Positions 1-64,000 of a stretch of DNA of 64,000 nucleotides are shown piece after piece. The stretch lies in contig NC_021741.1 in NCBI RefSeq assembly GCF_000422085.1, positions 1,550,001-1,614,000 of the forward strand, read 5' to 3'. This DNA is from Serratia liquefaciens ATCC 27592. GTDB taxonomy: Bacteria > Pseudomonadota > Gammaproteobacteria > Enterobacterales > Enterobacteriaceae. A model generated the notes under the pieces. That model saw only the letters and a list, made by a program, of their open reading frames with translations, was not told the origin of the DNA and made no database searches. Position 1 is the stretch's first letter. Every line of letters starts with the position of its first letter. Position numbers and translations under genes: made by a program.

Positions 1-1
1 T

Positions 2-484
2 GAACCGGGCCATCCGGATGCAGAAGCGCGTACCACTTACGTGGTGAAAACGCTGAATGACGACGGTATCAAAACTCAGCAACTGCAGATGGACACCGCG
101 ATGTGGGACACCGCACAGGCAAAAGACAAGATGGACGCCTGGCTGTCCGGCCCTAACGCCAACAAAATCGAAGTGGTTATCGCCAACAACGATGCCATGG
201 CGATGGGGGCGGTAGAAGCGCTGAAAGCGCACAACAAATCCAGCATCCCGGTATTCGGTGTCGATGCCTTGCCAGAGGCTCTGGCGATGGTGAAATCCGG
301 CGCAATGGCAGGGACGGTGCTGAACGATGCCGACAATCAGGCCAAAGCCACCTTCGAGCTGGCGAAAAACCTGGCGGCGGGCAAACCTGCTGCCGACGGC
401 ACCCAATATAAAATCGACAATAAAGTGGTGCGCATTCCTTACGTTGGCGTAGATAAGGACAATTTGTCCAAATTTGTTAAGTAA
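2..484 (+). CDS. mglB: Galactose/methyl-galactoside periplasmic binding protein MglB, C-terminal part
   Basis: The open frame runs from the left window edge ([10 protein letters not shown]...) to TAA at 482-484, so the signal peptide and N-terminal lobe lie outside the window. The visible 160 residues match the C-terminal half of enterobacterial MglB. This includes [20 protein letters not shown], the segment around [10 protein letters not shown], and the end VGVDKDNL. The family is a periplasmic D-galactose/D-glucose receptor that delivers sugar to the MglA-MglC transporter and to the Trg chemoreceptor. It is the first gene of the mglBAC operon, 164 bp upstream of mglA. The GTG at 41 is internal and not a start. 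Confidence 0.95.
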
Positions 485-495
485 GTTCTGAATGG

Positions 496-548
496 CCCCG
501 CCTGCGGTGCGCTGCCCGGCGCCAACACCAGGAAAGCCGCCGGCGGGG
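496..548 (+). repeat. GC-rich hairpin in the mglB-mglA spacer
   Basis: Inverted repeat of 12 bp with one mismatch (496-507 with 537-548), loop of 29 nt, followed by a short T-rich stretch. Its place after the abundantly expressed binding-protein gene suggests a 3' mRNA stabiliser or attenuator that keeps mglB expression above mglA and mglC. That role is inferred from position. Confidence 0.5.
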
Positions 549-648
549 TAATTTTTCTTAAAATCACAGCCCAGATCCGATGAGTTTCAAGCTGCAGCTA
601 ATTAGGCGGCGGTTTGGAAGGTGTCGGGTCACATAGCCAGGTGTATTT

Positions 649-2157
649 ATGGCCGACAGCCCACGCGAATTTTTGCTGGAAATGACTGATATCAGTAAAT
701 CATTTCCCGGCGTCAAGGCATTGGATAATGTGAATCTGCGCGTTCGTCCGCACTCCATTCATGCATTAATGGGAGAGAACGGCGCGGGGAAATCGACATT
801 ATTAAAATGCCTGTTCGGCATTTATAAAAAGGATGCCGGCAGTATTATTTTTCAGGGCCAGGAAATAGATTTCAAAAGCTCTAAAGAGGCGCTGGAACAC
901 GGCGTGTCCATGGTGCATCAGGAATTAAACCTGGTCTTGCAGCGCACCGTGATGGACAACATGTGGTTGGGGCGCTACCCGACCAAGGGCATGTTTGTCG
1001 ATCAGGACAAGATGCTGAAAGATACCCAGGCGATATTCGACGAGCTGGATATTGATATTAACCCGCGGGATAAAGTGGGCACGCTATCGGTATCGCAAAT
1101 GCAGATGATTGAAATCGCCAAGGCTTTCTCCTATGACGCCAAGATTGTCATTATGGATGAGCCCACTTCATCGCTGACGGAAAAAGAGGTGAACCACCTG
1201 TTCACCATTATCCGCAAGCTGAAGGAACGCGGCTGCGGCATCGTCTATATCTCGCATAAGATGGAAGAGATCTTCCAGCTGTGCGACGAAATCACCATTC
1301 TGCGTGATGGCCAGTGGATCGCCACCCAGCCGCTGGAAGGGCTGGATATGGACAAGATCATCTCGATGATGGTGGGGCGTTCGCTCAGCCAGCGTTTCCC
1401 CGATCGACAGAATACGCCGGGCGAGGTGATCCTGGAGGTGAAGAACCTGACCTCCTTGCGCCAGCCTTCGATTCGCGACGTCTCTTTCGATCTGCATCAG
1501 GGCGAGATCCTCGGCATCGCCGGGCTGGTGGGGGCCAAACGTACCGACATCGTCGAAACCCTGTTTGGCATCCGCGAAAAAATTGCGGGTACCATCAAGC
1601 TGCACGGTAAAACCATCAACAACCACAGCGCCAATGAGGCGATAAACCACGGTTTCGCACTGGTCACCGAAGAACGTCGTTCCACCGGGATTTATGCCTA
1701 TCTGGACGTGGGGTTCAACTCGCTGATCTCCAATATTCGCAACTACAAAAATAAAATCGGCCTGTTGGATAACGCACGCATGAAAAGCGATACCCAGTGG
1801 GTGATCGATGCCATGCGGGTCAAAACCCCGGGCCATCATACCCACATAGGTTCGCTGTCGGGCGGTAATCAGCAGAAGGTGATCATCGGCCGTTGGCTGC
1901 TGACTCAGCCGGAAATATTAATGCTGGATGAGCCGACGCGCGGCATTGACGTCGGCGCCAAATTCGAAATTTATCAGCTGATGACCGAACTGGCGAAGAA
2001 GGGCAAGGGGATCATTATTGTCTCGTCTGAAATGCCGGAGCTTTTGGGAATTACCGACAGAATACTGGTGATGAGTAATGGTCAGGTTGCGGGCATCGTT
2101 AACACCAAACAGACCTCGCAAAATGAAATTTTACGTCTCGCATCCCTGCACCTTTAA
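649..2157 (+). CDS. mglA: Galactose/methyl-galactoside ABC transporter ATPase MglA
   Basis: A 502-residue sugar-import ATPase with two fused nucleotide-binding domains. Domain 1 has Walker [10 protein letters not shown] at residues 42-50, a signature-like [13 protein letters not shown] and Walker [10 protein letters not shown]. Domain 2 has the degenerate P-loop GLVGAKRTD typical of this family, signature LSGGNQQK at 403-410 and Walker [10 protein letters not shown]. It powers uptake of galactose and beta-methylgalactoside through MglC. The length equals the usual family size (about 506). The start ATG at 649 gives the normal MglA N-terminus. It lies 11 bp upstream of mglC in one operon. Confidence 0.97.
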
Positions 2158-2168
2158 GGATCAGAATT

Positions 2169-3179
2169 ATGAACGCGCTGAATAAAAAAACTTTGTTCAC
2201 CTATTTCAAGGAAGGTGGCATTTACGTGGTGTTGCTGGTGCTGCTGGCAATTATTATTATCCAGGATCCGACCTTCCTCAGTCTAATGAACCTGAGCAAT
2301 ATCCTGACCCAGTCTTCGGTGCGCATCATTATTGCACTGGGCGTGGCGGGGCTGATTGTTACCCAGGGGACCGACCTGTCCGCCGGGCGCCAGGTTGGCC
2401 TGGCGGCGGTGATCGCGGCGACGTTGTTGCAGTCGATGGACAACGTGAACAAGGTATTTCCGCATATGGAAACCTGGTCGATCCCACTGGTGATCCTGCT
2501 GGTGTGCGCCGTGGGTGCGGTGATCGGTCTGGTGAACGGTTTGATCATCGCTTACCTCAATGTGACGCCGTTTATTACCACGCTGGGCACCATGATCATC
2601 GTTTACGGCATCAACTCGCTGTATTACGACTCCGTTGGCGCATCGCCAGTGGCGGGGTTTGATCCCAAGTTTTCCACCTTTGCCCAGGGGTTCCTGCGTT
2701 TTGGCGACTTTAAGCTGTCGTACATCACCTTCTACGCCATCATTGCGATTATTTTTGTCTGGATCCTGTGGAATAAAACCCGCTTCGGCAAAAATATTTT
2801 CGCCATCGGCGGAAACCCTGAGGCAGCCAAGGTTTCTGGCGTGAACGTGCCGTTGAACCTGATCATGATTTATGCGCTGTCCGGGGTGTTCTACGCCTTC
2901 GGTGGTTTACTGGAAGCGGGCCGTATCGGCAGCGCCACCAATAACCTGGGCTTTATGTATGAACTGGACGCCATTGCGGCGTGCGTGGTAGGCGGGGTGT
3001 CCTTTGCCGGCGGTGTCGGGACGGTGCTGGGGGTCGTGACCGGGGTCATCATCTTTACGGTTATCAACTACGGCCTGACCTACATTGGCGTTAACCCTTA
3101 CTGGCAGTACATCATCAAGGGTGGCATCATTATCTTCGCCGTGGCGTTGGACTCCTTAAAATACGCCAAGAAAAAATAG
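2169..3179 (+). CDS. mglC: Galactose/methyl-galactoside ABC transporter permease MglC
   Basis: A 336-residue, strongly hydrophobic protein of the BPD_transp_2 permease family. It has multiple membrane segments beginning at about residue 17 (VVLLVLLAIIIIQ) and the conserved motifs GTDLSAG and AIGGNPEAAKVSG. The latter lies in the cytoplasmic loop that couples to the ATPase. It forms the inner-membrane channel of the Mgl importer. It is the last gene of mglBAC and is followed within 20 bp by a stem-loop. Confidence 0.97.
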   Translation: MNALNKKTLFTYFKEGGIYVVLLVLLAIIIIQDPTFLSLMNLSNILTQSSVRIIIALGVAGLIVTQGTDLSAGRQVGLAAVIAATLLQSMDNVNKVFPHMETWSIPLVILLVCAVGAVIGLVNGLIIAYLNVTPFITTLGTMIIVYGINSLYYDSVGASPVAGFDPKFSTFAQGFLRFGDFKLSYITFYAIIAIIFVWILWNKTRFGKNIFAIGGNPEAAKVSGVNVPLNLIMIYALSGVFYAFGGLLEAGRIGSATNNLGFMYELDAIAACVVGGVSFAGGVGTVLGVVTGVIIFTVINYGLTYIGVNPYWQYIIKGGIIIFAVALDSLKYAKKK

Positions 3180-3197
3180 TTGTGTCTCAGCTATGAA

Positions 3198-3225
3198 AAC
3201 GGCCAGCAAATGCTGGCCGTTGCTG
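3198..3225. terminator. Stem-loop between mglC and sanA
   Basis: Ten-bp perfect inverted repeat (3199-3208 with 3211-3220) with a very tight loop, between the converging ends of mglC (+) and sanA (-). The T-run is weak on the plus side. It probably serves as a terminator or 3' end for both genes. Confidence 0.55.
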
Positions 3226-3245
3226 TTTCCAGGGCGGGATAAAGC

Positions 3246-3992
<747 letters not shown>

Positions 3993-4107
3993 TTACGCGC
4001 ACAGGGGCCAAAAAAGATGGCTCAAGGCTACTTTACCTGACAGGCCGACGCAAGCTTGACGCCCTATCAAGCAAGCATTGCACCGCATTTTTAGGCGGTT
4101 TGAGCAT

Positions 4108-4131
4108 AAAAAAAGCCCGGCGAGCCGGGCC
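4108..4131 (-). terminator. Rho-independent terminator of maeA
   Basis: On the minus strand, a GC stem (4125-4130 with 4115-4120, loop of 4) is followed by seven U residues (4114-4108), 20 bp past the maeA stop codon. Confidence 0.85.
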
Positions 4132-4150
4132 TGATGTTTAACTGTGCAAA

Positions 4151-5860
<1,710 letters not shown>

Positions 5861-6038
5861 TCAACGTATCGGATAACTTTATGGGCTAGATCCTAAAAGA
5901 TCGGGGAAATATGTACAGCAATTGTTATCGGATCATGAGGTAAATTGGCGTAATTATCGACGATCAAGTCCTAATTTAACTAAAGAAAGTGTTTTAAGAC
6001 GTGAATGCCATTGTAATCGGCTGGCGGGGCTGGTAACA

Positions 6039-6058
6039 GCGGTGCCGGGCAGCACCGC
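6039..6058 (-). terminator. Hairpin downstream of cdd
   Basis: Seven-bp perfect GC stem (6039-6045 with 6052-6058, loop of 6), 13 bp beyond the cdd stop on the minus strand. There is no clear U-tract, so it is at best a weak terminator or 3' protective hairpin. Confidence 0.4.
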
Positions 6059-6070
6059 CGGGGGGCAGAT

Positions 6071-6955
6071 TTAGAAAGTGATACGACTGACATTTTGGCA
6101 ACCCAGCGCGGCCAACGTGGCGCGGGTGGCATCCCATTGGGTGAGGATGGCACTGTCGGGCTCGGCCAGCACCGCTCGAACCACTTTTTGGCAGTCGCCG
6201 CCGGAGACGTTCATCAGAATCAGCGCGGCCTGCAGCGGCGGCAGGCTGGGGTTGAAGGCTGCGTTTTCCGCATAGCGACCGCTATAAATCGTCCCGTCTT
6301 CGGCTTCCAGTGCGACGCCGCTGTGGGCATTGCTGTAGGGCGCGTGACTCTGATTGGCGGCAGCCAGCGCGGCCATCTCCAGTTCGTCGGTCAGCGTCAG
6401 TTGGAAACCATGATCGACGTGGTCCATCAGCAACGTGGCGATATTCAGGTCTTTCGGGCCGAAGGCATCCGGCAGATAGTCGCCCAGGGTGGCCGGTTCG
6501 CGACCGGGCAGACGAATTTTCAGCGTGGTACCACTGTTGAGTTCGTTCATAAACTGACGGCAGTGACCACAAGGCGTGTAATTAACGGTGATGGAGGCTA
6601 ACGTTGATTCGCCGCGTAGCCAGGCATGAGTCACGGCACACTGCTCTGCATGAATGGTTTGTTGCATCGGCGCGCCGCTGAACTCCATGTTGGCGCCAAA
6701 ATACAGGTTGCCGCTCTGCCCGCGAGCAATGGCGCCAACATAAAACTGCGAAATCGGCGCTAACGAGCAGGCCGCCGCCAGCGGCAGCAGAGCGAATGCC
6801 AGAGCATCATCATCCAGCCCGCAGCGCTGCTTGATAGCATCCACTTGTTCCGCCTTGAGCATGGCCGGAAAATCAGGCGCATCAAAATAAGGCAGCAGGG
6901 CGGATTGCAATGTGGCGGGCAGTTCAGCAAAAGCGGTTTGAAAACGCGGGTGCAT
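6071..6955 (-). CDS. cdd: Cytidine deaminase
   Basis: 294 residues, equal to the E. coli enzyme. It hydrolytically deaminates cytidine and deoxycytidine to uridine and deoxyuridine in pyrimidine salvage. The zinc site is complete: H102-A-E104 in [12 protein letters not shown], and C129/C132 in TPCGHCRQF. The second, non-catalytic CDA domain follows ([20 protein letters not shown]). It is transcribed on the minus strand, downstream of yohJK, from its own control region at 6980-7080. Confidence 0.97.
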
Positions 6956-6979
6956 AGAAACTCTCTCTACAGGTTAACG

Positions 6980-7079
6980 GGATAACATTCTAGGCAGCCC
7001 GGCGCGAATAAAGTGTGATGTAAATCTCTTTATTGATGAAATCAATGCAATGAAAACCATAAATGCGAGATGTATCGCA
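6980..7079 (-). promoter_or_regulatory. cdd promoter with tandem CRP sites and a CytR-like octamer
   Basis: Reading the minus strand, a -10 TAGAAT lies at 6992-6987. A CRP-like site (AGAGA-N6-TCACA) is centred at about 7021.5 and a second symmetric one (TGCGA-N6-TCGCA) at 7071.5, exactly 50 bp apart. With a start near 6980 they fall at about -41.5 and -91.5. A CytR-type octamer (AATGCAAT on the plus strand, 7044-7051) lies between them. This matches the known architecture of CRP-activated, CytR-repressed enterobacterial nucleoside-salvage promoters such as E. coli cdd. The assignment to function is inference. Confidence 0.62.
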
Positions 7080-7090
7080 AGTTTTAGACC

Positions 7091-7786
7091 TTACGCAAAC
7101 AGGTGCAACAGTACCGGAAACAGAAACGGCGCCAGCAGCGAGGTGATGATGCCGCAGATCACCAGGGCCAGTGAACCAAATGCCCCTTCCTGATAGTCCA
7201 TTTCCGCACAGCGTGCCGTGCCGAGCGCATGTGACGCGGTCCCCATAGCCAACCCGCGTGCCGAGCGGGTTGTGATTTTCAATACTTTGAACAGCGTATG
7301 CCCGAAAACCGCGCCGAGAATACCGACGAAAATCACGCAAACGGCGCTGATTGCCGGAATGCCGCCGAGCGACTCTGCGACCGCCATGGCGATGGGCGTG
7401 GTGACCGATTTTGGCATGATGGAAGCGGCAATTTCCGGCGTAGCCCCCATCCATAAAGCGATGGCGCCGCCGCTGATCATCGCGGTGAGGCTGCCGATAA
7501 AGCAGACGGCGATAATGGACTTCCAGCGCGCGCGGATCTGATGCAGCTGTTCATACAGCGGATAAGCCAATGCCACTACGGCCGGTTGCAGCAAGTCATT
7601 GAGGATTTTACTGCCCTGAAAATAACGCTCATAAGGAATGCCGGTCAGCAACAGCAGGGGGATGATCACCGCCATCGACACCAGCAGTGGGTTCAGCAAC
7701 GGCATGTTCAGCCATTGCGCCAGTTTGCGCGCTGCAAAATAGATGGCCAGCGTCAGCGGTAATGACCACCAGATTTCATGGATCAT
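7091..7786 (-). CDS. yohK: LrgB/CidB-family membrane protein YohK
   Basis: 231 residues with several membrane segments. It shows the LrgB signature region with [17 protein letters not shown] and [13 protein letters not shown]. The family is paired with LrgA/CidA proteins, described as holin-like or as carriers of small organic acids; the exact role in enterobacteria is unsettled. Its ATG overlaps the end of yohJ by 4 bp (7783-7786), which implies translational coupling. Confidence 0.92.
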
Positions 7787-8190
7787 TTTTCGCCCTCCGC
7801 GGCATCAGGCTTGCCGATGATGGTGCGTTCCCGGTGGAAATAATGTGAGGTGTAGCCGACCACCACCAACACCATCAGGGTGCTGACGATGCAGGACACC
7901 ACCAGCGGCCCCAGATGCTCGATAATTTGGTCATAGTATTTCATCACTCCCACGCCGATAGGCACGAACAACAGCACCATATAGCGGATCAGCAGGTGGC
8001 AACCGGGTTTGACCCATTTGGCCGGCAGAATTTGGGTGGAGAGCAGGGCGAACAGCAACAGCATGCCGATAATGCTGCCCGGAATGGCGATCGGCAGCAG
8101 AGCCGCGATGGCATTGCCGGCGAACAGACAAAGGTAGATAAGGACGAATGCCCTCAGGTATTTCCAGCACAGAGTGAGTAGCTTGGCCAT
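7783..8190 (-). CDS. yohJ: LrgA/CidA-family membrane protein YohJ
   Basis: 135 residues with four predicted membrane segments and the LrgA motif [17 protein letters not shown]. It also carries a [23 protein letters not shown] stretch (conserved core [11 protein letters not shown]). It is the first gene of the yohJK pair and its 3' end overlaps yohK. It is presumed to form a membrane complex with YohK. A CRP-like palindrome lies about 45 bp upstream of the start. Confidence 0.92.
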
Positions 8191-8233
8191 AACTTAATCC
8201 CGTTTAACCGATGCATTCATCATACAATTAAAC

Positions 8234-8249
8234 TGTGATCTTCGCCACA
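8234..8249 (-). promoter_or_regulatory. CRP-like site upstream of yohJ
   Basis: TGTGA-N6-CCACA on the plus strand (TGTGG-N6-TCACA read toward yohJ) matches 9 of 10 conserved CRP positions. It lies 44 bp before the yohJ start. No convincing -10 element was identified, so the mode of control is open. Confidence 0.45.
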
Positions 8250-8326
8250 AATCACACCATGAATTCTCTCTATGGCTACCATGCCGATGGGGCTGGTTGA
8301 CAACCGCGATGAAAAGGGACGCAGGT

Positions 8327-9550
8327 TTATTCTGCACTGGCGAAGTTGGCATTCTGTTGTTGCCTCTGCGCCAGGCGATGCCCGAGAAAAAAGAATAGCA
8401 GGCTGAGCAGCGCAGCAGCAATCAACATCAGAAACATCATTTGCGGCGCGGCGTAGCTGAGAATAAAACCGCACAGTACCGGATTGATGGCGCCGCCCAG
8501 AGCGCTCAGGTTTTGTACGCCGTAATAGCTGCCTTTCAGGTGCTGTGGCGCGATGAAGTCGATAAACATATATTCCACCGGGATCACTATGATTTCGCCC
8601 AGGGTGAATATCGCCATGGCAAGGATCCAGAGCCAGAGCGATTGCCCGGCCAGCCAAAAACCGATCAGCCCGAGAATGAAAAATAGCGTGCCCAGCGTCA
8701 GCCAGCGCAGCATATTTTCCTGACGCATGCCGCGGCTGAGCAGATACTGCAGGGCGATGACGATACAGGCGTTGACGATCATCACCGCCCCAATGACCTG
8801 ATAAGCGAACTCTGCATTAGAAACGGTGATCAGGTATTGCGATAAATAGCCGGAGAACTGGCCGAAAACCACCGCACCCAGCGTACTGCCAAGTGTGAAG
8901 TAAATCAGCCGGCGATCGTTACGCAGAATGGTCAGCGTTTGGCGAAAATTAGGGCGCGCGGTGGGCGTTGCATCCAGCGCGACCGGGGCCGTAGCGGGCT
9001 GCTTGCCCAGGATGACGTTCAGCGTCGCCACCGTGAATAAAGCCAATCCACCGGAAAGGTAAAACGGCAACAGCGGATCCAGACCTGCCACCAGTACCCC
9101 CAACGATGATCCAACCGCCCAGCCGACGTTGACCAGCGTATAGTTTATTGAAAAGGCTTTGATGCGCTGCGCGACCGGCAGCCAGTCGGCAAAGCACGCT
9201 TTAATGGTGATGCCCAATACGGAATAGGCGGTATGTAAAATAGCCAAAACCACAACGATACCCCCCGGCCGCGGGATCCACGGGATAGCGAAAAAACTCA
9301 GGGCGAACAAAAGAATGGAAATCAGGATCAGCGTGTTTTTGTTGAATTTGTCTACCAGGTAGCCGCCATACAGGCTGGCGAAAATGCCGATCGCCAGGCT
9401 GATACCCAGAATGATGCCGACGCTTTTGGGCAGCAGATGAAAATGCCCGGTCAGATAGATAGTAATGAACGGCAGCGTTACGCCGCGGCCAATGGTCAGT
9501 ACCAGCGAACTGACCAGCAAGGCGTTAATCAGCGGTGGGAATCCCTTCAT
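8327..9550 (-). CDS. MFS transporter, YdeE-like
   Basis: A 407-residue major facilitator protein with about 12 membrane segments. SSLVLTIGRGVTLPFITIYL near the N-terminus, FSINYTLVNVGWAVGSSLG and LGEIIVIPVEYMFIDFIAP resemble the E. coli YdeE group of small-molecule exporters. The start was set at the ATG at 9550 (MKGFPPL), which has an AGGT ribosome-binding site 9 bases upstream and begins directly at the first membrane segment. An upstream in-frame ATG at 9604 would add 18 unlikely residues. Substrate unknown. It precedes yohJ on the same strand by 136 bp. Confidence 0.85.
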   Translation of the reverse strand: MKGFPPLINALLVSSLVLTIGRGVTLPFITIYLTGHFHLLPKSVGIILGISLAIGIFASLYGGYLVDKFNKNTLILISILLFALSFFAIPWIPRPGGIVVVLAILHTAYSVLGITIKACFADWLPVAQRIKAFSINYTLVNVGWAVGSSLGVLVAGLDPLLPFYLSGGLALFTVATLNVILGKQPATAPVALDATPTARPNFRQTLTILRNDRRLIYFTLGSTLGAVVFGQFSGYLSQYLITVSNAEFAYQVIGAVMIVNACIVIALQYLLSRGMRQENMLRWLTLGTLFFILGLIGFWLAGQSLWLWILAMAIFTLGEIIVIPVEYMFIDFIAPQHLKGSYYGVQNLSALGGAINPVLCGFILSYAAPQMMFLMLIAAALLSLLFFFLGHRLAQRQQQNANFASAE

Positions 9551-9722
9551 ATCAGACCTGTTTATGCATACAGTGATAAAACCAGTATGGATAACATAGC
9601 TCATTTTGGCCGTCTGGGAAGAGGCGATGTAAAAAAAGAGGTTACTTCGGTAAGCTCCTGGAGAGGGATTACTTGCCGGTTTTAGCCTGAAGCCTGGCGT
9701 ATCACTACTGGACTAAGCGCAT

Positions 9723-9750
9723 AAAAAGGGCCGAGCAAGCTCGACCCTTT
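9723..9750 (-). terminator. Rho-independent terminator of metG
   Basis: On the minus strand, a nine-bp stem (9747-9739 with 9736-9728, one G-U pair) is followed by five U residues (9727-9723), 20 bp after the metG stop. Confidence 0.85.
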
Positions 9751-9769
9751 AGAGGTTGGAAAACAGGTA

Positions 9770-11797
9770 TTATTTCACCTGCATTCCTGGCTGTGCGCCG
9801 CTGTCCGGGCTCAGCAGGAAGATCTCTTTCCCTCCTGGGCCGGCAGCCATCACCATGCCTTCAGAAATCCCGAAGCGCATTTTACGCGGTGCCAGGTTGG
9901 CGACCATGATGGTCAGACGGCCTTCAAGCGCTTTCGGATCCGGGTAAGCGGAGCGAATGCCAGAGAAGATCTGACGTGATTCGCCGCCCAGATCCAGCTG
10001 CAGCTTCAGCAACTTGTCTGAACCTTCAACAAAGTCGGCGCTCTTGATCAGCGCAATGCGCATATCAACCTTGGCGAAATCGTCAAAGGTGATGGTTTCC
10101 TGAATAGGATCGTCCGCCAACGGCCCGCTGACCACTTTCGTTGCCGCCATGTCTTCTTTCGAGGCGCTAACCATTTCATTGACCTTATCCAGGTCGATAC
10201 GGTTGAACAGCGCCTTGAATGCGTTGACCTGATGCCCCAACAGCGGTTGCTGGATGCTGTCCCAGGTAAGCTCGCAGTTGAGGAAGGCTTCGGTACGTTC
10301 GGTCAGTGACGGCAGCACCGGTTTCAGATAGGTCATCAGCACGCGGAACAGGTTGATGCCCATGGAACAGATGGCCTGCAGATCGGCATCGCGGCCTTCT
10401 TGCTTCGCCACCACCCAAGGAGCCTGTTCGTCCACATAGCGGTTAGCCAAATCGGCCAGCGCCATGATTTCGCGGATTGCACGGCCCGACTCACGGCTGG
10501 CGTAGGCGTCGGCGATGCTTTGCGCTGCGTCAACGAAGGTCTGGTACAGCGCCGGATCGGCCAGCTTGTCGGCCAGTTGGCCACCGAAACGCTTGCTGAT
10601 AAAGCCGGCGTTGCGCGAAGCCAGGTTGACCACTTTGTTGACGATGTCGGCGTTCACCCGCTGCACGAAATCTTCCAGATTCAGGTCGATATCGTCAATG
10701 CGTGAAGACAGCTTGGCGGCGTAGTAATAACGCAGGCAGTCGGCATCCAGGTGTTGCAAGTAGGTGCCGGCCTTGATGAAAGTGCCGCGAGATTTGGACA
10801 TCTTGGCGCCGTTCACTGTCACATAGCCGTGCACGAACAGATTGGTCGGTTTGCGGAAGTTACTGCCTTCCAGCATCGCCGGCCAGAACAGGCTGTGGAA
10901 ATAAACGATGTCTTTACCGATAAAGTGATACAGCTCGGTCGTGGAGTCCTTACGCCAGAACTCGTCGAAATCCAGATCGCCGCGCTTGTCGCACAGGTTT
11001 TTGAATGAACCCATGTAACCGATAGGCGCATCTAGCCAGACGTAGAAGTATTTGCCCGGCGCGTCCGGGATTTCAAAGCCGAAATACGGCGCATCGCGGG
11101 AGATATCCCACTGTTGCAGGCCGGATTCGAACCACTCCTGCATCTTGTTTGCCACCTGTTCTTGCAGCGCGCCGGAACGGGTCCAGGCCTGCAGCATTTC
11201 GCTGAACGACGGCAGATCAAAGAAGAAGTGCTCTGAATCACGCAATACCGGTGTTGCCCCGGAAACCACGGATTTCGGCTCGATCAACTCGGTCGGGCTG
11301 TAGGTCGCGCCGCAGACTTCGCAGTTGTCGCCGTATTGGTCCGGTGATTTACATTTCGGGCAGGTGCCTTTGACGAAACGGTCGGGCAGGAACATGCCTT
11401 TCTCCGGATCGTACAGCTGGGAAATGGTGCGGTTCTTGATAAAGCCGTTTTCTTTCAGGCGGCCGTAAATCAGGCTCGACAGTTCACGGTTTTCATCGCT
11501 ATGGGTGGAATGATAGTTATCATAGCTGATGCCAAAACCGGCGAAATCCTGTTGGTGTTCCTGGCTCATCTCCGCAATCATTTCTTCCGGCTTGATGCCC
11601 AACTGCTGAGCTTTCAGCATGATTGGCGTGCCGTGCGCATCGTCCGCACAGATGAAATGAACCTCGTTGCCGCGCATTCGTTGGTAACGAACCCAGATAT
11701 CTGCCTGGATATGCTCGAGCATGTGGCCGAGATGGATGGAACCATTTGCGTACGGTAGCGCGCACGTCACCAATAATTTTTTCGCGACTTGAGCCAT
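9770..11797 (-). CDS. metG: Methionyl-tRNA synthetase
   Basis: 675 residues. It charges tRNA-Met with methionine in the cytosol. Visible features are the class I HIGH-type motif at 21-24 (in ANGSIHLGH), the zinc-knuckle cysteines C146, C149, C159 and C162, KMSKS at 332-336, and the C-terminal OB-fold tRNA-binding domain (from about residue 575, [14 protein letters not shown]) that mediates dimerisation. The start was placed at the ATG at 11797 (MAQVAKKLL); the frame stays open to 11938, but those 47 residues have no counterpart in MetG. It is divergent from mrp with a 160-bp shared spacer. Confidence 0.97.
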
Positions 11798-11957
11798 AGT
11801 GAGAACTTGGTTTCTGTAATGAATAAAAAGGGTCTTCGATGTTACCCGATCGCGCCCGCCACGGCTAGGGCGGTTTCTTTGTGCGGACATGCGCCGACCG
11901 GCTCTCACTTCTGATATGCTTAGCGGGAAGCTATCCATTCAAAATCAAGGAGCCGGG

Positions 11958-13070
11958 ATGAACGCAAAATCCCCCGAGCAGACCAACCCCGAAGTTCTGC
12001 GTGCCCTGGTGACCGGTGTACTGGCCGCCTTTGAACACCCGACGTTAAAAAACAATCTGACTGCGCTGAAGGCAATTCACCACTGCGCGCTGCTGGATAA
12101 TGTGCTGCATATTGAATTGACCATGCCCTTTGCCTGGCAAAGTGGTTTTGAGGCGCTCAAAGACAGCGTCAGCGCAGAACTGCTGCGCGTGACCGGCGCC
12201 GAAGCGATTGACTGGAAACTGAAGCATGATATCACCACGCTGAAACGCGCCAACGATCAGGCTGGCATCAAGGGCGTGCGCAATATTATCGCCATCAGTT
12301 CCGGCAAGGGCGGGGTAGGCAAATCCACCACAGCGGTTAACCTGGCGTTAGCGCTGGTGGCAGAAGGCGCCAAGGTCGGTATTTTGGACGCCGACATCTA
12401 TGGCCCGTCAATTCCGAACATGCTGGGGACCGAAAACGAGCGACCAACCTCGCCGGACGGTCAGCACATGGCGCCGATCGTGGCCCACGGGTTAGCGACC
12501 AACTCGATCGGTTATCTGGTGACCGATGACAACGCCATGGTTTGGCGTGGCCCAATGGCCAGCAAGGCGCTGATGCAACTGCTGCAGGACACGCTGTGGC
12601 CGGATCTGGACTATTTGGTGCTGGATATGCCGCCGGGCACTGGCGACATCCAGTTGACGCTGTCGCAAAATATTCCGGTCACTGGCGCTCTGGTTGTTAC
12701 AACACCGCAGGATATTGCGCTGCTCGATGCCGCCAAGGGCATTGTGATGTTTGAAAAAGTGCATGTGCCGGTCTTGGGTATCGTGGAAAACATGAGCGTG
12801 CATATTTGCAGCAACTGCGGACATCACGAGCCGATCTTCGGTACCGGCGGGGCGGAGAAGCTGGTGAAGAAATACCACAGCCGCCTGTTGGGGCAACTGC
12901 CGCTGCACATTTCTCTGCGCGAGGATTTGGATCGCGGTGCGCCAACGGTGATAAGCCGACCGGACAGTGAGTTTGCCGAACTGTATCGCCAACTTGCCGG
13001 CCGGGTGGCCGCGCAAATGTACTGGCAGGGCGAAGCTATCCCAACAGAAATTTCTTTCCGCGCGTTGTAG
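11958..13070 (+). CDS. mrp: Iron-sulfur cluster carrier ATPase Mrp (ApbC)
   Basis: 370 residues. A MIP18-like N-terminal domain (about 10-100) is followed by a Mrp/NBP35 P-loop domain with the deviant Walker A GKGGVGKS at 116-123 and the cluster-binding C284-x-x-C287 (CSNCGHHEPIFG). It binds and transfers [4Fe-4S] clusters to apoproteins. The start at 11958 has an AAGGAG site 7 bases upstream; the frame is open from 11889 but the earlier part overlaps the metG leader. It is divergent from metG, as in other enterobacteria. Confidence 0.96.
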   Translation: MNAKSPEQTNPEVLRALVTGVLAAFEHPTLKNNLTALKAIHHCALLDNVLHIELTMPFAWQSGFEALKDSVSAELLRVTGAEAIDWKLKHDITTLKRANDQAGIKGVRNIIAISSGKGGVGKSTTAVNLALALVAEGAKVGILDADIYGPSIPNMLGTENERPTSPDGQHMAPIVAHGLATNSIGYLVTDDNAMVWRGPMASKALMQLLQDTLWPDLDYLVLDMPPGTGDIQLTLSQNIPVTGALVVTTPQDIALLDAAKGIVMFEKVHVPVLGIVENMSVHICSNCGHHEPIFGTGGAEKLVKKYHSRLLGQLPLHISLREDLDRGAPTVISRPDSEFAELYRQLAGRVAAQMYWQGEAIPTEISFRAL

Positions 13071-13095
13071 TTGTAATCGTCGCAGGCAGAAAGAT

Positions 13096-13125
13096 AAAAC
13101 CCCGGATATTTCCGGGGTTTTGCTT
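13096..13125. terminator. Bidirectional terminator between mrp and the PAP2 gene
   Basis: Eleven-bp perfect inverted repeat (13096-13106 with 13111-13121, loop TATT) with A and T flanks on both sides, between converging genes. Confidence 0.88.
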
Positions 13126-13138
13126 ATGGGGGAATAAC

Positions 13139-13753
13139 TTATTTGTGCAAATCAGCCCTGGTGTACGGGCGTTCGATCTGTGCCAATACGGTGGCAATAT
13201 GCTCCAACAGCCCCTGAGTCGGTGCCGGTTGCCGTACGCCCATGAGCACCATTGGTAGCGCCAGTGCGACGATAATCTGCGGAACGGAAAGCTGGGGGCG
13301 TGGTTTACCACGCTGCAACCACAGGAACAGGGTGCTGGCCAGATAACCCAGAATCAGTCCGCTCACCACTTCCGAAGGTGAGTGCACATGGATAGCAAGC
13401 CGAGAGAGCCCGATGGTAAGCGGCAAGACCAGACCCACCACCAGCGCCATGCTGCGCACGGCATGAGAAAATCGGCCGGTCAACGTCCAGAGCAGTACTG
13501 GCCAGATGCTGGCCGCCAACGCAGAGTGGCCGCTAAAACCGGTAAAATCATAGCTTTTAATGCCAATGCCCCAGCCCATAAAGGCCAGTTTGGATGCACA
13601 CACCACGCCACCGGCGCAGCCGAAGACCAGCGCCCACTGCCAGCCGGCAGTCCGGGTGGTGCGAGGGGCGACCAATACGGCAAAAAGAATCAGCGAGCAG
13701 GGCAACAGCAACATGCTGTCGCCAAAAAATGTCAGAAAATGCCAGTCCAGCAC
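13139..13753 (-). CDS. PAP2-family membrane phosphatase
   Basis: 204 residues with about five membrane segments. The PAP2 signature is present as FSGHSA (73-78; H76 is the general acid position) and SRLAIHVHSPSEV (117-129; H124 is the nucleophile position). The usual aspartate after the catalytic histidine is a glutamate here (E128). Related proteins dephosphorylate lipid phosphates or undecaprenyl pyrophosphate. Which substrate applies is not visible. It is monocistronic, convergent with mrp and divergent from udk. Confidence 0.82.
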   Translation of the reverse strand: MLDWHFLTFFGDSMLLLPCSLILFAVLVAPRTTRTAGWQWALVFGCAGGVVCASKLAFMGWGIGIKSYDFTGFSGHSALAASIWPVLLWTLTGRFSHAVRSMALVVGLVLPLTIGLSRLAIHVHSPSEVVSGLILGYLASTLFLWLQRGKPRPQLSVPQIIVALALPMVLMGVRQPAPTQGLLEHIATVLAQIERPYTRADLHK

Positions 13754-13996
13754 GTCAATCTCCGGTAAAAGATATCATCCCATTAGCAGGATGATGAGCA
13801 AGCGTCGGAGTTTACCCTGTGGCGTTCAATTGCCCTAGACGCAATAATCTTAAAACGCTGCCATGCCTATTCTGGCGAAATAACCGCAGATAGCGCCCAA
13901 CGGCGCCAATATAGTCTGGCGCAATGCCCGCTAACTCCCTATAATTGTCGCGTTTTAGTCCCCCCCTTCACACTACGAAATCAGGTCTTTAATTTT

Positions 13997-14638
13997 ATGA
14001 CTGACAAGCCGCATCAGTGCGTCATTATTGGTATCGCCGGCGCATCTGCCTCCGGAAAAAGCCTTATCGCCAGTACATTGTATCGTGAGCTTCGCGATCA
14101 GGTTGGCGATGAACATATCGGCGTTATTCCTGAAGACAGTTACTACAAAGACCAGACACACCTGACCATGGAAGAACGGGTCAAGACCAACTATGACCAC
14201 CCGAGTGCCATGGACCACAATCTGCTGTTCCAGCATCTGCAAATGCTGAAATCAGGCAGGGCGATAGAATTACCTTTGTATAGCTACACCGAACACACAC
14301 GCAAAAAAGAGACTGTTCACCTGGAACCGAAAAAGGTGATTATTTTGGAGGGGATCCTGCTATTAACGGACATCCGTTTGCGTCAGGAAATGAACTTCTC
14401 GATCTTTGTCGATACGCCACTGGATATTTGCTTAATGCGCCGTATGAAGCGCGACGTGAATGAGCGTGGTCGGTCAATGGATTCGGTGATGGCGCAATAC
14501 CAGAAAACCGTTCGTCCGATGTTCCTGCAGTTTATCGAACCTTCCAAACAATATGCTGACATTATCGTTCCTCGCGGGGGTAAAAACCGCATTGCGATCG
14601 ATATTCTGAAAGCCAAAATCAGCCAATTCTTTGAATAA
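13997..14638 (+). CDS. udk: Uridine kinase
   Basis: 213 residues. It phosphorylates uridine and cytidine to UMP and CMP with GTP or ATP (pyrimidine salvage). Walker A GASASGKS is at residues 15-22. The nucleoside-site region [20 protein letters not shown] follows (EDSYYKD is the core), as does [11 protein letters not shown]. It is the first gene of the conserved udk-dcd-asmA order. Confidence 0.96.
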
Positions 14639-14649
14639 TGCCGTTCAAT

Positions 14650-14674
14650 GGCCGGGAAACCTGTGTTTCCGGCC
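14650..14674 (+). repeat. Hairpin between udk and dcd
   Basis: GC-rich stem of about 10 bp with one bulged G (14650-14660 with 14665-14674, loop of 4), with no U-tract. Possibly an mRNA processing or stability element between two co-transcribed genes. Confidence 0.35.
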
Positions 14675-14764
14675 AGCGGGCAACTATTTACGCTGCAGCG
14701 TAGACCTTTCGCTCGTTGTGTGGCAATTTTTGTTTTAGTGACACGCTTTGATGGAGATAAACAA

Positions 14765-15346
14765 ATGAGACTGTGCGACCGTGATATAGAAGCCTGGCTG
14801 GATTGCGAAAAACTGGTGATTTCACCGCGTCCGCCGATTGAGCGTATTAACGGGGCCACAGTGGATGTCCGTTTAGGCAATCAGTTCCGCGTGTTTCGCG
14901 GCCACACCGCCGCGTTTATCGATCTCAGTGGGCCGAAAGACGAAGTCAGTGCCGCATTGGATCGCGTGATGAGTGATGAAATCGTTCTGCCAGAAGGCGA
15001 AGCCTTTTTCCTGCATCCGGGCGAACTGGCACTTGCGGTGACGCTGGAGTCGGTGACGCTGCCAAACGATCTGGTGGGGTGGCTGGACGGTCGTTCCTCT
15101 CTGGCGCGTCTGGGTTTAATGGTGCACGTTACCGCACACCGTATCGACCCAGGCTGGCAGGGCCGAATTGTTCTGGAGTTCTATAATTCAGGTAAGCTGC
15201 CGCTGGCATTACGCCCGGGCATGCTGATTGGCGCGCTGAGTTTTGAACCGCTTTCAGGGCCGGCGGCACGTCCTTACAACAGCCGGCAGGATGCAAAATA
15301 CCGCGATCAACAGGGTGCGGTAGCCAGTCGAATCGACAAGGACTAA
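14765..15346 (+). CDS. dcd: dCTP deaminase
   Basis: 193 residues, matching E. coli Dcd. It converts dCTP to dUTP, the main source of dTTP precursors. The conserved [10 protein letters not shown] (109-118) and [14 protein letters not shown] with catalytic E138 are present. The start ATG at 14765 has GGAG upstream; the frame extends to 14648, but that part crosses the udk-dcd hairpin and is non-homologous. Confidence 0.96.
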
Positions 15347-15390
15347 CAGCGCTGGAAGCACTGTCGGTGTGGCGTTGACAAGAGGATGGC

Positions 15391-17226
15391 ATGAGAAGAT
15401 TACTGACGACTTTGGTGATTTTGCTGGTGGTGCTGGTGGCGGGGATGTCTGCGCTGGTACTGTTGGTTAATCCGAATGATTTTCGTGCCTACATGGTCAC
15501 GAAGGTTGAACAAAAGAGCGGTTATCATCTGACGTTGGATGGCGATCTGCGTTGGCATATCTGGCCACAGCTCAGCATTCTTGCAGGGCGTATGACGCTG
15601 ACCGCGCCGGGGGCCACAGCCCCAGTGGTGAGCGCAGAAAACATGCGTCTTGATGTCAAACTGCTGCCGTTGCTGTCGCATCAACTGTTTGTAAAACAGG
15701 TGATGCTGAAAAATGCCGTCATCCGCCTTACGCCAGAAAGTGAAGAACAAGATCAACCTGATGCGCCTATTGCTCCCGCCGGCCGTGCTGAAGCGTCGGT
15801 AGATACGCCCTGGAAATTTGATATCGATAACCTTCGCGTGGTGGACAGCCTGCTGATTTGGCAGCGCCCCAATAACGAACAGATTAACGTTCGCGATATC
15901 AACCTCAGCCTGCAGCAAAATGCCAAACGCCAGGCGCAAATGGAACTGTCCAGCCGGGTGAACCGCAATCAACGCGATCTAAGTTTCAGCATCGCAGCGG
16001 ATATCGATTTACAGCAATACCCTCGGCGTATTGCGGCCAATGTGAGCCAGTTCAGTTACCAACTGGAAGGTGCAGACATTCTGGCCGGTGGCATCAAGGG
16101 TGATGGCACCACTCAGGTGGTATATCAACAAACACCACAGCAAGTCGCGCTGAGCCAACTGAATGTTAGCGCTAATGACAGCCGGTTTACCGGTGCAGCC
16201 GATATTAAACTCGGTGAAATCCCGACTTATGTGCTGAACCTGGCATCCACTGCGGTGAATATGGATGCGTATACCGGTTGGCAATCCAACGGTTCGCAAG
16301 TCCAGCAAGCGCAGGGCGTGACTTCGGCGCCAGTCATTGCCAGCCAAATTGACGATCCGCAACAAAATCTAGAGGTGTTGCGAGACTTTAACGCGCAACT
16401 CAAACTGAACGTGGATCAACTGACCTATCGCGGTATGAGCATTGCCCATTTGGTGCTAGAGGCGGAAAACCGCCAGGGCTTGTTAACATCGCATTCATTC
16501 TCAGGTCAGTTGGCCGGTGGTGATTTCGCGTTGCCGGGGACGCTCGACGCCCGGGGCAGCCACCCGGTAATCACTGTACAGCCGGTACTGAAACAGGTTG
16601 AACTTGGCACCGTTTTGAAAGCGTTTGAGATGCCACAGGTGTTGACCGGCAAATTCAGCATGCAGGGGGATTTAACCGGCGATCGCTTTACCTCACAGTC
16701 ATTTGAACGACGCTGGCAGGGCACGGCTCAGATGACGATGCAGGACGCGCAGTTGCACGGCCTGAATATTCAGCAACTGATTCAGCAAGCGGTGGCGCGT
16801 AACGACAACAGCGTGCGCGGGCAAGACGATTACCAGCGTTACACCGAAGTGAAGCAATTGTCGGCGAAAGCCAGCCTAAATCACGGCATGATAAAAATCA
16901 CCGAGCTGGGCGCAGATTCCCCGTTGTTGAACCTCAGTGGTGGCGGCAGCGTAAATATGCCGGGCAAACAGTGCGATATGGCGCTTAATGTGCGGGTAAC
17001 CGGTGGTTGGCAAGGGCGCAGCGATCTGATCGAACAACTGCAGAAAACGCCGATTCCGTTGCGGGTTTATGGCCCGTGGAATCAGCTCAACTACCAATTG
17101 CAGGTCGATCAGGTACTGCGTAAAACGCTGCAGAACCGGGCGAAGGACGCGCTGAACAAATGGGCTGAAAAGAACCAGGATTCACGCGAAGGGCAGGATC
17201 TGAAAAAGCTGCTCGATAAACTCTAA
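15391..17226 (+). CDS. asmA: AsmA, outer-membrane assembly/lipid-trafficking family protein
   Basis: 611 residues. One N-terminal membrane anchor (about 4-26) is followed by a large periplasmic region with the AsmA N-terminal domain (GYHLTLDGDLRWHIWP) and a C-terminal AsmA_2 domain (about 470-600, GGGSVNMPG). AsmA proteins are repeat-beta-groove relatives linked to outer-membrane assembly and phospholipid homeostasis. The start at 15391 follows AGAGGATGGC. It lies 44 bp downstream of dcd and is closed by a terminator. Confidence 0.94.
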   Translation: MRRLLTTLVILLVVLVAGMSALVLLVNPNDFRAYMVTKVEQKSGYHLTLDGDLRWHIWPQLSILAGRMTLTAPGATAPVVSAENMRLDVKLLPLLSHQLFVKQVMLKNAVIRLTPESEEQDQPDAPIAPAGRAEASVDTPWKFDIDNLRVVDSLLIWQRPNNEQINVRDINLSLQQNAKRQAQMELSSRVNRNQRDLSFSIAADIDLQQYPRRIAANVSQFSYQLEGADILAGGIKGDGTTQVVYQQTPQQVALSQLNVSANDSRFTGAADIKLGEIPTYVLNLASTAVNMDAYTGWQSNGSQVQQAQGVTSAPVIASQIDDPQQNLEVLRDFNAQLKLNVDQLTYRGMSIAHLVLEAENRQGLLTSHSFSGQLAGGDFALPGTLDARGSHPVITVQPVLKQVELGTVLKAFEMPQVLTGKFSMQGDLTGDRFTSQSFERRWQGTAQMTMQDAQLHGLNIQQLIQQAVARNDNSVRGQDDYQRYTEVKQLSAKASLNHGMIKITELGADSPLLNLSGGGSVNMPGKQCDMALNVRVTGGWQGRSDLIEQLQKTPIPLRVYGPWNQLNYQLQVDQVLRKTLQNRAKDALNKWAEKNQDSREGQDLKKLLDKL

Positions 17227-17234
17227 TCTTAACG

Positions 17235-17263
17235 ATGCGGGTCGGTTCTCGGCCCGCATTTTT
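17235..17263 (+). terminator. Rho-independent terminator of the udk-dcd-asmA unit
   Basis: Ten-bp stem with one G-U pair (17235-17244 with 17250-17259, loop of 5) followed by five T residues, nine bases after the asmA stop. Confidence 0.87.
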
Positions 17264-17312
17264 GATAAACCCCGTAAAGTGTTTCTCCCCCCAATAATTT
17301 CCTCCCGTAACA

Positions 17313-17326
17313 TTGACGAACATCAT
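17313..17326 (+). promoter_or_regulatory. FNR-like half-palindrome upstream of dcuC
   Basis: TTGAC-GAAC-ATCAT matches 8 of 10 positions of the FNR consensus TTGAT-N4-ATCAA, 94 bp upstream of the dcuC start. DcuC genes are typically anaerobically activated by FNR. The -10 element is uncertain; a TTATAC at 17372 would place the site near -64. Confidence 0.35.
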
Positions 17327-17419
17327 GATGCATTTGGCTGAGTTTGTGCAGAGTGTGCGCAGTTAAGCGATTTATACGCTTTGGCATGGTCAATAACGAT
17401 AAAGATAAGTTGAGGGAAT

Positions 17420-18778
17420 ATGATAGAGCTTCTGATTGGGGCGGTCGTCGCGGCGGGCGTTGGCCGCTACATCATCAAGGGCTACTCCGCTACCGGGGTG
17501 TTGATGGTGGGGGGCTTATTGCTGTTGGCAATCAGCGCCCTGATGGGCAAAAGCCTGTTGCCTGCCAGTGCTGCCACTACCGGGTGGCGTGCGACTGACA
17601 TCATCGAATACGTCAAAATCTTGCTGATGAGTCGCGGTGGCGATCTTGGCATGATGATTATGATGCTGTGTGGCTTTGCCGCTTATATGACGCACATTGG
17701 CGCGAATGATGTGGTGGTGAAGCTGGCTTCTCGTCCGCTGCAGATGATCAACTCTCCCTATCTTTTGATGGTCGCGGCTTATTTTGTCGCTTGTCTGATG
17801 TCACTGGCGGTCTCTTCAGCTACGGGCCTGGGCGTGTTGCTGATGGCCACGTTATTCCCGTTGATGGTCAACGTCGGCATCAGCCGAGGGGCGGCGGCAG
17901 CTATCTGTGCTTCGCCTGCGGCGATTATCCTGGCGCCAACCTCGGGTGACGTGGTGTTGGCAGCCAAGGCGGCGGAAATGCCACTGGTCGATTTTGCATT
18001 TAAAACCACTTTACCGATTTCCATTGCGGCCATTGTCTGCATGGCCATCGCGCATTTCTTCTGGCAACGCTATCTGGACAAAAAGAACAACGAACAGCAT
18101 CACATTATGGATGTGAGTGAAATCACCACCCACGCACCCGGTTTCTACGCCGTACTGCCTTTCACACCGATACTCGGTGTATTGGTATTTGACGGCAAAT
18201 GGGGGCCGGAACTGCATATCATCACCGTGTTGGTCGGGTGCATGTTGCTGGCGGCGGTAATTGAATTTCTGCGCAGTTTTAGCGCCAAACAGGTATTCAC
18301 CGGGTTGGAAGTGGCCTATCGCGGTATGGCGGATGCGTTCGCCAGCGTCGTTATGCTGTTGGTGGCAGCCGGCGTTTTCGCTCAAGGGTTGAGTACCGTC
18401 GGGTTTATCAGTGGGCTGATTAGCCTGGCGCAGTCGTTCGGTACCGGTGGCATTATCATGATGTTGGTGTTGGTGGTGATTACCATGCTGGCAGCCATGA
18501 CGACCGGTTCGGGTAATGCGCCATTTTATGCTTTCGTTGAACTTATCCCTAAATTGGCGGCACAGATGGGGGTTAATCCGGCGTATCTGGTGATCCCGAT
18601 GCTACAGGCGTCAAATCTGGGACGCACCCTGTCACCGGTTTCCGGCGTGGTGGTTGCGGTGGCCGGCATGGCTAAGATCTCGCCTTTCGAGGTGGTAAAA
18701 CGCACTTCGGTGCCGGTGATCGTCGGGTTAATCGTGGTTATCGTGGCGACGGAGTTGCTGGTTCCCCAGCATTTATAA
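17420..18778 (+). CDS. dcuC: Anaerobic C4-dicarboxylate transporter DcuC
   Basis: A 452-residue polytopic membrane protein, nearly identical over long stretches to E. coli DcuC (LGMMIMMLCGFAAYMTHIGA, ASPAAIILAPTSGDVVLAA, SNLGRTLSPVSGVVVAVAGM). The family exports succinate, and exchanges C4-dicarboxylates, during fermentation. The start at ATG 17420 (MIELLIG) follows a GAGGG box. It is transcribed alone, between terminators. Confidence 0.96.
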   Translation: MIELLIGAVVAAGVGRYIIKGYSATGVLMVGGLLLLAISALMGKSLLPASAATTGWRATDIIEYVKILLMSRGGDLGMMIMMLCGFAAYMTHIGANDVVVKLASRPLQMINSPYLLMVAAYFVACLMSLAVSSATGLGVLLMATLFPLMVNVGISRGAAAAICASPAAIILAPTSGDVVLAAKAAEMPLVDFAFKTTLPISIAAIVCMAIAHFFWQRYLDKKNNEQHHIMDVSEITTHAPGFYAVLPFTPILGVLVFDGKWGPELHIITVLVGCMLLAAVIEFLRSFSAKQVFTGLEVAYRGMADAFASVVMLLVAAGVFAQGLSTVGFISGLISLAQSFGTGGIIMMLVLVVITMLAAMTTGSGNAPFYAFVELIPKLAAQMGVNPAYLVIPMLQASNLGRTLSPVSGVVVAVAGMAKISPFEVVKRTSVPVIVGLIVVIVATELLVPQHL

Positions 18779-18783
18779 AAGAA

Positions 18784-18800
18784 GCCGGGCTAGGCCCGGC
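18784..18800. terminator. Terminator hairpin between dcuC and yegH
   Basis: Seven-bp perfect stem (18784-18790 with 18794-18800, loop TAG) between converging genes. The minus side continues into a U-rich run (TTCTTTTA), so it serves yegH best. Confidence 0.75.
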
Positions 18801-18806
18801 CTGAGT

Positions 18807-20393
18807 TTAAACTTCGTAGTCCGGTTCTGGTACTGACAACGGCGTGATTTTCACTTTCAAAATACGGTGGCTGCTGACTTCCAGCGGTTCAAACAGGTAG
18901 TCACCGATCCGCAATTGCTCACCTTCCTGAGGGATACGTTGGCTGTGCTCCATCAACAAGCCAGCCAGCGTGTGGTACTCACGCTTATCCTCCAGTGGTA
19001 ATGGCAGATAAAGTACCAAATCCTCCAGTGGCATATAGCCATTGGCAGTCCAACTGCCATCCTCATTTTGCTGGATGTCATGCCGGGCATCGACTTCTTC
19101 ACCTGCTTCCGGCAGGTTACCGGCGATGGTTTCCATCACGTCGGTCAGCGTGACAATCCCTTCGACCGAGCCGAACTCATCAACCACAAAGGCAAAATGC
19201 GTCTGTGCCTGGCGGAATTGCTCCAGCGCACTCAGCAGGGTTAACTGTTCGGGGAAGATCAGCGGTTGCAGCACCAGAGAGCGTAAATCAAGTGGGGCTT
19301 GGTTCAACTGCTGTTTCAACACGTCAATAGTATGGATGACGCCGAGCGGCTCATCACTGGCGCTGTTTTCCACCACAACGATGCGCGTATGCTGGTTTTT
19401 TTCCAGCAACTGGGTCAGTTTTTCTTGTGGATCGTTCAACTCAAGGTATTCCACATCATGGCGGGAGGTCATGATGCTGCTAACCGTACGCTGTGCCATG
19501 CCCAGCACGCGTTCTATCATGTGACGTTCCTGCTGATTGAAAATCTCGCCGCTTTCACTGTCGCTATCGGCCAGTAGATTAGCGGAGTGGCTGTCCACTT
19601 CAGCTTCCTCATGCTTGCCGCTCAGCATGCGCAGCACGGCTTCTGCCGTTCGTTCGCGCAGGGGCCGCACCTTGGAAAGAAAACGGCGGCGATTAAACTG
19701 TGACAGCTGGTTCAACGCTTCAATCATTACGGAGAAGCCTATTGCAGCGTACAAATAGCCTTTAGGAATGTGGTAGCCAAAACCTTCGGCGACCAGGCTA
19801 AAGCCGATCATCAGCAGGAAGCTCAGGCACAGGATGACGATTGTAGGATGGGCATTGACGAAGCGTGTTAATGGCTTGCTGGCCAACAGCATCAAGCCGA
19901 TAGCGATACAAACCGCAATCATCATGACGGCGAGATGGTCGACCATGCCGACGGCGGTTATCACCGAGTCGAGCGAGAAGACGGCATCCAACACCACAAT
20001 TTGCGCCACCACAGGCCAGAAACGGGCGCCTTTGCGCGAACCATGTTGCTCTTCATCTTTACCCTCCAGCCGCTCGTTAAGCTCCATGGTAGCTTTGAAC
20101 AACAGGAAGATACCCCCGACCAGCATAATAAGGTCGCGTCCGCTAAACGGATGACCGGCGGCAAAAAACAGCGGTTGGGTGAGCGTGGCCAACCACGAGA
20201 TGGAAGCCAGCAGGGCCAAGCGCATCAGCAGTGCCAGTAACAAGCCAACGATGCGGGCTTTATCTCTTTGATGTTTAGGTAATTTTTCCGCCAGAATGGC
20301 GATAAAGATAAGGTTGTCTATACCCAGAACGATTTCCAGCACGACCAGAGTGGCCAGGCCGGCCCAAATTGTTGGATCTGCGATCCATTCCAT
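18807..20393 (-). CDS. yegH: TerC/CBS/CorC-domain membrane protein YegH
   Basis: 528 residues, matching E. coli YegH in length and order. An N-terminal TerC-like membrane domain (about 1-240, with [20 protein letters not shown] and [17 protein letters not shown]) is followed by paired CBS domains (about 300-420) and a C-terminal CorC/HlyC transporter-associated domain (about 435-520). TerC relatives are implicated in metal-ion efflux, but YegH function is undefined. It is divergent from the exopolysaccharide locus, as in E. coli where it flanks wza. Confidence 0.93.
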
Positions 20394-20783
20394 ACGCCCA
20401 ATTTCACCTGTAAGTTCGACGGCTTATGCCGCCTGTGAATGATGGGTGCTTGACGGGGAAAATTCAACTTTAAAACCGCTGTCTGGCATGACAAGCAAGC
20501 AAAATGAAGGAAATGGCCAAAATAGTGCATAAAAAATCACCCCCTTAAGTGGAGAACAACACAATACGAAGTGGAAATATGAGGGTTTTTGAGTGAAGAA
20601 TCTGGTACTGGAGCAGAAGTATGGGAAGTTGTAGATAAAATCAACGGAAATATAAGGTTTTAAAAACATATCGTTAGGGACATTATGGACTGTTAGACTT
20701 TGTACAATCTTTCCGTCTTGGTAGTCTTATTCTGAAAAGGGTACTTAACGGGTATCTTAGGCTTGTATCGATAAGGCAATAGT

Positions 20784-20794
20784 ATAAGAATCTT
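20784..20794. promoter_or_regulatory. Short palindrome resembling an Rcs-type box
   Basis: Perfect 11-bp palindrome TAAGAATCTTA upstream of the exopolysaccharide operon. Its left half equals the TAAGAAT half of the RcsAB box but the right half is three bases too short, so assignment to RcsAB is tentative. Confidence 0.3.
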
Positions 20795-20960
20795 AGCCAT
20801 ATAAACATTTACAAGTATCATCGTTTGGTTATAAGGGTGTATTTATTTTGTCTTTTCTGTGATCTGTCGAACGCTTAACAAAAGAGCAGGATCCTTAACT
20901 TACATTAAAATGCGATTAGTCGCCGGACGCCCATACAACGCCGACATAAGAGAACGATGA

Positions 20961-20999
20961 CAGTGCATTGGTAGCTGAAAGCCAGGGGCGGTAGCGTGG
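20961..20999 (+). promoter_or_regulatory. JUMPstart element with ops (RfaH recruitment)
   Basis: The segment aligns with the enterobacterial JUMPstart (GGTAGCTG, then AGCCA). The core ops motif GGCGGTAGCGTG is intact at 20987-20998. RfaH binds paused RNA polymerase at ops and suppresses termination across long polysaccharide operons. A small stem (20995-20999 with 21005-21009) follows directly. Confidence 0.9.
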
Positions 21000-21087
21000 C
21001 TAAACCACGTTGATCCAGATTTCATAAGCGTCTTGGGATAGGCTGAGTTCAGCTGCGTTATAGTTATTTGATTGTGGATAAAAAAAC

Positions 21088-21987
21088 ATGCAAAAGAGAC
21101 TGAAGGCTGTGATCCCCGTAGCTGGCCTGGGAACCCGTATGTTGCCAGCCACGAAAGCCATTCCTAAAGAAATGCTGCCGGTGGTCGATAAACCACTGAT
21201 TCAGTACATTGTTAACGAGTGTGTGGCTGCCGGGATCAAAGACATTGTGCTGGTCACCCACTCCTCAAAAAATGCGATTGAAAACCACTTCGATACCTCT
21301 TTTGAGCTAGAGGCCGTTTTGGAATCCCGCGTAAAGCGTCAGTTACTGGAAGAAGTGCAGACTATCTGCCCAGCCGACGTGACGGTTATGCAAGTGCGCC
21401 AGGGGCAGGCAAAAGGTTTGGGTCACGCGGTGTTATGTGCCAAACCTATGGTAGGTGATGAGCCATTTGTCGTTTTGCTGCCTGACGTATTGTTGGATGA
21501 TTCCACTGCAGACCTGCGTAAAGAAAACCTGGCCAAGATGATCGAACGTTTTACGGAGACTGGTTTTAGCCAGATCATGGTGGAACCGGTACCGGAGCAA
21601 GACGTCTCGAAATACGGGGTTGTCGATTGCGGTGGTGCAACGTTATCTGCAGGTCAGAGTACCCCGATGACGGCGGTTGTTGAAAAGCCAGCGCTTGAAG
21701 ATGCACCTTCTAACTTGGCGGTAGTGGGGCGTTATGTTCTGTCGGCCGATATCTGGCCGCTACTGGAAAAAACCTTACCGGGCGCCGGTGATGAAATTCA
21801 ACTGACCGATGCCATTGCGGCATTGATGGAGCAGGAAACCGTAGAGGCTTTCCACATGAGCGGCAAATCACACGACTGTGGTGATAAGCTGGGTTATATG
21901 AAGGCATTCGTGCAGTATGGTCTGCGTCACACCTCGGAAGGCGAAGGCTTTACCCAGTGGTTAAAGCAGACGTTGAACAGCAAGTAA
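21088..21987 (+). CDS. galU: UTP-glucose-1-phosphate uridylyltransferase, GalU type
   Basis: 299 residues. It makes UDP-glucose from glucose-1-phosphate and UTP. The nucleotide-binding loop is the active form, [19 protein letters not shown] at about 13-31. DEIQLTDAI and [11 protein letters not shown] are GalU-like rather than GalF-like. It is the first gene behind the JUMPstart and lies 45 bp upstream of galF. In E. coli galU is elsewhere, so this copy may be either the only galU or a locus-dedicated paralogue; the window cannot tell. Confidence 0.85.
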
Positions 21988-22032
21988 GAGTTGCGGCTGA
22001 AAAGACGATCATAATATTGAAAGAGGATTACC

Positions 22033-22926
22033 ATGACCAAGTTGAAAGCTGTCATTCCTGTTGCAGGGTTGGGTATGCGTATGCTGCCTGCAACCAAGGC
22101 TATTCCCAAGGAAATGTTGCCGATCGTCGATAAGCCATTGATTCAATATATTGTCAATGAGTGTGTTGCGGCAGGAATCAAAGAAATTATTTTGGTGACG
22201 CACTCTTCTAAAAATGCGATTGAAAACCATTTCGATACCTCATTCGAACTGGAAGCCATGCTTGAAGCGCGTGTAAAACGTCAGTTGCTGGACGAGGTAC
22301 AGTCGATTACACCAAAAGGTGTAACACTGATGCATATTCGTCAAGGTCAACCAAAAGGGTTAGGGCATGCGGTACTTTGTGCTAAACCCTTAGTAGGTGA
22401 TTCGCCTTTTGTCGTTTTACTTCCCGATGTCTTACTTGATGACGCAAAAGCCAATCTGAAAAAAGACAACCTTCCGCATATGATTGCCCGCTTTGAACAG
22501 ACAGGCCTGAGTCAGGTGCTGGTTCAGGCAGCCGATGAGCATGTGCTGCATGATTACTCCGTTGTTGAATGTGAGACTAACAGCTTACAGCCAGGTGAGA
22601 GCTCGCGGATGACTTCTATTATCGAGAAGCCTGGTCGCGAGGTGCAACTGAAGTCCAATTATTCCGCAGTGGGACGCTATGTTTTGTCTGCAGATATTTG
22701 GCCACTCCTTGAGAAGACCGAGCCAGGGGCCTGGGGACGGATCCAGCTTACGGATGCCATTGCTGAACTGTTAAAACACAAACCGGTTGAGGCAATGGAG
22801 CTGGTGGGCGAATCATTCAACTGTGGCGAAAAAATGGGGTATCTGCGGGCATTTGTCACCTATGGTTTGCGCCATCCTACTCAGGGTAAGGCTTTTCGTG
22901 CTTGGGCAGAGCAGCTTTCATTATAA
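22033..22926 (+). CDS. galF: GalF, GalU-like uridylyltransferase subunit
   Basis: 297 residues, strongly similar to the upstream galU. It carries GalF hallmarks: GLGMRMLP (threonine of the nucleotide loop replaced by methionine), [12 protein letters not shown] and FNCGEKMGY. GalF proteins have little or no catalysis of their own and are thought to modulate GalU and UDP-glucose supply. They mark the 5' edge of enterobacterial O-antigen and capsule loci. A strong terminator follows about 65 bp downstream. Confidence 0.88.
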
Positions 22927-22992
22927 TAAAGTTAATTTCCCCGAGAGTCGGGGAGAGTCGATGTTTAGGTGGTTTTAAGTTGCGTTTAACGA

Positions 22993-23024
22993 GGATGCCT
23001 TTAGATAGGCATACCTTTTTTTTT
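22993..23024 (+). terminator. Strong Rho-independent terminator between galF and wza
   Basis: Stem of 8 bp with one bulge (22993-23000 with 23007-23015) followed by nine consecutive T residues. It sits inside the region controlled by the upstream ops element, so polymerase must either be anti-terminated or restart before wza. Confidence 0.85.
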
Positions 23025-23217
23025 GGTTATTATGCAATAATGCTCTTGACGTAACTTTTATAGTAGCAGGTGCGAATTCAATGCTTGCACAATGAGTGCG
23101 AATTTTTCATACCCGCTTGAACAGATGACAAATCATTTTGCTGAGTGCCGATAGCGCTATGGTTGGCCCGGGGCTTGGCACTGCAAACATTCTTACTTTG
23201 ATAGCGATGATAACTCG

Positions 23218-24354
23218 ATGGCAAAAAAACAATGGAAACTGATACCGCTTTTGGTATCGATCAGTGTGATCAGTGGCTGTACGATCGTCCCCGGTTCTCA
23301 CCTTTCAACCAGTGGCAAAGATGTAGTCAAGCAACAGGATAGTGATTTTGATATCGATAAGTTGGTGAATATTTATCCAATGACGCCAAGCCTGATTGAA
23401 AAATTACGACCAAAGCCAGTCATAGCACAAGCTAATGCATCACTAGAGCGAGAACTACAAAATTATGAATATCGCATTGGCGTTGGCGATGTGCTAATGG
23501 TGACCGTATGGGATCATCCAGAATTGACTACGCCGGCGGGCCAGTATCGTAGCGCAAGCGATACGGGTAACTGGGTGAATTCTGATGGGACTATTTTTTA
23601 CCCGTATATTGGTAAAGTAAAAGTTTCAGGAAAAACAGTTAGTCAGGTCCGTGGCGACATAGCAGGAAGGTTGGCACAGTATATTGAAAGTCCGCAAGTT
23701 GATGTCAGTATTGCTGCATTTCGTTCACAAAAAGTTTATGTGACCGGTGAAGTCGAAAAGTCAGGCCAGCAACCTATCACCAATGTTCCATTGACAATTA
23801 TGGATGCAGTCAACGCGGCGGGTGGTTTAAGTGCTGGCGCGGATTGGCGAAATGTAGTGTTGACACATAATGGAAAAGAGCATCGGATTTCTTTGCAAGC
23901 CTTGATGCAAAAAGGTGATTTGACTCAGAACCGCTTGCTGTACCCTGGTGATATCTTATATATCCCGCGTAATGATGATTTGAAAGTTTTTGTGATGGGT
24001 GAGGTAAAAAAACAATCCACTTTACGTATGGACAGAAGCGGGATGACTTTGACTGAGGCGCTGGGTAATGCTGAAGGTATGGATCAGGCCATGTCAGACG
24101 CAACCGGTGTGTTTGTCATTCGTCCATTACGTGGAAGTGAAGGTCAGAAGATTGCGAATATCTATCAGTTAAATGCTTCAGATGCATCTGCGTTGGTGAT
24201 GGGAACCGAGTTCCAATTGCAACCTTATGATATCGTTTACGTTACTACTGCACCAATAGTTCGTTGGAATCGTGTTATTTCACAATTGGTACCAACAATT
24301 ACAGGTGTACATGATATGACTGAAACGGTACGTTTCATCAAACAATGGAATTAA
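23218..24354 (+). CDS. wza: Wza, outer-membrane polysaccharide export lipoprotein
   Basis: 378 residues. A lipoprotein signal peptide has its lipobox ending at C21 (SVISGC). Poly_export and SLBB domains follow ([32 protein letters not shown]), with a C-terminal amphipathic helix ending in a tryptophan that forms the octameric pore. Nearly every motif of E. coli Wza is kept. It exports Wzy-polymerised polysaccharide across the outer membrane. It is followed at 3 bp by wzb and then wzc. Confidence 0.97.
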
Positions 24355-24357
24355 CAT

Positions 24358-24792
24358 ATGTTTGATTCAATTTTAGTTGTTTGCGTAGGTAACATATGCC
24401 GCTCTCCTATAGGGGAGCGTCTTCTTAAACAGAAACTGCCACACAAAAAAATAGCTTCTGCAGGTCTTGGTGCCTTAAAAGGACACTCTGCGGATGATAC
24501 TGCGATAGAGGTATCTTCAGAGAAGGGCCTTTCTCTGGATGGGCATATTGCTCAGCAGCTTACAGCCACATTATGCAGGCAATATGATCTTATTTTAGTA
24601 ATGGAAAAGAGACATATTGATGCGGTGAGCAACATTCAACCTGAAGTTCGCGGAAAGACAATGCTTTTCGGCCATTGGGTTGATAAGAAAGAAATTGCAG
24701 ATCCATATCGGCAAAGCAAAGAAGCATTTGAGCATATATATAAACTCCTCGAAGAGTCCGCTGAACAGTGGGCTCAGGTGCTGAATAAATAA
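24358..24792 (+). CDS. wzb: Wzb, low-molecular-weight protein-tyrosine phosphatase
   Basis: 144 residues. The P-loop CVGNICRSP (catalytic C9, R15) and the general-acid motif D115-P are present. It dephosphorylates the tyrosine-rich tail of Wzc, cycling the kinase that regulates polymer length and export. It is tightly packed between wza (3 bp) and wzc (15 bp). Confidence 0.96.
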   Translation: MFDSILVVCVGNICRSPIGERLLKQKLPHKKIASAGLGALKGHSADDTAIEVSSEKGLSLDGHIAQQLTATLCRQYDLILVMEKRHIDAVSNIQPEVRGKTMLFGHWVDKKEIADPYRQSKEAFEHIYKLLEESAEQWAQVLNK

Positions 24793-24807
24793 TTTATAAG
24801 GCCTATA

Positions 24808-27000
24808 ATGTTAGATAAAAGCAAGGGGTCTGCATCCCCAAATGTAGCGAAGAATGAAGATATAGATTTAGGGCGATTGGTCGGAACATTAATTGACCAT
24901 CGTTGGTTGATTACTGGTGTCACATCTATATTTGCTCTAATAGGTTTGGTATATGTCATATTTGCAACACCAATATATCAAGCAGATGCATTGGTTCAAG
25001 TTGAACAAAATATGGGTAGTTCTATACTCAGTGATATATCTAAAGTCCTCCCAGATAGCCAACCGGTTTCAGCAACTGAAATTGAGTTGATTAAGTCCCG
25101 GATGGTTATTGGTAAAACGCTGGATGAAATGAATTTAGATACTGAAGTGGAACCTAACTACTTTCCAGTATTTGGCAAAGGCTTTACGCGTCTCACCAAA
25201 AGTATTAGTGAAAGACCTCAGGTTGCTCTGAGTAGTTTGCGTGTTCCAAATTATTTGTTAGATGAAAAATTAAAATTGTCCTTTAAGAATAAAAATTCTT
25301 ACGAGTTATCATACGGTGGCGATAAAATTTTAGATGGTAGCATCGGTAAATTATCAGAAGCCCATGGCGTAAGTATTCTAGTTAGCGACTTCCAGGGGGA
25401 CGAAGGTACTAGTTTTACTGTAAAAAAACGCCCTAGGCTCGATGCAATTAATGATCTTATCGATAAGATGACTGTAGCAGATAAAGGAAAAGATACCGGA
25501 ATTTTGGCTCTGAGTTTGACAGGGGATGATCCTACCAAGATAAAGAAAGTTCTTAATAGCATCATCAATAATTATCTGCAGCAAAATGTTGAAAGAAAAT
25601 CTGAAGAGGCAGGGAAAAGCCTCGAATTTTTGAAAGAGCAATTACCGCAGGTCAGACAGAATCTGGATTTAGCAGAAAATAAGCTTAATCAATTCAGACA
25701 GCAAAATGATTCAGTCGATCTGTCGTTAGAGGCAAAATCCGTTCTGGATACAATGGTGGCGGTAGAGTCTCAACTTAACGAGCTAACGTTCAAAGAGGCC
25801 GAAATTTCCAAGCTGTATACGAAAGAGCATCCTGCATATAGAGCATTAATTGAGAAAAGGGCAACTTTAGAAAAAGAAAAGGCCAAACTCAATAAACGCG
25901 TAAGTAATATGCCGAAAACACAGCAAGAGATTCTAAGTTTAACGCGGGATGTCCAAGCTGGTCAAGAAGTGTACATGCAGTTGCTAAATAAACAGCAAGA
26001 GTTAAGTATAAATAAAGCAAGCACCGTAGGTAATGTCCGAATTATTGATTATGCAGATACTCAGCTAAAACCAGTGAAGCCAAAGAAGATTTTCTTTGTA
26101 TTGTTTGCTGTTATTTTAGGTGCGGTAATCTCAGTGACGCTTGTGTTAATAAAAATGTTGCTGCATAAGGGTATTGACAGTGCGGAGGAGTTGGAAAGTA
26201 ACGGCATCAGTGTATATGCGAGCATTCCACTATCAGAATGGCAAAGTGCAAAAGATAAAGAGCTAGCCTTACGTGGTAAGAAATTAAATACACGTTCAAA
26301 TGAGTTGTTAGCGACAGGTAATCCTGCCGACTTAGCTATTGAGGCAATTAGGAGTTTGAGAACTAGTTTGCATTTTGCAATGCTAGATGCAAAGAATAAT
26401 ATTCTAATGATTTCAGGTGCAAGTCCTTCTATTGGTAAAACTTTCGTGAGTGTGAACTTGGCTGCAACCATTGCGCAGTCCGGGCAGAAAGTCTTAGTTA
26501 TTGATAGTGATATGCGCAAAGGTTATATACACGATATCTTTGGTTTTACCGCGAACAATGGTCTGTCTTCTATATTGGCTGGACAGCTCAGTGCAGAACA
26601 AACGGTTATTCGGTCGAATGTCGATAATCTAGATGTAATAGCTAGAGGTAAGGTCCCGCCGAATCCCTCCGAATTATTGATGAATGAACGGTTCGAAAAA
26701 CTAATGAAGTGGGCAAGTGAGCATTATGATTTTGTGCTTATTGATACGCCACCTATTTTAGCTGTCACTGATGCGGCAATAATAGGGCATCATGTTGGTA
26801 CTTCGCTAATGGTTGCGCGTTTTGAAATCAACACTACAAAAGAAGTTGAAGTTAGTATTAGGCGCTTTGAACAGAATGGTGTCGAAATTAAAGGTGTGAT
26901 TCTTAATGCTATGGTACGGAAGTTAGGTTCCTACTACTCGAATTACGGTTACTACCAATATGAATATAAGAGTGACAGTAAAAGTAAGGGAAGCAAATAA
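24808..27000 (+). CDS. wzc: Wzc, polysaccharide co-polymerase and tyrosine autokinase
   Basis: 730 residues. It has a Wzz-type N-terminal chain-length domain with membrane segments near residues 33-53 and about 430-450, and periplasmic coiled-coil helices at about 265-375. The cytoplasmic BY-kinase has Walker A GASPSIGKT at about 535-543, Walker A' VLVIDSDMRKG at about 563 and Walker B LIDTPP at about 645. A tyrosine cluster closes the protein (about 707-721). It controls export and length together with Wza and Wzb. Confidence 0.96.
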   Translation: MLDKSKGSASPNVAKNEDIDLGRLVGTLIDHRWLITGVTSIFALIGLVYVIFATPIYQADALVQVEQNMGSSILSDISKVLPDSQPVSATEIELIKSRMVIGKTLDEMNLDTEVEPNYFPVFGKGFTRLTKSISERPQVALSSLRVPNYLLDEKLKLSFKNKNSYELSYGGDKILDGSIGKLSEAHGVSILVSDFQGDEGTSFTVKKRPRLDAINDLIDKMTVADKGKDTGILALSLTGDDPTKIKKVLNSIINNYLQQNVERKSEEAGKSLEFLKEQLPQVRQNLDLAENKLNQFRQQNDSVDLSLEAKSVLDTMVAVESQLNELTFKEAEISKLYTKEHPAYRALIEKRATLEKEKAKLNKRVSNMPKTQQEILSLTRDVQAGQEVYMQLLNKQQELSINKASTVGNVRIIDYADTQLKPVKPKKIFFVLFAVILGAVISVTLVLIKMLLHKGIDSAEELESNGISVYASIPLSEWQSAKDKELALRGKKLNTRSNELLATGNPADLAIEAIRSLRTSLHFAMLDAKNNILMISGASPSIGKTFVSVNLAATIAQSGQKVLVIDSDMRKGYIHDIFGFTANNGLSSILAGQLSAEQTVIRSNVDNLDVIARGKVPPNPSELLMNERFEKLMKWASEHYDFVLIDTPPILAVTDAAIIGHHVGTSLMVARFEINTTKEVEVSIRRFEQNGVEIKGVILNAMVRKLGSYYSNYGYYQYEYKSDSKSKGSK

Positions 27001-27002
27001 TA

Positions 27003-28121
27003 ATGAAAGTACTATTACTGACTAATGAGTATAGTCCCTTTAATGGAGGGATTTCCCGTTATACTCAAATGCTTGTTCAGCATAAACCAGCTGGTGTGGA
27101 GATCGAGCTTGTAGCACCTAGTTATCATAAAGAAGTTTCCGAGAATAGCGACGCGCTTAAAATTAAAGTGAAGAGATATAAGGGTGGGAAGTTTACATGG
27201 AAGGATTTCCCCACGCTTTTAAAAATAGTGGCGAAAATAAATACTCGCGAATATGATAGGATTCATGTGGCTGACTGGCCATTTTGGCTTGCAGTTTGTT
27301 TTAGAAACAAATTTATGCCATGGAAGGAAAAAATAAAATTCACTTGTACCATTTATGGCAGTGAGATTCTTAATTTTAAGAATGGCAGAATCTCTCTATT
27401 GGTTAAACGACTCTTACCATTTAGAGATGTCACAGCATTATATCCGATAAGTGATTATACCAAGAATATCATGGTAAATACGTTTCCGGAAAGCCGAACA
27501 CTACCATGTAAAACAGTACTATTGGGTATTGATGAGGCTTGGCGAAAAGAGATTGATGTTAATGATATAAAAAGAAAAGTGGACCAGGATAAAACGGATT
27601 TTGTATTGGTTACAGTGGGGAGGCTGGATTCTAGGAAGGGGCATGATCTAATTATCGAGGCGATTAGCCAGTCTGGTTTGGCTGCTAATATTATATATAA
27701 TGTTATTGGCAGAGGTGATGATGATTATAAACGTGCCCTTAAAGATCTTGGGGAAAAAAATAATGTCAGAGTAAATATATTTGATAATTTAAGTGATGAT
27801 GAAGTTAAATGCCAATATAGACAGTCTGATCTATTCGTTTTAGCTGCGCGTACAGATGCACGAAAAGTTGAAGGCTTCGGGCTTGTTTTTCTTGAAGCAG
27901 CTGCATGCGGTGTGCCTTCATTAGCTACGAACGTTGGGGCTATCCCAGAAGTCGTCAGTTCAGGATTAGGACTTATAGTTGAAGAATCCAGTGACAGTAT
28001 TGCATCAGGTATTCGTCAGTTGTATTACGACACAGAGCAACTAGCCAGTCTCAAGCAGACATGCGGAAAAAAAGCTGCTTCCTATAATTGGGAAAAAACC
28101 GCGCAAGAAACCTTCTCATAA
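27003..28121 (+). CDS. Glycosyltransferase, GT4 family
   Basis: 372 residues with a GT-B fold. The N-terminal start MKVLLLTNEYSPFNGGISRY and the C-terminal domain with the E-x7-E motif E290-GFGLVFL-E298 place it in GT4 (retaining, nucleotide-sugar donor). The donor and acceptor cannot be read from sequence. It starts 2 bp after wzc and probably assembles the exopolysaccharide repeat unit at the cytoplasmic face. Confidence 0.88.
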   Translation: MKVLLLTNEYSPFNGGISRYTQMLVQHKPAGVEIELVAPSYHKEVSENSDALKIKVKRYKGGKFTWKDFPTLLKIVAKINTREYDRIHVADWPFWLAVCFRNKFMPWKEKIKFTCTIYGSEILNFKNGRISLLVKRLLPFRDVTALYPISDYTKNIMVNTFPESRTLPCKTVLLGIDEAWRKEIDVNDIKRKVDQDKTDFVLVTVGRLDSRKGHDLIIEAISQSGLAANIIYNVIGRGDDDYKRALKDLGEKNNVRVNIFDNLSDDEVKCQYRQSDLFVLAARTDARKVEGFGLVFLEAAACGVPSLATNVGAIPEVVSSGLGLIVEESSDSIASGIRQLYYDTEQLASLKQTCGKKAASYNWEKTAQETFS

Positions 28122-28148
28122 ATTCTCACAGGCAGCTACGGGCAGTAT

Positions 28149-29363
28149 ATGAAAGGAAGTATAATTAACATAGCATGTCAGTTTTTGAAGCTTGGTTTTC
28201 AGTTCCTGTATTTTACAATTGCTGCAAAAATGCTCGGGGCTGATAAATTTGGTCTTTGGGCATCTATATCTGCGTTGTGCAATATTCTTAGCCCACTTAT
28301 CATTATGGGTATCGGACCTTGTATAATAAAGGTACATGCTTCTGATAAAAACTATAGCTTATTTAGGAGTTATTATTACTTAGGTGCTATTCTACTTCTT
28401 CTCGGAACATTGATTTTAACGCCTGTAGCTGGCCTGTTATATAAAACGGATTTCTACACGGTATCATTAGTGTTGCTTGCCGAGCTATTTGTATTTCGGC
28501 AGGTAGAGTTGTTATCACAAATGTACTTGGCTAAAGGAAATAAGCTTGCTTTCTCACTTTTCCCTGTCGTATTTATAATATTCAAACTGTCATTTGTTTT
28601 TTCGACAGATTGGATTAATATATCAAATGACTTTATTTATATGAATTTCTTAGCATCATTAATATTTATAATTCCAGTTATGTTCTGGGAGGAGCTAAGG
28701 AGTATAAAAGGAAACGTGAAGCTGAAGTTTTTATCAGCAATAAACATGATGAGAGAAGCTATCTATTTTTCGTTGGCAACAACGGCAAAGACAGTATATA
28801 CGGATTCAGACAAGGTTATTTTAGGTACTGTTAATAATTTAAGAGATGTAGCAAACTATAATATTGCCTATAAATTAATTAGTTTAGTTTTCGTACCTGT
28901 TTCTGCTGTATTATCCATTCAAGCTCCGACTTTATACTATCTTGGTTCATTAAAGAACAAGTCTGAGCTTAAAAGAAAAATAACACGCCTTATAATATTA
29001 TGTGTTTCGATGTCGACGATAATTGGTTTGGTAATGGTCACAACTCTTCCATTTATCATAAGCTTCTTTGGTCATGAGTATGCCGCTGCTAAAAACATGG
29101 TTTATCTTTTATTGCCAGCTCCGATAATAATGAGTATGCATTATGTTTTTGCTGATGGTATTACCGCTATGGGATTCCAAAAGTTGCGGGCATATATGTC
29201 AATTATTACTGCGGTAATAAATGCGGTTTTGGGGTTGATCTTTATACCTATATATGGTGTTGCGGGGGCGGTTGCTGTTACTCTATTTTCCGAAAGTCTT
29301 CTGCTGATACTATTTTCATCTGTTTATAGAGCGAAATTAAAGAAAAAATATGATGAATATTAA
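28149..29363 (+). CDS. wzx: Wzx flippase, lipid-linked oligosaccharide
   Basis: 404 residues, about 12 membrane segments, with Polysacc_synt/MVF superfamily character: KGSIINIACQFLKLG at the N-terminus, and the long basic loop around residues 190-215. Flippases of this type move undecaprenyl-linked repeat units to the periplasmic side. The 3' end overlaps the next gene by 14 bp. AT-rich codon use is unlike the backbone genes. Confidence 0.85.
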   Translation: MKGSIINIACQFLKLGFQFLYFTIAAKMLGADKFGLWASISALCNILSPLIIMGIGPCIIKVHASDKNYSLFRSYYYLGAILLLLGTLILTPVAGLLYKTDFYTVSLVLLAELFVFRQVELLSQMYLAKGNKLAFSLFPVVFIIFKLSFVFSTDWINISNDFIYMNFLASLIFIIPVMFWEELRSIKGNVKLKFLSAINMMREAIYFSLATTAKTVYTDSDKVILGTVNNLRDVANYNIAYKLISLVFVPVSAVLSIQAPTLYYLGSLKNKSELKRKITRLIILCVSMSTIIGLVMVTTLPFIISFFGHEYAAAKNMVYLLLPAPIIMSMHYVFADGITAMGFQKLRAYMSIITAVINAVLGLIFIPIYGVAGAVAVTLFSESLLLILFSSVYRAKLKKKYDEY

Positions 29364-30519
29364 AATATCATGGTGGGGAATATACGTATTAACAGCGTTT
29401 ATATTAGGTTGCGTTAAGGTAAACATTGGTAATGGCGATGTTTATTTTATTGATATTTTTAGCGCTCTAACGTTTTTTTATGTTGTTACGAATATTCCCA
29501 ACTCGATTAGAACAAAGTCATTTATATTTATTATCAGCTATACCTTGATTTGTTGTTTAATTGCTGTAAATTCTTCGATAAGGCACGGAGTACAGCTCCC
29601 TACGATCGTAGGTATGGTTAGGTATTTTGAATATTTGATATGGGGTGTGGCCTTTTTCATTAAGTATCAACATAATTATGATACGGGAAAAGTCCCTATA
29701 GAAATTAAAATATTATATATATTTTTACTTGCTGTATCAATTCTGCAATTCTTTGGTTTTACAGTTTTTCTTGAATCATGGCAAGAATTCAACTTCAAAT
29801 ATGGCGATGGATTCCGTGCACCTGGTGTTTTTTTACATCCTAATATTAATTCATTCTTTCTTTCGTTTTTCCCGATATTGTATTTTTATGGGCGACGAGA
29901 AAATATTCGAATTCAGATGCTGGTTGCATTTATAATTGTTGTCGCTTTAGTGTTAACGAATAGTCGAGGGAATTTTGCAATAGCCAGTATTGCTTTTGTT
30001 ATGCTTTATGTCCGAGGAATAAAAATTACCCTTCTAGCAGTATTTGCTGTTTTGGGAGTTATTGGGATATCCAGTTATATCGACTATTCTGGCTTGGCTG
30101 GTTGGTTACGTTTGGACTCAAGCTATTCATTAACTGACAATACCTCTTTCACTTTACGATTACAGCTTTGGGAAAGTGCATTAAAGATGTTTTATCAGTC
30201 TCCAATTTTGGGGCAGGGATTTAAGCAGTTTCCTGTGTTAACAGATGTATTTATTTGGGGAGACTCGGGGAACGGTGTTGAAGAAGTTAAAACACATGCG
30301 AATTCATTTATCCTAGGTTCCTTGGCTGAGAATGGGCTGGTATTTACGCTTCTAATTCTTTATAGAATGAAAAAAATTCTAGCTGAGTACGGAACAATGT
30401 TTTTCTCGCTATTTGTTTTTATTTTAATGTATGACGATTTGTTCCATGATCCATATTCAATGACATTGCTACTCTTTATGGCAATTTCTTTAACTAGGTA
30501 TAAATTGGATGAAAAATAA
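29350..30519 (+). CDS. wzy: Wzy, repeat-unit polymerase (O-antigen ligase superfamily)
   Basis: 389 residues with about 11 membrane segments and a large periplasmic loop at about 255-320. It has a Wzy_C-like region (LTNSRGNFAIASIAFVMLY; core SRGNF, and the histidine-containing KTHANSFIL). It polymerises flipped repeat units in the periplasm. As usual for Wzy the primary sequence is poorly conserved, so the call rests on topology, the SRG and H-N motifs, and position after wzx. Confidence 0.8.
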   Translation: MMNIKISWWGIYVLTAFILGCVKVNIGNGDVYFIDIFSALTFFYVVTNIPNSIRTKSFIFIISYTLICCLIAVNSSIRHGVQLPTIVGMVRYFEYLIWGVAFFIKYQHNYDTGKVPIEIKILYIFLLAVSILQFFGFTVFLESWQEFNFKYGDGFRAPGVFLHPNINSFFLSFFPILYFYGRRENIRIQMLVAFIIVVALVLTNSRGNFAIASIAFVMLYVRGIKITLLAVFAVLGVIGISSYIDYSGLAGWLRLDSSYSLTDNTSFTLRLQLWESALKMFYQSPILGQGFKQFPVLTDVFIWGDSGNGVEEVKTHANSFILGSLAENGLVFTLLILYRMKKILAEYGTMFFSLFVFILMYDDLFHDPYSMTLLLFMAISLTRYKLDEK

Positions 30520-31699
30520 CCAAATACTAGGGGTTATCTGCAATAACAGAATGTTGTCTGATACATCAGGTAATTATTGGGTCAGCAAGCAAACATACGG
30601 AGATAACTTCTGGAAACGTTATTTAACGATTTTTTCAGTGGTGCGACCAATCTGCAGAGTTACTCTTGTTGACAATATACCTGATGGATGGGTAAGAATA
30701 ACTTTAGATAATGTAAAACCAATTCCAATTCCTGATTTCCAGGGGGTTGGACAGTTATTGAAAATTTTTAGCAAGTTAAGAAAGGAGTTACTTAGCGCAA
30801 TAGGGCTGGTTGATAAGATAATTATCAGGGGGCCAACTATTCTATCTTCAGTAATCCAAGATAAATTTTTGGTTCCCAAAACTGCATATGGAATTGAAGT
30901 TGTTTCAGATCCCTGGGATGATTTTGCAAAAGGTTCTTACAATCATAAACTAAGGATTTTTCTGCAGCAATTCTTTTATCTGACTTTCAAGATGCTTGTA
31001 AAAAATGCATATGTTATATCTTATGTGACATCAAATTATCTTCAGAAAAAGTATCCAGCTAAAAATGCCGAATTTAGTACTAACTACTCATCTATATCGC
31101 TAACATCTTCAGACATTATTGATTCTGGCATAACGTGCTTCCCGCGAAGTGACGTATGGCATATTGGGTTGATTGCGCGTTTGGATACACCCCATAAAGG
31201 CGGTGATATCCTATTGAAGTCAATTAAGAAATGTCTAGACGTTGGGGCGAATGTTAAATGTACCATTGTGGGAGATGGTATCGAATTAGCCGTTCTAAAA
31301 AGATTGACCCAGCAATTAGGGATACAAAAACATGTAATGTTCCCTGGTGCAGTATCAACAAAAGACGAGGTGTTTGCCTATCTTGACTCCTTTGACATAT
31401 TCGTCCTGCCTACTCGTCAAGAAGGGTTGCCGCGAAGTGTGATTGAAGCAATGGCACGAGGGTTACCTTGCCTTTCAACGCCAATTGGTGGAGTTCCAGA
31501 AATTGTTAATGAAAACGAGTTGTTCAAATTAGATGACTTGGATGAGTTGGCGATGAAAATAATGAACCTTATGGATAATCCTGATTACTGTACTCGCCTT
31601 TCACAAGAGAATCTGCATAAAAGTAAATGTTTTGAAGAGGCTGAGTTAGAAAGTCGTCGGAATAAACTTTATTCAATCTTGCTTGCAGCTCCTATGTAG
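30509..31699 (+). CDS. Glycosyltransferase, GT4 family
   Basis: 396 residues. The C-terminal GT4 domain has IARLDTPHKGGDILLKS and the E-x7-E motif E305-GLPRSVI-E313 followed by ARGLPCLSTPIGGVPEIV. The N-terminal half is divergent. It overlaps wzy by 11 bp and is translationally coupled. Sugar specificity is unknown. Confidence 0.87.
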   Translation: MKNNQILGVICNNRMLSDTSGNYWVSKQTYGDNFWKRYLTIFSVVRPICRVTLVDNIPDGWVRITLDNVKPIPIPDFQGVGQLLKIFSKLRKELLSAIGLVDKIIIRGPTILSSVIQDKFLVPKTAYGIEVVSDPWDDFAKGSYNHKLRIFLQQFFYLTFKMLVKNAYVISYVTSNYLQKKYPAKNAEFSTNYSSISLTSSDIIDSGITCFPRSDVWHIGLIARLDTPHKGGDILLKSIKKCLDVGANVKCTIVGDGIELAVLKRLTQQLGIQKHVMFPGAVSTKDEVFAYLDSFDIFVLPTRQEGLPRSVIEAMARGLPCLSTPIGGVPEIVNENELFKLDDLDELAMKIMNLMDNPDYCTRLSQENLHKSKCFEEAELESRRNKLYSILLAAPM

Positions 31700-31706
31700 G
31701 GATTAT

Positions 31707-32705
31707 ATGAATAATTCAAATAAACTTACTGCAATTCAAGTTATGCGAGGCATTGCAGTAGTGTTGGTTCTTTTTTTTCACGCTACTGAAAATCTTGTTG
31801 CTAAAGGGGTCGGTGGCACCGTGTTAAGCACAGGTCAGTCTGGGGTAGATATATTCTTTATTATTAGTGGATTTATAATATTTTACTCAGCTAAAAACAA
31901 AGTTGGCAAATCCGGAATGATTTCTTTCCTCGCAAGCAGAGTAAAGAGAATTGTTCCTAATTACTGGTTTTATACTTTTTTTTTCGCGGCTTTATTGATT
32001 GTATTTCCAGATAAGTTCGATCGCTCTATATTTGATATAAACCATCTTGCTCATTCTTTGTTTTTCGTTCCAATGACTGATAATGCACCGCCTTTAATAT
32101 CACTTGGTTGGACCTTGAACTATGAAGTGTACTTTTATTCTGTTTTCTTAATATCTATATTAATGTCGGTTAAGTACAGGCTCGCTTTCGTTTCATTTGT
32201 GATTTTTTTGATATTCATATTTGCAAACAATAGCAACCTTAATCAATTTTATAAAAATGATGTTGTCTTCGAGTTTATCTTGGGTGCAATGCTTTATATA
32301 TATTACACTAAGTATTATAGGGAATTCACTTATATCCCTGAGACCGTTTTCTATATTGCAATAGCATTGATTATTTACTTGATGAGTCGTATTTCTATAG
32401 AGTCAAGATTTTTGAGTTTCGGGATTCCAAGCTTTATTGTTATGGTGCTTTCCCTTCATGTTAGATTCAGTGGTTTAATTGGAGAGTTATTGGAAAGAAT
32501 AGGAGAGGCTTCTTATTCTATTTATCTTTCCCATGCGCTATCAATGCCGTTTGTTATAAAACTACTTCTCTTCTTTGGGAGTGGTTTCTATCTATCAATG
32601 ACAATCTCTATAATATTTTGTTTAATGGTTGGTTGGTGTTCATATCAAGTATTAGAACGGAGATTATTTGATTTTTCTTGGTGGAAGTTTAAAGTGGTGA
32701 TTTAG
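31707..32705 (+). CDS. Acyltransferase 3 family membrane protein (sugar O-acyl modification)
   Basis: 332 residues with about ten membrane segments. The family signature is R14-GIAVVLVLFF-H25 near the N-terminus, with SGVDIFFIISGFI following. OafA/YrhL-type enzymes acetylate or otherwise acylate sugars of surface polysaccharides. The ATG at 31707 was chosen over 31683 because AGGGAT lies 9 bases ahead and the family motif then sits at the usual position. The product probably decorates the exopolysaccharide repeat unit. Confidence 0.86.
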   Translation: MNNSNKLTAIQVMRGIAVVLVLFFHATENLVAKGVGGTVLSTGQSGVDIFFIISGFIIFYSAKNKVGKSGMISFLASRVKRIVPNYWFYTFFFAALLIVFPDKFDRSIFDINHLAHSLFFVPMTDNAPPLISLGWTLNYEVYFYSVFLISILMSVKYRLAFVSFVIFLIFIFANNSNLNQFYKNDVVFEFILGAMLYIYYTKYYREFTYIPETVFYIAIALIIYLMSRISIESRFLSFGIPSFIVMVLSLHVRFSGLIGELLERIGEASYSIYLSHALSMPFVIKLLLFFGSGFYLSMTISIIFCLMVGWCSYQVLERRLFDFSWWKFKVVI

Positions 32706-32738
32706 GTTTTTTTCTGATTTTTTATTAAGGAAATAAAA

Positions 32739-33770
32739 ATGAAAGCGATTGTTACTGGTATTACTGGTCAGGATGGGGCATATTTGGCTGAGTTACTCTT
32801 AAATAAAGGGTATACTGTTTATGGTACTTATAGAAGAACCAGTTCCGTTAATTTTTGGCGGATAAAGGAACTTGGTATCAAGGGGCATAAAAATCTTCAT
32901 CTAGTTGAATATGATTTGACAGATCTCAGTGCTAGTATTCGACTTTTGCAAGAGACTGAAGCAACAGAAGTATATAACCTTGCAGCGCAAAGCTTCGTTG
33001 GGGTTTCTTTTCAACAGCCTATTACAACCGCAGAGATTACAGGGATTGGGCCTTTAAATTTACTGGAAGCCATCCGCATAGTAAATCCAAAAATTCGGTT
33101 TTACCAAGCTTCGACTTCAGAAATGTTTGGTAAAGTACAGGAAATTCCTCAAGTGGAGTCTACACCGTTCTATCCACGTAGCCCGTATGGTGTTGCAAAA
33201 CTATATGCGCATTGGATGACGGTCAATTATCGCGAATCTTATGATATATTTGCAACCAGTGGTATTTTATTCAACCATGAGTCGCCGCTTCGTGGCCAAG
33301 AGTTCGTTACAAGAAAAATCTCTGATGGGATTGCAAAAATAAAATTAGGCCAGCTCGATAAAATTGAACTTGGCAACCTTGATGCAAAAAGGGATTGGGG
33401 GTTTGCTAAAGATTACGTTGAGGGCATGTACTTAATGTTGCAGGCTGAAAAACCTGATACATACGTACTTGCCACTAATCGTACCGAAACCGTTCGTGAT
33501 TTTGTTTCACTTTGTGCACAAGCTGCGGGAATGGATATCGAGTGGAATGGAAAAAATGAAGATGAGTATGGTGTGGACAAGCTTACAGGTAAGACCATTG
33601 TTAGCATCAATCCGAAATTTTATCGCCCGGCAGAGGTAGAGCTCCTAATTGGTAATCCAATTAAAGCCAGCAACGATTTAGGTTGGTCGCCAAAAACCAC
33701 TTTGGAGGACTTGGCAAAAATGATGGTTGAAGCAGACTTGGGAAGAAATTCAAAAGGTTATTCTTTTTAA
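32739..33770 (+). CDS. gmd: GDP-mannose 4,6-dehydratase (first copy)
   Basis: 343 residues of the short-chain dehydrogenase superfamily. Nucleotide-binding GITGQDG is at about residue 7-13, the [10 protein letters not shown] motif that grips GDP follows, and the catalytic Y150-xxx-K154 is in SPYGVAK. It converts GDP-D-mannose to GDP-4-keto-6-deoxy-D-mannose. It is directly followed by an rmd-type reductase, so the pathway here points to GDP-D-rhamnose. A second gmd starts at 63680. Confidence 0.95.
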
Positions 33771-33781
33771 AGGTGATCTAA

Positions 33782-34666
33782 ATGAAAGTACTCGTCACTG
33801 GAGGTAATGGGTTCACTGGTAAATATGTGGTCTCAGCTTTTGAAGCGGCGGGTTATCAAGTATTAGTAGGGGGGCGTAGCTCCCCTTCATCAAAAAAAGA
33901 AGTAATATTTGATATCCTGGATAAAGGTTGTTTGCGTGAAACTTTATCATTACATAAGCCAGATGGAGTCATTCACCTTGCAGGTAGTGCCTTTGTTGGT
34001 GAAGGGGACTCTAGCGTTTTCTATCGCAATAATACAATTGGAACTATTAATCTCCTAGAGGCTGTAAAAGAATCTGGAATAGATGTTAATAAAATCATCA
34101 TTTCCAGTTCTGCTAATATATATGGAAACCCGGCAACCTCAGTAATAAATGAAAATGTAGAGCCTATGCCTGTGAACCACTATTCGTCAAGTAAGTTGGC
34201 TATGGAAAACATGGTTAAAGGCTGGTTTTCTGAATTTCCAATTATCATAACCAGACCGTTTAATTACACTGGTGTTGGGCAGAATGTTGAGTTTTTAGTT
34301 CCCAAAATAGTATCGCATTTTAAACGTAACTGCGACATTATAGAACTTGGTAATATAGATGTTCAGCGGGATTTTTCTGACGTCTCTGAAATAGCTATTT
34401 GTTATTTGAAACTTTTTGATAGCAAGCATTCATCTACTACTGTCAATCTTTGCTCTGGGGTTTCAACTTCATTGGACAAAATAATTAAAGAAATGACAGA
34501 TATAAGTGGACGAAAAATAGAAGTGAAAGTAAACCCAGATTTTGTGCGAAATAATGAAATTAAAATTCTATGTGGCGACAATTCAAGGCTTAAAAACATG
34601 ATTAACTTCGCCCCTTCAGGGGAGCTGCGAAGTACATTAGAAAATATGTTTAACTCATCAATGTGA
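33782..34666 (+). CDS. rmd: GDP-4-keto-6-deoxy-D-mannose reductase (RMD type)
   Basis: 294 residues of the NAD-dependent epimerase/reductase family. GGNGFTGKYV is at 7-16 and the active-site Y134-SSS-K138 is present. It lies 11 bp after gmd. The single-step reductase partner of Gmd is expected to yield GDP-D-rhamnose. Alternatives are GDP-6-deoxy-D-talose, or (with an epimerase-reductase of the Fcl/WcaG type, about 320 residues) GDP-L-fucose. The shorter length and lack of the Fcl pattern favour Rmd, without proof. Confidence 0.75.
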   Translation: MKVLVTGGNGFTGKYVVSAFEAAGYQVLVGGRSSPSSKKEVIFDILDKGCLRETLSLHKPDGVIHLAGSAFVGEGDSSVFYRNNTIGTINLLEAVKESGIDVNKIIISSSANIYGNPATSVINENVEPMPVNHYSSSKLAMENMVKGWFSEFPIIITRPFNYTGVGQNVEFLVPKIVSHFKRNCDIIELGNIDVQRDFSDVSEIAICYLKLFDSKHSSTTVNLCSGVSTSLDKIIKEMTDISGRKIEVKVNPDFVRNNEIKILCGDNSRLKNMINFAPSGELRSTLENMFNSSM

Positions 34667-34671
34667 AAATT

Positions 34672-35781
34672 ATGAAAATTGCTATTATTCATGACTGGCT
34701 GGTAACTTATGCGGGGGCGGAGCGTGTTCTAGAAAGGATGCTCAAAGTTTATCCAGATGCTGATTTGTTTTCTATGGTTGATTTCTTAGATAAAAGAGAC
34801 TTTATACAGAATAAACCAGTTACTACAAGTTTTATTCAAAAATTGCCATTTTCCAAAAAAAAATACAGAGGGTATTTACCATTAATGCCGTTTGCCGTTG
34901 AGCAACTTGATCTGTCAATGTATGATGTAATCATATCTAGCTCCCATGCAGTCGCAAAAGGTGTTATTACTGGTCCGGATCAGTTACATATTTGTATGTG
35001 CTATAGTCCTATTCGCTATGCATGGGATCTGCAACATCAATATTTGAAGGAATCGCAACTTGAGTCTGGTATAAAGTCTTTTTTTGCCAGGTATTTCTTA
35101 CATAAAATTCGTCTTTGGGATATTAGAAGTAGTTATGGCGTAGATAATTTTATTGCCATTTCAACTTTTATTAAACATAGAATTAATAAATGCTACCGTA
35201 GAGATTCCGATGTTATCTATCCCCCCGTATTTGTGGAAGACTTTGAGACGGTTTTTGATAAAGATGATTTCTACATGACATCTTCTAGACAGGTGCCGTA
35301 TAAAAAAATAGATCTAATTGTTGAAGCATTCAATAAAATGCCAGATAAAAAACTCATCGTTATAGGAGATGGCCCGCAACATAAATTAATAAAATCTATT
35401 GCCGGGGATAATGTCTCAATAATGGGGTATCAGAGTTTTGGAGTTCTTAAGGATTATCTTAGTAGAGCCAAAGCATTTGTCTTTGCTGCAGAAGAGGATT
35501 TTGGTATTGCTCCCCTTGAGGCGCAGGCCTGCGGCACACCTGTGATTGCTTACGGTAAGGGGGGGGCAAAAGAAACAATTATTATCGACGGAGAAAATAG
35601 AACTGGCGTATTCTTTAAAGAACAGACTGTAGATTCTATTATTGGTGCCGTTAGGGACTTTGAGGCGTTGAATATTTCCCCGTCGGCATGTCGAAAAAAT
35701 TCAGAAAGATTCTCGTCATCTGTTTTTGACAAGAAATTTAAAGATTATATCGAATGTAAAATCAGTGAAAAATTCGATTGA
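34672..35781 (+). CDS. Glycosyltransferase, GT4 family (WbaZ-like)
   Basis: 369 residues. The N-terminus IAIIHDWLVTYAGAERVLE and the motif YSPIRYAWDLQHQYL are typical of a GT4 group of mannosyl/rhamnosyl transferases. The E-x7-E motif is E275-DFGIAPL-E283. The ATG at 34672 is preferred to the overlapping GTG at 34663. A GDP-mannose or GDP-rhamnose donor would fit the gmd-rmd context but is inferred. It is the last gene before an intra-operon stem-loop. Confidence 0.86.
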   Translation: MKIAIIHDWLVTYAGAERVLERMLKVYPDADLFSMVDFLDKRDFIQNKPVTTSFIQKLPFSKKKYRGYLPLMPFAVEQLDLSMYDVIISSSHAVAKGVITGPDQLHICMCYSPIRYAWDLQHQYLKESQLESGIKSFFARYFLHKIRLWDIRSSYGVDNFIAISTFIKHRINKCYRRDSDVIYPPVFVEDFETVFDKDDFYMTSSRQVPYKKIDLIVEAFNKMPDKKLIVIGDGPQHKLIKSIAGDNVSIMGYQSFGVLKDYLSRAKAFVFAAEEDFGIAPLEAQACGTPVIAYGKGGAKETIIIDGENRTGVFFKEQTVDSIIGAVRDFEALNISPSACRKNSERFSSSVFDKKFKDYIECKISEKFD

Positions 35782-35808
35782 TAATTAAAATAATATAAAG
35801 ATCAATGT

Positions 35809-35855
35809 GGGCGCGTGATACGGCTAAGGTATACTCCGCAGCGCCCTTTAATTTT
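35809..35855 (+). terminator. Terminator-like hairpin ahead of wbaP
   Basis: Six-bp GC stem (35809-35814 with 35841-35846) enclosing a further CGG/CCG pair (35821-35823 with 35836-35838). It is followed by TTTAATTTT. It lies between a GT4 gene and a leader ORF plus wbaP, so it could attenuate transcription into wbaP. Confidence 0.45.
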
Positions 35856-35868
35856 ACAAGGGGCTTAT

Positions 35869-35928
35869 ATGGCCGTTTACTGGATTAGAAATCTCTCTAT
35901 ACATGGGATTTTATATGAAATCATCTAA
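35869..35928 (+). CDS. Putative 19-residue leader ORF overlapping the start of wbaP
   Basis: ATG at 35869 has an excellent ribosome-binding site (AAGGGG at 35858-35863, five bases upstream). It encodes MAVYWIRNLSIHGILYEII and stops with TAA at 35926-35928, thirteen bases inside wbaP in another frame. Seen: the strong site, start, stop and overlap. Inferred: a leader peptide that couples ribosome loading to wbaP, whose own site is weaker. Confidence 0.4.
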   Translation: MAVYWIRNLSIHGILYEII

Positions 35929-37348
35929 TGGCTTTGCATCTGCCTTTATATCAAAAGTTTTATTAGCATTATCAGATTTATTTCTTTTTAATTTCTCAAT
36001 TTTAGTTGCATATTTCTTTATATCAAGCGCGTTTGGTAATTTTAGCGAGTTCGTGCCAGAGGGTGAACTTGGTGCACGAGTTCTTGCACACTTTATATTA
36101 TCCATTTTGTGTGTGCTATGGTTTTGGACAAGGTTAAGACATTATTCTTATAGAAAACCATTTTGGTTTGAATTAAAGGAAATATTTCGCACGTTAATAA
36201 TATTTGCTGTTTTAGATTTGGCCTTAGTTGCTTTTTCAAAGTGGAATTTCTCTCGATACTTATGGTTTGTAACTTGGATATCTATTCTATTCCTAGTTCC
36301 AATTGGTCGAGTTCTTGTTAAGAAGGCCCTTAATTATTTGGGGTTTTGGAAGAAACAGACAATCATAATCGGTTCTGGAAGAAATGCATTCGAAGCTTAT
36401 GCCGCATTGCAAAGCGAAGAGGTCCTTGGGTTTGATGTTGTTGGTTTTGTTTGTACAGATATCCCTTGTGAGTCACAGTACTTTGGAGTTCCAGTAATTA
36501 AAAATGAAGATGAACTTTGGAATTTAGCAGACGTTGATAATACACAATTTATTGTTGCATTGGAGTTTGAACAAAACCTTCTCCGTGACTGGTGGCTTAA
36601 AAACTTAGCGAAAAGGAATTGTCGTTCAGTTTCAGTGATTCCTACTTTGCGAGGTGTTCCTCTATACGGAACAGATATGTCGTTTATCTTCAGTCATGAG
36701 GTAATGATATTGCGAGTAAGCAATAATTTGGCAAAACGGTCATCCCGGTTAATTAAACGAGTCTTTGATATTGTTGGTTCTTTATTTATTATGTTGCTTT
36801 TATCCCCTTTGTTGTTACTGATCGCTTATAAAGTATCTAGGGATGGTGGAAAACCAATATATGGACATGAGCGTGTCGGGCACAATGGTAAAAAATTTAA
36901 ATGCCTGAAGTTCCGTTCTATGGTGTTAAATTCCCAAGAGGTTTTGCAGAATTTATTGGCTAGCGATCCTGAAGCTCAAGCTGAATGGAATAAGGATTTC
37001 AAACTCAAGAACGATCCAAGGATTACTAGCGTTGGTGCTTTTTTGCGTAAAACGAGCCTAGATGAGTTGCCTCAGCTATGGAATGTGTTTATTGGTGAGA
37101 TGAGTCTTGTAGGGCCGCGGCCTGTAGTAGAGCAAGAACTTGAGCGTTACGCTGGAGATGTTGACTATTATTACATGGCTAAGCCAGGAATGACTGGATT
37201 GTGGCAAGTCAGTGGACGTAATGATATTGACTATGATACCAGAGTTTATTTTGACGCTTGGTACGTAAAAAACTGGGCTCTTTGGAATGATATCGTTATC
37301 CTTTTCAAGACTATAGCTGTTGTACTTAAGCGAGATGGTGCATATTAA
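35915..37348 (+). CDS. wbaP: WbaP, undecaprenyl-phosphate hexose-1-phosphate transferase
   Basis: 477 residues (Salmonella WbaP: 476). Four N-terminal membrane segments, a central CoA-binding-like domain (TIIIGSGRNAFEAYAALQSEE; core IIGSGRNA) and the catalytic C-terminal PGT domain (about 280-477) are seen. The last has KCLKFRSM, RKTSLDELPQLWNV and SLVGPRP. The family transfers galactose-1-phosphate from UDP-galactose to undecaprenyl phosphate, the first step of repeat-unit assembly. The ATG at 35915 aligns residue for residue with Salmonella WbaP; ATG 35903 would add four residues. Confidence 0.93.
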   Translation: MKSSNGFASAFISKVLLALSDLFLFNFSILVAYFFISSAFGNFSEFVPEGELGARVLAHFILSILCVLWFWTRLRHYSYRKPFWFELKEIFRTLIIFAVLDLALVAFSKWNFSRYLWFVTWISILFLVPIGRVLVKKALNYLGFWKKQTIIIGSGRNAFEAYAALQSEEVLGFDVVGFVCTDIPCESQYFGVPVIKNEDELWNLADVDNTQFIVALEFEQNLLRDWWLKNLAKRNCRSVSVIPTLRGVPLYGTDMSFIFSHEVMILRVSNNLAKRSSRLIKRVFDIVGSLFIMLLLSPLLLLIAYKVSRDGGKPIYGHERVGHNGKKFKCLKFRSMVLNSQEVLQNLLASDPEAQAEWNKDFKLKNDPRITSVGAFLRKTSLDELPQLWNVFIGEMSLVGPRPVVEQELERYAGDVDYYYMAKPGMTGLWQVSGRNDIDYDTRVYFDAWYVKNWALWNDIVILFKTIAVVLKRDGAY

Positions 37349-37385
37349 ACTTGCTTTATCAATAAATTTTATTTTTAGTTAACTG

Positions 37386-37455
37386 ACCATTCTAGTGCCT
37401 TTTCAAGTTGGTGAATGAACGCCGTTTGAAACGCCACACTAGAATGGTTTTTTTA
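37386..37455 (+). terminator. Terminator-like 12-bp perfect inverted repeat after wbaP
   Basis: Twelve-bp perfect arms (37386-37397 with 37437-37448), spacer of 39 bases containing an inner CGTTT/AAACG hairpin, then seven T residues. It lies 38 bp after the wbaP stop and probably closes the wza-wbaP transcript. The long structured loop is unusual. Confidence 0.75.
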
Positions 37456-37556
37456 TTCTATAAAACCACCTTGGTCACATTAAAGCTGCATATGTAGTTA
37501 GACAATGTGTCGGAGGGTAACTATACTTCAATAAGTATCTTTTTAAAGGTGTGGTT

Positions 37557-38969
37557 ATGGATTGTCTTTCAAATATTAAAACAAAAACAAAAACAAAAAC
37601 AAAAACAAATACCTCAATCATTTCTGCTATGCAAAGGATCTGCGATCTTGTTTCTATTCTTTTAGGATGGTTTTTTGCAAATATATACGATAATGAGATG
37701 ATTACTCAAGTATCGCTACTAAGTATTATTATTTTATTCCAGTTCATTACCAGTATAAATAATGTATATACAACTTGGCGTGGCGAGAAATTATTAACTA
37801 CAGTATATAGAGTTGGTATAAATTGTTTCTTATCTTTCTTTGTTTTTTTTGTTGTGAACTTTTCATTTTCAAAATATAGTCTTGATGATCTCCGTGTTTT
37901 GGCAATGTGGTTTTTGATTACACTGTTTTTTTTCTCCTTATTTGGTTTTTTTATTAGATGCCTATGTAAGTATATGAGGAAAAAAGGTTTTAGAGTTAAA
38001 AAAGTTGCTATTTTTGGTAAGTCAGAAAATGCATATAAACTTTTTAATCACTTTAAGGATTATCCGTGGTTAGGTTTTTATGTATACGGGTTTTATAATA
38101 ACTCCTCGTTAAAAAATACATCTGAGTATCCTATTTATTATGCTGGAAATGAAAATAATTTAATGTTCGACATCGGTAATGGATTGGTTGACCATGTTTA
38201 TATTGCCACTGACTATTATAATGAACAAGAAATAAAATCATTGCTCTTTAAACTTTCCAATACTACAAGCAGTGTGCATTATATTCCAAATATGATCTCA
38301 TATGGTCTGTTGCAATCCGCAAACACTGATATTGAAGGCATTCCCATCCTTCCTATATATGAGACATCGTTTAATGGAATGAATATGTTGTTGAAACGTC
38401 TTATCGATATTCTTCTTTCATTTGTACTGATTGTATTGTTTTTACCGATCATGATATTAACATATCTTTCTGTTATGTTAACCTCACCTGGATCCGTTAT
38501 TTTTAAACAAAAACGTTATGGTCTAGATGGAAAGGAGATTAATGTTTTTAAATTTAGAACAATGCATGATTCAGCCAATGGCAACAATATAAGGCAAGCC
38601 ACTATTGATGACTCAAGAGTAACTAAGATAGGCCGGATTTTACGCAGAACTTCGCTGGATGAGCTACCTCAATTATTCAATGTTTTTTTAGGAAGCATGT
38701 CACTTGTAGGCCCTCGCCCGCATGCTGTCGCTCATAATGAAGAGTTTAGAAAATTAATTCATGGCTATATGTTGCGCCATAAAGTAAAACCTGGGATTAC
38801 CGGTTGGGCGCAAATTTGTGGTTGGCGAGGTGAGACTGACACATTGGATAAAATGAAAAAAAGAATTGAATATGATTTTTATTATATAAATAATTGGTCT
38901 GTAATGTTTGATGTGAAAATTCTTTTCCTAACTATTATCCATGGTTTGTGGAATAAAAACGCATATTGA
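37557..38969 (+). CDS. wcaJ: WcaJ-like undecaprenyl-phosphate glucose phosphotransferase
   Basis: 470 residues. The order of parts is a lysine/threonine-rich cytosolic tail (KTKTKTKTKTNTS), N-terminal membrane segments (about 30-130), a central domain, and a C-terminal PGT domain. The latter has VFKFRTMHDS, RRTSLDELPQLFNVFLG, SLVGPRPHAVAHNE, MLRHKVKPGITGWAQI and ends NKNAY, all close to E. coli WcaJ. It transfers glucose-1-phosphate to undecaprenyl phosphate. The ATG at 37557 has AAGGTG five bases upstream. It is the second initiating transferase in this locus, after WbaP. Confidence 0.9.
   Translation: MDCLSNIKTKTKTKTKTNTSIISAMQRICDLVSILLGWFFANIYDNEMITQVSLLSIIILFQFITSINNVYTTWRGEKLLTTVYRVGINCFLSFFVFFVVNFSFSKYSLDDLRVLAMWFLITLFFFSLFGFFIRCLCKYMRKKGFRVKKVAIFGKSENAYKLFNHFKDYPWLGFYVYGFYNNSSLKNTSEYPIYYAGNENNLMFDIGNGLVDHVYIATDYYNEQEIKSLLFKLSNTTSSVHYIPNMISYGLLQSANTDIEGIPILPIYETSFNGMNMLLKRLIDILLSFVLIVLFLPIMILTYLSVMLTSPGSVIFKQKRYGLDGKEINVFKFRTMHDSANGNNIRQATIDDSRVTKIGRILRRTSLDELPQLFNVFLGSMSLVGPRPHAVAHNEEFRKLIHGYMLRHKVKPGITGWAQICGWRGETDTLDKMKKRIEYDFYYINNWSVMFDVKILFLTIIHGLWNKNAY
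37581..37610 (+). repeat. Hexanucleotide tandem repeat ACAAAA (about five units)
   Basis: Four perfect ACAAAA units plus a near-perfect fifth at the start of wcaJ, encoding alternating Lys-Thr. The unit length keeps the reading frame, so copy-number change would alter only tail length. Confidence 0.9.
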
Positions 38970-38986
38970 TTTACGTGAGGTGTGAG

Positions 38987-40858
38987 ATGGAAAGACGGTT
39001 GTTTTTGAAGAGAATTAGTATCCTGACATCATGGGGAATACTGCTAGGTAAGTGTGATTTTTCTTTTGGCCAGGATAGTCGAAAAAATTCTTTGAATAAA
39101 ATTTCTTTTAATGATGTAAAAAATAATATTATGCCTAGTGGGGTAGACGATATACTAATTGAACTTGCCGCACATGATTATGATGGCAGTTTTGAGACGA
39201 CTTTGGTTAGAAATAAATCAGAAGATAATCACCTGATGGCAGGAAAAAATTGGTCTGATGTCGGATTGGTAAATAAAAAGGCATTGGTATTTGATGCAGA
39301 GGGAAAAGCATTCTTGTTAACGTCTAAAAATGGTATCTTCTCTATTGAGAGCCTTGGAGGGGGGATCGGTCAGGATGATAGCTCCCTAATGGAGATTGCT
39401 CAATACCTTTCTTCCAAGCCTGTTCATTTGGTAAAGAATAAGGTTTATTACTATAGCAAGCCTGTCAGTCACACTGTAGGTTTTGGTTGGATAGGTAATC
39501 ATGCCACAATTAAATTCTTGCCGAGGATGGATAATGAACCTAGAGTTCCTTTTATAACCTCACCTGCAACAGATAAAAATATAATTAACGATTCTCATAA
39601 TTCCAGCACTGGTGTGAAAGGTGTATTGTTTAAAGATCTTACTATAGATACTAATTATAATGATTATTCTGGTAAAGTCGGATTTCTTTATGCCGAAAAT
39701 ACGTTGGATAATTGGTCTAGTTGTCAGTTTGAAAATGTTTCATTTATTAATTCAAAATTTGACAACCTTGCATTGCAAAATAATTGCAGAGATATAATTT
39801 TCTCTAGGTGCACATTTAATAACTCTGGTGAAGACGGTGTAACTATTAGGAAAAACTGTAATAATATTAAATTTATTGATTCTTGCGTTTTTTCAAATAC
39901 CGCGAAGGTACAAAGTGGCGGCGATGGAATAGTTGTTAAAGGAAGTCACATTAGCGTTATCGGTTGCCGATTTGAAAATATCGGCATAGGTAAAAAAGGG
40001 GCTGCTATTGCGAATAATGCTGAAGACGCTGATAATGCCGAGCAAGCCAGTTATGGTGTTTTTAACCATAATTATTTTTTGAACTGTCATGGTGGGTTAG
40101 GTATTGGTACTGTGAAGAGCTCCCTGGCATTTTCGAATGATTGGATATCGAATATTACTGCTTCAAATAATATTTTTGAAAATGTAGGAAAAGTTGCCAT
40201 TGGTGCACGATATGTTCACAATTTTACCTCTCACCATAACGTTATTAAAAATCAAACCAGTGCGAAGGATTTTGCAGTTGAGCTTCTTCATGTCACTGGA
40301 GCAGATTGTGATTTCTCTGTCAGCCAGTCTCAAGGTGGGACCTTACATTTACGAGATTGTTCAGGTGGTGTGAAACTTTCATCTACGAATGTAGCACTGG
40401 CAGGTTTCAATAATGCAGTGTTTATAGAGAAATGTGTCGATGTTAAGGTTGAGTTGGATATAAGTAATTCTGGAAGAGGTGGTTGTTATATTGACACTAT
40501 AAGCTCTAGTACAGTTTCTATAAAAGCGATTGATATTAAGGGAGTTGCTCTTCAAGTAATAAATTCAATTAATACAAACTTCAATTCTACAGTGGTAAAC
40601 TCTGCTTTTGATGGTGTCATACTCAGAAAGTTTAAAAATATAATTCTTAATGCTGATATAAAAAATATCGGCACTACCGCAAAAGGTAAATATAATTCCG
40701 TTGGTGTCTACTCTGGTAATGGCGCAGTGTTAAATATATCATCTGATTCTAACAATGCTAATTATGATTTGTTTGTTGATAAGAGTTCCACTGGTATAAA
40801 AATGTCCCCTAAATCAGAAAATCCATCCATATTGAGAACTAATTATAATGAATTTTGA
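38987..40858 (+). CDS. Tat-signal right-handed beta-helix protein, WcaM-like
   Basis: 623 residues from the ATG at 38987, which follows a GAGGTG site. The N-terminus MERRLFLKRISIL is a twin-arginine (RRxFLK) signal, predicting export of a folded protein to the periplasm. From about residue 140 to 560 there are repeated short strands with asparagine ladders (CQFENVSFINSKF, CTFNNSGEDGVTIRKNCNNI) typical of parallel beta-helix polysaccharide lyases, hydrolases and epimerases. E. coli WcaM, the last gene of the colanic acid cluster, has the same plan but is shorter. Its reaction is unknown. It follows wcaJ within 17 bp. Confidence 0.72.
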   Translation: MERRLFLKRISILTSWGILLGKCDFSFGQDSRKNSLNKISFNDVKNNIMPSGVDDILIELAAHDYDGSFETTLVRNKSEDNHLMAGKNWSDVGLVNKKALVFDAEGKAFLLTSKNGIFSIESLGGGIGQDDSSLMEIAQYLSSKPVHLVKNKVYYYSKPVSHTVGFGWIGNHATIKFLPRMDNEPRVPFITSPATDKNIINDSHNSSTGVKGVLFKDLTIDTNYNDYSGKVGFLYAENTLDNWSSCQFENVSFINSKFDNLALQNNCRDIIFSRCTFNNSGEDGVTIRKNCNNIKFIDSCVFSNTAKVQSGGDGIVVKGSHISVIGCRFENIGIGKKGAAIANNAEDADNAEQASYGVFNHNYFLNCHGGLGIGTVKSSLAFSNDWISNITASNNIFENVGKVAIGARYVHNFTSHHNVIKNQTSAKDFAVELLHVTGADCDFSVSQSQGGTLHLRDCSGGVKLSSTNVALAGFNNAVFIEKCVDVKVELDISNSGRGGCYIDTISSSTVSIKAIDIKGVALQVINSINTNFNSTVVNSAFDGVILRKFKNIILNADIKNIGTTAKGKYNSVGVYSGNGAVLNISSDSNNANYDLFVDKSSTGIKMSPKSENPSILRTNYNEF

Positions 40859-41202
40859 TGAGGCAGTTGGTGACTCCTTCCTATCTTTCTTCTTTTTATG
40901 TGTTTTTTCACTTTATTATCCCTATCTAATAAATAATGCCATTTAGATTACAAGGAAATGATTCACATCCTAATGTTTTCCTATGGTATTAATTTTTTGT
41001 TTTTGTTATTTATTGAAAAATAAAGGGAAAAAATCAAAAATTAATATGTTGTGGCCTTACTTGACAAAGTTTTAGTTAGCTCCTTTATTTAGATTGTAGG
41101 GATGTGCGTCTAGTCCCTATACAGCTTAAGATTTCTGATGTTTTCCCTCTTCATTCGTTAGGTCGGATGAGTTAGAGGTTGGTCTTTCTAAAGGGGTAAT
41201 TT
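40859..41202. other. 344-bp spacer between the exopolysaccharide locus and the S-layer gene
   Basis: AT-rich, no credible gene and no clear terminator for the upstream operon. The right part carries a candidate sigma-70 promoter for the S-layer-like gene. Confidence 0.6.
41061..41089 (+). promoter_or_regulatory. Candidate sigma-70 promoter of the S-layer-like gene
   Basis: Perfect -35 TTGACA (41061-41066), 17-bp spacer, -10 TTTATT (4 of 6 consensus), about 115 bp upstream of the start codon. Confidence 0.5.
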
Positions 41203-43794
41203 ATGGCTTCTCTAGCAAATCAGCAAACCGCTGCTGCGATTTTCTATGCGGTCTTGGGTCGAAATCCCAGTGAGTATTCTTTTAAGAATTTTGGTGAGCA
41301 ATTAGAAACTGGTCAGTATACTTTGGCTAATTTTGTCAGCACACTGTTGGCGAGTGCCGAAGGGATAACCCTCTTTCAAGGGAAAAGTAACTCGGATATT
41401 GTCACGAAGGTTTATACCTTAGTATATGGTTCAACACCGAGTTCGAGTACAGTTTCAGATCTCCTGACTACTGGTAGTTTACCTAATGTGATTGCTTCCT
41501 TAGTAGACAATGTTCTGCATTATGAAGGCTTTGACTCATCACTGCTGAGTTCACAACTTGCATTCACCAACAAAATTAACTCGATCCTCTATTCTTCTAC
41601 GGCCAGTTTGCCTGCACTGAATCTCCAAGAGCAAATTGCGGCGTTATATCTGGGCATTCCAGGAAGAGAAGTTGATTCTAGCGGATTGAAATACTGGAGT
41701 ACAGATTTACAAAGAGGCACCAGCTATGCTGATGTAATTCGTAAACAACTTCTTACCCCTGAATATCAACAGAAAGTAGGGCAACTTTCTGGTGATGCGT
41801 ATATTCAGCATGTTTATACCTTAGTTCACGGTGTTGGAGCAACAGCCCAGCAACTTGCGATATATTCTGCATTAGGTTCTGATAAAGCTTTGATTGCTCA
41901 GGCAATCATTAATGATTTACGAACATCAACCGCTACTGATACAACTACAGTCACTCAACAACATGGGTTTGAGTTCGATATCGGCACCAGCTTGTTGTAT
42001 AAAACTGCTGCCTCACTCACGGCAACAGCGGCTGGCGGTAATGCCACCGGCACGGTTAACACCGGTTCTTCACACCAGATCAGTAATGCTGAAACCGCCG
42101 TACTGCAAAACGTGTTGTTAAACGCCAACGCGGCCAGTGTAGTTAACCTGAAGTTCGCCGATCATCTGGCGAATCTGACTATTAACGGCTCCAGCGCAGC
42201 AACGGTTAACCTGTCAGACAATGGCGTCAACCCGGGTGTGGACATTACTGTGAATAACGGCAACGTTATTCTTAACGCCAGTTCTGGTGCTGATGATGTT
42301 CTCGTTACTACCGATGCAAACGTTGGCCTTGCAACTTCGACGGCCAAGTTTAACCTCGGCGAAGGTAATGACAGCCTGAAATGGTTAGGCAATGCCGCGG
42401 TTGGTGGTGCTAACACGGTAAGTGCCAACATCCAGGCCAACGGTGGTAATGGGGTTGATACCATTTCGGCCAACTTTATTACCAAAAACGTGGTGATGGG
42501 AGGGAACGCTCTGGCTCGTACGGCGACGATTACCACCAACTCCTCACAATTCTCTAACTTTGAGAAAATTGACCTGGCTGGTTATATTGGCAAAGCGACG
42601 GTAAGCAGTGGTTCAACGGCTGCCAACCATACCTTTGACTTTGGTGTATTAACTGGGCGCGCCACCTCAGAATCAAGCCTTACTGGGACTCTTAGCACCA
42701 CGGTCAATCAGGCAGCAACTTCCACTATTGGCTCACAAGGTTTTGTGTTGTCTGGTTTGGCCGAGGCAGTGAAAGTGATTAATGCTGCCGGCGGTAACTC
42801 CGCGCAGTTGGAAGTGACCGGTAATGCGACGGCGGCAAGTAGTGTGGAAATTACTTTCCTGCAGAATGCCACGGACCACTTTAACGTCACTTTCGATGCC
42901 GTTAGTTCAACCGATGTGAATGCCGGTTCACTGGCTCTGAACAGCAGCAGCAGTCTGTTGTTGCCAACTGTACTGAGCACGCTGAACATTGCGTCTGGCG
43001 GTACCGGTAGTTTTGACAATATCTTGTCACTGACTGGCACAAATGCTCAGGTGCAAAACATTGCTGTTACAGGCGATCACTTACTGGATCTGACTGTGGG
43101 CAGTGGTTTTAGTAACGTGCGTGATATTAACGCTTCTGCTAATACTGGTGGTTTGGATCTGAACTCAAACCATGCCGGTACCGGTGACGGTATTATCGTT
43201 CAATTGCTTAACATCCTGCCGTTGAGTGCCGTGACTACAGGGCTGTTGGCTCCGGTACTTACCGCTTTAGGCCTGAACGGTTATCAACTGACTGTCGAAG
43301 GGACCGGCGCGGCTGACAGCTTCAACGTCCTGGGTAACACAACCCTGGCCGGTGGCAACGGTGTGAATACCTATGAACTGAAGTCCAGTACCACTCAGGC
43401 CGGTGTTACCATTACCGACTTTGACAGCACCAAAGACAAGATCGTTGATGCAGCCTCTGCTTTGACCATCTCCGGCAATACCAGCGGCACTGCGGTGGCG
43501 GATTACGGCACCCGTGCTTCTGATACTCTGGATGCGCTGCTGGGTACTCTGGTTGGCGGCCTGACCAACGGTGTTATTGGCCTGTTGGGCGGTATCCTCG
43601 GTCTCGGTAGCAGCAACGCACTGACGGCTAAAGTGGGTGTGGCGTCAGTAGTGTTTGGCGGTACTGGCGATAATGCCAGCTCTTATGTGATTATTGATAA
43701 CAACAATAACCACACGCTGGATACTAGCGACAGCGTTGTTTACCTGACAGGGCAAAACCATCAGCAACTGCTGGATACTTTGCATTACGCATAA
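41203..43794 (+). CDS. slaA: SlaA-like S-layer/DUF4214 protein secreted by the Lip type I system
   Basis: 863 residues with no N-terminal signal peptide, as expected for a type I substrate. DUF4214-like helical units occur at about 8-60 (AAIFYAVLGRNPSEYSFKNF) and 141-235 (ALYLGIPGREVDSSGLKYW). From about residue 275 on, the protein is rich in Thr, Ser, Asn, Gly and Ala with beta-strand repeats (hydrophobic-T-V-N-L patterns). One degenerate RTX-like stretch (GADSFNVLGNTTLAGGNG; about 705-722) precedes the C-terminal secretion region ending LLDTLHYA. In S. marcescens the S-layer protein SlaA is exported by LipBCD, encoded next to it. Assignment is by architecture and context. Confidence 0.72.
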   Translation: MASLANQQTAAAIFYAVLGRNPSEYSFKNFGEQLETGQYTLANFVSTLLASAEGITLFQGKSNSDIVTKVYTLVYGSTPSSSTVSDLLTTGSLPNVIASLVDNVLHYEGFDSSLLSSQLAFTNKINSILYSSTASLPALNLQEQIAALYLGIPGREVDSSGLKYWSTDLQRGTSYADVIRKQLLTPEYQQKVGQLSGDAYIQHVYTLVHGVGATAQQLAIYSALGSDKALIAQAIINDLRTSTATDTTTVTQQHGFEFDIGTSLLYKTAASLTATAAGGNATGTVNTGSSHQISNAETAVLQNVLLNANAASVVNLKFADHLANLTINGSSAATVNLSDNGVNPGVDITVNNGNVILNASSGADDVLVTTDANVGLATSTAKFNLGEGNDSLKWLGNAAVGGANTVSANIQANGGNGVDTISANFITKNVVMGGNALARTATITTNSSQFSNFEKIDLAGYIGKATVSSGSTAANHTFDFGVLTGRATSESSLTGTLSTTVNQAATSTIGSQGFVLSGLAEAVKVINAAGGNSAQLEVTGNATAASSVEITFLQNATDHFNVTFDAVSSTDVNAGSLALNSSSSLLLPTVLSTLNIASGGTGSFDNILSLTGTNAQVQNIAVTGDHLLDLTVGSGFSNVRDINASANTGGLDLNSNHAGTGDGIIVQLLNILPLSAVTTGLLAPVLTALGLNGYQLTVEGTGAADSFNVLGNTTLAGGNGVNTYELKSSTTQAGVTITDFDSTKDKIVDAASALTISGNTSGTAVADYGTRASDTLDALLGTLVGGLTNGVIGLLGGILGLGSSNALTAKVGVASVVFGGTGDNASSYVIIDNNNNHTLDTSDSVVYLTGQNHQQLLDTLHYA

Positions 43795-44178
43795 GGTAAG
43801 CTCTGCAGGTTAATAGTTTCCATTGAAACTGTTATTAGTTAAATAATACGGGGAGGTCAAACTTCCCGTATTGTTTTATTTTGTGATCGGCGTCATTATC
43901 TCTAACTTATTCCATTCCTCATAATTCCCTCATATTTCATCATGTCTTTCATCTTGTTGTTTTCCCTGCGTTTCTAACAAATGTTTCTGCGGTTTTTTTT
44001 TACGTATTGCCTTGCTGATATGTGCTTTCTCTACCTATAGTTAAAAAAAGTATCTGCAGTCTCGAGCATGTTTGGGGAGGCTTCTTTAGGATTTTCTTTA
44101 TTTTTGTTTTTTTAGGAATTTCCTTAGAAGAAATCAATGCGGATTGGGCTGACAGTGCACATGATGTAAGGGCAGAAT
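43795..44178. other. 384-bp spacer between slaA and lipB
   Basis: Contains two successive hairpins after slaA (43815-43830 and 43845-43872) and then AT-rich sequence leading to lipB. A 60-codon frame from 44022 runs into lipB without a good ribosome site and was not accepted. No clear promoter was found for lipB. Confidence 0.6.
43845..43880 (+). terminator. Rho-independent terminator of slaA
   Basis: Ten-bp stem with one G-U pair (43845-43854 with 43863-43872, loop of 8) followed by GTTTTATTTT. It separates the abundant S-layer-like message from the exporter genes. Confidence 0.85.
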
Positions 44179-45945
44179 GTGAATCAATTTATACCGCGCA
44201 ATGAAATTGCGGATGTTATACGGACACGCAGTAAAGTTTTTTGGACCGTTGGCATATTCACCGCATTTATTAACTTGTTAATGCTTGTTCCTTCAATCTA
44301 TATGCTCCAGGTTTATGACCGGGTGCTTCCTTCGCGCAATGAAATCACCTTACTGATGCTGACGCTTATTATGCTGGGAATGTTCGGCATGATGGCGCTG
44401 CTGGAGTATGTGCGCAGCATGGTGGTGATCCGTATCGGCAGCCAATTGGACATGCGGTTGAATACGCGTGTCTACACGGCAGCCTACGAATCTAACCTTA
44501 AGAATGGTTCTTCCGATGCAGGGCAGATGCTGGGCGATTTGACTACCGTACGGCAGTTCCTGACCGGCAGCGCACTGTTTGCTTTCTTCGATGCGCCCTG
44601 GTTCCCGATTTACCTACTGGTGATTTTCCTGTTCAACCCGTGGTTGGGTTTGTTTGCTCTGGTTGGCTCATTGCTGCTGGTTGCGTTGGCGGTGGTCAAC
44701 GAAATGGTGTCCAAGCAACCCTTGGGCGAAGCGAGCAAGTTATCGATCATGTCCAGCAGCCTGGCAAGTACCAATTTGCGCAATGCTGAAGTGATCGAAG
44801 CATTGGGCATGCTGCCTAATCTAAAACGACGTTGGTTTGGATTGCATCAGAGATTTCTCAATAGCCAGCGTGTTGCCAGCGAGCGCGCGACCACCGTCAG
44901 TTCCATCACCAAATTTGTTCGTCTCTCTCTGCAGTCATTGGTCCTGGGGCTAGGGGGATGGTTGGCGATTGATGGGCATATCACCCCCGGCATGATGATC
45001 GCGGGCTCTATTTTGATGGGGCGTACTCTGGCGCCCATCGAGCAGGTGATTAACGTCTGGAAAAGCTGGAGCTCAGCCAAACTGTCCTATCAGCGTTTGG
45101 TCAAACTGCTTGATAAGCATCCACCGCGCGGAATGGGGATGTCGCTTCCCCGTCCAGAAGGGATCATCTCGGTCGAAGGCGTCACCGCCACCCCTCCGGG
45201 ATCAAAAGCCGATGCGGTGTTGCACAATGTCAGCTTTGCTATTCAACCGGGCGACGTGCTGGGGATTATCGGGCCAAGCGCTTCCGGTAAGTCTACGCTG
45301 GCGCGTTTACTGGTCGGTATCTGGCCAGTCAGTGAAGGCATTGTGCGTCTTGATAATGCTGATATCTACCAGTGGAATAAAGATGAGCTGGGGCCTTACA
45401 TTGGCTACCTGCCGCAGGATATCGAACTCTTTGCCGGCACCATCGCTGAAAACATCGCTCGCTTTAACGATATCGACTCCGAGAAAGTTATTGAAGCCGC
45501 CAAGCTGGCCGGGGTGCATGAACTGATCCTGCGCTTCCCTAATGGTTACGACTCGATCATCGGTAACGGCGGGGCAGGGTTATCCGGCGGACAGAAGCAG
45601 CGAATTGGCCTGGCGCGTGCGCTGTATGGCGATCCATCTCTGATCGTGTTGGACGAGCCTAACTCCAATTTGGATGACGCCGGTGAGAAGGCACTGAATC
45701 AGGCCATTTTGTTCCTCAAGCAGCGTAATAAAACGGTGATTCTGATTACTCATCGCACCAACCTGCTGTCGATGACCACCAAGCTGCTGCTGTTGGTCAA
45801 CGGTAGCGTCAATGCGTTTGGCCCAACGCAGCAGGTTCTGCAAGCCCTGGCCAATGCGCAAAAAGCGCAGACTCCACAGCAAGCCGTGCGTGCGGTCAAT
45901 TCCGAGCCGGACGAAGGCAATATCCCAAAAACTCAAATTAATTAA
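44179..45945 (+). CDS. lipB: LipB, type I secretion ABC transporter
   Basis: 588 residues of the PrtD/HasD class. An N-terminal ABC transmembrane domain (about 20-300) is followed by a nucleotide-binding domain with Walker A GPSASGKST at 365-373, signature LSGGQKQR at 468-475 and Walker B LIVLDEPNSNLD. It energises one-step export of substrates lacking N-terminal signals. The start is GTG at 44179, preceded by AAGGG. It is the first gene of lipBCD; in Serratia the Lip system exports lipase, metalloprotease and the S-layer protein. Confidence 0.92.
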   Translation: MNQFIPRNEIADVIRTRSKVFWTVGIFTAFINLLMLVPSIYMLQVYDRVLPSRNEITLLMLTLIMLGMFGMMALLEYVRSMVVIRIGSQLDMRLNTRVYTAAYESNLKNGSSDAGQMLGDLTTVRQFLTGSALFAFFDAPWFPIYLLVIFLFNPWLGLFALVGSLLLVALAVVNEMVSKQPLGEASKLSIMSSSLASTNLRNAEVIEALGMLPNLKRRWFGLHQRFLNSQRVASERATTVSSITKFVRLSLQSLVLGLGGWLAIDGHITPGMMIAGSILMGRTLAPIEQVINVWKSWSSAKLSYQRLVKLLDKHPPRGMGMSLPRPEGIISVEGVTATPPGSKADAVLHNVSFAIQPGDVLGIIGPSASGKSTLARLLVGIWPVSEGIVRLDNADIYQWNKDELGPYIGYLPQDIELFAGTIAENIARFNDIDSEKVIEAAKLAGVHELILRFPNGYDSIIGNGGAGLSGGQKQRIGLARALYGDPSLIVLDEPNSNLDDAGEKALNQAILFLKQRNKTVILITHRTNLLSMTTKLLLLVNGSVNAFGPTQQVLQALANAQKAQTPQQAVRAVNSEPDEGNIPKTQIN

Positions 45946-45999
45946 GCCGTGAACTTGCCGGGCGGGGCCACAGCGCCGCCTGCAGTCGAAGGAGTTGGT

Positions 46000-47331
46000 A
46001 TGTCTACGCACATTGGCGAGCCGCAAGACTCGTATTCAGAAGAGATCCCACAGGACGAGCGGCGTTTTACCCGCATGGGATGGTTGGTGGTGGGGCTTGG
46101 CCTGTTTGGTTTTTTCGCCTGGGCTGCATTTGCACCTTTGGATAAAGGGGTTGCTTCGCCAGGCTCGGTGATTGTTTCCGGCAACCGCAAGACCGTGCAG
46201 GCGCCAGCCAGCGGCATCATTAAAAGCATCACCGTAAAAGAAGGCGACAGGGTTAAAGCCGGTGAAGTATTGGTGCAACTGAGTCAGGTACAGGCGCAGG
46301 CGCAGGTTGATTCTCTGCGCGATCAATACTACACCACTCTGGCCACCGAAGGCCGCTTGCTTGCTGAACGTGATGGTTTAAGCAAAGTGACTTTCTCGCC
46401 GGTCTTCGAACAACTTCAGGCTCAGCCGCGGGTTGCCGAGATCATCGCGCTGCAAACCCAGCTCTTCTCCTCGCGCCGTCAGGGGCTGCAAAGCGAAGTC
46501 GACGGTTATAAACAGTCGATGGACGGTATGCGCTTCCAACTAAAAGGCCTGCAGGATTCCAGGGTCAACAAGCAGATCCAGCTTTCCAGCCTGCGTGAGC
46601 AGATGAACAGCATGAAACAACTGGCTGCCGACGGCTATTTACCGCGTAACCGCTATCTTGAAGTACAGCGTCAGTTTGCGGAAGTTAACAGCAGCATCGA
46701 TGAAACCGTCGGGCGGATCGGCCAAGTACAAAAACAGCTGCAGGAATCTCAGCAGCGGATCGATCAGCGTTTTGCCGACTACCAGCGCGAGGTCAGAACC
46801 CAACTGGCGCAAACGCAGATGGACGCCAGTGAATTCCGAAACAAACTGGAAATGGCGAATTTTGATCTCGGCAACACCGCTATCACCTCGCCGGTGGATG
46901 GCACCGTAGTCGGATTAAATATCTTTACTCAGGGGGGCGTCGTGGGAGCGGGTGACCACCTGATGGACGTTGTACCCAGTCAGGCTACGCTGGTGGTGGA
47001 TTCCCGCCTGAAGGTAGAGTTGATTGACAAGGTGTACAACGGGTTGCCGGTGGATTTGATGTTTACCGCTTTCAACCAGAACAAAACCCCGAAAATCCCG
47101 GGGACGGTGACATTGGTTTCTGCCGACCGTTTGGTTGACAAGGCCAATGGCGAACCCTACTACCAAATGCAGGTCACGGTATCTCCAGAAGGCATGAAAA
47201 TGCTGGGTGGGGAGGATGTTAAGCCGGGTATGCCTGTTGAGGTGTTCGTGAAGACAGGGTCACGCTCACTGCTGAGCTATTTGTTTAAACCTATTTTGGA
47301 TCGCGCTCATACTTCATTAACCGAGGAATAA
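46000..47331 (+). CDS. lipC: LipC, membrane fusion protein (HlyD family) of type I secretion
   Basis: 443 residues. A cytosolic N-terminus is followed by one membrane segment (about 26-46), the first lipoyl half (VQAPASGIIKSITVKEGD), a long alpha-hairpin coiled coil (about 110-310), and the second lipoyl half and beta-barrel (GNTAITSPVDGTVVGLNIFT; core AITSPVDGTVVG). It bridges LipB and LipD in the periplasm. The start at ATG 46000 has a strong GAAGGAG site; the frame is open to a GTG at 45949, but the shorter product matches the known LipC size. Confidence 0.92.
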   Translation: MSTHIGEPQDSYSEEIPQDERRFTRMGWLVVGLGLFGFFAWAAFAPLDKGVASPGSVIVSGNRKTVQAPASGIIKSITVKEGDRVKAGEVLVQLSQVQAQAQVDSLRDQYYTTLATEGRLLAERDGLSKVTFSPVFEQLQAQPRVAEIIALQTQLFSSRRQGLQSEVDGYKQSMDGMRFQLKGLQDSRVNKQIQLSSLREQMNSMKQLAADGYLPRNRYLEVQRQFAEVNSSIDETVGRIGQVQKQLQESQQRIDQRFADYQREVRTQLAQTQMDASEFRNKLEMANFDLGNTAITSPVDGTVVGLNIFTQGGVVGAGDHLMDVVPSQATLVVDSRLKVELIDKVYNGLPVDLMFTAFNQNKTPKIPGTVTLVSADRLVDKANGEPYYQMQVTVSPEGMKMLGGEDVKPGMPVEVFVKTGSRSLLSYLFKPILDRAHTSLTEE

Positions 47332-47333
47332 TT

Positions 47334-48716
47334 TTGATTCAATTTAAACGACAGGTTGCTGGCCTTGCTATCAGTACCCTCTTGTTTGCGATATCTGCGC
47401 CGGTTCATTCGATAGGGATTCTAGACGCATATTCGCTGGCACTTGAAAAAGATCCGACCTTTCGGGCGGCTATAAAAGAAAAAGAAGCGGGGGATGAAAA
47501 CGAAAACATCGGCAGGGCGGGGTTGCTGCCGAAGGTGTCGGCCAATTACCAGAATTCGCCACGTAACTGGCAGACACAAAAGTCTCAGCAGCGCGAAAGT
47601 TTTTTTAGCGACGCTCTTACTGAGGTTACCAAGCGGCAACAGTACCGCAGCTATTCCAGTTCGATAACGCTGACACAGCCGTTGTTCGATTATGAAGCCT
47701 ATGCGCGTTATAAGGCCGGCGTGGCGCAAACGCTGATGTCAGATGAGCGTTACCGCAGTAAGTATCTTGATCTGGCCGTGCGGGTAATTTCCGCCTATGT
47801 TGAAGTGGCTTACTCCAAAGACCAGATTGCGCTGGCCTCAGCGCAAAAGGCGGCTTACAAAGAGCAATTGGCGCTAAACGATCGCTTAATGAGCGCGGGT
47901 GAAGGCACCATTACCGACGTTTCAGAGACCCAGGCGCGCTACAGTCTGGCAGAGGCGCAGGAAATTGAGGCACGTGATGCTCTGGATGCGGCACAACGCG
48001 AGCTGGAGGTGATTATTGGCGTACCGCTCGATCAACTGGATGAGCTACAGGTACTGCGCCCCGGTAAATTCCAGGTGGCGCCGTTAATCCCTTCCAAATT
48101 TGAAGAGTGGCAAAAAATTGCCCTGGAGAATAACCCGATGTTGGCTGCCTCGCGCCATGGCGTTGATGCCGCCAAGTATGAAGTGGAGAGAAACCGCGCG
48201 GGCTTTATGCCGCAGGTTCAGCTCTATGCTTCGCATTCGGAAAATGACTCCAGCAGTGATAACACGGTTAACCAAAAATACCGCACCGACAGTATCGGCG
48301 TGCAGGTGAGTGTGCCGATCTATGCCGGCGGTGGGGTATCAGCATCGACTCGCCAGGCGGCATCACGCTATGGGCAGGCGATGTATGAAATGGATGCACA
48401 AGTCGGTACCACGCTTAACGATCTGCGTAAGCAGTTCAATCTTTGCATCAGTAGTCGCGCAAAATTAGCGGCGTATGAACTGGCGGTAAAATCTGCGACA
48501 ACGCAGGTAACGGCCACCCGCCAGAGCGTGTTGGCAGGGCAGCGCGTCAACGTCGATGTGCTGAATGCCGAGCAACAACTTTACAGCGCGCAGCGAGACC
48601 TGGCTTCGGCTAAGTACACCTACATAAAGTCCTGGATCACCCTGTTGAGCGACTCTGGAACGCTTGACGAAAAGGACGTAAAACGAGTGGCGCAGTATTT
48701 CTCTATGAATCGTTGA
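47334..48716 (+). CDS. lipD: LipD, TolC-family outer-membrane channel of type I secretion
   Basis: 460 residues from a TTG start at 47334 with GAGGAA upstream, overlapping the lipC stop region. Signal peptide about residues 1-27 (VAGLAISTLLFAISAPVHS). Two OEP domains follow with the TolC pattern (LDAYSLALEKDPTFRAA; VSVPIYAGGGVSASTRQA). It completes the exporter across the outer membrane. Two hairpins, the second a clear terminator, follow. Confidence 0.92.
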   Translation: MIQFKRQVAGLAISTLLFAISAPVHSIGILDAYSLALEKDPTFRAAIKEKEAGDENENIGRAGLLPKVSANYQNSPRNWQTQKSQQRESFFSDALTEVTKRQQYRSYSSSITLTQPLFDYEAYARYKAGVAQTLMSDERYRSKYLDLAVRVISAYVEVAYSKDQIALASAQKAAYKEQLALNDRLMSAGEGTITDVSETQARYSLAEAQEIEARDALDAAQRELEVIIGVPLDQLDELQVLRPGKFQVAPLIPSKFEEWQKIALENNPMLAASRHGVDAAKYEVERNRAGFMPQVQLYASHSENDSSSDNTVNQKYRTDSIGVQVSVPIYAGGGVSASTRQAASRYGQAMYEMDAQVGTTLNDLRKQFNLCISSRAKLAAYELAVKSATTQVTATRQSVLAGQRVNVDVLNAEQQLYSAQRDLASAKYTYIKSWITLLSDSGTLDEKDVKRVAQYFSMNR

Positions 48717-48737
48717 CCGGGTAGGGATAAATGGTTC

Positions 48738-48791
48738 AAATACTCACCATGAGTATTTGTCTGAAAGAGCAGCCTCAAGCTGCTCTTTTTT
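48738..48791 (+). terminator. Tandem hairpins ending the lipBCD operon
   Basis: A perfect 9-bp hairpin (48738-48746 with 48750-48758, loop of 3) precedes a 9-bp terminator stem (48765-48773 with 48779-48787, loop CTCAA) with a T-run. The second is a standard Rho-independent terminator. The role of the first is unknown. Confidence 0.85.
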
Positions 48792-49013
48792 GTCTCAATA
48801 CGTTATGTTATCGGCCAGTAGCGCTCTTGCCCTGACTCAGAATGGTCCAGTTTTCGGAAAATGTAGCCGCGTCTTTCATTATGGGTGCTCAGAGGCTTAG
48901 GGTGGGGTATGATTTTAATATATACATAATTGTATGACTTTTATAATTGTGGGTTGATGGGCACTACGTCGTGCTCTCATTTTTAAGACCGACGACTGGG
49001 TAAAGGGTTAATA

Positions 49014-50438
49014 ATGTCAAAACTAATTCCTGTGGTTATGGCCGGTGGCACTGGAAGCCGGCTGTGGCCGCTGTCGCGCGAATCATTTCCAAAACAATTC
49101 CTCTCTATAGATGACAGTGGGTTCAGTTTGCTGCAGCAAACTTTGCAGCGTTTGTCTGGGTTGGATGGGGTTAAAGTGGCTGCACCTTTGGTTATCTGCA
49201 ATGAAAACCATCGTTTTCTGGTTGCGGAACAACTACGCGAAATTGATCAACTTGCCACTAATATTATTTTAGAGCCTGTTGGGCGCAACACCGCTCCAGC
49301 GGTGGCTTTGGCTGCTCATCTGGCTGCAGAAGAAGACGAAGACAGCATATTGCTGGTTTTGGCTGCCGACCATTTGATTAAAAAGGTGGATAATTTCCAC
49401 TCGGCAATAAAAACGGCCATTCAGCATGCCAGCGAAGATCATTTGGTGACTTTCGGCATTATTCCAGAGCACCCGGAAACGGGTTATGGCTATATCAAGC
49501 GCGGTAGTGCGCTCTCTGACGAATGCTTCAAAGTCGATGCATTTGTCGAGAAACCTAGTTTGGACAAGGCCGTTGAATACCTGGCAAGCGGTGAGTTTAG
49601 CTGGAACAGCGGCATGTTCATGTTCAAAACTGATAAATTCCTGCAAGAGCTGCAACAGTTCAGTCCGGAAATTTTTAGTACCACGCAACAGTCCGTCGCG
49701 GATAGTCAGCGCGATATGAACTTTATCCGTGTCGATCAGGAAATATTCAAGCACTGCCCAAGTGACTCGATAGATTACGCGGTGATGGAAAAAACAGGTG
49801 ATGCAGTGGTTATTCCTATCGATGCTGGTTGGAGTGACGTAGGCTCCTGGTCATCACTGTGGGATGTTTCAGAAAAAGATCACTTGGGGAACGTAAATGT
49901 TGGCGAAATTATATCCATAGATTCAACTGACAACTATATTTCTTCGGAGTCTGCACTGGTAGCTACTATTGGGCTTGATAATCTGATTGTGGTCAATACT
50001 AACGATGCATTGCTGATTGCTAGTAAAGATAGGGTGCAAGATGTGAAGAAAGTGGTGGATGAGCTTAAGAAACGCAAGCTTCACCACTTCCGTAAACACT
50101 CTTCTTCATACCAGCCTTGGGGAAAGATTAGCGAGATTGACAACGGTAATTATTACCAAGTAAAAAAAATTGTTGTGCGTCCGTCGGAGGGATTGTCTGT
50201 TCAACGTCATCACCATCGTTCCGAGTACTGGGTAGTAGTTAGCGGTACAGCTAAAGTTCAGGTAGATGATAAAGAGTTTTACCTAACAGAAAATCAATCT
50301 ACTTTTATCCCCGCAGGTAGTGTTCATACCCTTGAGAATAGAGGGAAAATTGACTTGGAGATGATTGAGGTCAGATCCGGGCAATATCTTGGCGACGATG
50401 ACATTGAGCGATTGCATGACCGGTATGGGAGAAAATAA
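49014..50438 (+). CDS. manC: Mannose-1-phosphate guanylyltransferase / mannose-6-phosphate isomerase (first copy)
   Basis: 474 residues, bifunctional. The N-terminal nucleotidyltransferase domain has [20 protein letters not shown] at about 9-28, and the C-terminal cupin isomerase domain has [19 protein letters not shown] (about 400-418). It makes GDP-mannose from mannose-1-phosphate and GTP. It directly precedes the frameshifted manB. A paralogue is at 53657. A TATAAT at 48942-48947 lies upstream but lacks a good -35 partner. Confidence 0.94.
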
Positions 50439-50439
50439 A

Positions 50440-51806
50440 ATGGAAAAGTTAGCATGTTTTAAGGCTTATGACGTTCGCGGTAAGTTGGGTGAGGAACTGA
50501 ATGATGATATCGCCTACCGTATTGGGCGCGCTTATGGCGAGTTCTTAAAGCCAAAGACTATTGTCCTTGGAAGCGATGTACGGCTGACCAGTGAAAGCTT
50601 GAAGTTGTCTTTGGCAAAGGGGCTGCAAGACGCTGGTACCGACGTGATCGACATTGGTATGACCGGCACCGAAGAGGTCTATTTTGCCACCACTCATCTG
50701 AAAGCGGGTGGTGGTGTGGAAGTGACCGCTAGCCATAATCCGATCGACTACAACGGGATGAAACTGGTTCGTGAGGGCTCACGCCCTATCAGCGGTGATA
50801 CCGGCTTGCGCGCTATCCAGGAATTGGCGGAGAAAAACCAATTTCCTGCACCGGCCGTAACTCGTGGCAGCTATGTTCGTCAGGATGTGCTGGCCGATTA
50901 TGTTCAACATGTGCTGTCCTATGTGAACGTCGCAAACTTTAAGCCACTGAAATTGGTTATCAACTCTGGTAACGGCGCAGCCGGACATGTGGTAGACGCC
51001 ATTGAAGCTTCCCTCAAAGCTTTGAACGTCCCTCTGGAGTTTATCAAGGTTCATCACCAGCCGGACGGTACCTTCCCGAATGGTATCCCTAACCCGTTAT
51101 TACCCGAATGTCGTGCGGACACCGCCAATGCAGTGCGCGAACATGGCGCAGATATGGGAATTGCCTTCGACGGCGATTTTGACCGCTGCTTCCTGTTTGA
51201 CGAAAAAGGCGACTTTATTGAGGGATATTATATTGTCGGCCTGCTGGCGGAAGCCTTCTTGCAAAAACAGCCTGGTGCAAAAATCATTCATGACCCGCGT
51301 CTGAGCTGGAACACCATCGATGTGGTGAGTGAAGCGGGGGAGTGCCGGTAATGTCGAAAACCGGGCATGCCTTTATCAAGGAACGCATGCGTGCGGAAGA
51401 CGCCATTTATGGCGGAGAAATGAGCGCGCACCATTATTTCCGTGATTTCGCCTACTGTGATAGCGGCATGATCCCGTGGTTGCTGGTGGCTGAATTGGTG
51501 TGTGTTAAGGGGCAAACCCTGGGGCAATTGGTACAGGACCGCATTGCGGCTTATCCTTCCTCAGGGGAAATCAATATCAAACTGACCCAGCCGGCGGCTT
51601 CAATTGAAAGCGTCAAGCAATATTACTTGGCGCAGGCAGGCGAGGTTGACTACACCGATGGCATCAGCATGGCGTTTGGTAACTGGCGCTTTAACTTGCG
51701 CTCATCCAACACCGAGCCGGTCGTTCGCCTAAACGTGGAGTCGCGTGCTGACGTGGCGTTGATGCAAGAGAAGACCGACGAAATTTTAGCAATGTTATCA
51801 CGTTAA
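50440..51806 (+). pseudogene. manB: Phosphomannomutase (first copy), interrupted by a frameshift
   Basis: The reading frame starts at ATG 50440 just after manC and encodes a normal phosphomannomutase: TASHNP with the phosphoserine at S98, and the metal loop DGDFDRC near 245. At the G-run 51336-51340 one G is missing relative to the intact paralogue. The frame therefore ends at TAA 51349-51351 after about 303 residues. The remaining 155 residues continue in the +1 frame to 51806, complete and without other damage. Either a recent inactivation or a homopolymer sequencing error; the second manB (55085) is intact. Confidence 0.9.
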
Positions 51807-51836
51807 GAAATATCAACGATGGTGATCTGAATACAC

Positions 51837-51860
51837 AGAGCTGCTGAGGCAGCTCTTTTT
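51837..51860 (+). terminator. Rho-independent terminator after the first manC-manB pair
   Basis: Eight-bp perfect stem (51837-51844 with 51849-51856, loop TGAG) running into a T tract, 31 bp after the manB frame ends. Confidence 0.87.
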
Positions 51861-52002
51861 CATAATGCTGGTATATACACTCTGAATCTTGATGATTAGG
51901 TATGGTTCAATACGATACTTGGGTTAAGACCCTTGTGTAAAAATTCCCAGGCTTGATGAAAAAGTTTTTATTTCAGATACATGGATGCGAATAAGGATTT
52001 TT

Positions 52003-53019
52003 ATGGCCATTTTAGTTACAGGTGGTGCCGGTTATATCGGTTCTCATACCGTTCTGAGCCTGCTGGAGCGTGGTGACGATGTCATTGTATTGGATAATTT
52101 GTCGAATTCATCAAAAGAGTCGTTGCATCGCGTCGAAAAGTTAACGGGTAAAGCTGCCGTGTTTTATCAGGGAGATATCCAAGACGCTGAGTACCTACAT
52201 CGCATCTTTGATGCCCATGATATTACCGCTGTAATTCATTTCGCTGGCCTGAAAGCCGTAGGAGAGTCGACTCGTAAGCCTCTGGAGTACTATCAGAATA
52301 ACGTTGCTGGTACGCTGGTTCTGTTGGATGAAATGCGTCGTGCCGGTGTGACCAGGTTTATTTTCAGTTCCTCTGCAACGGTTTATGGTGCGAACTCACC
52401 GGTTCCTTATGTCGAAACAACACCCATTGGCGGAACTACCAGTCCTTATGGCACTTCAAAGTTGATGGTTGAGCAAATTCTGCAGGATTTCACTAAGGCG
52501 GAGCCGCAATTTTCCATTATCGCCCTGCGCTACTTCAATCCGGTAGGTGCTCACGAATCGGGTGTGATAGGTGAGGACCCAAATGGCATTCCAAATAATT
52601 TGCTGCCTTATATCTCCCAGGTAGCTATTGGCAAGCTAGACAAGTTGGGTATCTTTGGTGGGGATTATCCTACGGAAGATGGTACCGGAGAGCGTGATTA
52701 CATTCACGTGATGGATCTGGCTGAGGGGCATCTGATGGCTATGGATCACTTGAAGAGGGGTGATGGCTTCAAAGCATACAATTTAGGGGCAGGGGTAGGG
52801 CACTCGGTGTTGTCCATGGTGCAGGCTTTTGAAAAAGCATCGGGCGTGGAAATACCGTATCAAATACTACCTCGTCGTGATGGCGACCTACCTGCATTTT
52901 GGGCCGATGCGAATCTTGCTCGACAGGAACTGGGTTGGGAAGTTCGGCGTGGCATCGATGAGATGATGCATGACACCTGGAACTGGCAAAAGAATAATCC
53001 CCAAGGTTACTGCAAATAA
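52003..53019 (+). CDS. galE: UDP-glucose 4-epimerase
   Basis: 338 residues, identical in length to E. coli GalE. The NAD loop GGAGYIGSH starts at residue 7 ([10 protein letters not shown]), and the catalytic Y149-xxx-K153 lies in SPYGTSKLM. It interconverts UDP-glucose and UDP-galactose, supplying UDP-galactose for WbaP-type initiation and for LPS. The ATG at 52003 was chosen because of AAGGA upstream; the frame is open from 51985. It stands alone between a terminator and the second JUMPstart region. Confidence 0.95.
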
Positions 53020-53656
53020 CTCACTTCTCACGCGATAGTGCGGTCATTTCTCCATCTCATGATTGCAGCTTGTAGTTTACGGCTGCAATCATATGTCTAA
53101 GATATATCCTTAATTCTCGCACACACTAAAATAATTACCTTGCTAACTATTTGATTTGTATTGTAGATGCAGGGTAAGTATTTTTCTGCGTGCTTAATGA
53201 GCATTCATTTTCAGATAAGCCTGAAAGAAGGGATAATGTACAGGTGTTTTGATGGGTAAGGTGATAGCATACGCAACAAAAATATTGCGCTGTTGTCCTA
53301 TTTAACCTACGAAGATGGCAAAAATGTGACTCATTGCGTTATGACTGGATTTTAGCGGCGTGACGTAATGTGAGAATATATAAAAAATCATTTCAATATC
53401 AGTCTATTGGTAGCTGTTGAGCCAAGGGCGGTAGCGTGCACTTTTTTAGTGGCAGGACCTGGAAAAGGTCAAGTTAACCCCTTGAACTCGCTTCATTCAC
53501 AGACTACGAGACTGTAGCCTTTGTGATGAGTCCTACATCGTTATATCTCTAACAGTAAGATGCAATACGTAGTAAGTGCAGCTCCTTAATGTGATGCATT
53601 TTCTCGTTCTTTTCGATTTTATGGTTCTATATAGCTAAGTGTTATAAGGATAAAAA
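53020..53656. other. 637-bp leader and control region ahead of the O-antigen operon
   Basis: Contains a perfect 11-bp stem after galE (53059-53069 with 53082-53092, no T-run), about 300 bp of AT-rich sequence with no credible gene or certain promoter, the JUMPstart/ops element at 53400-53438, and a roughly 220-bp leader up to manC. Confidence 0.7.
53400..53438 (+). promoter_or_regulatory. Second JUMPstart element with ops (RfaH recruitment)
   Basis: Closer to the canonical JUMPstart than the first copy (TTGGTAGCTGTTGAGCCAAG), with the ops core GGCGGTAGCGTG at 53427-53438. It predicts RfaH-dependent expression of the manC-manB-wzm-wzt operon. Confidence 0.93.
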
Positions 53657-55069
53657 ATGTTACTACCGGTAATTATGGCAGGTGGCACGGGTAGCCGTTT
53701 ATGGCCGATGTCCCGCGAACTTCATCCAAAACAGTTTTTACGTTTGCATAGCTTGCATTCAATGCTGCAGGAAACGTTAAAACGTCTTGATGGAGTTGAG
53801 GTTAGCGAACCTGTCGTAATCTGTAACGAAGATCACCGCTTTATGGTAGCTGAGCAACTGCGTCAAATTGACATGTTGTCTCATAACATCATTCTTGAAC
53901 CTATTGGCCGCAATACGGCGCCGGCGATCGCTTTGGCTGCCTTGAATGCTGTCGCCCAGGGGCATGACCCTATCATGTTGGTGTTGGCTGCAGACCATAT
54001 CATTAAAGACGTTGCAACTTTTCATAACGCTATTGAAGCCGCAATACCATATGCCGCCAGTCAGAGTCTTGTGACCTTTGGTATTGTGCCTAGCGGACCG
54101 GAAACAGGATATGGCTATATCCAACGAGGCGAAAGCTCTGGTGAAAATGCTGTAGCATCTAGCGTAAAGCGTTTTGTTGAAAAACCCGATCTCGCTACAG
54201 CACAGACCTATGTGGATTCCGGAGAGTACTTCTGGAATAGCGGTATGTTTATGTTCCGTGCCAAGCGATATCTGGAAGAGTTAGAGAAGTTTCGCCCAGA
54301 CATTATTGACGCATGCCGTCGTTCTTTAACCGACACTGAGTGCGATAAAAACTTTATTAATGTCAATTATGATGCATTCTCCAGTTGCCCCGACGAATCG
54401 GTTGATTATGCGGTAATGGAGAAGACCCATGATGCTGTCATGATCCCGCTGGATGCCGGTTGGAGTGATGTTGGTTCATGGTCGGCATTGTGGGAGGTCA
54501 GTCAAAAGGATGATGCCGGCAATGCGCTGACTGGCGATACCTTCCTGCATAATACCCGAGACTGCTATATCAATACTGATGAAAAGTTGGTTGCCGCTGT
54601 AGGTGTAGACAACTTAGTGATAGTGAATACCAAGGATGCTGTGCTGGTTGTCGACAAATCCAAGGTTCAGGATGTCAAAAAAGTCGTAGAACATCTGAAA
54701 AAGCATAAACGTAGTGAATATAGAAGACACCGTGAAGTTTATCGCCCATGGGGCATTTGCGATCTTCTTGTGGATGAAAAACGTTTTAATGTAAATCGCA
54801 TTACTGTCAACCCAGGTGAAGCTTTTTCTTTGCAAATGCACCACCATCGCACTGAACATTGGGTGGTACTTGCGGGTACGGCAAAAGTAACAACTGGAGA
54901 TAAAACCTTTTTGCTAACTGAAAATCAGTCCACATTTATTCCTATTGGCGTTGTTCACCGTTTAGAAAACCCAGGGAATATTCCGTTGGAATTGATTGAG
55001 ATACAAGCTGGTTCTTATTTAGGTGATGATGACATTATTCGCATTAAAGATCATTACGGTCGTTGCTAA
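53657..55069 (+). CDS. manC: Mannose-1-phosphate guanylyltransferase / mannose-6-phosphate isomerase (second copy)
   Basis: 470 residues with the same two-domain plan as the copy at 49014: [20 protein letters not shown] near the N-terminus and the cupin [19 protein letters not shown] near the C-terminus. It is the first gene after the second ops element, so it supplies GDP-mannose specifically for the O-antigen operon. It is clearly diverged in nucleotide sequence from the first copy and is not a recent duplicate. Confidence 0.95.
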
Positions 55070-55084
55070 ATTTCTGAGGTTTTA

Positions 55085-56458
55085 ATGAGTAGCTTAACCT
55101 GTTTTAAAGCATATGATATTCGCGGCCGGCTCGGTGATGAGTTAAACGAAGATATTGCCTACCGCATTGGTCGAGCTTATGGTGAATATCTGAAACCGCA
55201 GCGAGTTATTGTCGGTGGAGACGTGCGGTTGACCAGTGAATCACTCAAACTGGCCTTGGCTAACGGATTGCGAGATGCTGGTGTTGATGTGTATGACATT
55301 GGTATGAGTGGCACCGAAGAAGTGTACTTCGCGACTTTCCATCTGGGTATGGACGGTGGTATCGAAGTTACGGCTAGTCATAATCCAATGGATTACAACG
55401 GCATGAAACTGGTTCGTGCGAATGCACAACCGATAAGTGGTGATACCGGTCTGTTGGCAATTAAACAACTGGCCGAAAAAAATTCGTTCCCTTCTGTTGT
55501 GGAAAACGAACGCGGGAGCTATCAGGAAATATCAGTCCTGAAGGAATATGTTGATCACCTGCTAAGCTATATTGATACTTCGACATTGAAACCGATGAAG
55601 CTGGTGATTAACTCCGGAAATGGTGCTGCAGGACATGTTGTCGATGAAATAGAGCGTCGATTTAAACAAAATAATGTCCCTGTGTCTTTTGTCAAAGTTA
55701 ACCATCTGCCGGATGGTAATTTCCCTAATGGAATACCTAATCCATTATTGCCGGAATGTCGTGCTGACACAGCGAAAGCTGTACTTGAGAATCAGGCTGA
55801 TATGGGGATTGCTTTCGACGGTGATTTTGACCGTTGCTTCCTGTTTGATGAGAAAGCCAACTTTATCGAAGGTTACTACATAGTTGGTCTTCTGGCCGAA
55901 GCTTTCTTGCAAAAAAATCCAGGCTCCAAGATTATTCATGACCCCCGCTTGTCATGGAATACCATCGATATTGTTAATCAAGCCGGTGGTATTCCTGTCA
56001 TGTCCAAAACGGGGCATGCTTTTATCAAAGAACGCATGCGAAAAGAAGATGCCATCTATGGCGGTGAAATGAGTGCGCATCATTATTTCCGGGATTTTGC
56101 CTATTGTGATAGTGGCATGATCCCGTGGTTGTTGGTGTCTTCCTTGTTTTCTATTAAAGGGATGCCGCTAAGTCAGTTGGTAAAGGACAGAATTCAGGCT
56201 TATCCAGCATCTGGTGAGATAAATCGAAAGTTAAGTTATGCTTCTCAGAAAATAAAAAGCATAAGGGATATTTATGAAAGAGACGCATTGCGAGTTGATT
56301 TAACTGATGGTATCAGCATTGAATATTCCGACTGGCGCTTTAATCTACGGACATCGAATACTGAACCCGTTGTACGACTGAATGTAGAATCTAAGGGAGA
56401 CATCGGTCTGATGAATGAAAAAACGGGTGAGATCTTGACGCTCCTTGGTGGGGAATAA
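55085..56458 (+). CDS. manB: Phosphomannomutase (second, intact copy)
   Basis: 457 residues, full length for CpsG/ManB. TASHNP carries the catalytic S98, DGDFDRC binds metal, and the sugar-binding [10 protein letters not shown] and phosphate-binding [14 protein letters not shown] loops are intact. It converts mannose-6-phosphate to mannose-1-phosphate. It lies 15 bp after manC and 2 bp before wzm. Confidence 0.96.
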
Positions 56459-56460
56459 TT

Positions 56461-57255
56461 TTGAAAGAGTTACTGTTGACTATTTATCGTTATCGAGGAT
56501 TTATTCTTGGTAGCGTAAAAAGAGAGTTTCAAATTCGTTATAAAATGAGCATGCTAGGTGCGACCTGGCTCATTCTTCAGCCTTTGTCAATGATTTTGGT
56601 TTACACATTAATTTTCTCTCAAGTAATGAAAACGCGACTTCCTGGAACGGGAGGTGCATACTCTTACAGTATTTATCTATGTGTAGGGATAATTACATGG
56701 GGTTTGTTTGCTGAGATTATTAGTAGAAGCCAAAATATCTTCATAGAAAGTGCAGGATTATTGAAGAAATTAAATTTCCCCCGAATATGCTTGCCAATTA
56801 TTGTGGTTATATCAGCGATAATAAATTTTTCCATCATTTTTTCTCTGTTTATTATATTTTTGATTATTACCGGAAATTTCCATTTTCTCTCTATTGTGGA
56901 AATAATTCCGCTACTAATGATTGAAGTCGTATTTGCATTAGGTTTGGGCGTGGTACTGGGGGTTGTCAATGTTTTCTTCCGTGATGTTGGACAGTTTGTC
57001 ACTGTGTTGCTGCAGTTCTGGTTTTGGTTTACCCCGATCGTCTATGTATTAGCTACATTGCCAGTATGGGCTCAGGGTATACTAAAATACAATCCGATGG
57101 CAGTTTTGGTTGATAATTATCAGCGCGTTGTTATTCATCAACAGCCGATCGAATGGGGTAGTATCTGGCCAGTAATGGTGGTGGCTATTGCTCTATGTAT
57201 TTTAGGCATGCACCTTTTTAGAAAGCATGCAGCAGATATGGTGGATGAATTATAA
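56461..57255 (+). CDS. wzm: Wzm, O-antigen ABC transporter permease
   Basis: 264 residues from a TTG start at 56461, with GGGGAATAA ahead. ABC2_membrane family with about six membrane segments and the amphipathic N-terminal REFQIRYKMSMLGATWLILQ that begins these permeases. It forms the inner-membrane channel that exports finished undecaprenyl-linked O-polysaccharide. Its stop shares one base with the wzt start. Confidence 0.93.
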   Translation: MKELLLTIYRYRGFILGSVKREFQIRYKMSMLGATWLILQPLSMILVYTLIFSQVMKTRLPGTGGAYSYSIYLCVGIITWGLFAEIISRSQNIFIESAGLLKKLNFPRICLPIIVVISAIINFSIIFSLFIIFLIITGNFHFLSIVEIIPLLMIEVVFALGLGVVLGVVNVFFRDVGQFVTVLLQFWFWFTPIVYVLATLPVWAQGILKYNPMAVLVDNYQRVVIHQQPIEWGSIWPVMVVAIALCILGMHLFRKHAADMVDEL

Positions 57256-58484
57256 TGGGACAAATTTCAGTTGATAGTGTTGGCAAAGCCTATAAAAAAT
57301 ATTCATCGCGCTTTGGTCGTTTAATTGAGTGGATTTCACCTTATAATGTTGTTAAGCATTCGAAAGTTTGGGTTTTAAATGATATTACCTTTAAGGTACG
57401 TCCTGGCGAAGCTGTCGGTATCATTGGTATAAATGGTGCAGGAAAAAGTACACTCTTAAAGTTAATCACAGGTACTATCCAACCGACTGTTGGTAAAATA
57501 CAACTAACAGGTCGAGTTGCAGCGTTGCTCGAATTGGGTATGGGCTTCCATCCTGATTTTACAGGTAGACAAAATGTCTATATGTCTGGTCAATTATTAG
57601 GATTGAATAACAGCGATATAGATAGGTTAATGCCTGAAATTGAGGCGTTTGCGGAAATTGGCGAATACATAGACCAACCTGTTAGGGTTTACTCTAGTGG
57701 TATGCAAATGCGTTTGGCATTTAGTGTTGCCACTGCCGTGAGACCCGATATATTAATTGTAGATGAAGCCTTATCAGTAGGTGATGCTTACTTCCAACAT
57801 AAAAGCTTTGATCGTATACGTAGGTTCCGAAGTGAGGGGACCACGTTGTTAATCGTCTCTCATGACAAAATCGCAATACAGTCTATCTGCGACAGAGCAA
57901 TTTTGCTTAATGCAGGAAGAATAGAAAAAGAAGGTGAACCTGAAGCAATTATGGACTACTACAATGCCATGCTTGCGGAAAAATCGGGAACAACACGAAC
58001 GGTCAAACAAGAACTCACAGAATCTGGGCAGCTTCAAACAATTTCTGGCTCCGGAGATGCTAAAATAAAGGATATTGGTTTGTTTTCACTTGATAATAAG
58101 CCTGTTGAAATTATCAGTGTTGGTGATCGTGTTAATTTAAAAATAACCGTAAAAGTCGAAAGTAATATCCCTGAACTTGTTCTTGGCTATATGATAAAAG
58201 ACCGGCTGGGACAACCTATTTTCGGAACCAATACATATCATCTTGGTAAGATGTTAAGTGATCTAAATGCAGGGCAAGAAATAGAATTTTATTTCAAGTT
58301 CGATATGAATTTAGGTGAGGGTAACTACTCAATTGCAGTTGCTCTTCACGATCGCGATACTCATATTAACAAAAATTATGAATGGCGAGATTTAGCATTT
58401 GTATTTAATGTGATAAATGTTAATAAAGACACATTTGTAGGAGTATCTTGGTTACCTGCGGAGGTGGACATTAATGAAAGATAG
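57255..58484 (+). CDS. wzt: Wzt, O-antigen ABC transporter ATPase with carbohydrate-binding domain
   Basis: 409 residues. The ATPase domain (1-about 250) has Walker A GINGAGKST at 58-66, the signature YSSGMQMRLAFS and Walker B ILIVDEALSVGD. A C-terminal beta-sandwich (about 265-409) of the Wzt_C type is present; in E. coli O8/O9a this domain recognises the modified non-reducing end of the polymer. Its presence argues for export coupled to a chain-terminating modification, matching the methyltransferase that follows (11-bp overlap). Confidence 0.94.
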   Translation: MGQISVDSVGKAYKKYSSRFGRLIEWISPYNVVKHSKVWVLNDITFKVRPGEAVGIIGINGAGKSTLLKLITGTIQPTVGKIQLTGRVAALLELGMGFHPDFTGRQNVYMSGQLLGLNNSDIDRLMPEIEAFAEIGEYIDQPVRVYSSGMQMRLAFSVATAVRPDILIVDEALSVGDAYFQHKSFDRIRRFRSEGTTLLIVSHDKIAIQSICDRAILLNAGRIEKEGEPEAIMDYYNAMLAEKSGTTRTVKQELTESGQLQTISGSGDAKIKDIGLFSLDNKPVEIISVGDRVNLKITVKVESNIPELVLGYMIKDRLGQPIFGTNTYHLGKMLSDLNAGQEIEFYFKFDMNLGEGNYSIAVALHDRDTHINKNYEWRDLAFVFNVINVNKDTFVGVSWLPAEVDINER

Positions 58485-59916
58485 TTTTTACAGTTCCTTC
58501 GAGAATAAACATCGTGGGAGTCGTGAATCAATAAAAGAACGACTGAGTGTTTATATGCCATTCGTTTTGCCATTCAGAAATTTATATCCTGGTGAAACTA
58601 TTATTGACCTGGGATGTGGCCGAGGGGAATGGCTAGAAATTATGAAGTCCCTTGAGTTTGATGGAAAGGGAATTGATCTAGACGATGGGATGCTTTCATA
58701 CTGTTACGATCTTGGTCTAAATGTTGAAAAAGGGGATGTGATTTCATTTTTAGAAAATATTCCCGATGATTCAGTTGCCATTATATCATCTTTCCATTTG
58801 ATTGAGCATATTGGGTTTGATAACGTCAAACGATTGGTTGAAGAGTCTTTCAGGGTGCTAAAACCAGGTGGTCTACTGATTATGGAAACGCCTAACCCTG
58901 AAAATATTATTGTATCAACCAATAATTTCTATCTTGATCCAACACATATAGTCCCTATTCCAAGTTTATTATTAGGTTTTCTTACAGAGCATCAAGGATT
59001 TGAGCGTACTAAAATATTACGCCTCCAAGAGGATAAGAGCCTAAATACTAAACAAAATATTCAAATTATCGATGTTCTTGGTGGTGTTAGTCCTGATTAT
59101 AGCGTTGTCGCTCAAAAAAGAGGTGAGTTAGCCTCATTAAGCCTGCTAGATGCCGCCTTTGATGCCAACTACGGAATTGGATTACAAGAGTTATCAAATA
59201 AGTTTAATCAATATTTAGAAAACTCATTCAAAACTAGGGATGAGAAAATTTCAAGTTTAGATGATGCTGTGAGTAAGCTGAACCTCTTGGAATATGACAA
59301 AAAAATAAAAAGAATTAATCAACTTGAGAGTGAGATTGAGCAGGTGCGACAAGAGATAAATCAAACACCGCAGTCCGGGGAGTTTGAAAAACTATCTGAG
59401 CTTTTCCTATCACACTTAAGAGAAGAAAATTCCGATTTAAAAGTGAAGCTATCCGAGTTAAATAATCAGCTGAGTGTAGAGTCTCAGCGTCATGCTGATA
59501 GCCGGAATATGATTAATTTGATTTACTCAAGTACATCATGGAAATTAACATCTCCGGTTCGTGCCGTTTCTAGAGTATTACGTTGTTGTATTAATGCATT
59601 AAAAATAAATAGCTTTAAGAGTCTTATCCAAAGAGGCAAATCTTATCTGAAAAGAAAATTAGTCGGCTTTTTTAGAGTTGGAATTCGTATTTTAAATAGG
59701 AAACCTAAACTAAAAGGAATTCTATTGAGAATTGTAAATAAGATGGGTTTTTATGACTTTGCCAAGAAAATATACTATAAATCTTATGGGCAGTCGATTT
59801 TATCTAATCCACAAAATTGTAGTTCAAGCGAAGAGTCTGATTTGTCTCCCAAAGCTAGAGAAATTTACAAAGCTCTAAAGAAAAAAAGTTCCAGCGATAT
59901 CATGAGGAACCGTTAA
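58474..59916 (+). CDS. WbdD-like chain-terminating methyltransferase without kinase domain
   Basis: 480 residues. A SAM-dependent methyltransferase domain (about 30-200) has DLGCGRG at 45-51 and FHLIEHIGFDNVKRLVEESF. A coiled coil follows at about 255-370. The C-terminal tail has STSWKLTSPVRAV and a run of basic helices ending PKAREIYKALKK, resembling the WbdD C-terminus that recruits and terminates the polymerase. E. coli O9a WbdD has a kinase domain between methyltransferase and coiled coil, absent here. Inferred role: caps the O-chain with a methyl group, setting length and creating the Wzt_C export tag. Its end shares one base with the next gene. Confidence 0.7.
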   Translation: MKDSFYSSFENKHRGSRESIKERLSVYMPFVLPFRNLYPGETIIDLGCGRGEWLEIMKSLEFDGKGIDLDDGMLSYCYDLGLNVEKGDVISFLENIPDDSVAIISSFHLIEHIGFDNVKRLVEESFRVLKPGGLLIMETPNPENIIVSTNNFYLDPTHIVPIPSLLLGFLTEHQGFERTKILRLQEDKSLNTKQNIQIIDVLGGVSPDYSVVAQKRGELASLSLLDAAFDANYGIGLQELSNKFNQYLENSFKTRDEKISSLDDAVSKLNLLEYDKKIKRINQLESEIEQVRQEINQTPQSGEFEKLSELFLSHLREENSDLKVKLSELNNQLSVESQRHADSRNMINLIYSSTSWKLTSPVRAVSRVLRCCINALKINSFKSLIQRGKSYLKRKLVGFFRVGIRILNRKPKLKGILLRIVNKMGFYDFAKKIYYKSYGQSILSNPQNCSSSEESDLSPKAREIYKALKKKSSSDIMRNR

Positions 59917-62900
59917 TGCGTATAGTAATAGATATGCAAGGACTGCAAGCGAGCAACGCCAAAAGGGGCATCGGGCGTTATACCTCAGACTTAATTGAAA
60001 ATATGCTTGCATTGAACATAAAGCATGAAGTTATCCTTTTGTTAAACGGTATGTTGCCTAACAGTATTGATAATATCCGCCGGAATTTTAGTCGCTATTT
60101 GCCGACCGAAAATATTATTGTGTGGAGTGGGGTGGGGCCAGTAAATGCTTTAGATGAAAGTAATGTTCAACGGCGAAAAATTTCGGAGAAAATTAGAGAG
60201 GATTTTATAAAAAAAATATCTCCAGATGTGCTGTTGATTACTTCATTGTTTGAAGGGTTGTCCGATGATGCTGTAACAAGTATTGGAAGTGTTATAACTA
60301 GTGTTCCTACCGCAGTGATTCTTTATGATCTTATTCCATTAATACATAAAGAAGTATATTTAGAAAATAGTATGGTCGAAAATTGGTATTTGAATAAAAT
60401 TGATCAATTACGGCGAGCTGACATGCTATTGTCAATTTCAAACTCCTCAGGAGGTGAAGCCGTTCGTTACCTAGGTTTCGATAAGAAAGATGTCATCAAT
60501 ATCTCAACCGCCTGTGATAAAGAATTTAAAAGAATAAATTTATCCGAAATTGAGCGTTTGGCTCTTTCTGATAAATACAAATTATATACCCCATTCATTA
60601 TGTATACTGGTGGGATTGATCACAGAAAAAATATTGAAGGATTGCTCAAGGCCTTCTCGTTGTTGCCTGAAAAACTGAGAGCTGATCATCAGTTGGCTAT
60701 TGTCTGCTCTATCCAGGAAACGGATCGAATTCGATTAACTCAATTGTGTAAAATATATGGGTTGAATGAACAGGATGTCATCTTTACCGGTTATATTCCT
60801 GAGTCGGATTTAATTTCCCTATATAATGCCTGTGAATTTTTTGTTTTCCCGTCTTGGCATGAAGGTTTTGGTTTACCTGTATTAGAAGCAATGTGTTGCG
60901 GAAAGGCTGTTATTGGGGGAAATAGATCAAGCATCCCTGAGGTAATTGGTAATGAAGAGGCTTTGTTTGATCCATATGATAGCCAAGAGATAGCAGACAA
61001 GATAGCGAAGGTTTTAACAGACAAAGATTTTAAAGCATCGTTGGAAAAACATGCTGAATCACAGTCTCAAAATTTCTCGTGGGGTATTTCTGCGAAGAGT
61101 GCATGGGAAGCACTGGAGAAATTTCAAGAGGAAAATACAGCTAATAAATCATCTTGCAAACTTTCCCCCTCCAATAATCGGAAACGATTGGCTTATATAT
61201 CGCCATTGCCACCGGCTAAAAGCGGCATTGCAGACTACAGTGCTGAGTTGATATCTGAACTTAGTCGGCACTATGTCATTGATGTAATCATTGCGCAGAA
61301 TGAAAAAGTAATAGAACCCTACGTTACTTCTAACTGCAGTATAAGAGACATCAAATACTTCGAAGAAAATGCTGCTCAATATGAGCGTATATTATACCAC
61401 TTCGGTAATTCTGCTTTTCATGGACATATGTTCAAACTATTGAATGATTATCCAGGAGTTGTAGTTCTCCATGATTTTTTCATCTCCGGGGTTGTTGCTC
61501 ATGTCGACGTTACTACCGCACAAATTCCGGGGTTTTGGAGTAAAGAGTTACATAAATCAGGAGGGTGGCCTGCTGTATTTATGAGATATAAAGCAGCAGA
61601 CACCGCGGATGTTGTATATAAATACCCTTGTAATATATCGGTATTGCAAAGCTCTGTAGGAGTTATTGTTCATTCTGATTTTTCTAGAAGATTAGCCTCA
61701 TCATTATATGGGCATACCATCACTTCTGACTGGGCATTAATTCCTCACTTGAGAGTCCCAGTTTATGATGTGCCGCGTAAAAAAGCACGAGAAACACTCG
61801 GGATTGACGAAAATGCGTTTGTAGTTTGCAGTTTTGGTTTGTTAGGCCCGACAAAACTAAATCATAAACTACTTACTGCTTGGTTAAATTCTCCATTGTC
61901 AGATAATGAACGGTGTCATCTTGTGTTTGTTGGCGAAAACCATAACGGCAAATATGGTGAAGATTTACTGAGGCTAATTAAGAAAAGCAAAAATGGAAAG
62001 AGAATAAAAATCACCGGTTGGGCCGAAGCTGATGATTATAAAATGTGGCTCGCTGCCGCTGATGTTGGGGTCCAGCTTCGGACGCTTTCTCGTGGGGAAA
62101 CTTCAGGCACTGTGCTAGATTGTATGAATTATGGTTTAGCAACGATAGTTAATGCTAATGGTTCTATGGCGGACCTTGATGATTCCTGCGTTGCGAAGCT
62201 AGTCGATGATTTTTCTGAGATTGATCTTATTGATATTCTTAAATTACTTTATAATGATATTGGTTATAGAGAACGTTTAAAATCTGCCGCTATAAATAAA
62301 ATCAGAATATTACATAAGCCAAGAGCTTGCGCTGAAGAATATAAGATGGCTATTGAGAAGTTTTTTAATAATTCGCATCACAGCGCTCAAAAACTGGTTG
62401 ATAGCATTATTAATGAGGCGGAGGATGATATATCCGGAGAGTATTTGAAGCTGGCTACAGCCATTACCAATAACTACGAACCTGAACCTAGGAAAAAACA
62501 ATTATTAGTTGATGTCTCTGAACTTGTCCAAAGAGATGCTAAAAGCGGTATTCAGCGTGTTGTTAGAGCTATTCTTAACCAGTTACTGCAAAACCCGCCA
62601 GAAGGGTGGGTTGTTGAACCAGTATATGCAACTGAATCCTCCCACGGTTATCGATATGCCCGTAGTTTTACGTGTGCTTTCTTAGGAATACCGTCAGGTT
62701 GGACTGAAGATGCGCCAATCGAAGCCTGGGCGGGAGATATTTTTCTGGGGCTCGATCTTCAGCCAAATATTGTACAGTCTAAGCAGAGTTTCTTACACGA
62801 TATACATCGTCGTGGTATCGGCGTACATTTCGTTGTGTATGATTTATTGCCAATATTAGCACCTGAGTCATTTTTCCCCGGTGCAAAAGATACTTATGAA

Positions 62901-63641
62901 ATGTGGCTTAATTGTATCACCACGTTTGATGGGGCAATTTGTATTTCTCAAACCGTCGCCAATGAGTTATCTAATTGGGTTTGCGTTCAGTATCCAGATA
63001 GGAAATATTCATTTGATATTCAATGGTTCCATTTAGGGGCGGATTTAGTCAGTTCAGTACCTTCAAATGGTAAACTCGCGGATTCTGAGTATGTGCTTGA
63101 AAAAATGTCTAAACGGACAACTTTTTTGATGGTTAGCACGGTCGAACCCCGCAAGCAGCATGCTCAAGTTTTAGCCGCTTTTGAATTACTCTGGAATAAT
63201 GGCGAAGATATTAATCTTGTAATTGTAGGCAAGCAAGGGTGGATGGTTGAACAACTAATCAACCGAATTTCTCATCATAATGAGTTGAATCATAAACTTT
63301 TCTGGTTGTCTGATGTTAGTGATGAATATCTTGAAAGCATTTATGGTGCTGCAGATTGTTTGATTGCGGCGAGCACTGGTGAAGGTTTTGGTCTGCCATT
63401 AATTGAAGCAGCTCAATATGGAAAACCTATAATTGCACGAGATATTCCAGTGTTCAGAGAGGTTGCTGGTGATAGTGCATTCTATTTTGATGGTTTATCT
63501 CCGAACGATCTTTCTGACGCGGTGAATGAATGGCTTAGATTGAAGAGTATCGCTGGAGTCCCCGATGTAACCGGTTTAAAATGGTCAACTTGGGAACAAA
63601 GTGCAATGCAATTATTGAATGCTATTTTAAAAAAGAATTGA
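59916..63641 (+). CDS. Three-domain processive glycosyltransferase (WbdA-like)
   Basis: 1241 residues made of three GT-B/GT4 units. Domain 1 (about 1-400) has MRIVIDMQGLQASNAKRGIG and E316-GFGLPVL-E324. Domain 2 (about 425-820) has PLPPAKSGIADYSAELI and RGETSGTVLDC with E728 but C736 in place of the second glutamate. Domain 3 (about 855-1241) has VDVSELVQRDAKSGIQRVVR and E1156-GFGLPLI-E1164. Such fusions (E. coli O8/O9a WbdA) polymerise mannan-type O-antigens, each domain forming its own linkage. Here mannose or D-rhamnose is likely. Linkages cannot be read from sequence. Confidence 0.85.
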   Translation: MRIVIDMQGLQASNAKRGIGRYTSDLIENMLALNIKHEVILLLNGMLPNSIDNIRRNFSRYLPTENIIVWSGVGPVNALDESNVQRRKISEKIREDFIKKISPDVLLITSLFEGLSDDAVTSIGSVITSVPTAVILYDLIPLIHKEVYLENSMVENWYLNKIDQLRRADMLLSISNSSGGEAVRYLGFDKKDVINISTACDKEFKRINLSEIERLALSDKYKLYTPFIMYTGGIDHRKNIEGLLKAFSLLPEKLRADHQLAIVCSIQETDRIRLTQLCKIYGLNEQDVIFTGYIPESDLISLYNACEFFVFPSWHEGFGLPVLEAMCCGKAVIGGNRSSIPEVIGNEEALFDPYDSQEIADKIAKVLTDKDFKASLEKHAESQSQNFSWGISAKSAWEALEKFQEENTANKSSCKLSPSNNRKRLAYISPLPPAKSGIADYSAELISELSRHYVIDVIIAQNEKVIEPYVTSNCSIRDIKYFEENAAQYERILYHFGNSAFHGHMFKLLNDYPGVVVLHDFFISGVVAHVDVTTAQIPGFWSKELHKSGGWPAVFMRYKAADTADVVYKYPCNISVLQSSVGVIVHSDFSRRLASSLYGHTITSDWALIPHLRVPVYDVPRKKARETLGIDENAFVVCSFGLLGPTKLNHKLLTAWLNSPLSDNERCHLVFVGENHNGKYGEDLLRLIKKSKNGKRIKITGWAEADDYKMWLAAADVGVQLRTLSRGETSGTVLDCMNYGLATIVNANGSMADLDDSCVAKLVDDFSEIDLIDILKLLYNDIGYRERLKSAAINKIRILHKPRACAEEYKMAIEKFFNNSHHSAQKLVDSIINEAEDDISGEYLKLATAITNNYEPEPRKKQLLVDVSELVQRDAKSGIQRVVRAILNQLLQNPPEGWVVEPVYATESSHGYRYARSFTCAFLGIPSGWTEDAPIEAWAGDIFLGLDLQPNIVQSKQSFLHDIHRRGIGVHFVVYDLLPILAPESFFPGAKDTYEMWLNCITTFDGAICISQTVANELSNWVCVQYPDRKYSFDIQWFHLGADLVSSVPSNGKLADSEYVLEKMSKRTTFLMVSTVEPRKQHAQVLAAFELLWNNGEDINLVIVGKQGWMVEQLINRISHHNELNHKLFWLSDVSDEYLESIYGAADCLIAASTGEGFGLPLIEAAQYGKPIIARDIPVFREVAGDSAFYFDGLSPNDLSDAVNEWLRLKSIAGVPDVTGLKWSTWEQSAMQLLNAILKKN

Positions 63642-63679
63642 TTTTTACACGGTGTGTATAACTTGTGATGGATAATAAA

Positions 63680-64000
63680 ATGACTCAAAAAGTAGCCGTA
63701 ATTACTGGTATCACTGGCCAAGACGGTGCTTATCTTGCAGAACTTCTGTTAGAGAAGGGCTATGCGGTTCATGGTACCTATCGACGTACCAGTTCTGTCA
63801 ATTTCTGGCGGATCGAAGAATTGGGTATTGATAAGCACCCAAATCTGAATTTGGTTGAATATGATCTGACCGATCTTTCCGCCAGCATTCGTCTGCTCCA
63901 ACAAACCGGAGCAACAGAGGTATATAACTTGGCAGCGCAGAGTTTTGTGGGTGTTTCATTCGAGCAACCAATTACCACTGCTGAAATCACAGGCATCGGC
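63680..64000 (+). CDS. gmd: GDP-mannose 4,6-dehydratase (second copy), 5' part
   Basis: 107 residues to the right edge of the window; the catalytic Y-xxx-K lies beyond it. [19 protein letters not shown] (about 10-28) and [18 protein letters not shown] match the first gmd at 32739 closely in protein, but codon choice differs. It makes GDP-4-keto-6-deoxy-D-mannose, so the O-antigen operon also points to a GDP-6-deoxyhexose, probably D-rhamnose. The ATG at 63680 was chosen; an in-frame ATG at 63668 is an alternative. Confidence 0.93.

Follow-up and report, generated by a model that had tools for sequence, protein, structure and literature searches.

The locus described here raises two questions: what holds the surface layer (S-layer) of Serratia on the cell, and why the S-layer gene sits where it does. 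We analysed 64,000 nucleotides of DNA (the window) from a 5.28-Mb genome, in which a slaA-like gene and the genes lipBCD of its putative exporter (41.2-48.7 kb) are flanked by a Wzx/Wzy capsule (K) locus and an ABC-transporter O-antigen locus, all on the plus strand (Table 1). An earlier note on this DNA had described the same genes in the same order, and had gone on to suggest, by analogy with Caulobacter crescentus, that the O-chain is the layer to which the SlaA-like protein is attached. The S-layer protein of that bacterium, RsaA, likewise leaves the cell by type I export and has polysaccharide genes nearby. Its N-terminal domain is described as holding the O-antigen and as sitting under the lattice, facing the cell (PMC6978808), and a 2021 review has the S-layers of Gram-negative bacteria held by LPS (PMC8559796).

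The capsule-type locus is complete, spanning 21.1 to 40.9 kb with wza-wzb-wzc, wzx, wzy and an initiating transferase all present. The O locus, which starts at 49 kb and extends beyond the window end with gmd and rmd relatives, two GT4 glycosyltransferases and then gnd, contains wzm, wzt with its Wzt_C domain and glycosyltransferases, and neither wzx nor wzy was found among the O-locus genes scanned. The presence of manC/manB together with the gmd/rmd relatives agrees with the 6-deoxyhexose/mannose O-chain that had been proposed. The first manB copy is split into two ORFs and the second is intact; in relatives, the manB next to the first manC is unbroken.

Table 1. Features of the window, with positions counted from its first nucleotide.
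Feature	Position	Strand	Family match or evidence
galU-like nucleotidyl transferase, K locus start	21088..21987	+	PF00483
galF-like nucleotidyl transferase	22033..22926	+	PF00483
wza, outer-membrane capsule exporter	23218..24354	+	Poly_export, SLBB, Wza_C
wzb, low-molecular-weight tyrosine phosphatase	24358..24792	+	PF01451
wzc, tyrosine kinase / chain-length regulator	24808..27000	+	Wzz, WZC_N, GNVR
GT4 glycosyltransferase, K locus	27003..28121	+	
wzx flippase	28149..29363	+	PF01943
wzy-type polymerase	29350..30519	+	Wzy_C
GT4 glycosyltransferase, K locus	30509..31699	+	
acyltransferase 3	31683..32705	+	PF01757
gmd-like GDP-mannose 4,6-dehydratase, K locus	32739..33770	+	PF16363, E 8e-137
SDR epimerase/reductase, K locus; rmd-like by position	33782..34666	+	PF01370
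GT4 glycosyltransferase, K locus	34663..35781	+	
initiating sugar-phosphate transferase 1	35903..37348	+	Bac_transf
initiating sugar-phosphate transferase 2	37551..38969	+	Bac_transf
right-handed beta-helix protein, slaA end of K locus	38966..40858	+	PF13229, E 2.5e-7
slaA, whole gene, 863 aa	41203..43794	+	
slaA codons 1-250, hypervariable all-helical N-terminal domain (NTD), predicted polysaccharide-binding anchor	41203..41952	+	
slaA codons 251-863, conserved beta-rich domain (CTD), predicted lattice, RsaA CTD-like	41953..43794	+	
lipB, type I secretion ABC transporter	44179..45945	+	TIGR01842, 786 bits
lipC, type I secretion membrane-fusion protein	45949..47331	+	TIGR01843
lipD, TolC-type outer-membrane channel	47334..48716	+	TIGR01844
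manC copy 1	49014..50438	+	TIGR01479
manB copy 1, broken (ORFs 50365-51351 and 51342-51806)	50365..51806	+	
galE	51985..53019	+	TIGR01179
manC copy 2	53657..55069	+	TIGR01479
manB copy 2	55085..56458	+	PGM_PMM I-IV
wzm, O-antigen ABC permease	56461..57255	+	PF01061
wzt, O-antigen ABC ATPase with carbohydrate-binding domain	57255..58484	+	ABC_tran, Wzt_C
methyltransferase protein, O locus	58474..59916	+	Methyltransf_23/11
glycosyltransferase, 1241 aa, O locus	59916..63641	+	three Glycos_transf_1 (GT4) stretches

SlaA, whose nearest named homologues are from Serratia, is predicted to be a two-domain protein similar to RsaA, with a helical attachment NTD and a beta-rich lattice CTD. Both parts gave fold matches to RsaA, the NTD matching the O-antigen-binding domain at a modest score only. 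Compared by sequence, as a single protein, SlaA had no match in the PDB, and a profile gave weak, unrelated rows (best E 0.47). The only Pfam match was DUF4214; none to the hemolysin-type calcium-binding family was listed up to E = 5, canonical nonapeptide repeats were not found, and we therefore do not class SlaA among the RTX proteins, where a review lists it (PMC3034196). The window protein is of a short type (863 aa versus about 1000). Directly 3' of slaA, lipB, lipC and lipD all scored above the NCBIfam cut-offs for a PrtD-type ABC transporter, a HlyD-type adaptor and a TolC-type channel, so that by homology SlaA would be exported by LipBCD, and a C-terminal export signal is to be expected from this linkage. 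The gene order slaA-lipB-lipC-lipD, the exporter families and the place between capsule and O-antigen loci are as described for S. marcescens (PMC9000132). In that species, a slaA deletion is reported to change the cell wall, the authors not knowing if the cell is covered by the layer in full (PMC6145908).

To see how common this arrangement is, up to 60 kb around the best SlaA match (less at contig ends) was compared by ORFs in 25 other genomes, SlaA matches having been found in 26 of the 30 genomes of the genus searched. Counting our own, slaA lies next to lipBCD, between K-locus genes and an O-side locus, in 25 of the 26 slaA-bearing genomes; the exception, G003, has a solitary slaA and carries lipB elsewhere. 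All 25 linked genomes have glycan genes on the O side, including wzm/wzt in 23 (not G002 and G019). The K locus has wza/wzb in 23; in G012 the contig ends before any are seen, and in G006 they lie about 33 kb off, past flanking genes. The 5' end of slaA adjoins the K locus in 18 linked genomes, the gene is inverted and points away from lipB in the other seven, and G002 has several scattered slaA copies. The linked unit of S-layer, exporter and polysaccharide genes that had been claimed thus holds across Serratia, where an slaA-lipBCD unlinked to polysaccharide genes is the exception, and with lipBCD present and glycan genes on both sides so consistently, the gene order is more than chance. The arrangement is ordinary for the genus and already known, the O-antigen and K loci of S. 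marcescens UMH9 being reported as separated by four S-layer genes (PMC9000132, 2022); this part of the earlier note is therefore correct but not new. Family-wide searches under stricter limits, on overlapping draws of 295 and 392 genomes, gave matches in 7 and 10 of them respectively. Outside the genus, G060 and G394 carry a linked slaA, and G045 and G190 carry unlinked tandem slaA pairs; slaA is also present in Klebsiella genomes. Judged by identical contig coordinates, G060 corresponds to L043, Serratia sp. AKBS12, and G394 to L033; the latter, seen with 10 kb flanks and outside the counts, has an NTD at most 50% identical to any in the set.

Sequence variation in SlaA is unevenly distributed. 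When 25 genomes (the 26 minus G019) were aligned and read in 40-column blocks, the first 400 of 1071 columns had mean pairwise identities of 25-61% and the rest 64-87%. By module, the identities among 25 proteins encoded next to K loci (that of G060 and 24 from the genus) were 41% for module 1, 45% for module 2 (present only in long forms, 19 proteins), 57% for module 3 and 76% for the CTD. In slaA genes that lie apart from K loci (G003, G045, G190 and a 46% paralogue) the NTD is not hypervariable. According to a review, anchoring segments generally vary less than lattice segments across S-layer proteins (PMC8559796, 2021); relative to that account the pattern is reversed within this genus. 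Another review, citing Kawai 1998, describes N-terminal differences in SlaA between strains of S. marcescens and offers antigenic variation as a possible explanation (PMC3034196), and published work on capsule loci treats slaA as conserved and as the end of the locus (PMC9000132).

To see which neighbouring locus the variable NTD goes with, we compared NTD identity with the Jaccard similarity of the gene sets at the K and O loci by partial Mantel tests, with gyrB identity controlled, in 24 genomes (the 25 linked genomes minus G019, whose slaA is broken; the unlinked G003 was also left out). For G006, whose K locus lacks wzc, the K set was cut at galF, giving a Jaccard similarity of 0.70 with G014, and since the O side of inverted genomes covers 20 kb only, their O sets are shorter. 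NTD identity followed the K locus (r = 0.57, p = 0.00025) whereas, in the same 24 genomes, no association with the O locus was found (r = 0.007, p = 0.44); with gyrB the correlation was -0.007. For the CTD, the values were r = 0.07 (p = 0.12) with K and r = 0.22 (p = 0.013) with O. All seven of the 276 pairs with a K similarity of at least 0.5 had NTD identities of 0.80-0.99. Nine pairs at K 0.2-0.5 had 0.41-0.69, the 67 pairs at K 0.1-0.2 had a median of 0.46 (maximum 0.68), and the 193 pairs below 0.1 had a median of 0.38 (maximum 0.60). Likewise, the 12 pairs with NTD identities of at least 0.65 comprised seven at K of at least 0.5, three at 0.29-0.43 and two at 0.11, the last being G022 with G009 and G011, a partial exception. 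Among the 37 pairs with an O similarity of at least 0.6, the NTD median was 0.39, and 27 such pairs with K below 0.1 had a median of 0.32 and a maximum of 0.56.

The relationship between NTD and K was stable at clustering thresholds of 40, 60 and 80%, gave r = 0.55-0.61 when any of seven K groups was dropped and r = 0.46 (23 genomes) with the slaA-distal half of the K locus, and appeared both in the 18 genomes of normal orientation (r = 0.57) and in six inverted ones (r = 0.99, p = 0.018). A member of another genus, G060, came from the family-wide search and was added once the pattern had been seen: its K locus has a Jaccard similarity of 0.83 with that of G001, and its NTD and CTD are 73% and 67% identical to those of G001, the next-best NTD reaching 53%. 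Its inclusion left the correlation unchanged (r = 0.565 in 25 genomes, with lipBC as the control and a G006 K set that includes flanking genes). Across these relatives, the type of the predicted anchor thus follows the capsule locus beyond phylogeny. The K locus and NTD of the window are themselves singletons, no other K-linked genome in the set having an NTD more than 39% identical to it, so that for the window genome we argue by analogy with its relatives, its own pair having no partner in the sample. The comparison speaks against the O-chain as the attachment layer: anchoring is a reasonable idea, but the O-antigen is probably the wrong partner. What stands of the Caulobacter analogy is the linked unit and the predicted RsaA-like protein, whose helical NTD resembles that of RsaA at a modest score; SlaA departs from RsaA in having no sequence-level PDB match and an NTD type that follows the capsule locus and not the O-antigen locus. 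That a predicted S-layer anchor varies with the capsule and not with the O-antigen is a new result, and no report of the SlaA NTD varying with the capsule was found in the literature covered, which excludes most subscription papers.

The ends of shared sequence were then located along slaA. In each of G024, G015 and G060, shared sequence stops near +1.1-1.2 kb, at the NTD/CTD border. For G015, the best match was G008 in 14 of 16 segments compared across K locus and NTD (one matched G013 and one matched nothing), and for G060 it was G001 in most such segments, though not in every one. Among close pairs with unlike K loci (gyrB identity of at least 0.95, K below 0.2), all 74 have a lower identity in the NTD than in the CTD, and identity, followed leftward from 60 columns inside the CTD, drops within -85 to +42 columns of the border; 34 of these pairs have further low-identity stretches in the CTD. 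From the tract ends and the position of these drops, we take the co-transfer of K locus and NTD as a fact. G021, in which slaA is inverted, is a mosaic: its K genes match G007, G018 and G019 at 71-83% nucleotide identity, in the following 1.6-2 kb (the CTD) the match is with its own species complex (81-97%), after which the NTD returns to the G007/G018/G019 match at 68-78%, and lipB again belongs to its own complex at 93-99%. K/NTD pairs at about 70-80% nucleotide identity are kept together across species complexes with their flanks replaced, and in G006 and G014 the CTD also travels with the K type.

As to why the two are exchanged together, we lean towards a functional match, in which the NTD binds the capsule. 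The C-terminal part of SlaA would build a lattice common within a species complex, and the helical NTD, with its predicted fold like the RsaA domain that grips the O-antigen, would be the anchor. NTD sequence types are swapped in one exchange with the Wzx/Wzy capsule locus that ends at, or close to, the junction of the two domains, irrespective of the adjacent O locus. Each type would bind the polysaccharide of its adjacent K locus, whether this is free capsule or K polymer attached to lipid A, and mismatched cells would hold their coat badly and be selected against. The main rival is hitchhiking, which we think rather unlikely: the NTD codons would be the last part of a non-homologous capsule cassette, and a transferred tract would have to end in the first homologous DNA, the slaA CTD, whatever the NTD binds. 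That slaA mostly has its 5' end against the K locus, that NTD types are too unlike one another for recombination, and that tracts end and identity drops at the border all fit such a process, with the further low CTD stretches fitting it less well; so does the CTD carried along in G006 and G014. The absence of NTD hypervariability in slaA genes apart from K loci fits it too, as it fits functional matching, and the scattered slaA copies of G002, taken as a comparison free of linkage, favour neither reading. However, the NTD follows K in the six inverted genomes although the homologous CTD separates NTD and K there, in G021 the DNA between K and NTD is of another origin, and the pairs that cross species complexes remain intact. 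The inverted genomes and the G021 mosaic in particular favour selection over mere linkage.

Anchoring to the O-antigen as in Caulobacter, where the NTD would hold the manC/manB/gmd-derived O-chain of the downstream cluster, appears improbable to us, even if the RsaA precedent (PMC6978808), the predicted two-domain protein and the regular presence of O-side glycan genes, mostly with wzm/wzt, would suit it. Besides the lack of association with O-locus type, the same O locus occurs with unlike NTDs (G001 and G010, O Jaccard 1.0 and CTD 98%, differ in K and have NTDs 46% identical) and the same NTD with different O loci: G012 and G024 have K genes and NTD (99%) in common and their O loci differ, and G007, G018 and G021 have K and NTD (82-86%) in common with three different O loci. 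The NTD might instead bind a conserved part of the LPS. It is very improbable, in our judgement, that phages, predators or immune recognition acted jointly on capsule and NTD, so that the two were replaced together with no binding between them. The possibly antigenic variation of SlaA N-termini in S. marcescens (PMC3034196) would be in keeping with this, but the equivalent domain of RsaA is placed under the lattice, towards the cell (PMC6978808), and such selection by itself leaves unexplained the repeated pairing of similar NTDs with similar K types across species and in another genus.

Functional matching can be put more strongly, in a form on which our judgement is evenly divided: the K locus would form a single exchangeable cassette with the first third of the S-layer gene, a change of capsule would swap the grip of the coat and keep the lattice, and the S-layer would be serotype-matched on capsular polysaccharide, not on O-antigen. 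A precedent is Campylobacter fetus, whose S-layer protein type (SapA/SapB), attached N-terminally, also correlates with surface polysaccharide serotype (PMC3887049, PMC8559796); in C. fetus LPS is the partner and there are two main types, whereas here the partner would be the product of a Wzx/Wzy capsule locus with many types. If true, this would explain the position of slaA beside the capsule locus, would mean that two surface layers are coordinated through recombination, and would make the Serratia S-layer anchor directly testable with capsule mutants already published. Conversely, the coat might contribute to keeping the capsule attached to the cell, since the capsule locus of S. marcescens, as PMC13113151 describes it, is without wzi. 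Even with co-transfer only, typing capsules by a region that stops at slaA splits the cassette: the KL types of S. marcescens have the same conserved galU-galF-wza-wzb-wzc and a variable region up to slaA, the latter called its conserved end (PMC9000132), whereas here the N-terminal part of slaA is on the variable side and the variable cassette reaches into the gene up to the domain border. The beta-helix protein encoded next to slaA in the window's own K locus is possibly a polysaccharide lyase or hydrolase.

The gene of the K locus (the Wzx/Wzy capsule genes) that adjoins slaA, which encodes the S-layer-like protein, is often of a polysaccharide-cleaving type, as predicted from family matches. 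A beta-helix type occupies this position in the window and in genome G015, and a GH5 cellulase-like type does so in G007, G014 and G024; in G011 the adjacent gene is a GT4, and in G013 it had no Pfam match. Among the 25 linked genomes, in which slaA lies beside the type I exporter genes lipBCD with glycan genes on either side, slaA is flipped relative to lipBCD in seven (G006, G007, G014, G016, G018, G019 and G021). In the inverted loci that were scanned (G007 and G014), the GH5-like gene faces slaA at the K-locus end.

Coordinates of slaA-adjacent K genes and of the manB copies in the O locus (L handles, stretches from other genomes)
Feature	Stretch	Coordinates	Remark
slaA-adjacent K gene	window	38966-40858	
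slaA-adjacent K gene	L031	7165-9180	
slaA-adjacent K gene	L051	15413-16747	
slaA-adjacent K gene	L044	12684-14030	
slaA-adjacent K gene	L119	18340-19641	
manB copy 1	window	50365-51806	broken; two overlapping ORFs in different frames
manB copy 2	window	55085-56458	whole

Within the ABC-transporter O-antigen genes (the O locus), relatives have an unbroken manB gene of about 457-459 aa next to manC1, in place of the broken copy. The split in the window may reflect either true decay or an assembly error. In genome G005, at roughly 20.5 kb downstream from slaA, a second lipD fragment (204 aa, 94%) directly precedes manC1; the layout resembles the insertion of an additional glycan cluster, accompanied by a duplication, into the interval separating lipD from the O locus. 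Relatives of lipBCD are also borne by L159, the Salmonella enterica subsp. salamae plasmid CP053317.1, where lipB and lipC are each split over several ORFs and no slaA was found within the 20.5-kb stretch examined.

Copies of slaA also occur in other arrangements. Outside the window's genus, G045 and G190 (genus g17) have slaA as tandem pairs, around which no K-locus, O-locus or lip genes were recognised in the 40 kb fetched; lipB is located elsewhere in both, with internal stops in G190. Matches P0112, P0114, P0116 and P0118 are SlaA proteins of 859-862 aa that are assigned by name to three Klebsiella species (K. aerogenes, K. pneumoniae and K. variicola), and one cluster among them represents 82 contigs. 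Genome G002 has five dispersed slaA copies (contig C1, at 1.23, 1.65, 2.49, 4.25 and 4.75 Mb), three of them adjoined by lipBCD, and in all ten pairwise comparisons the N-terminal domain was more similar than the C-terminal domain.
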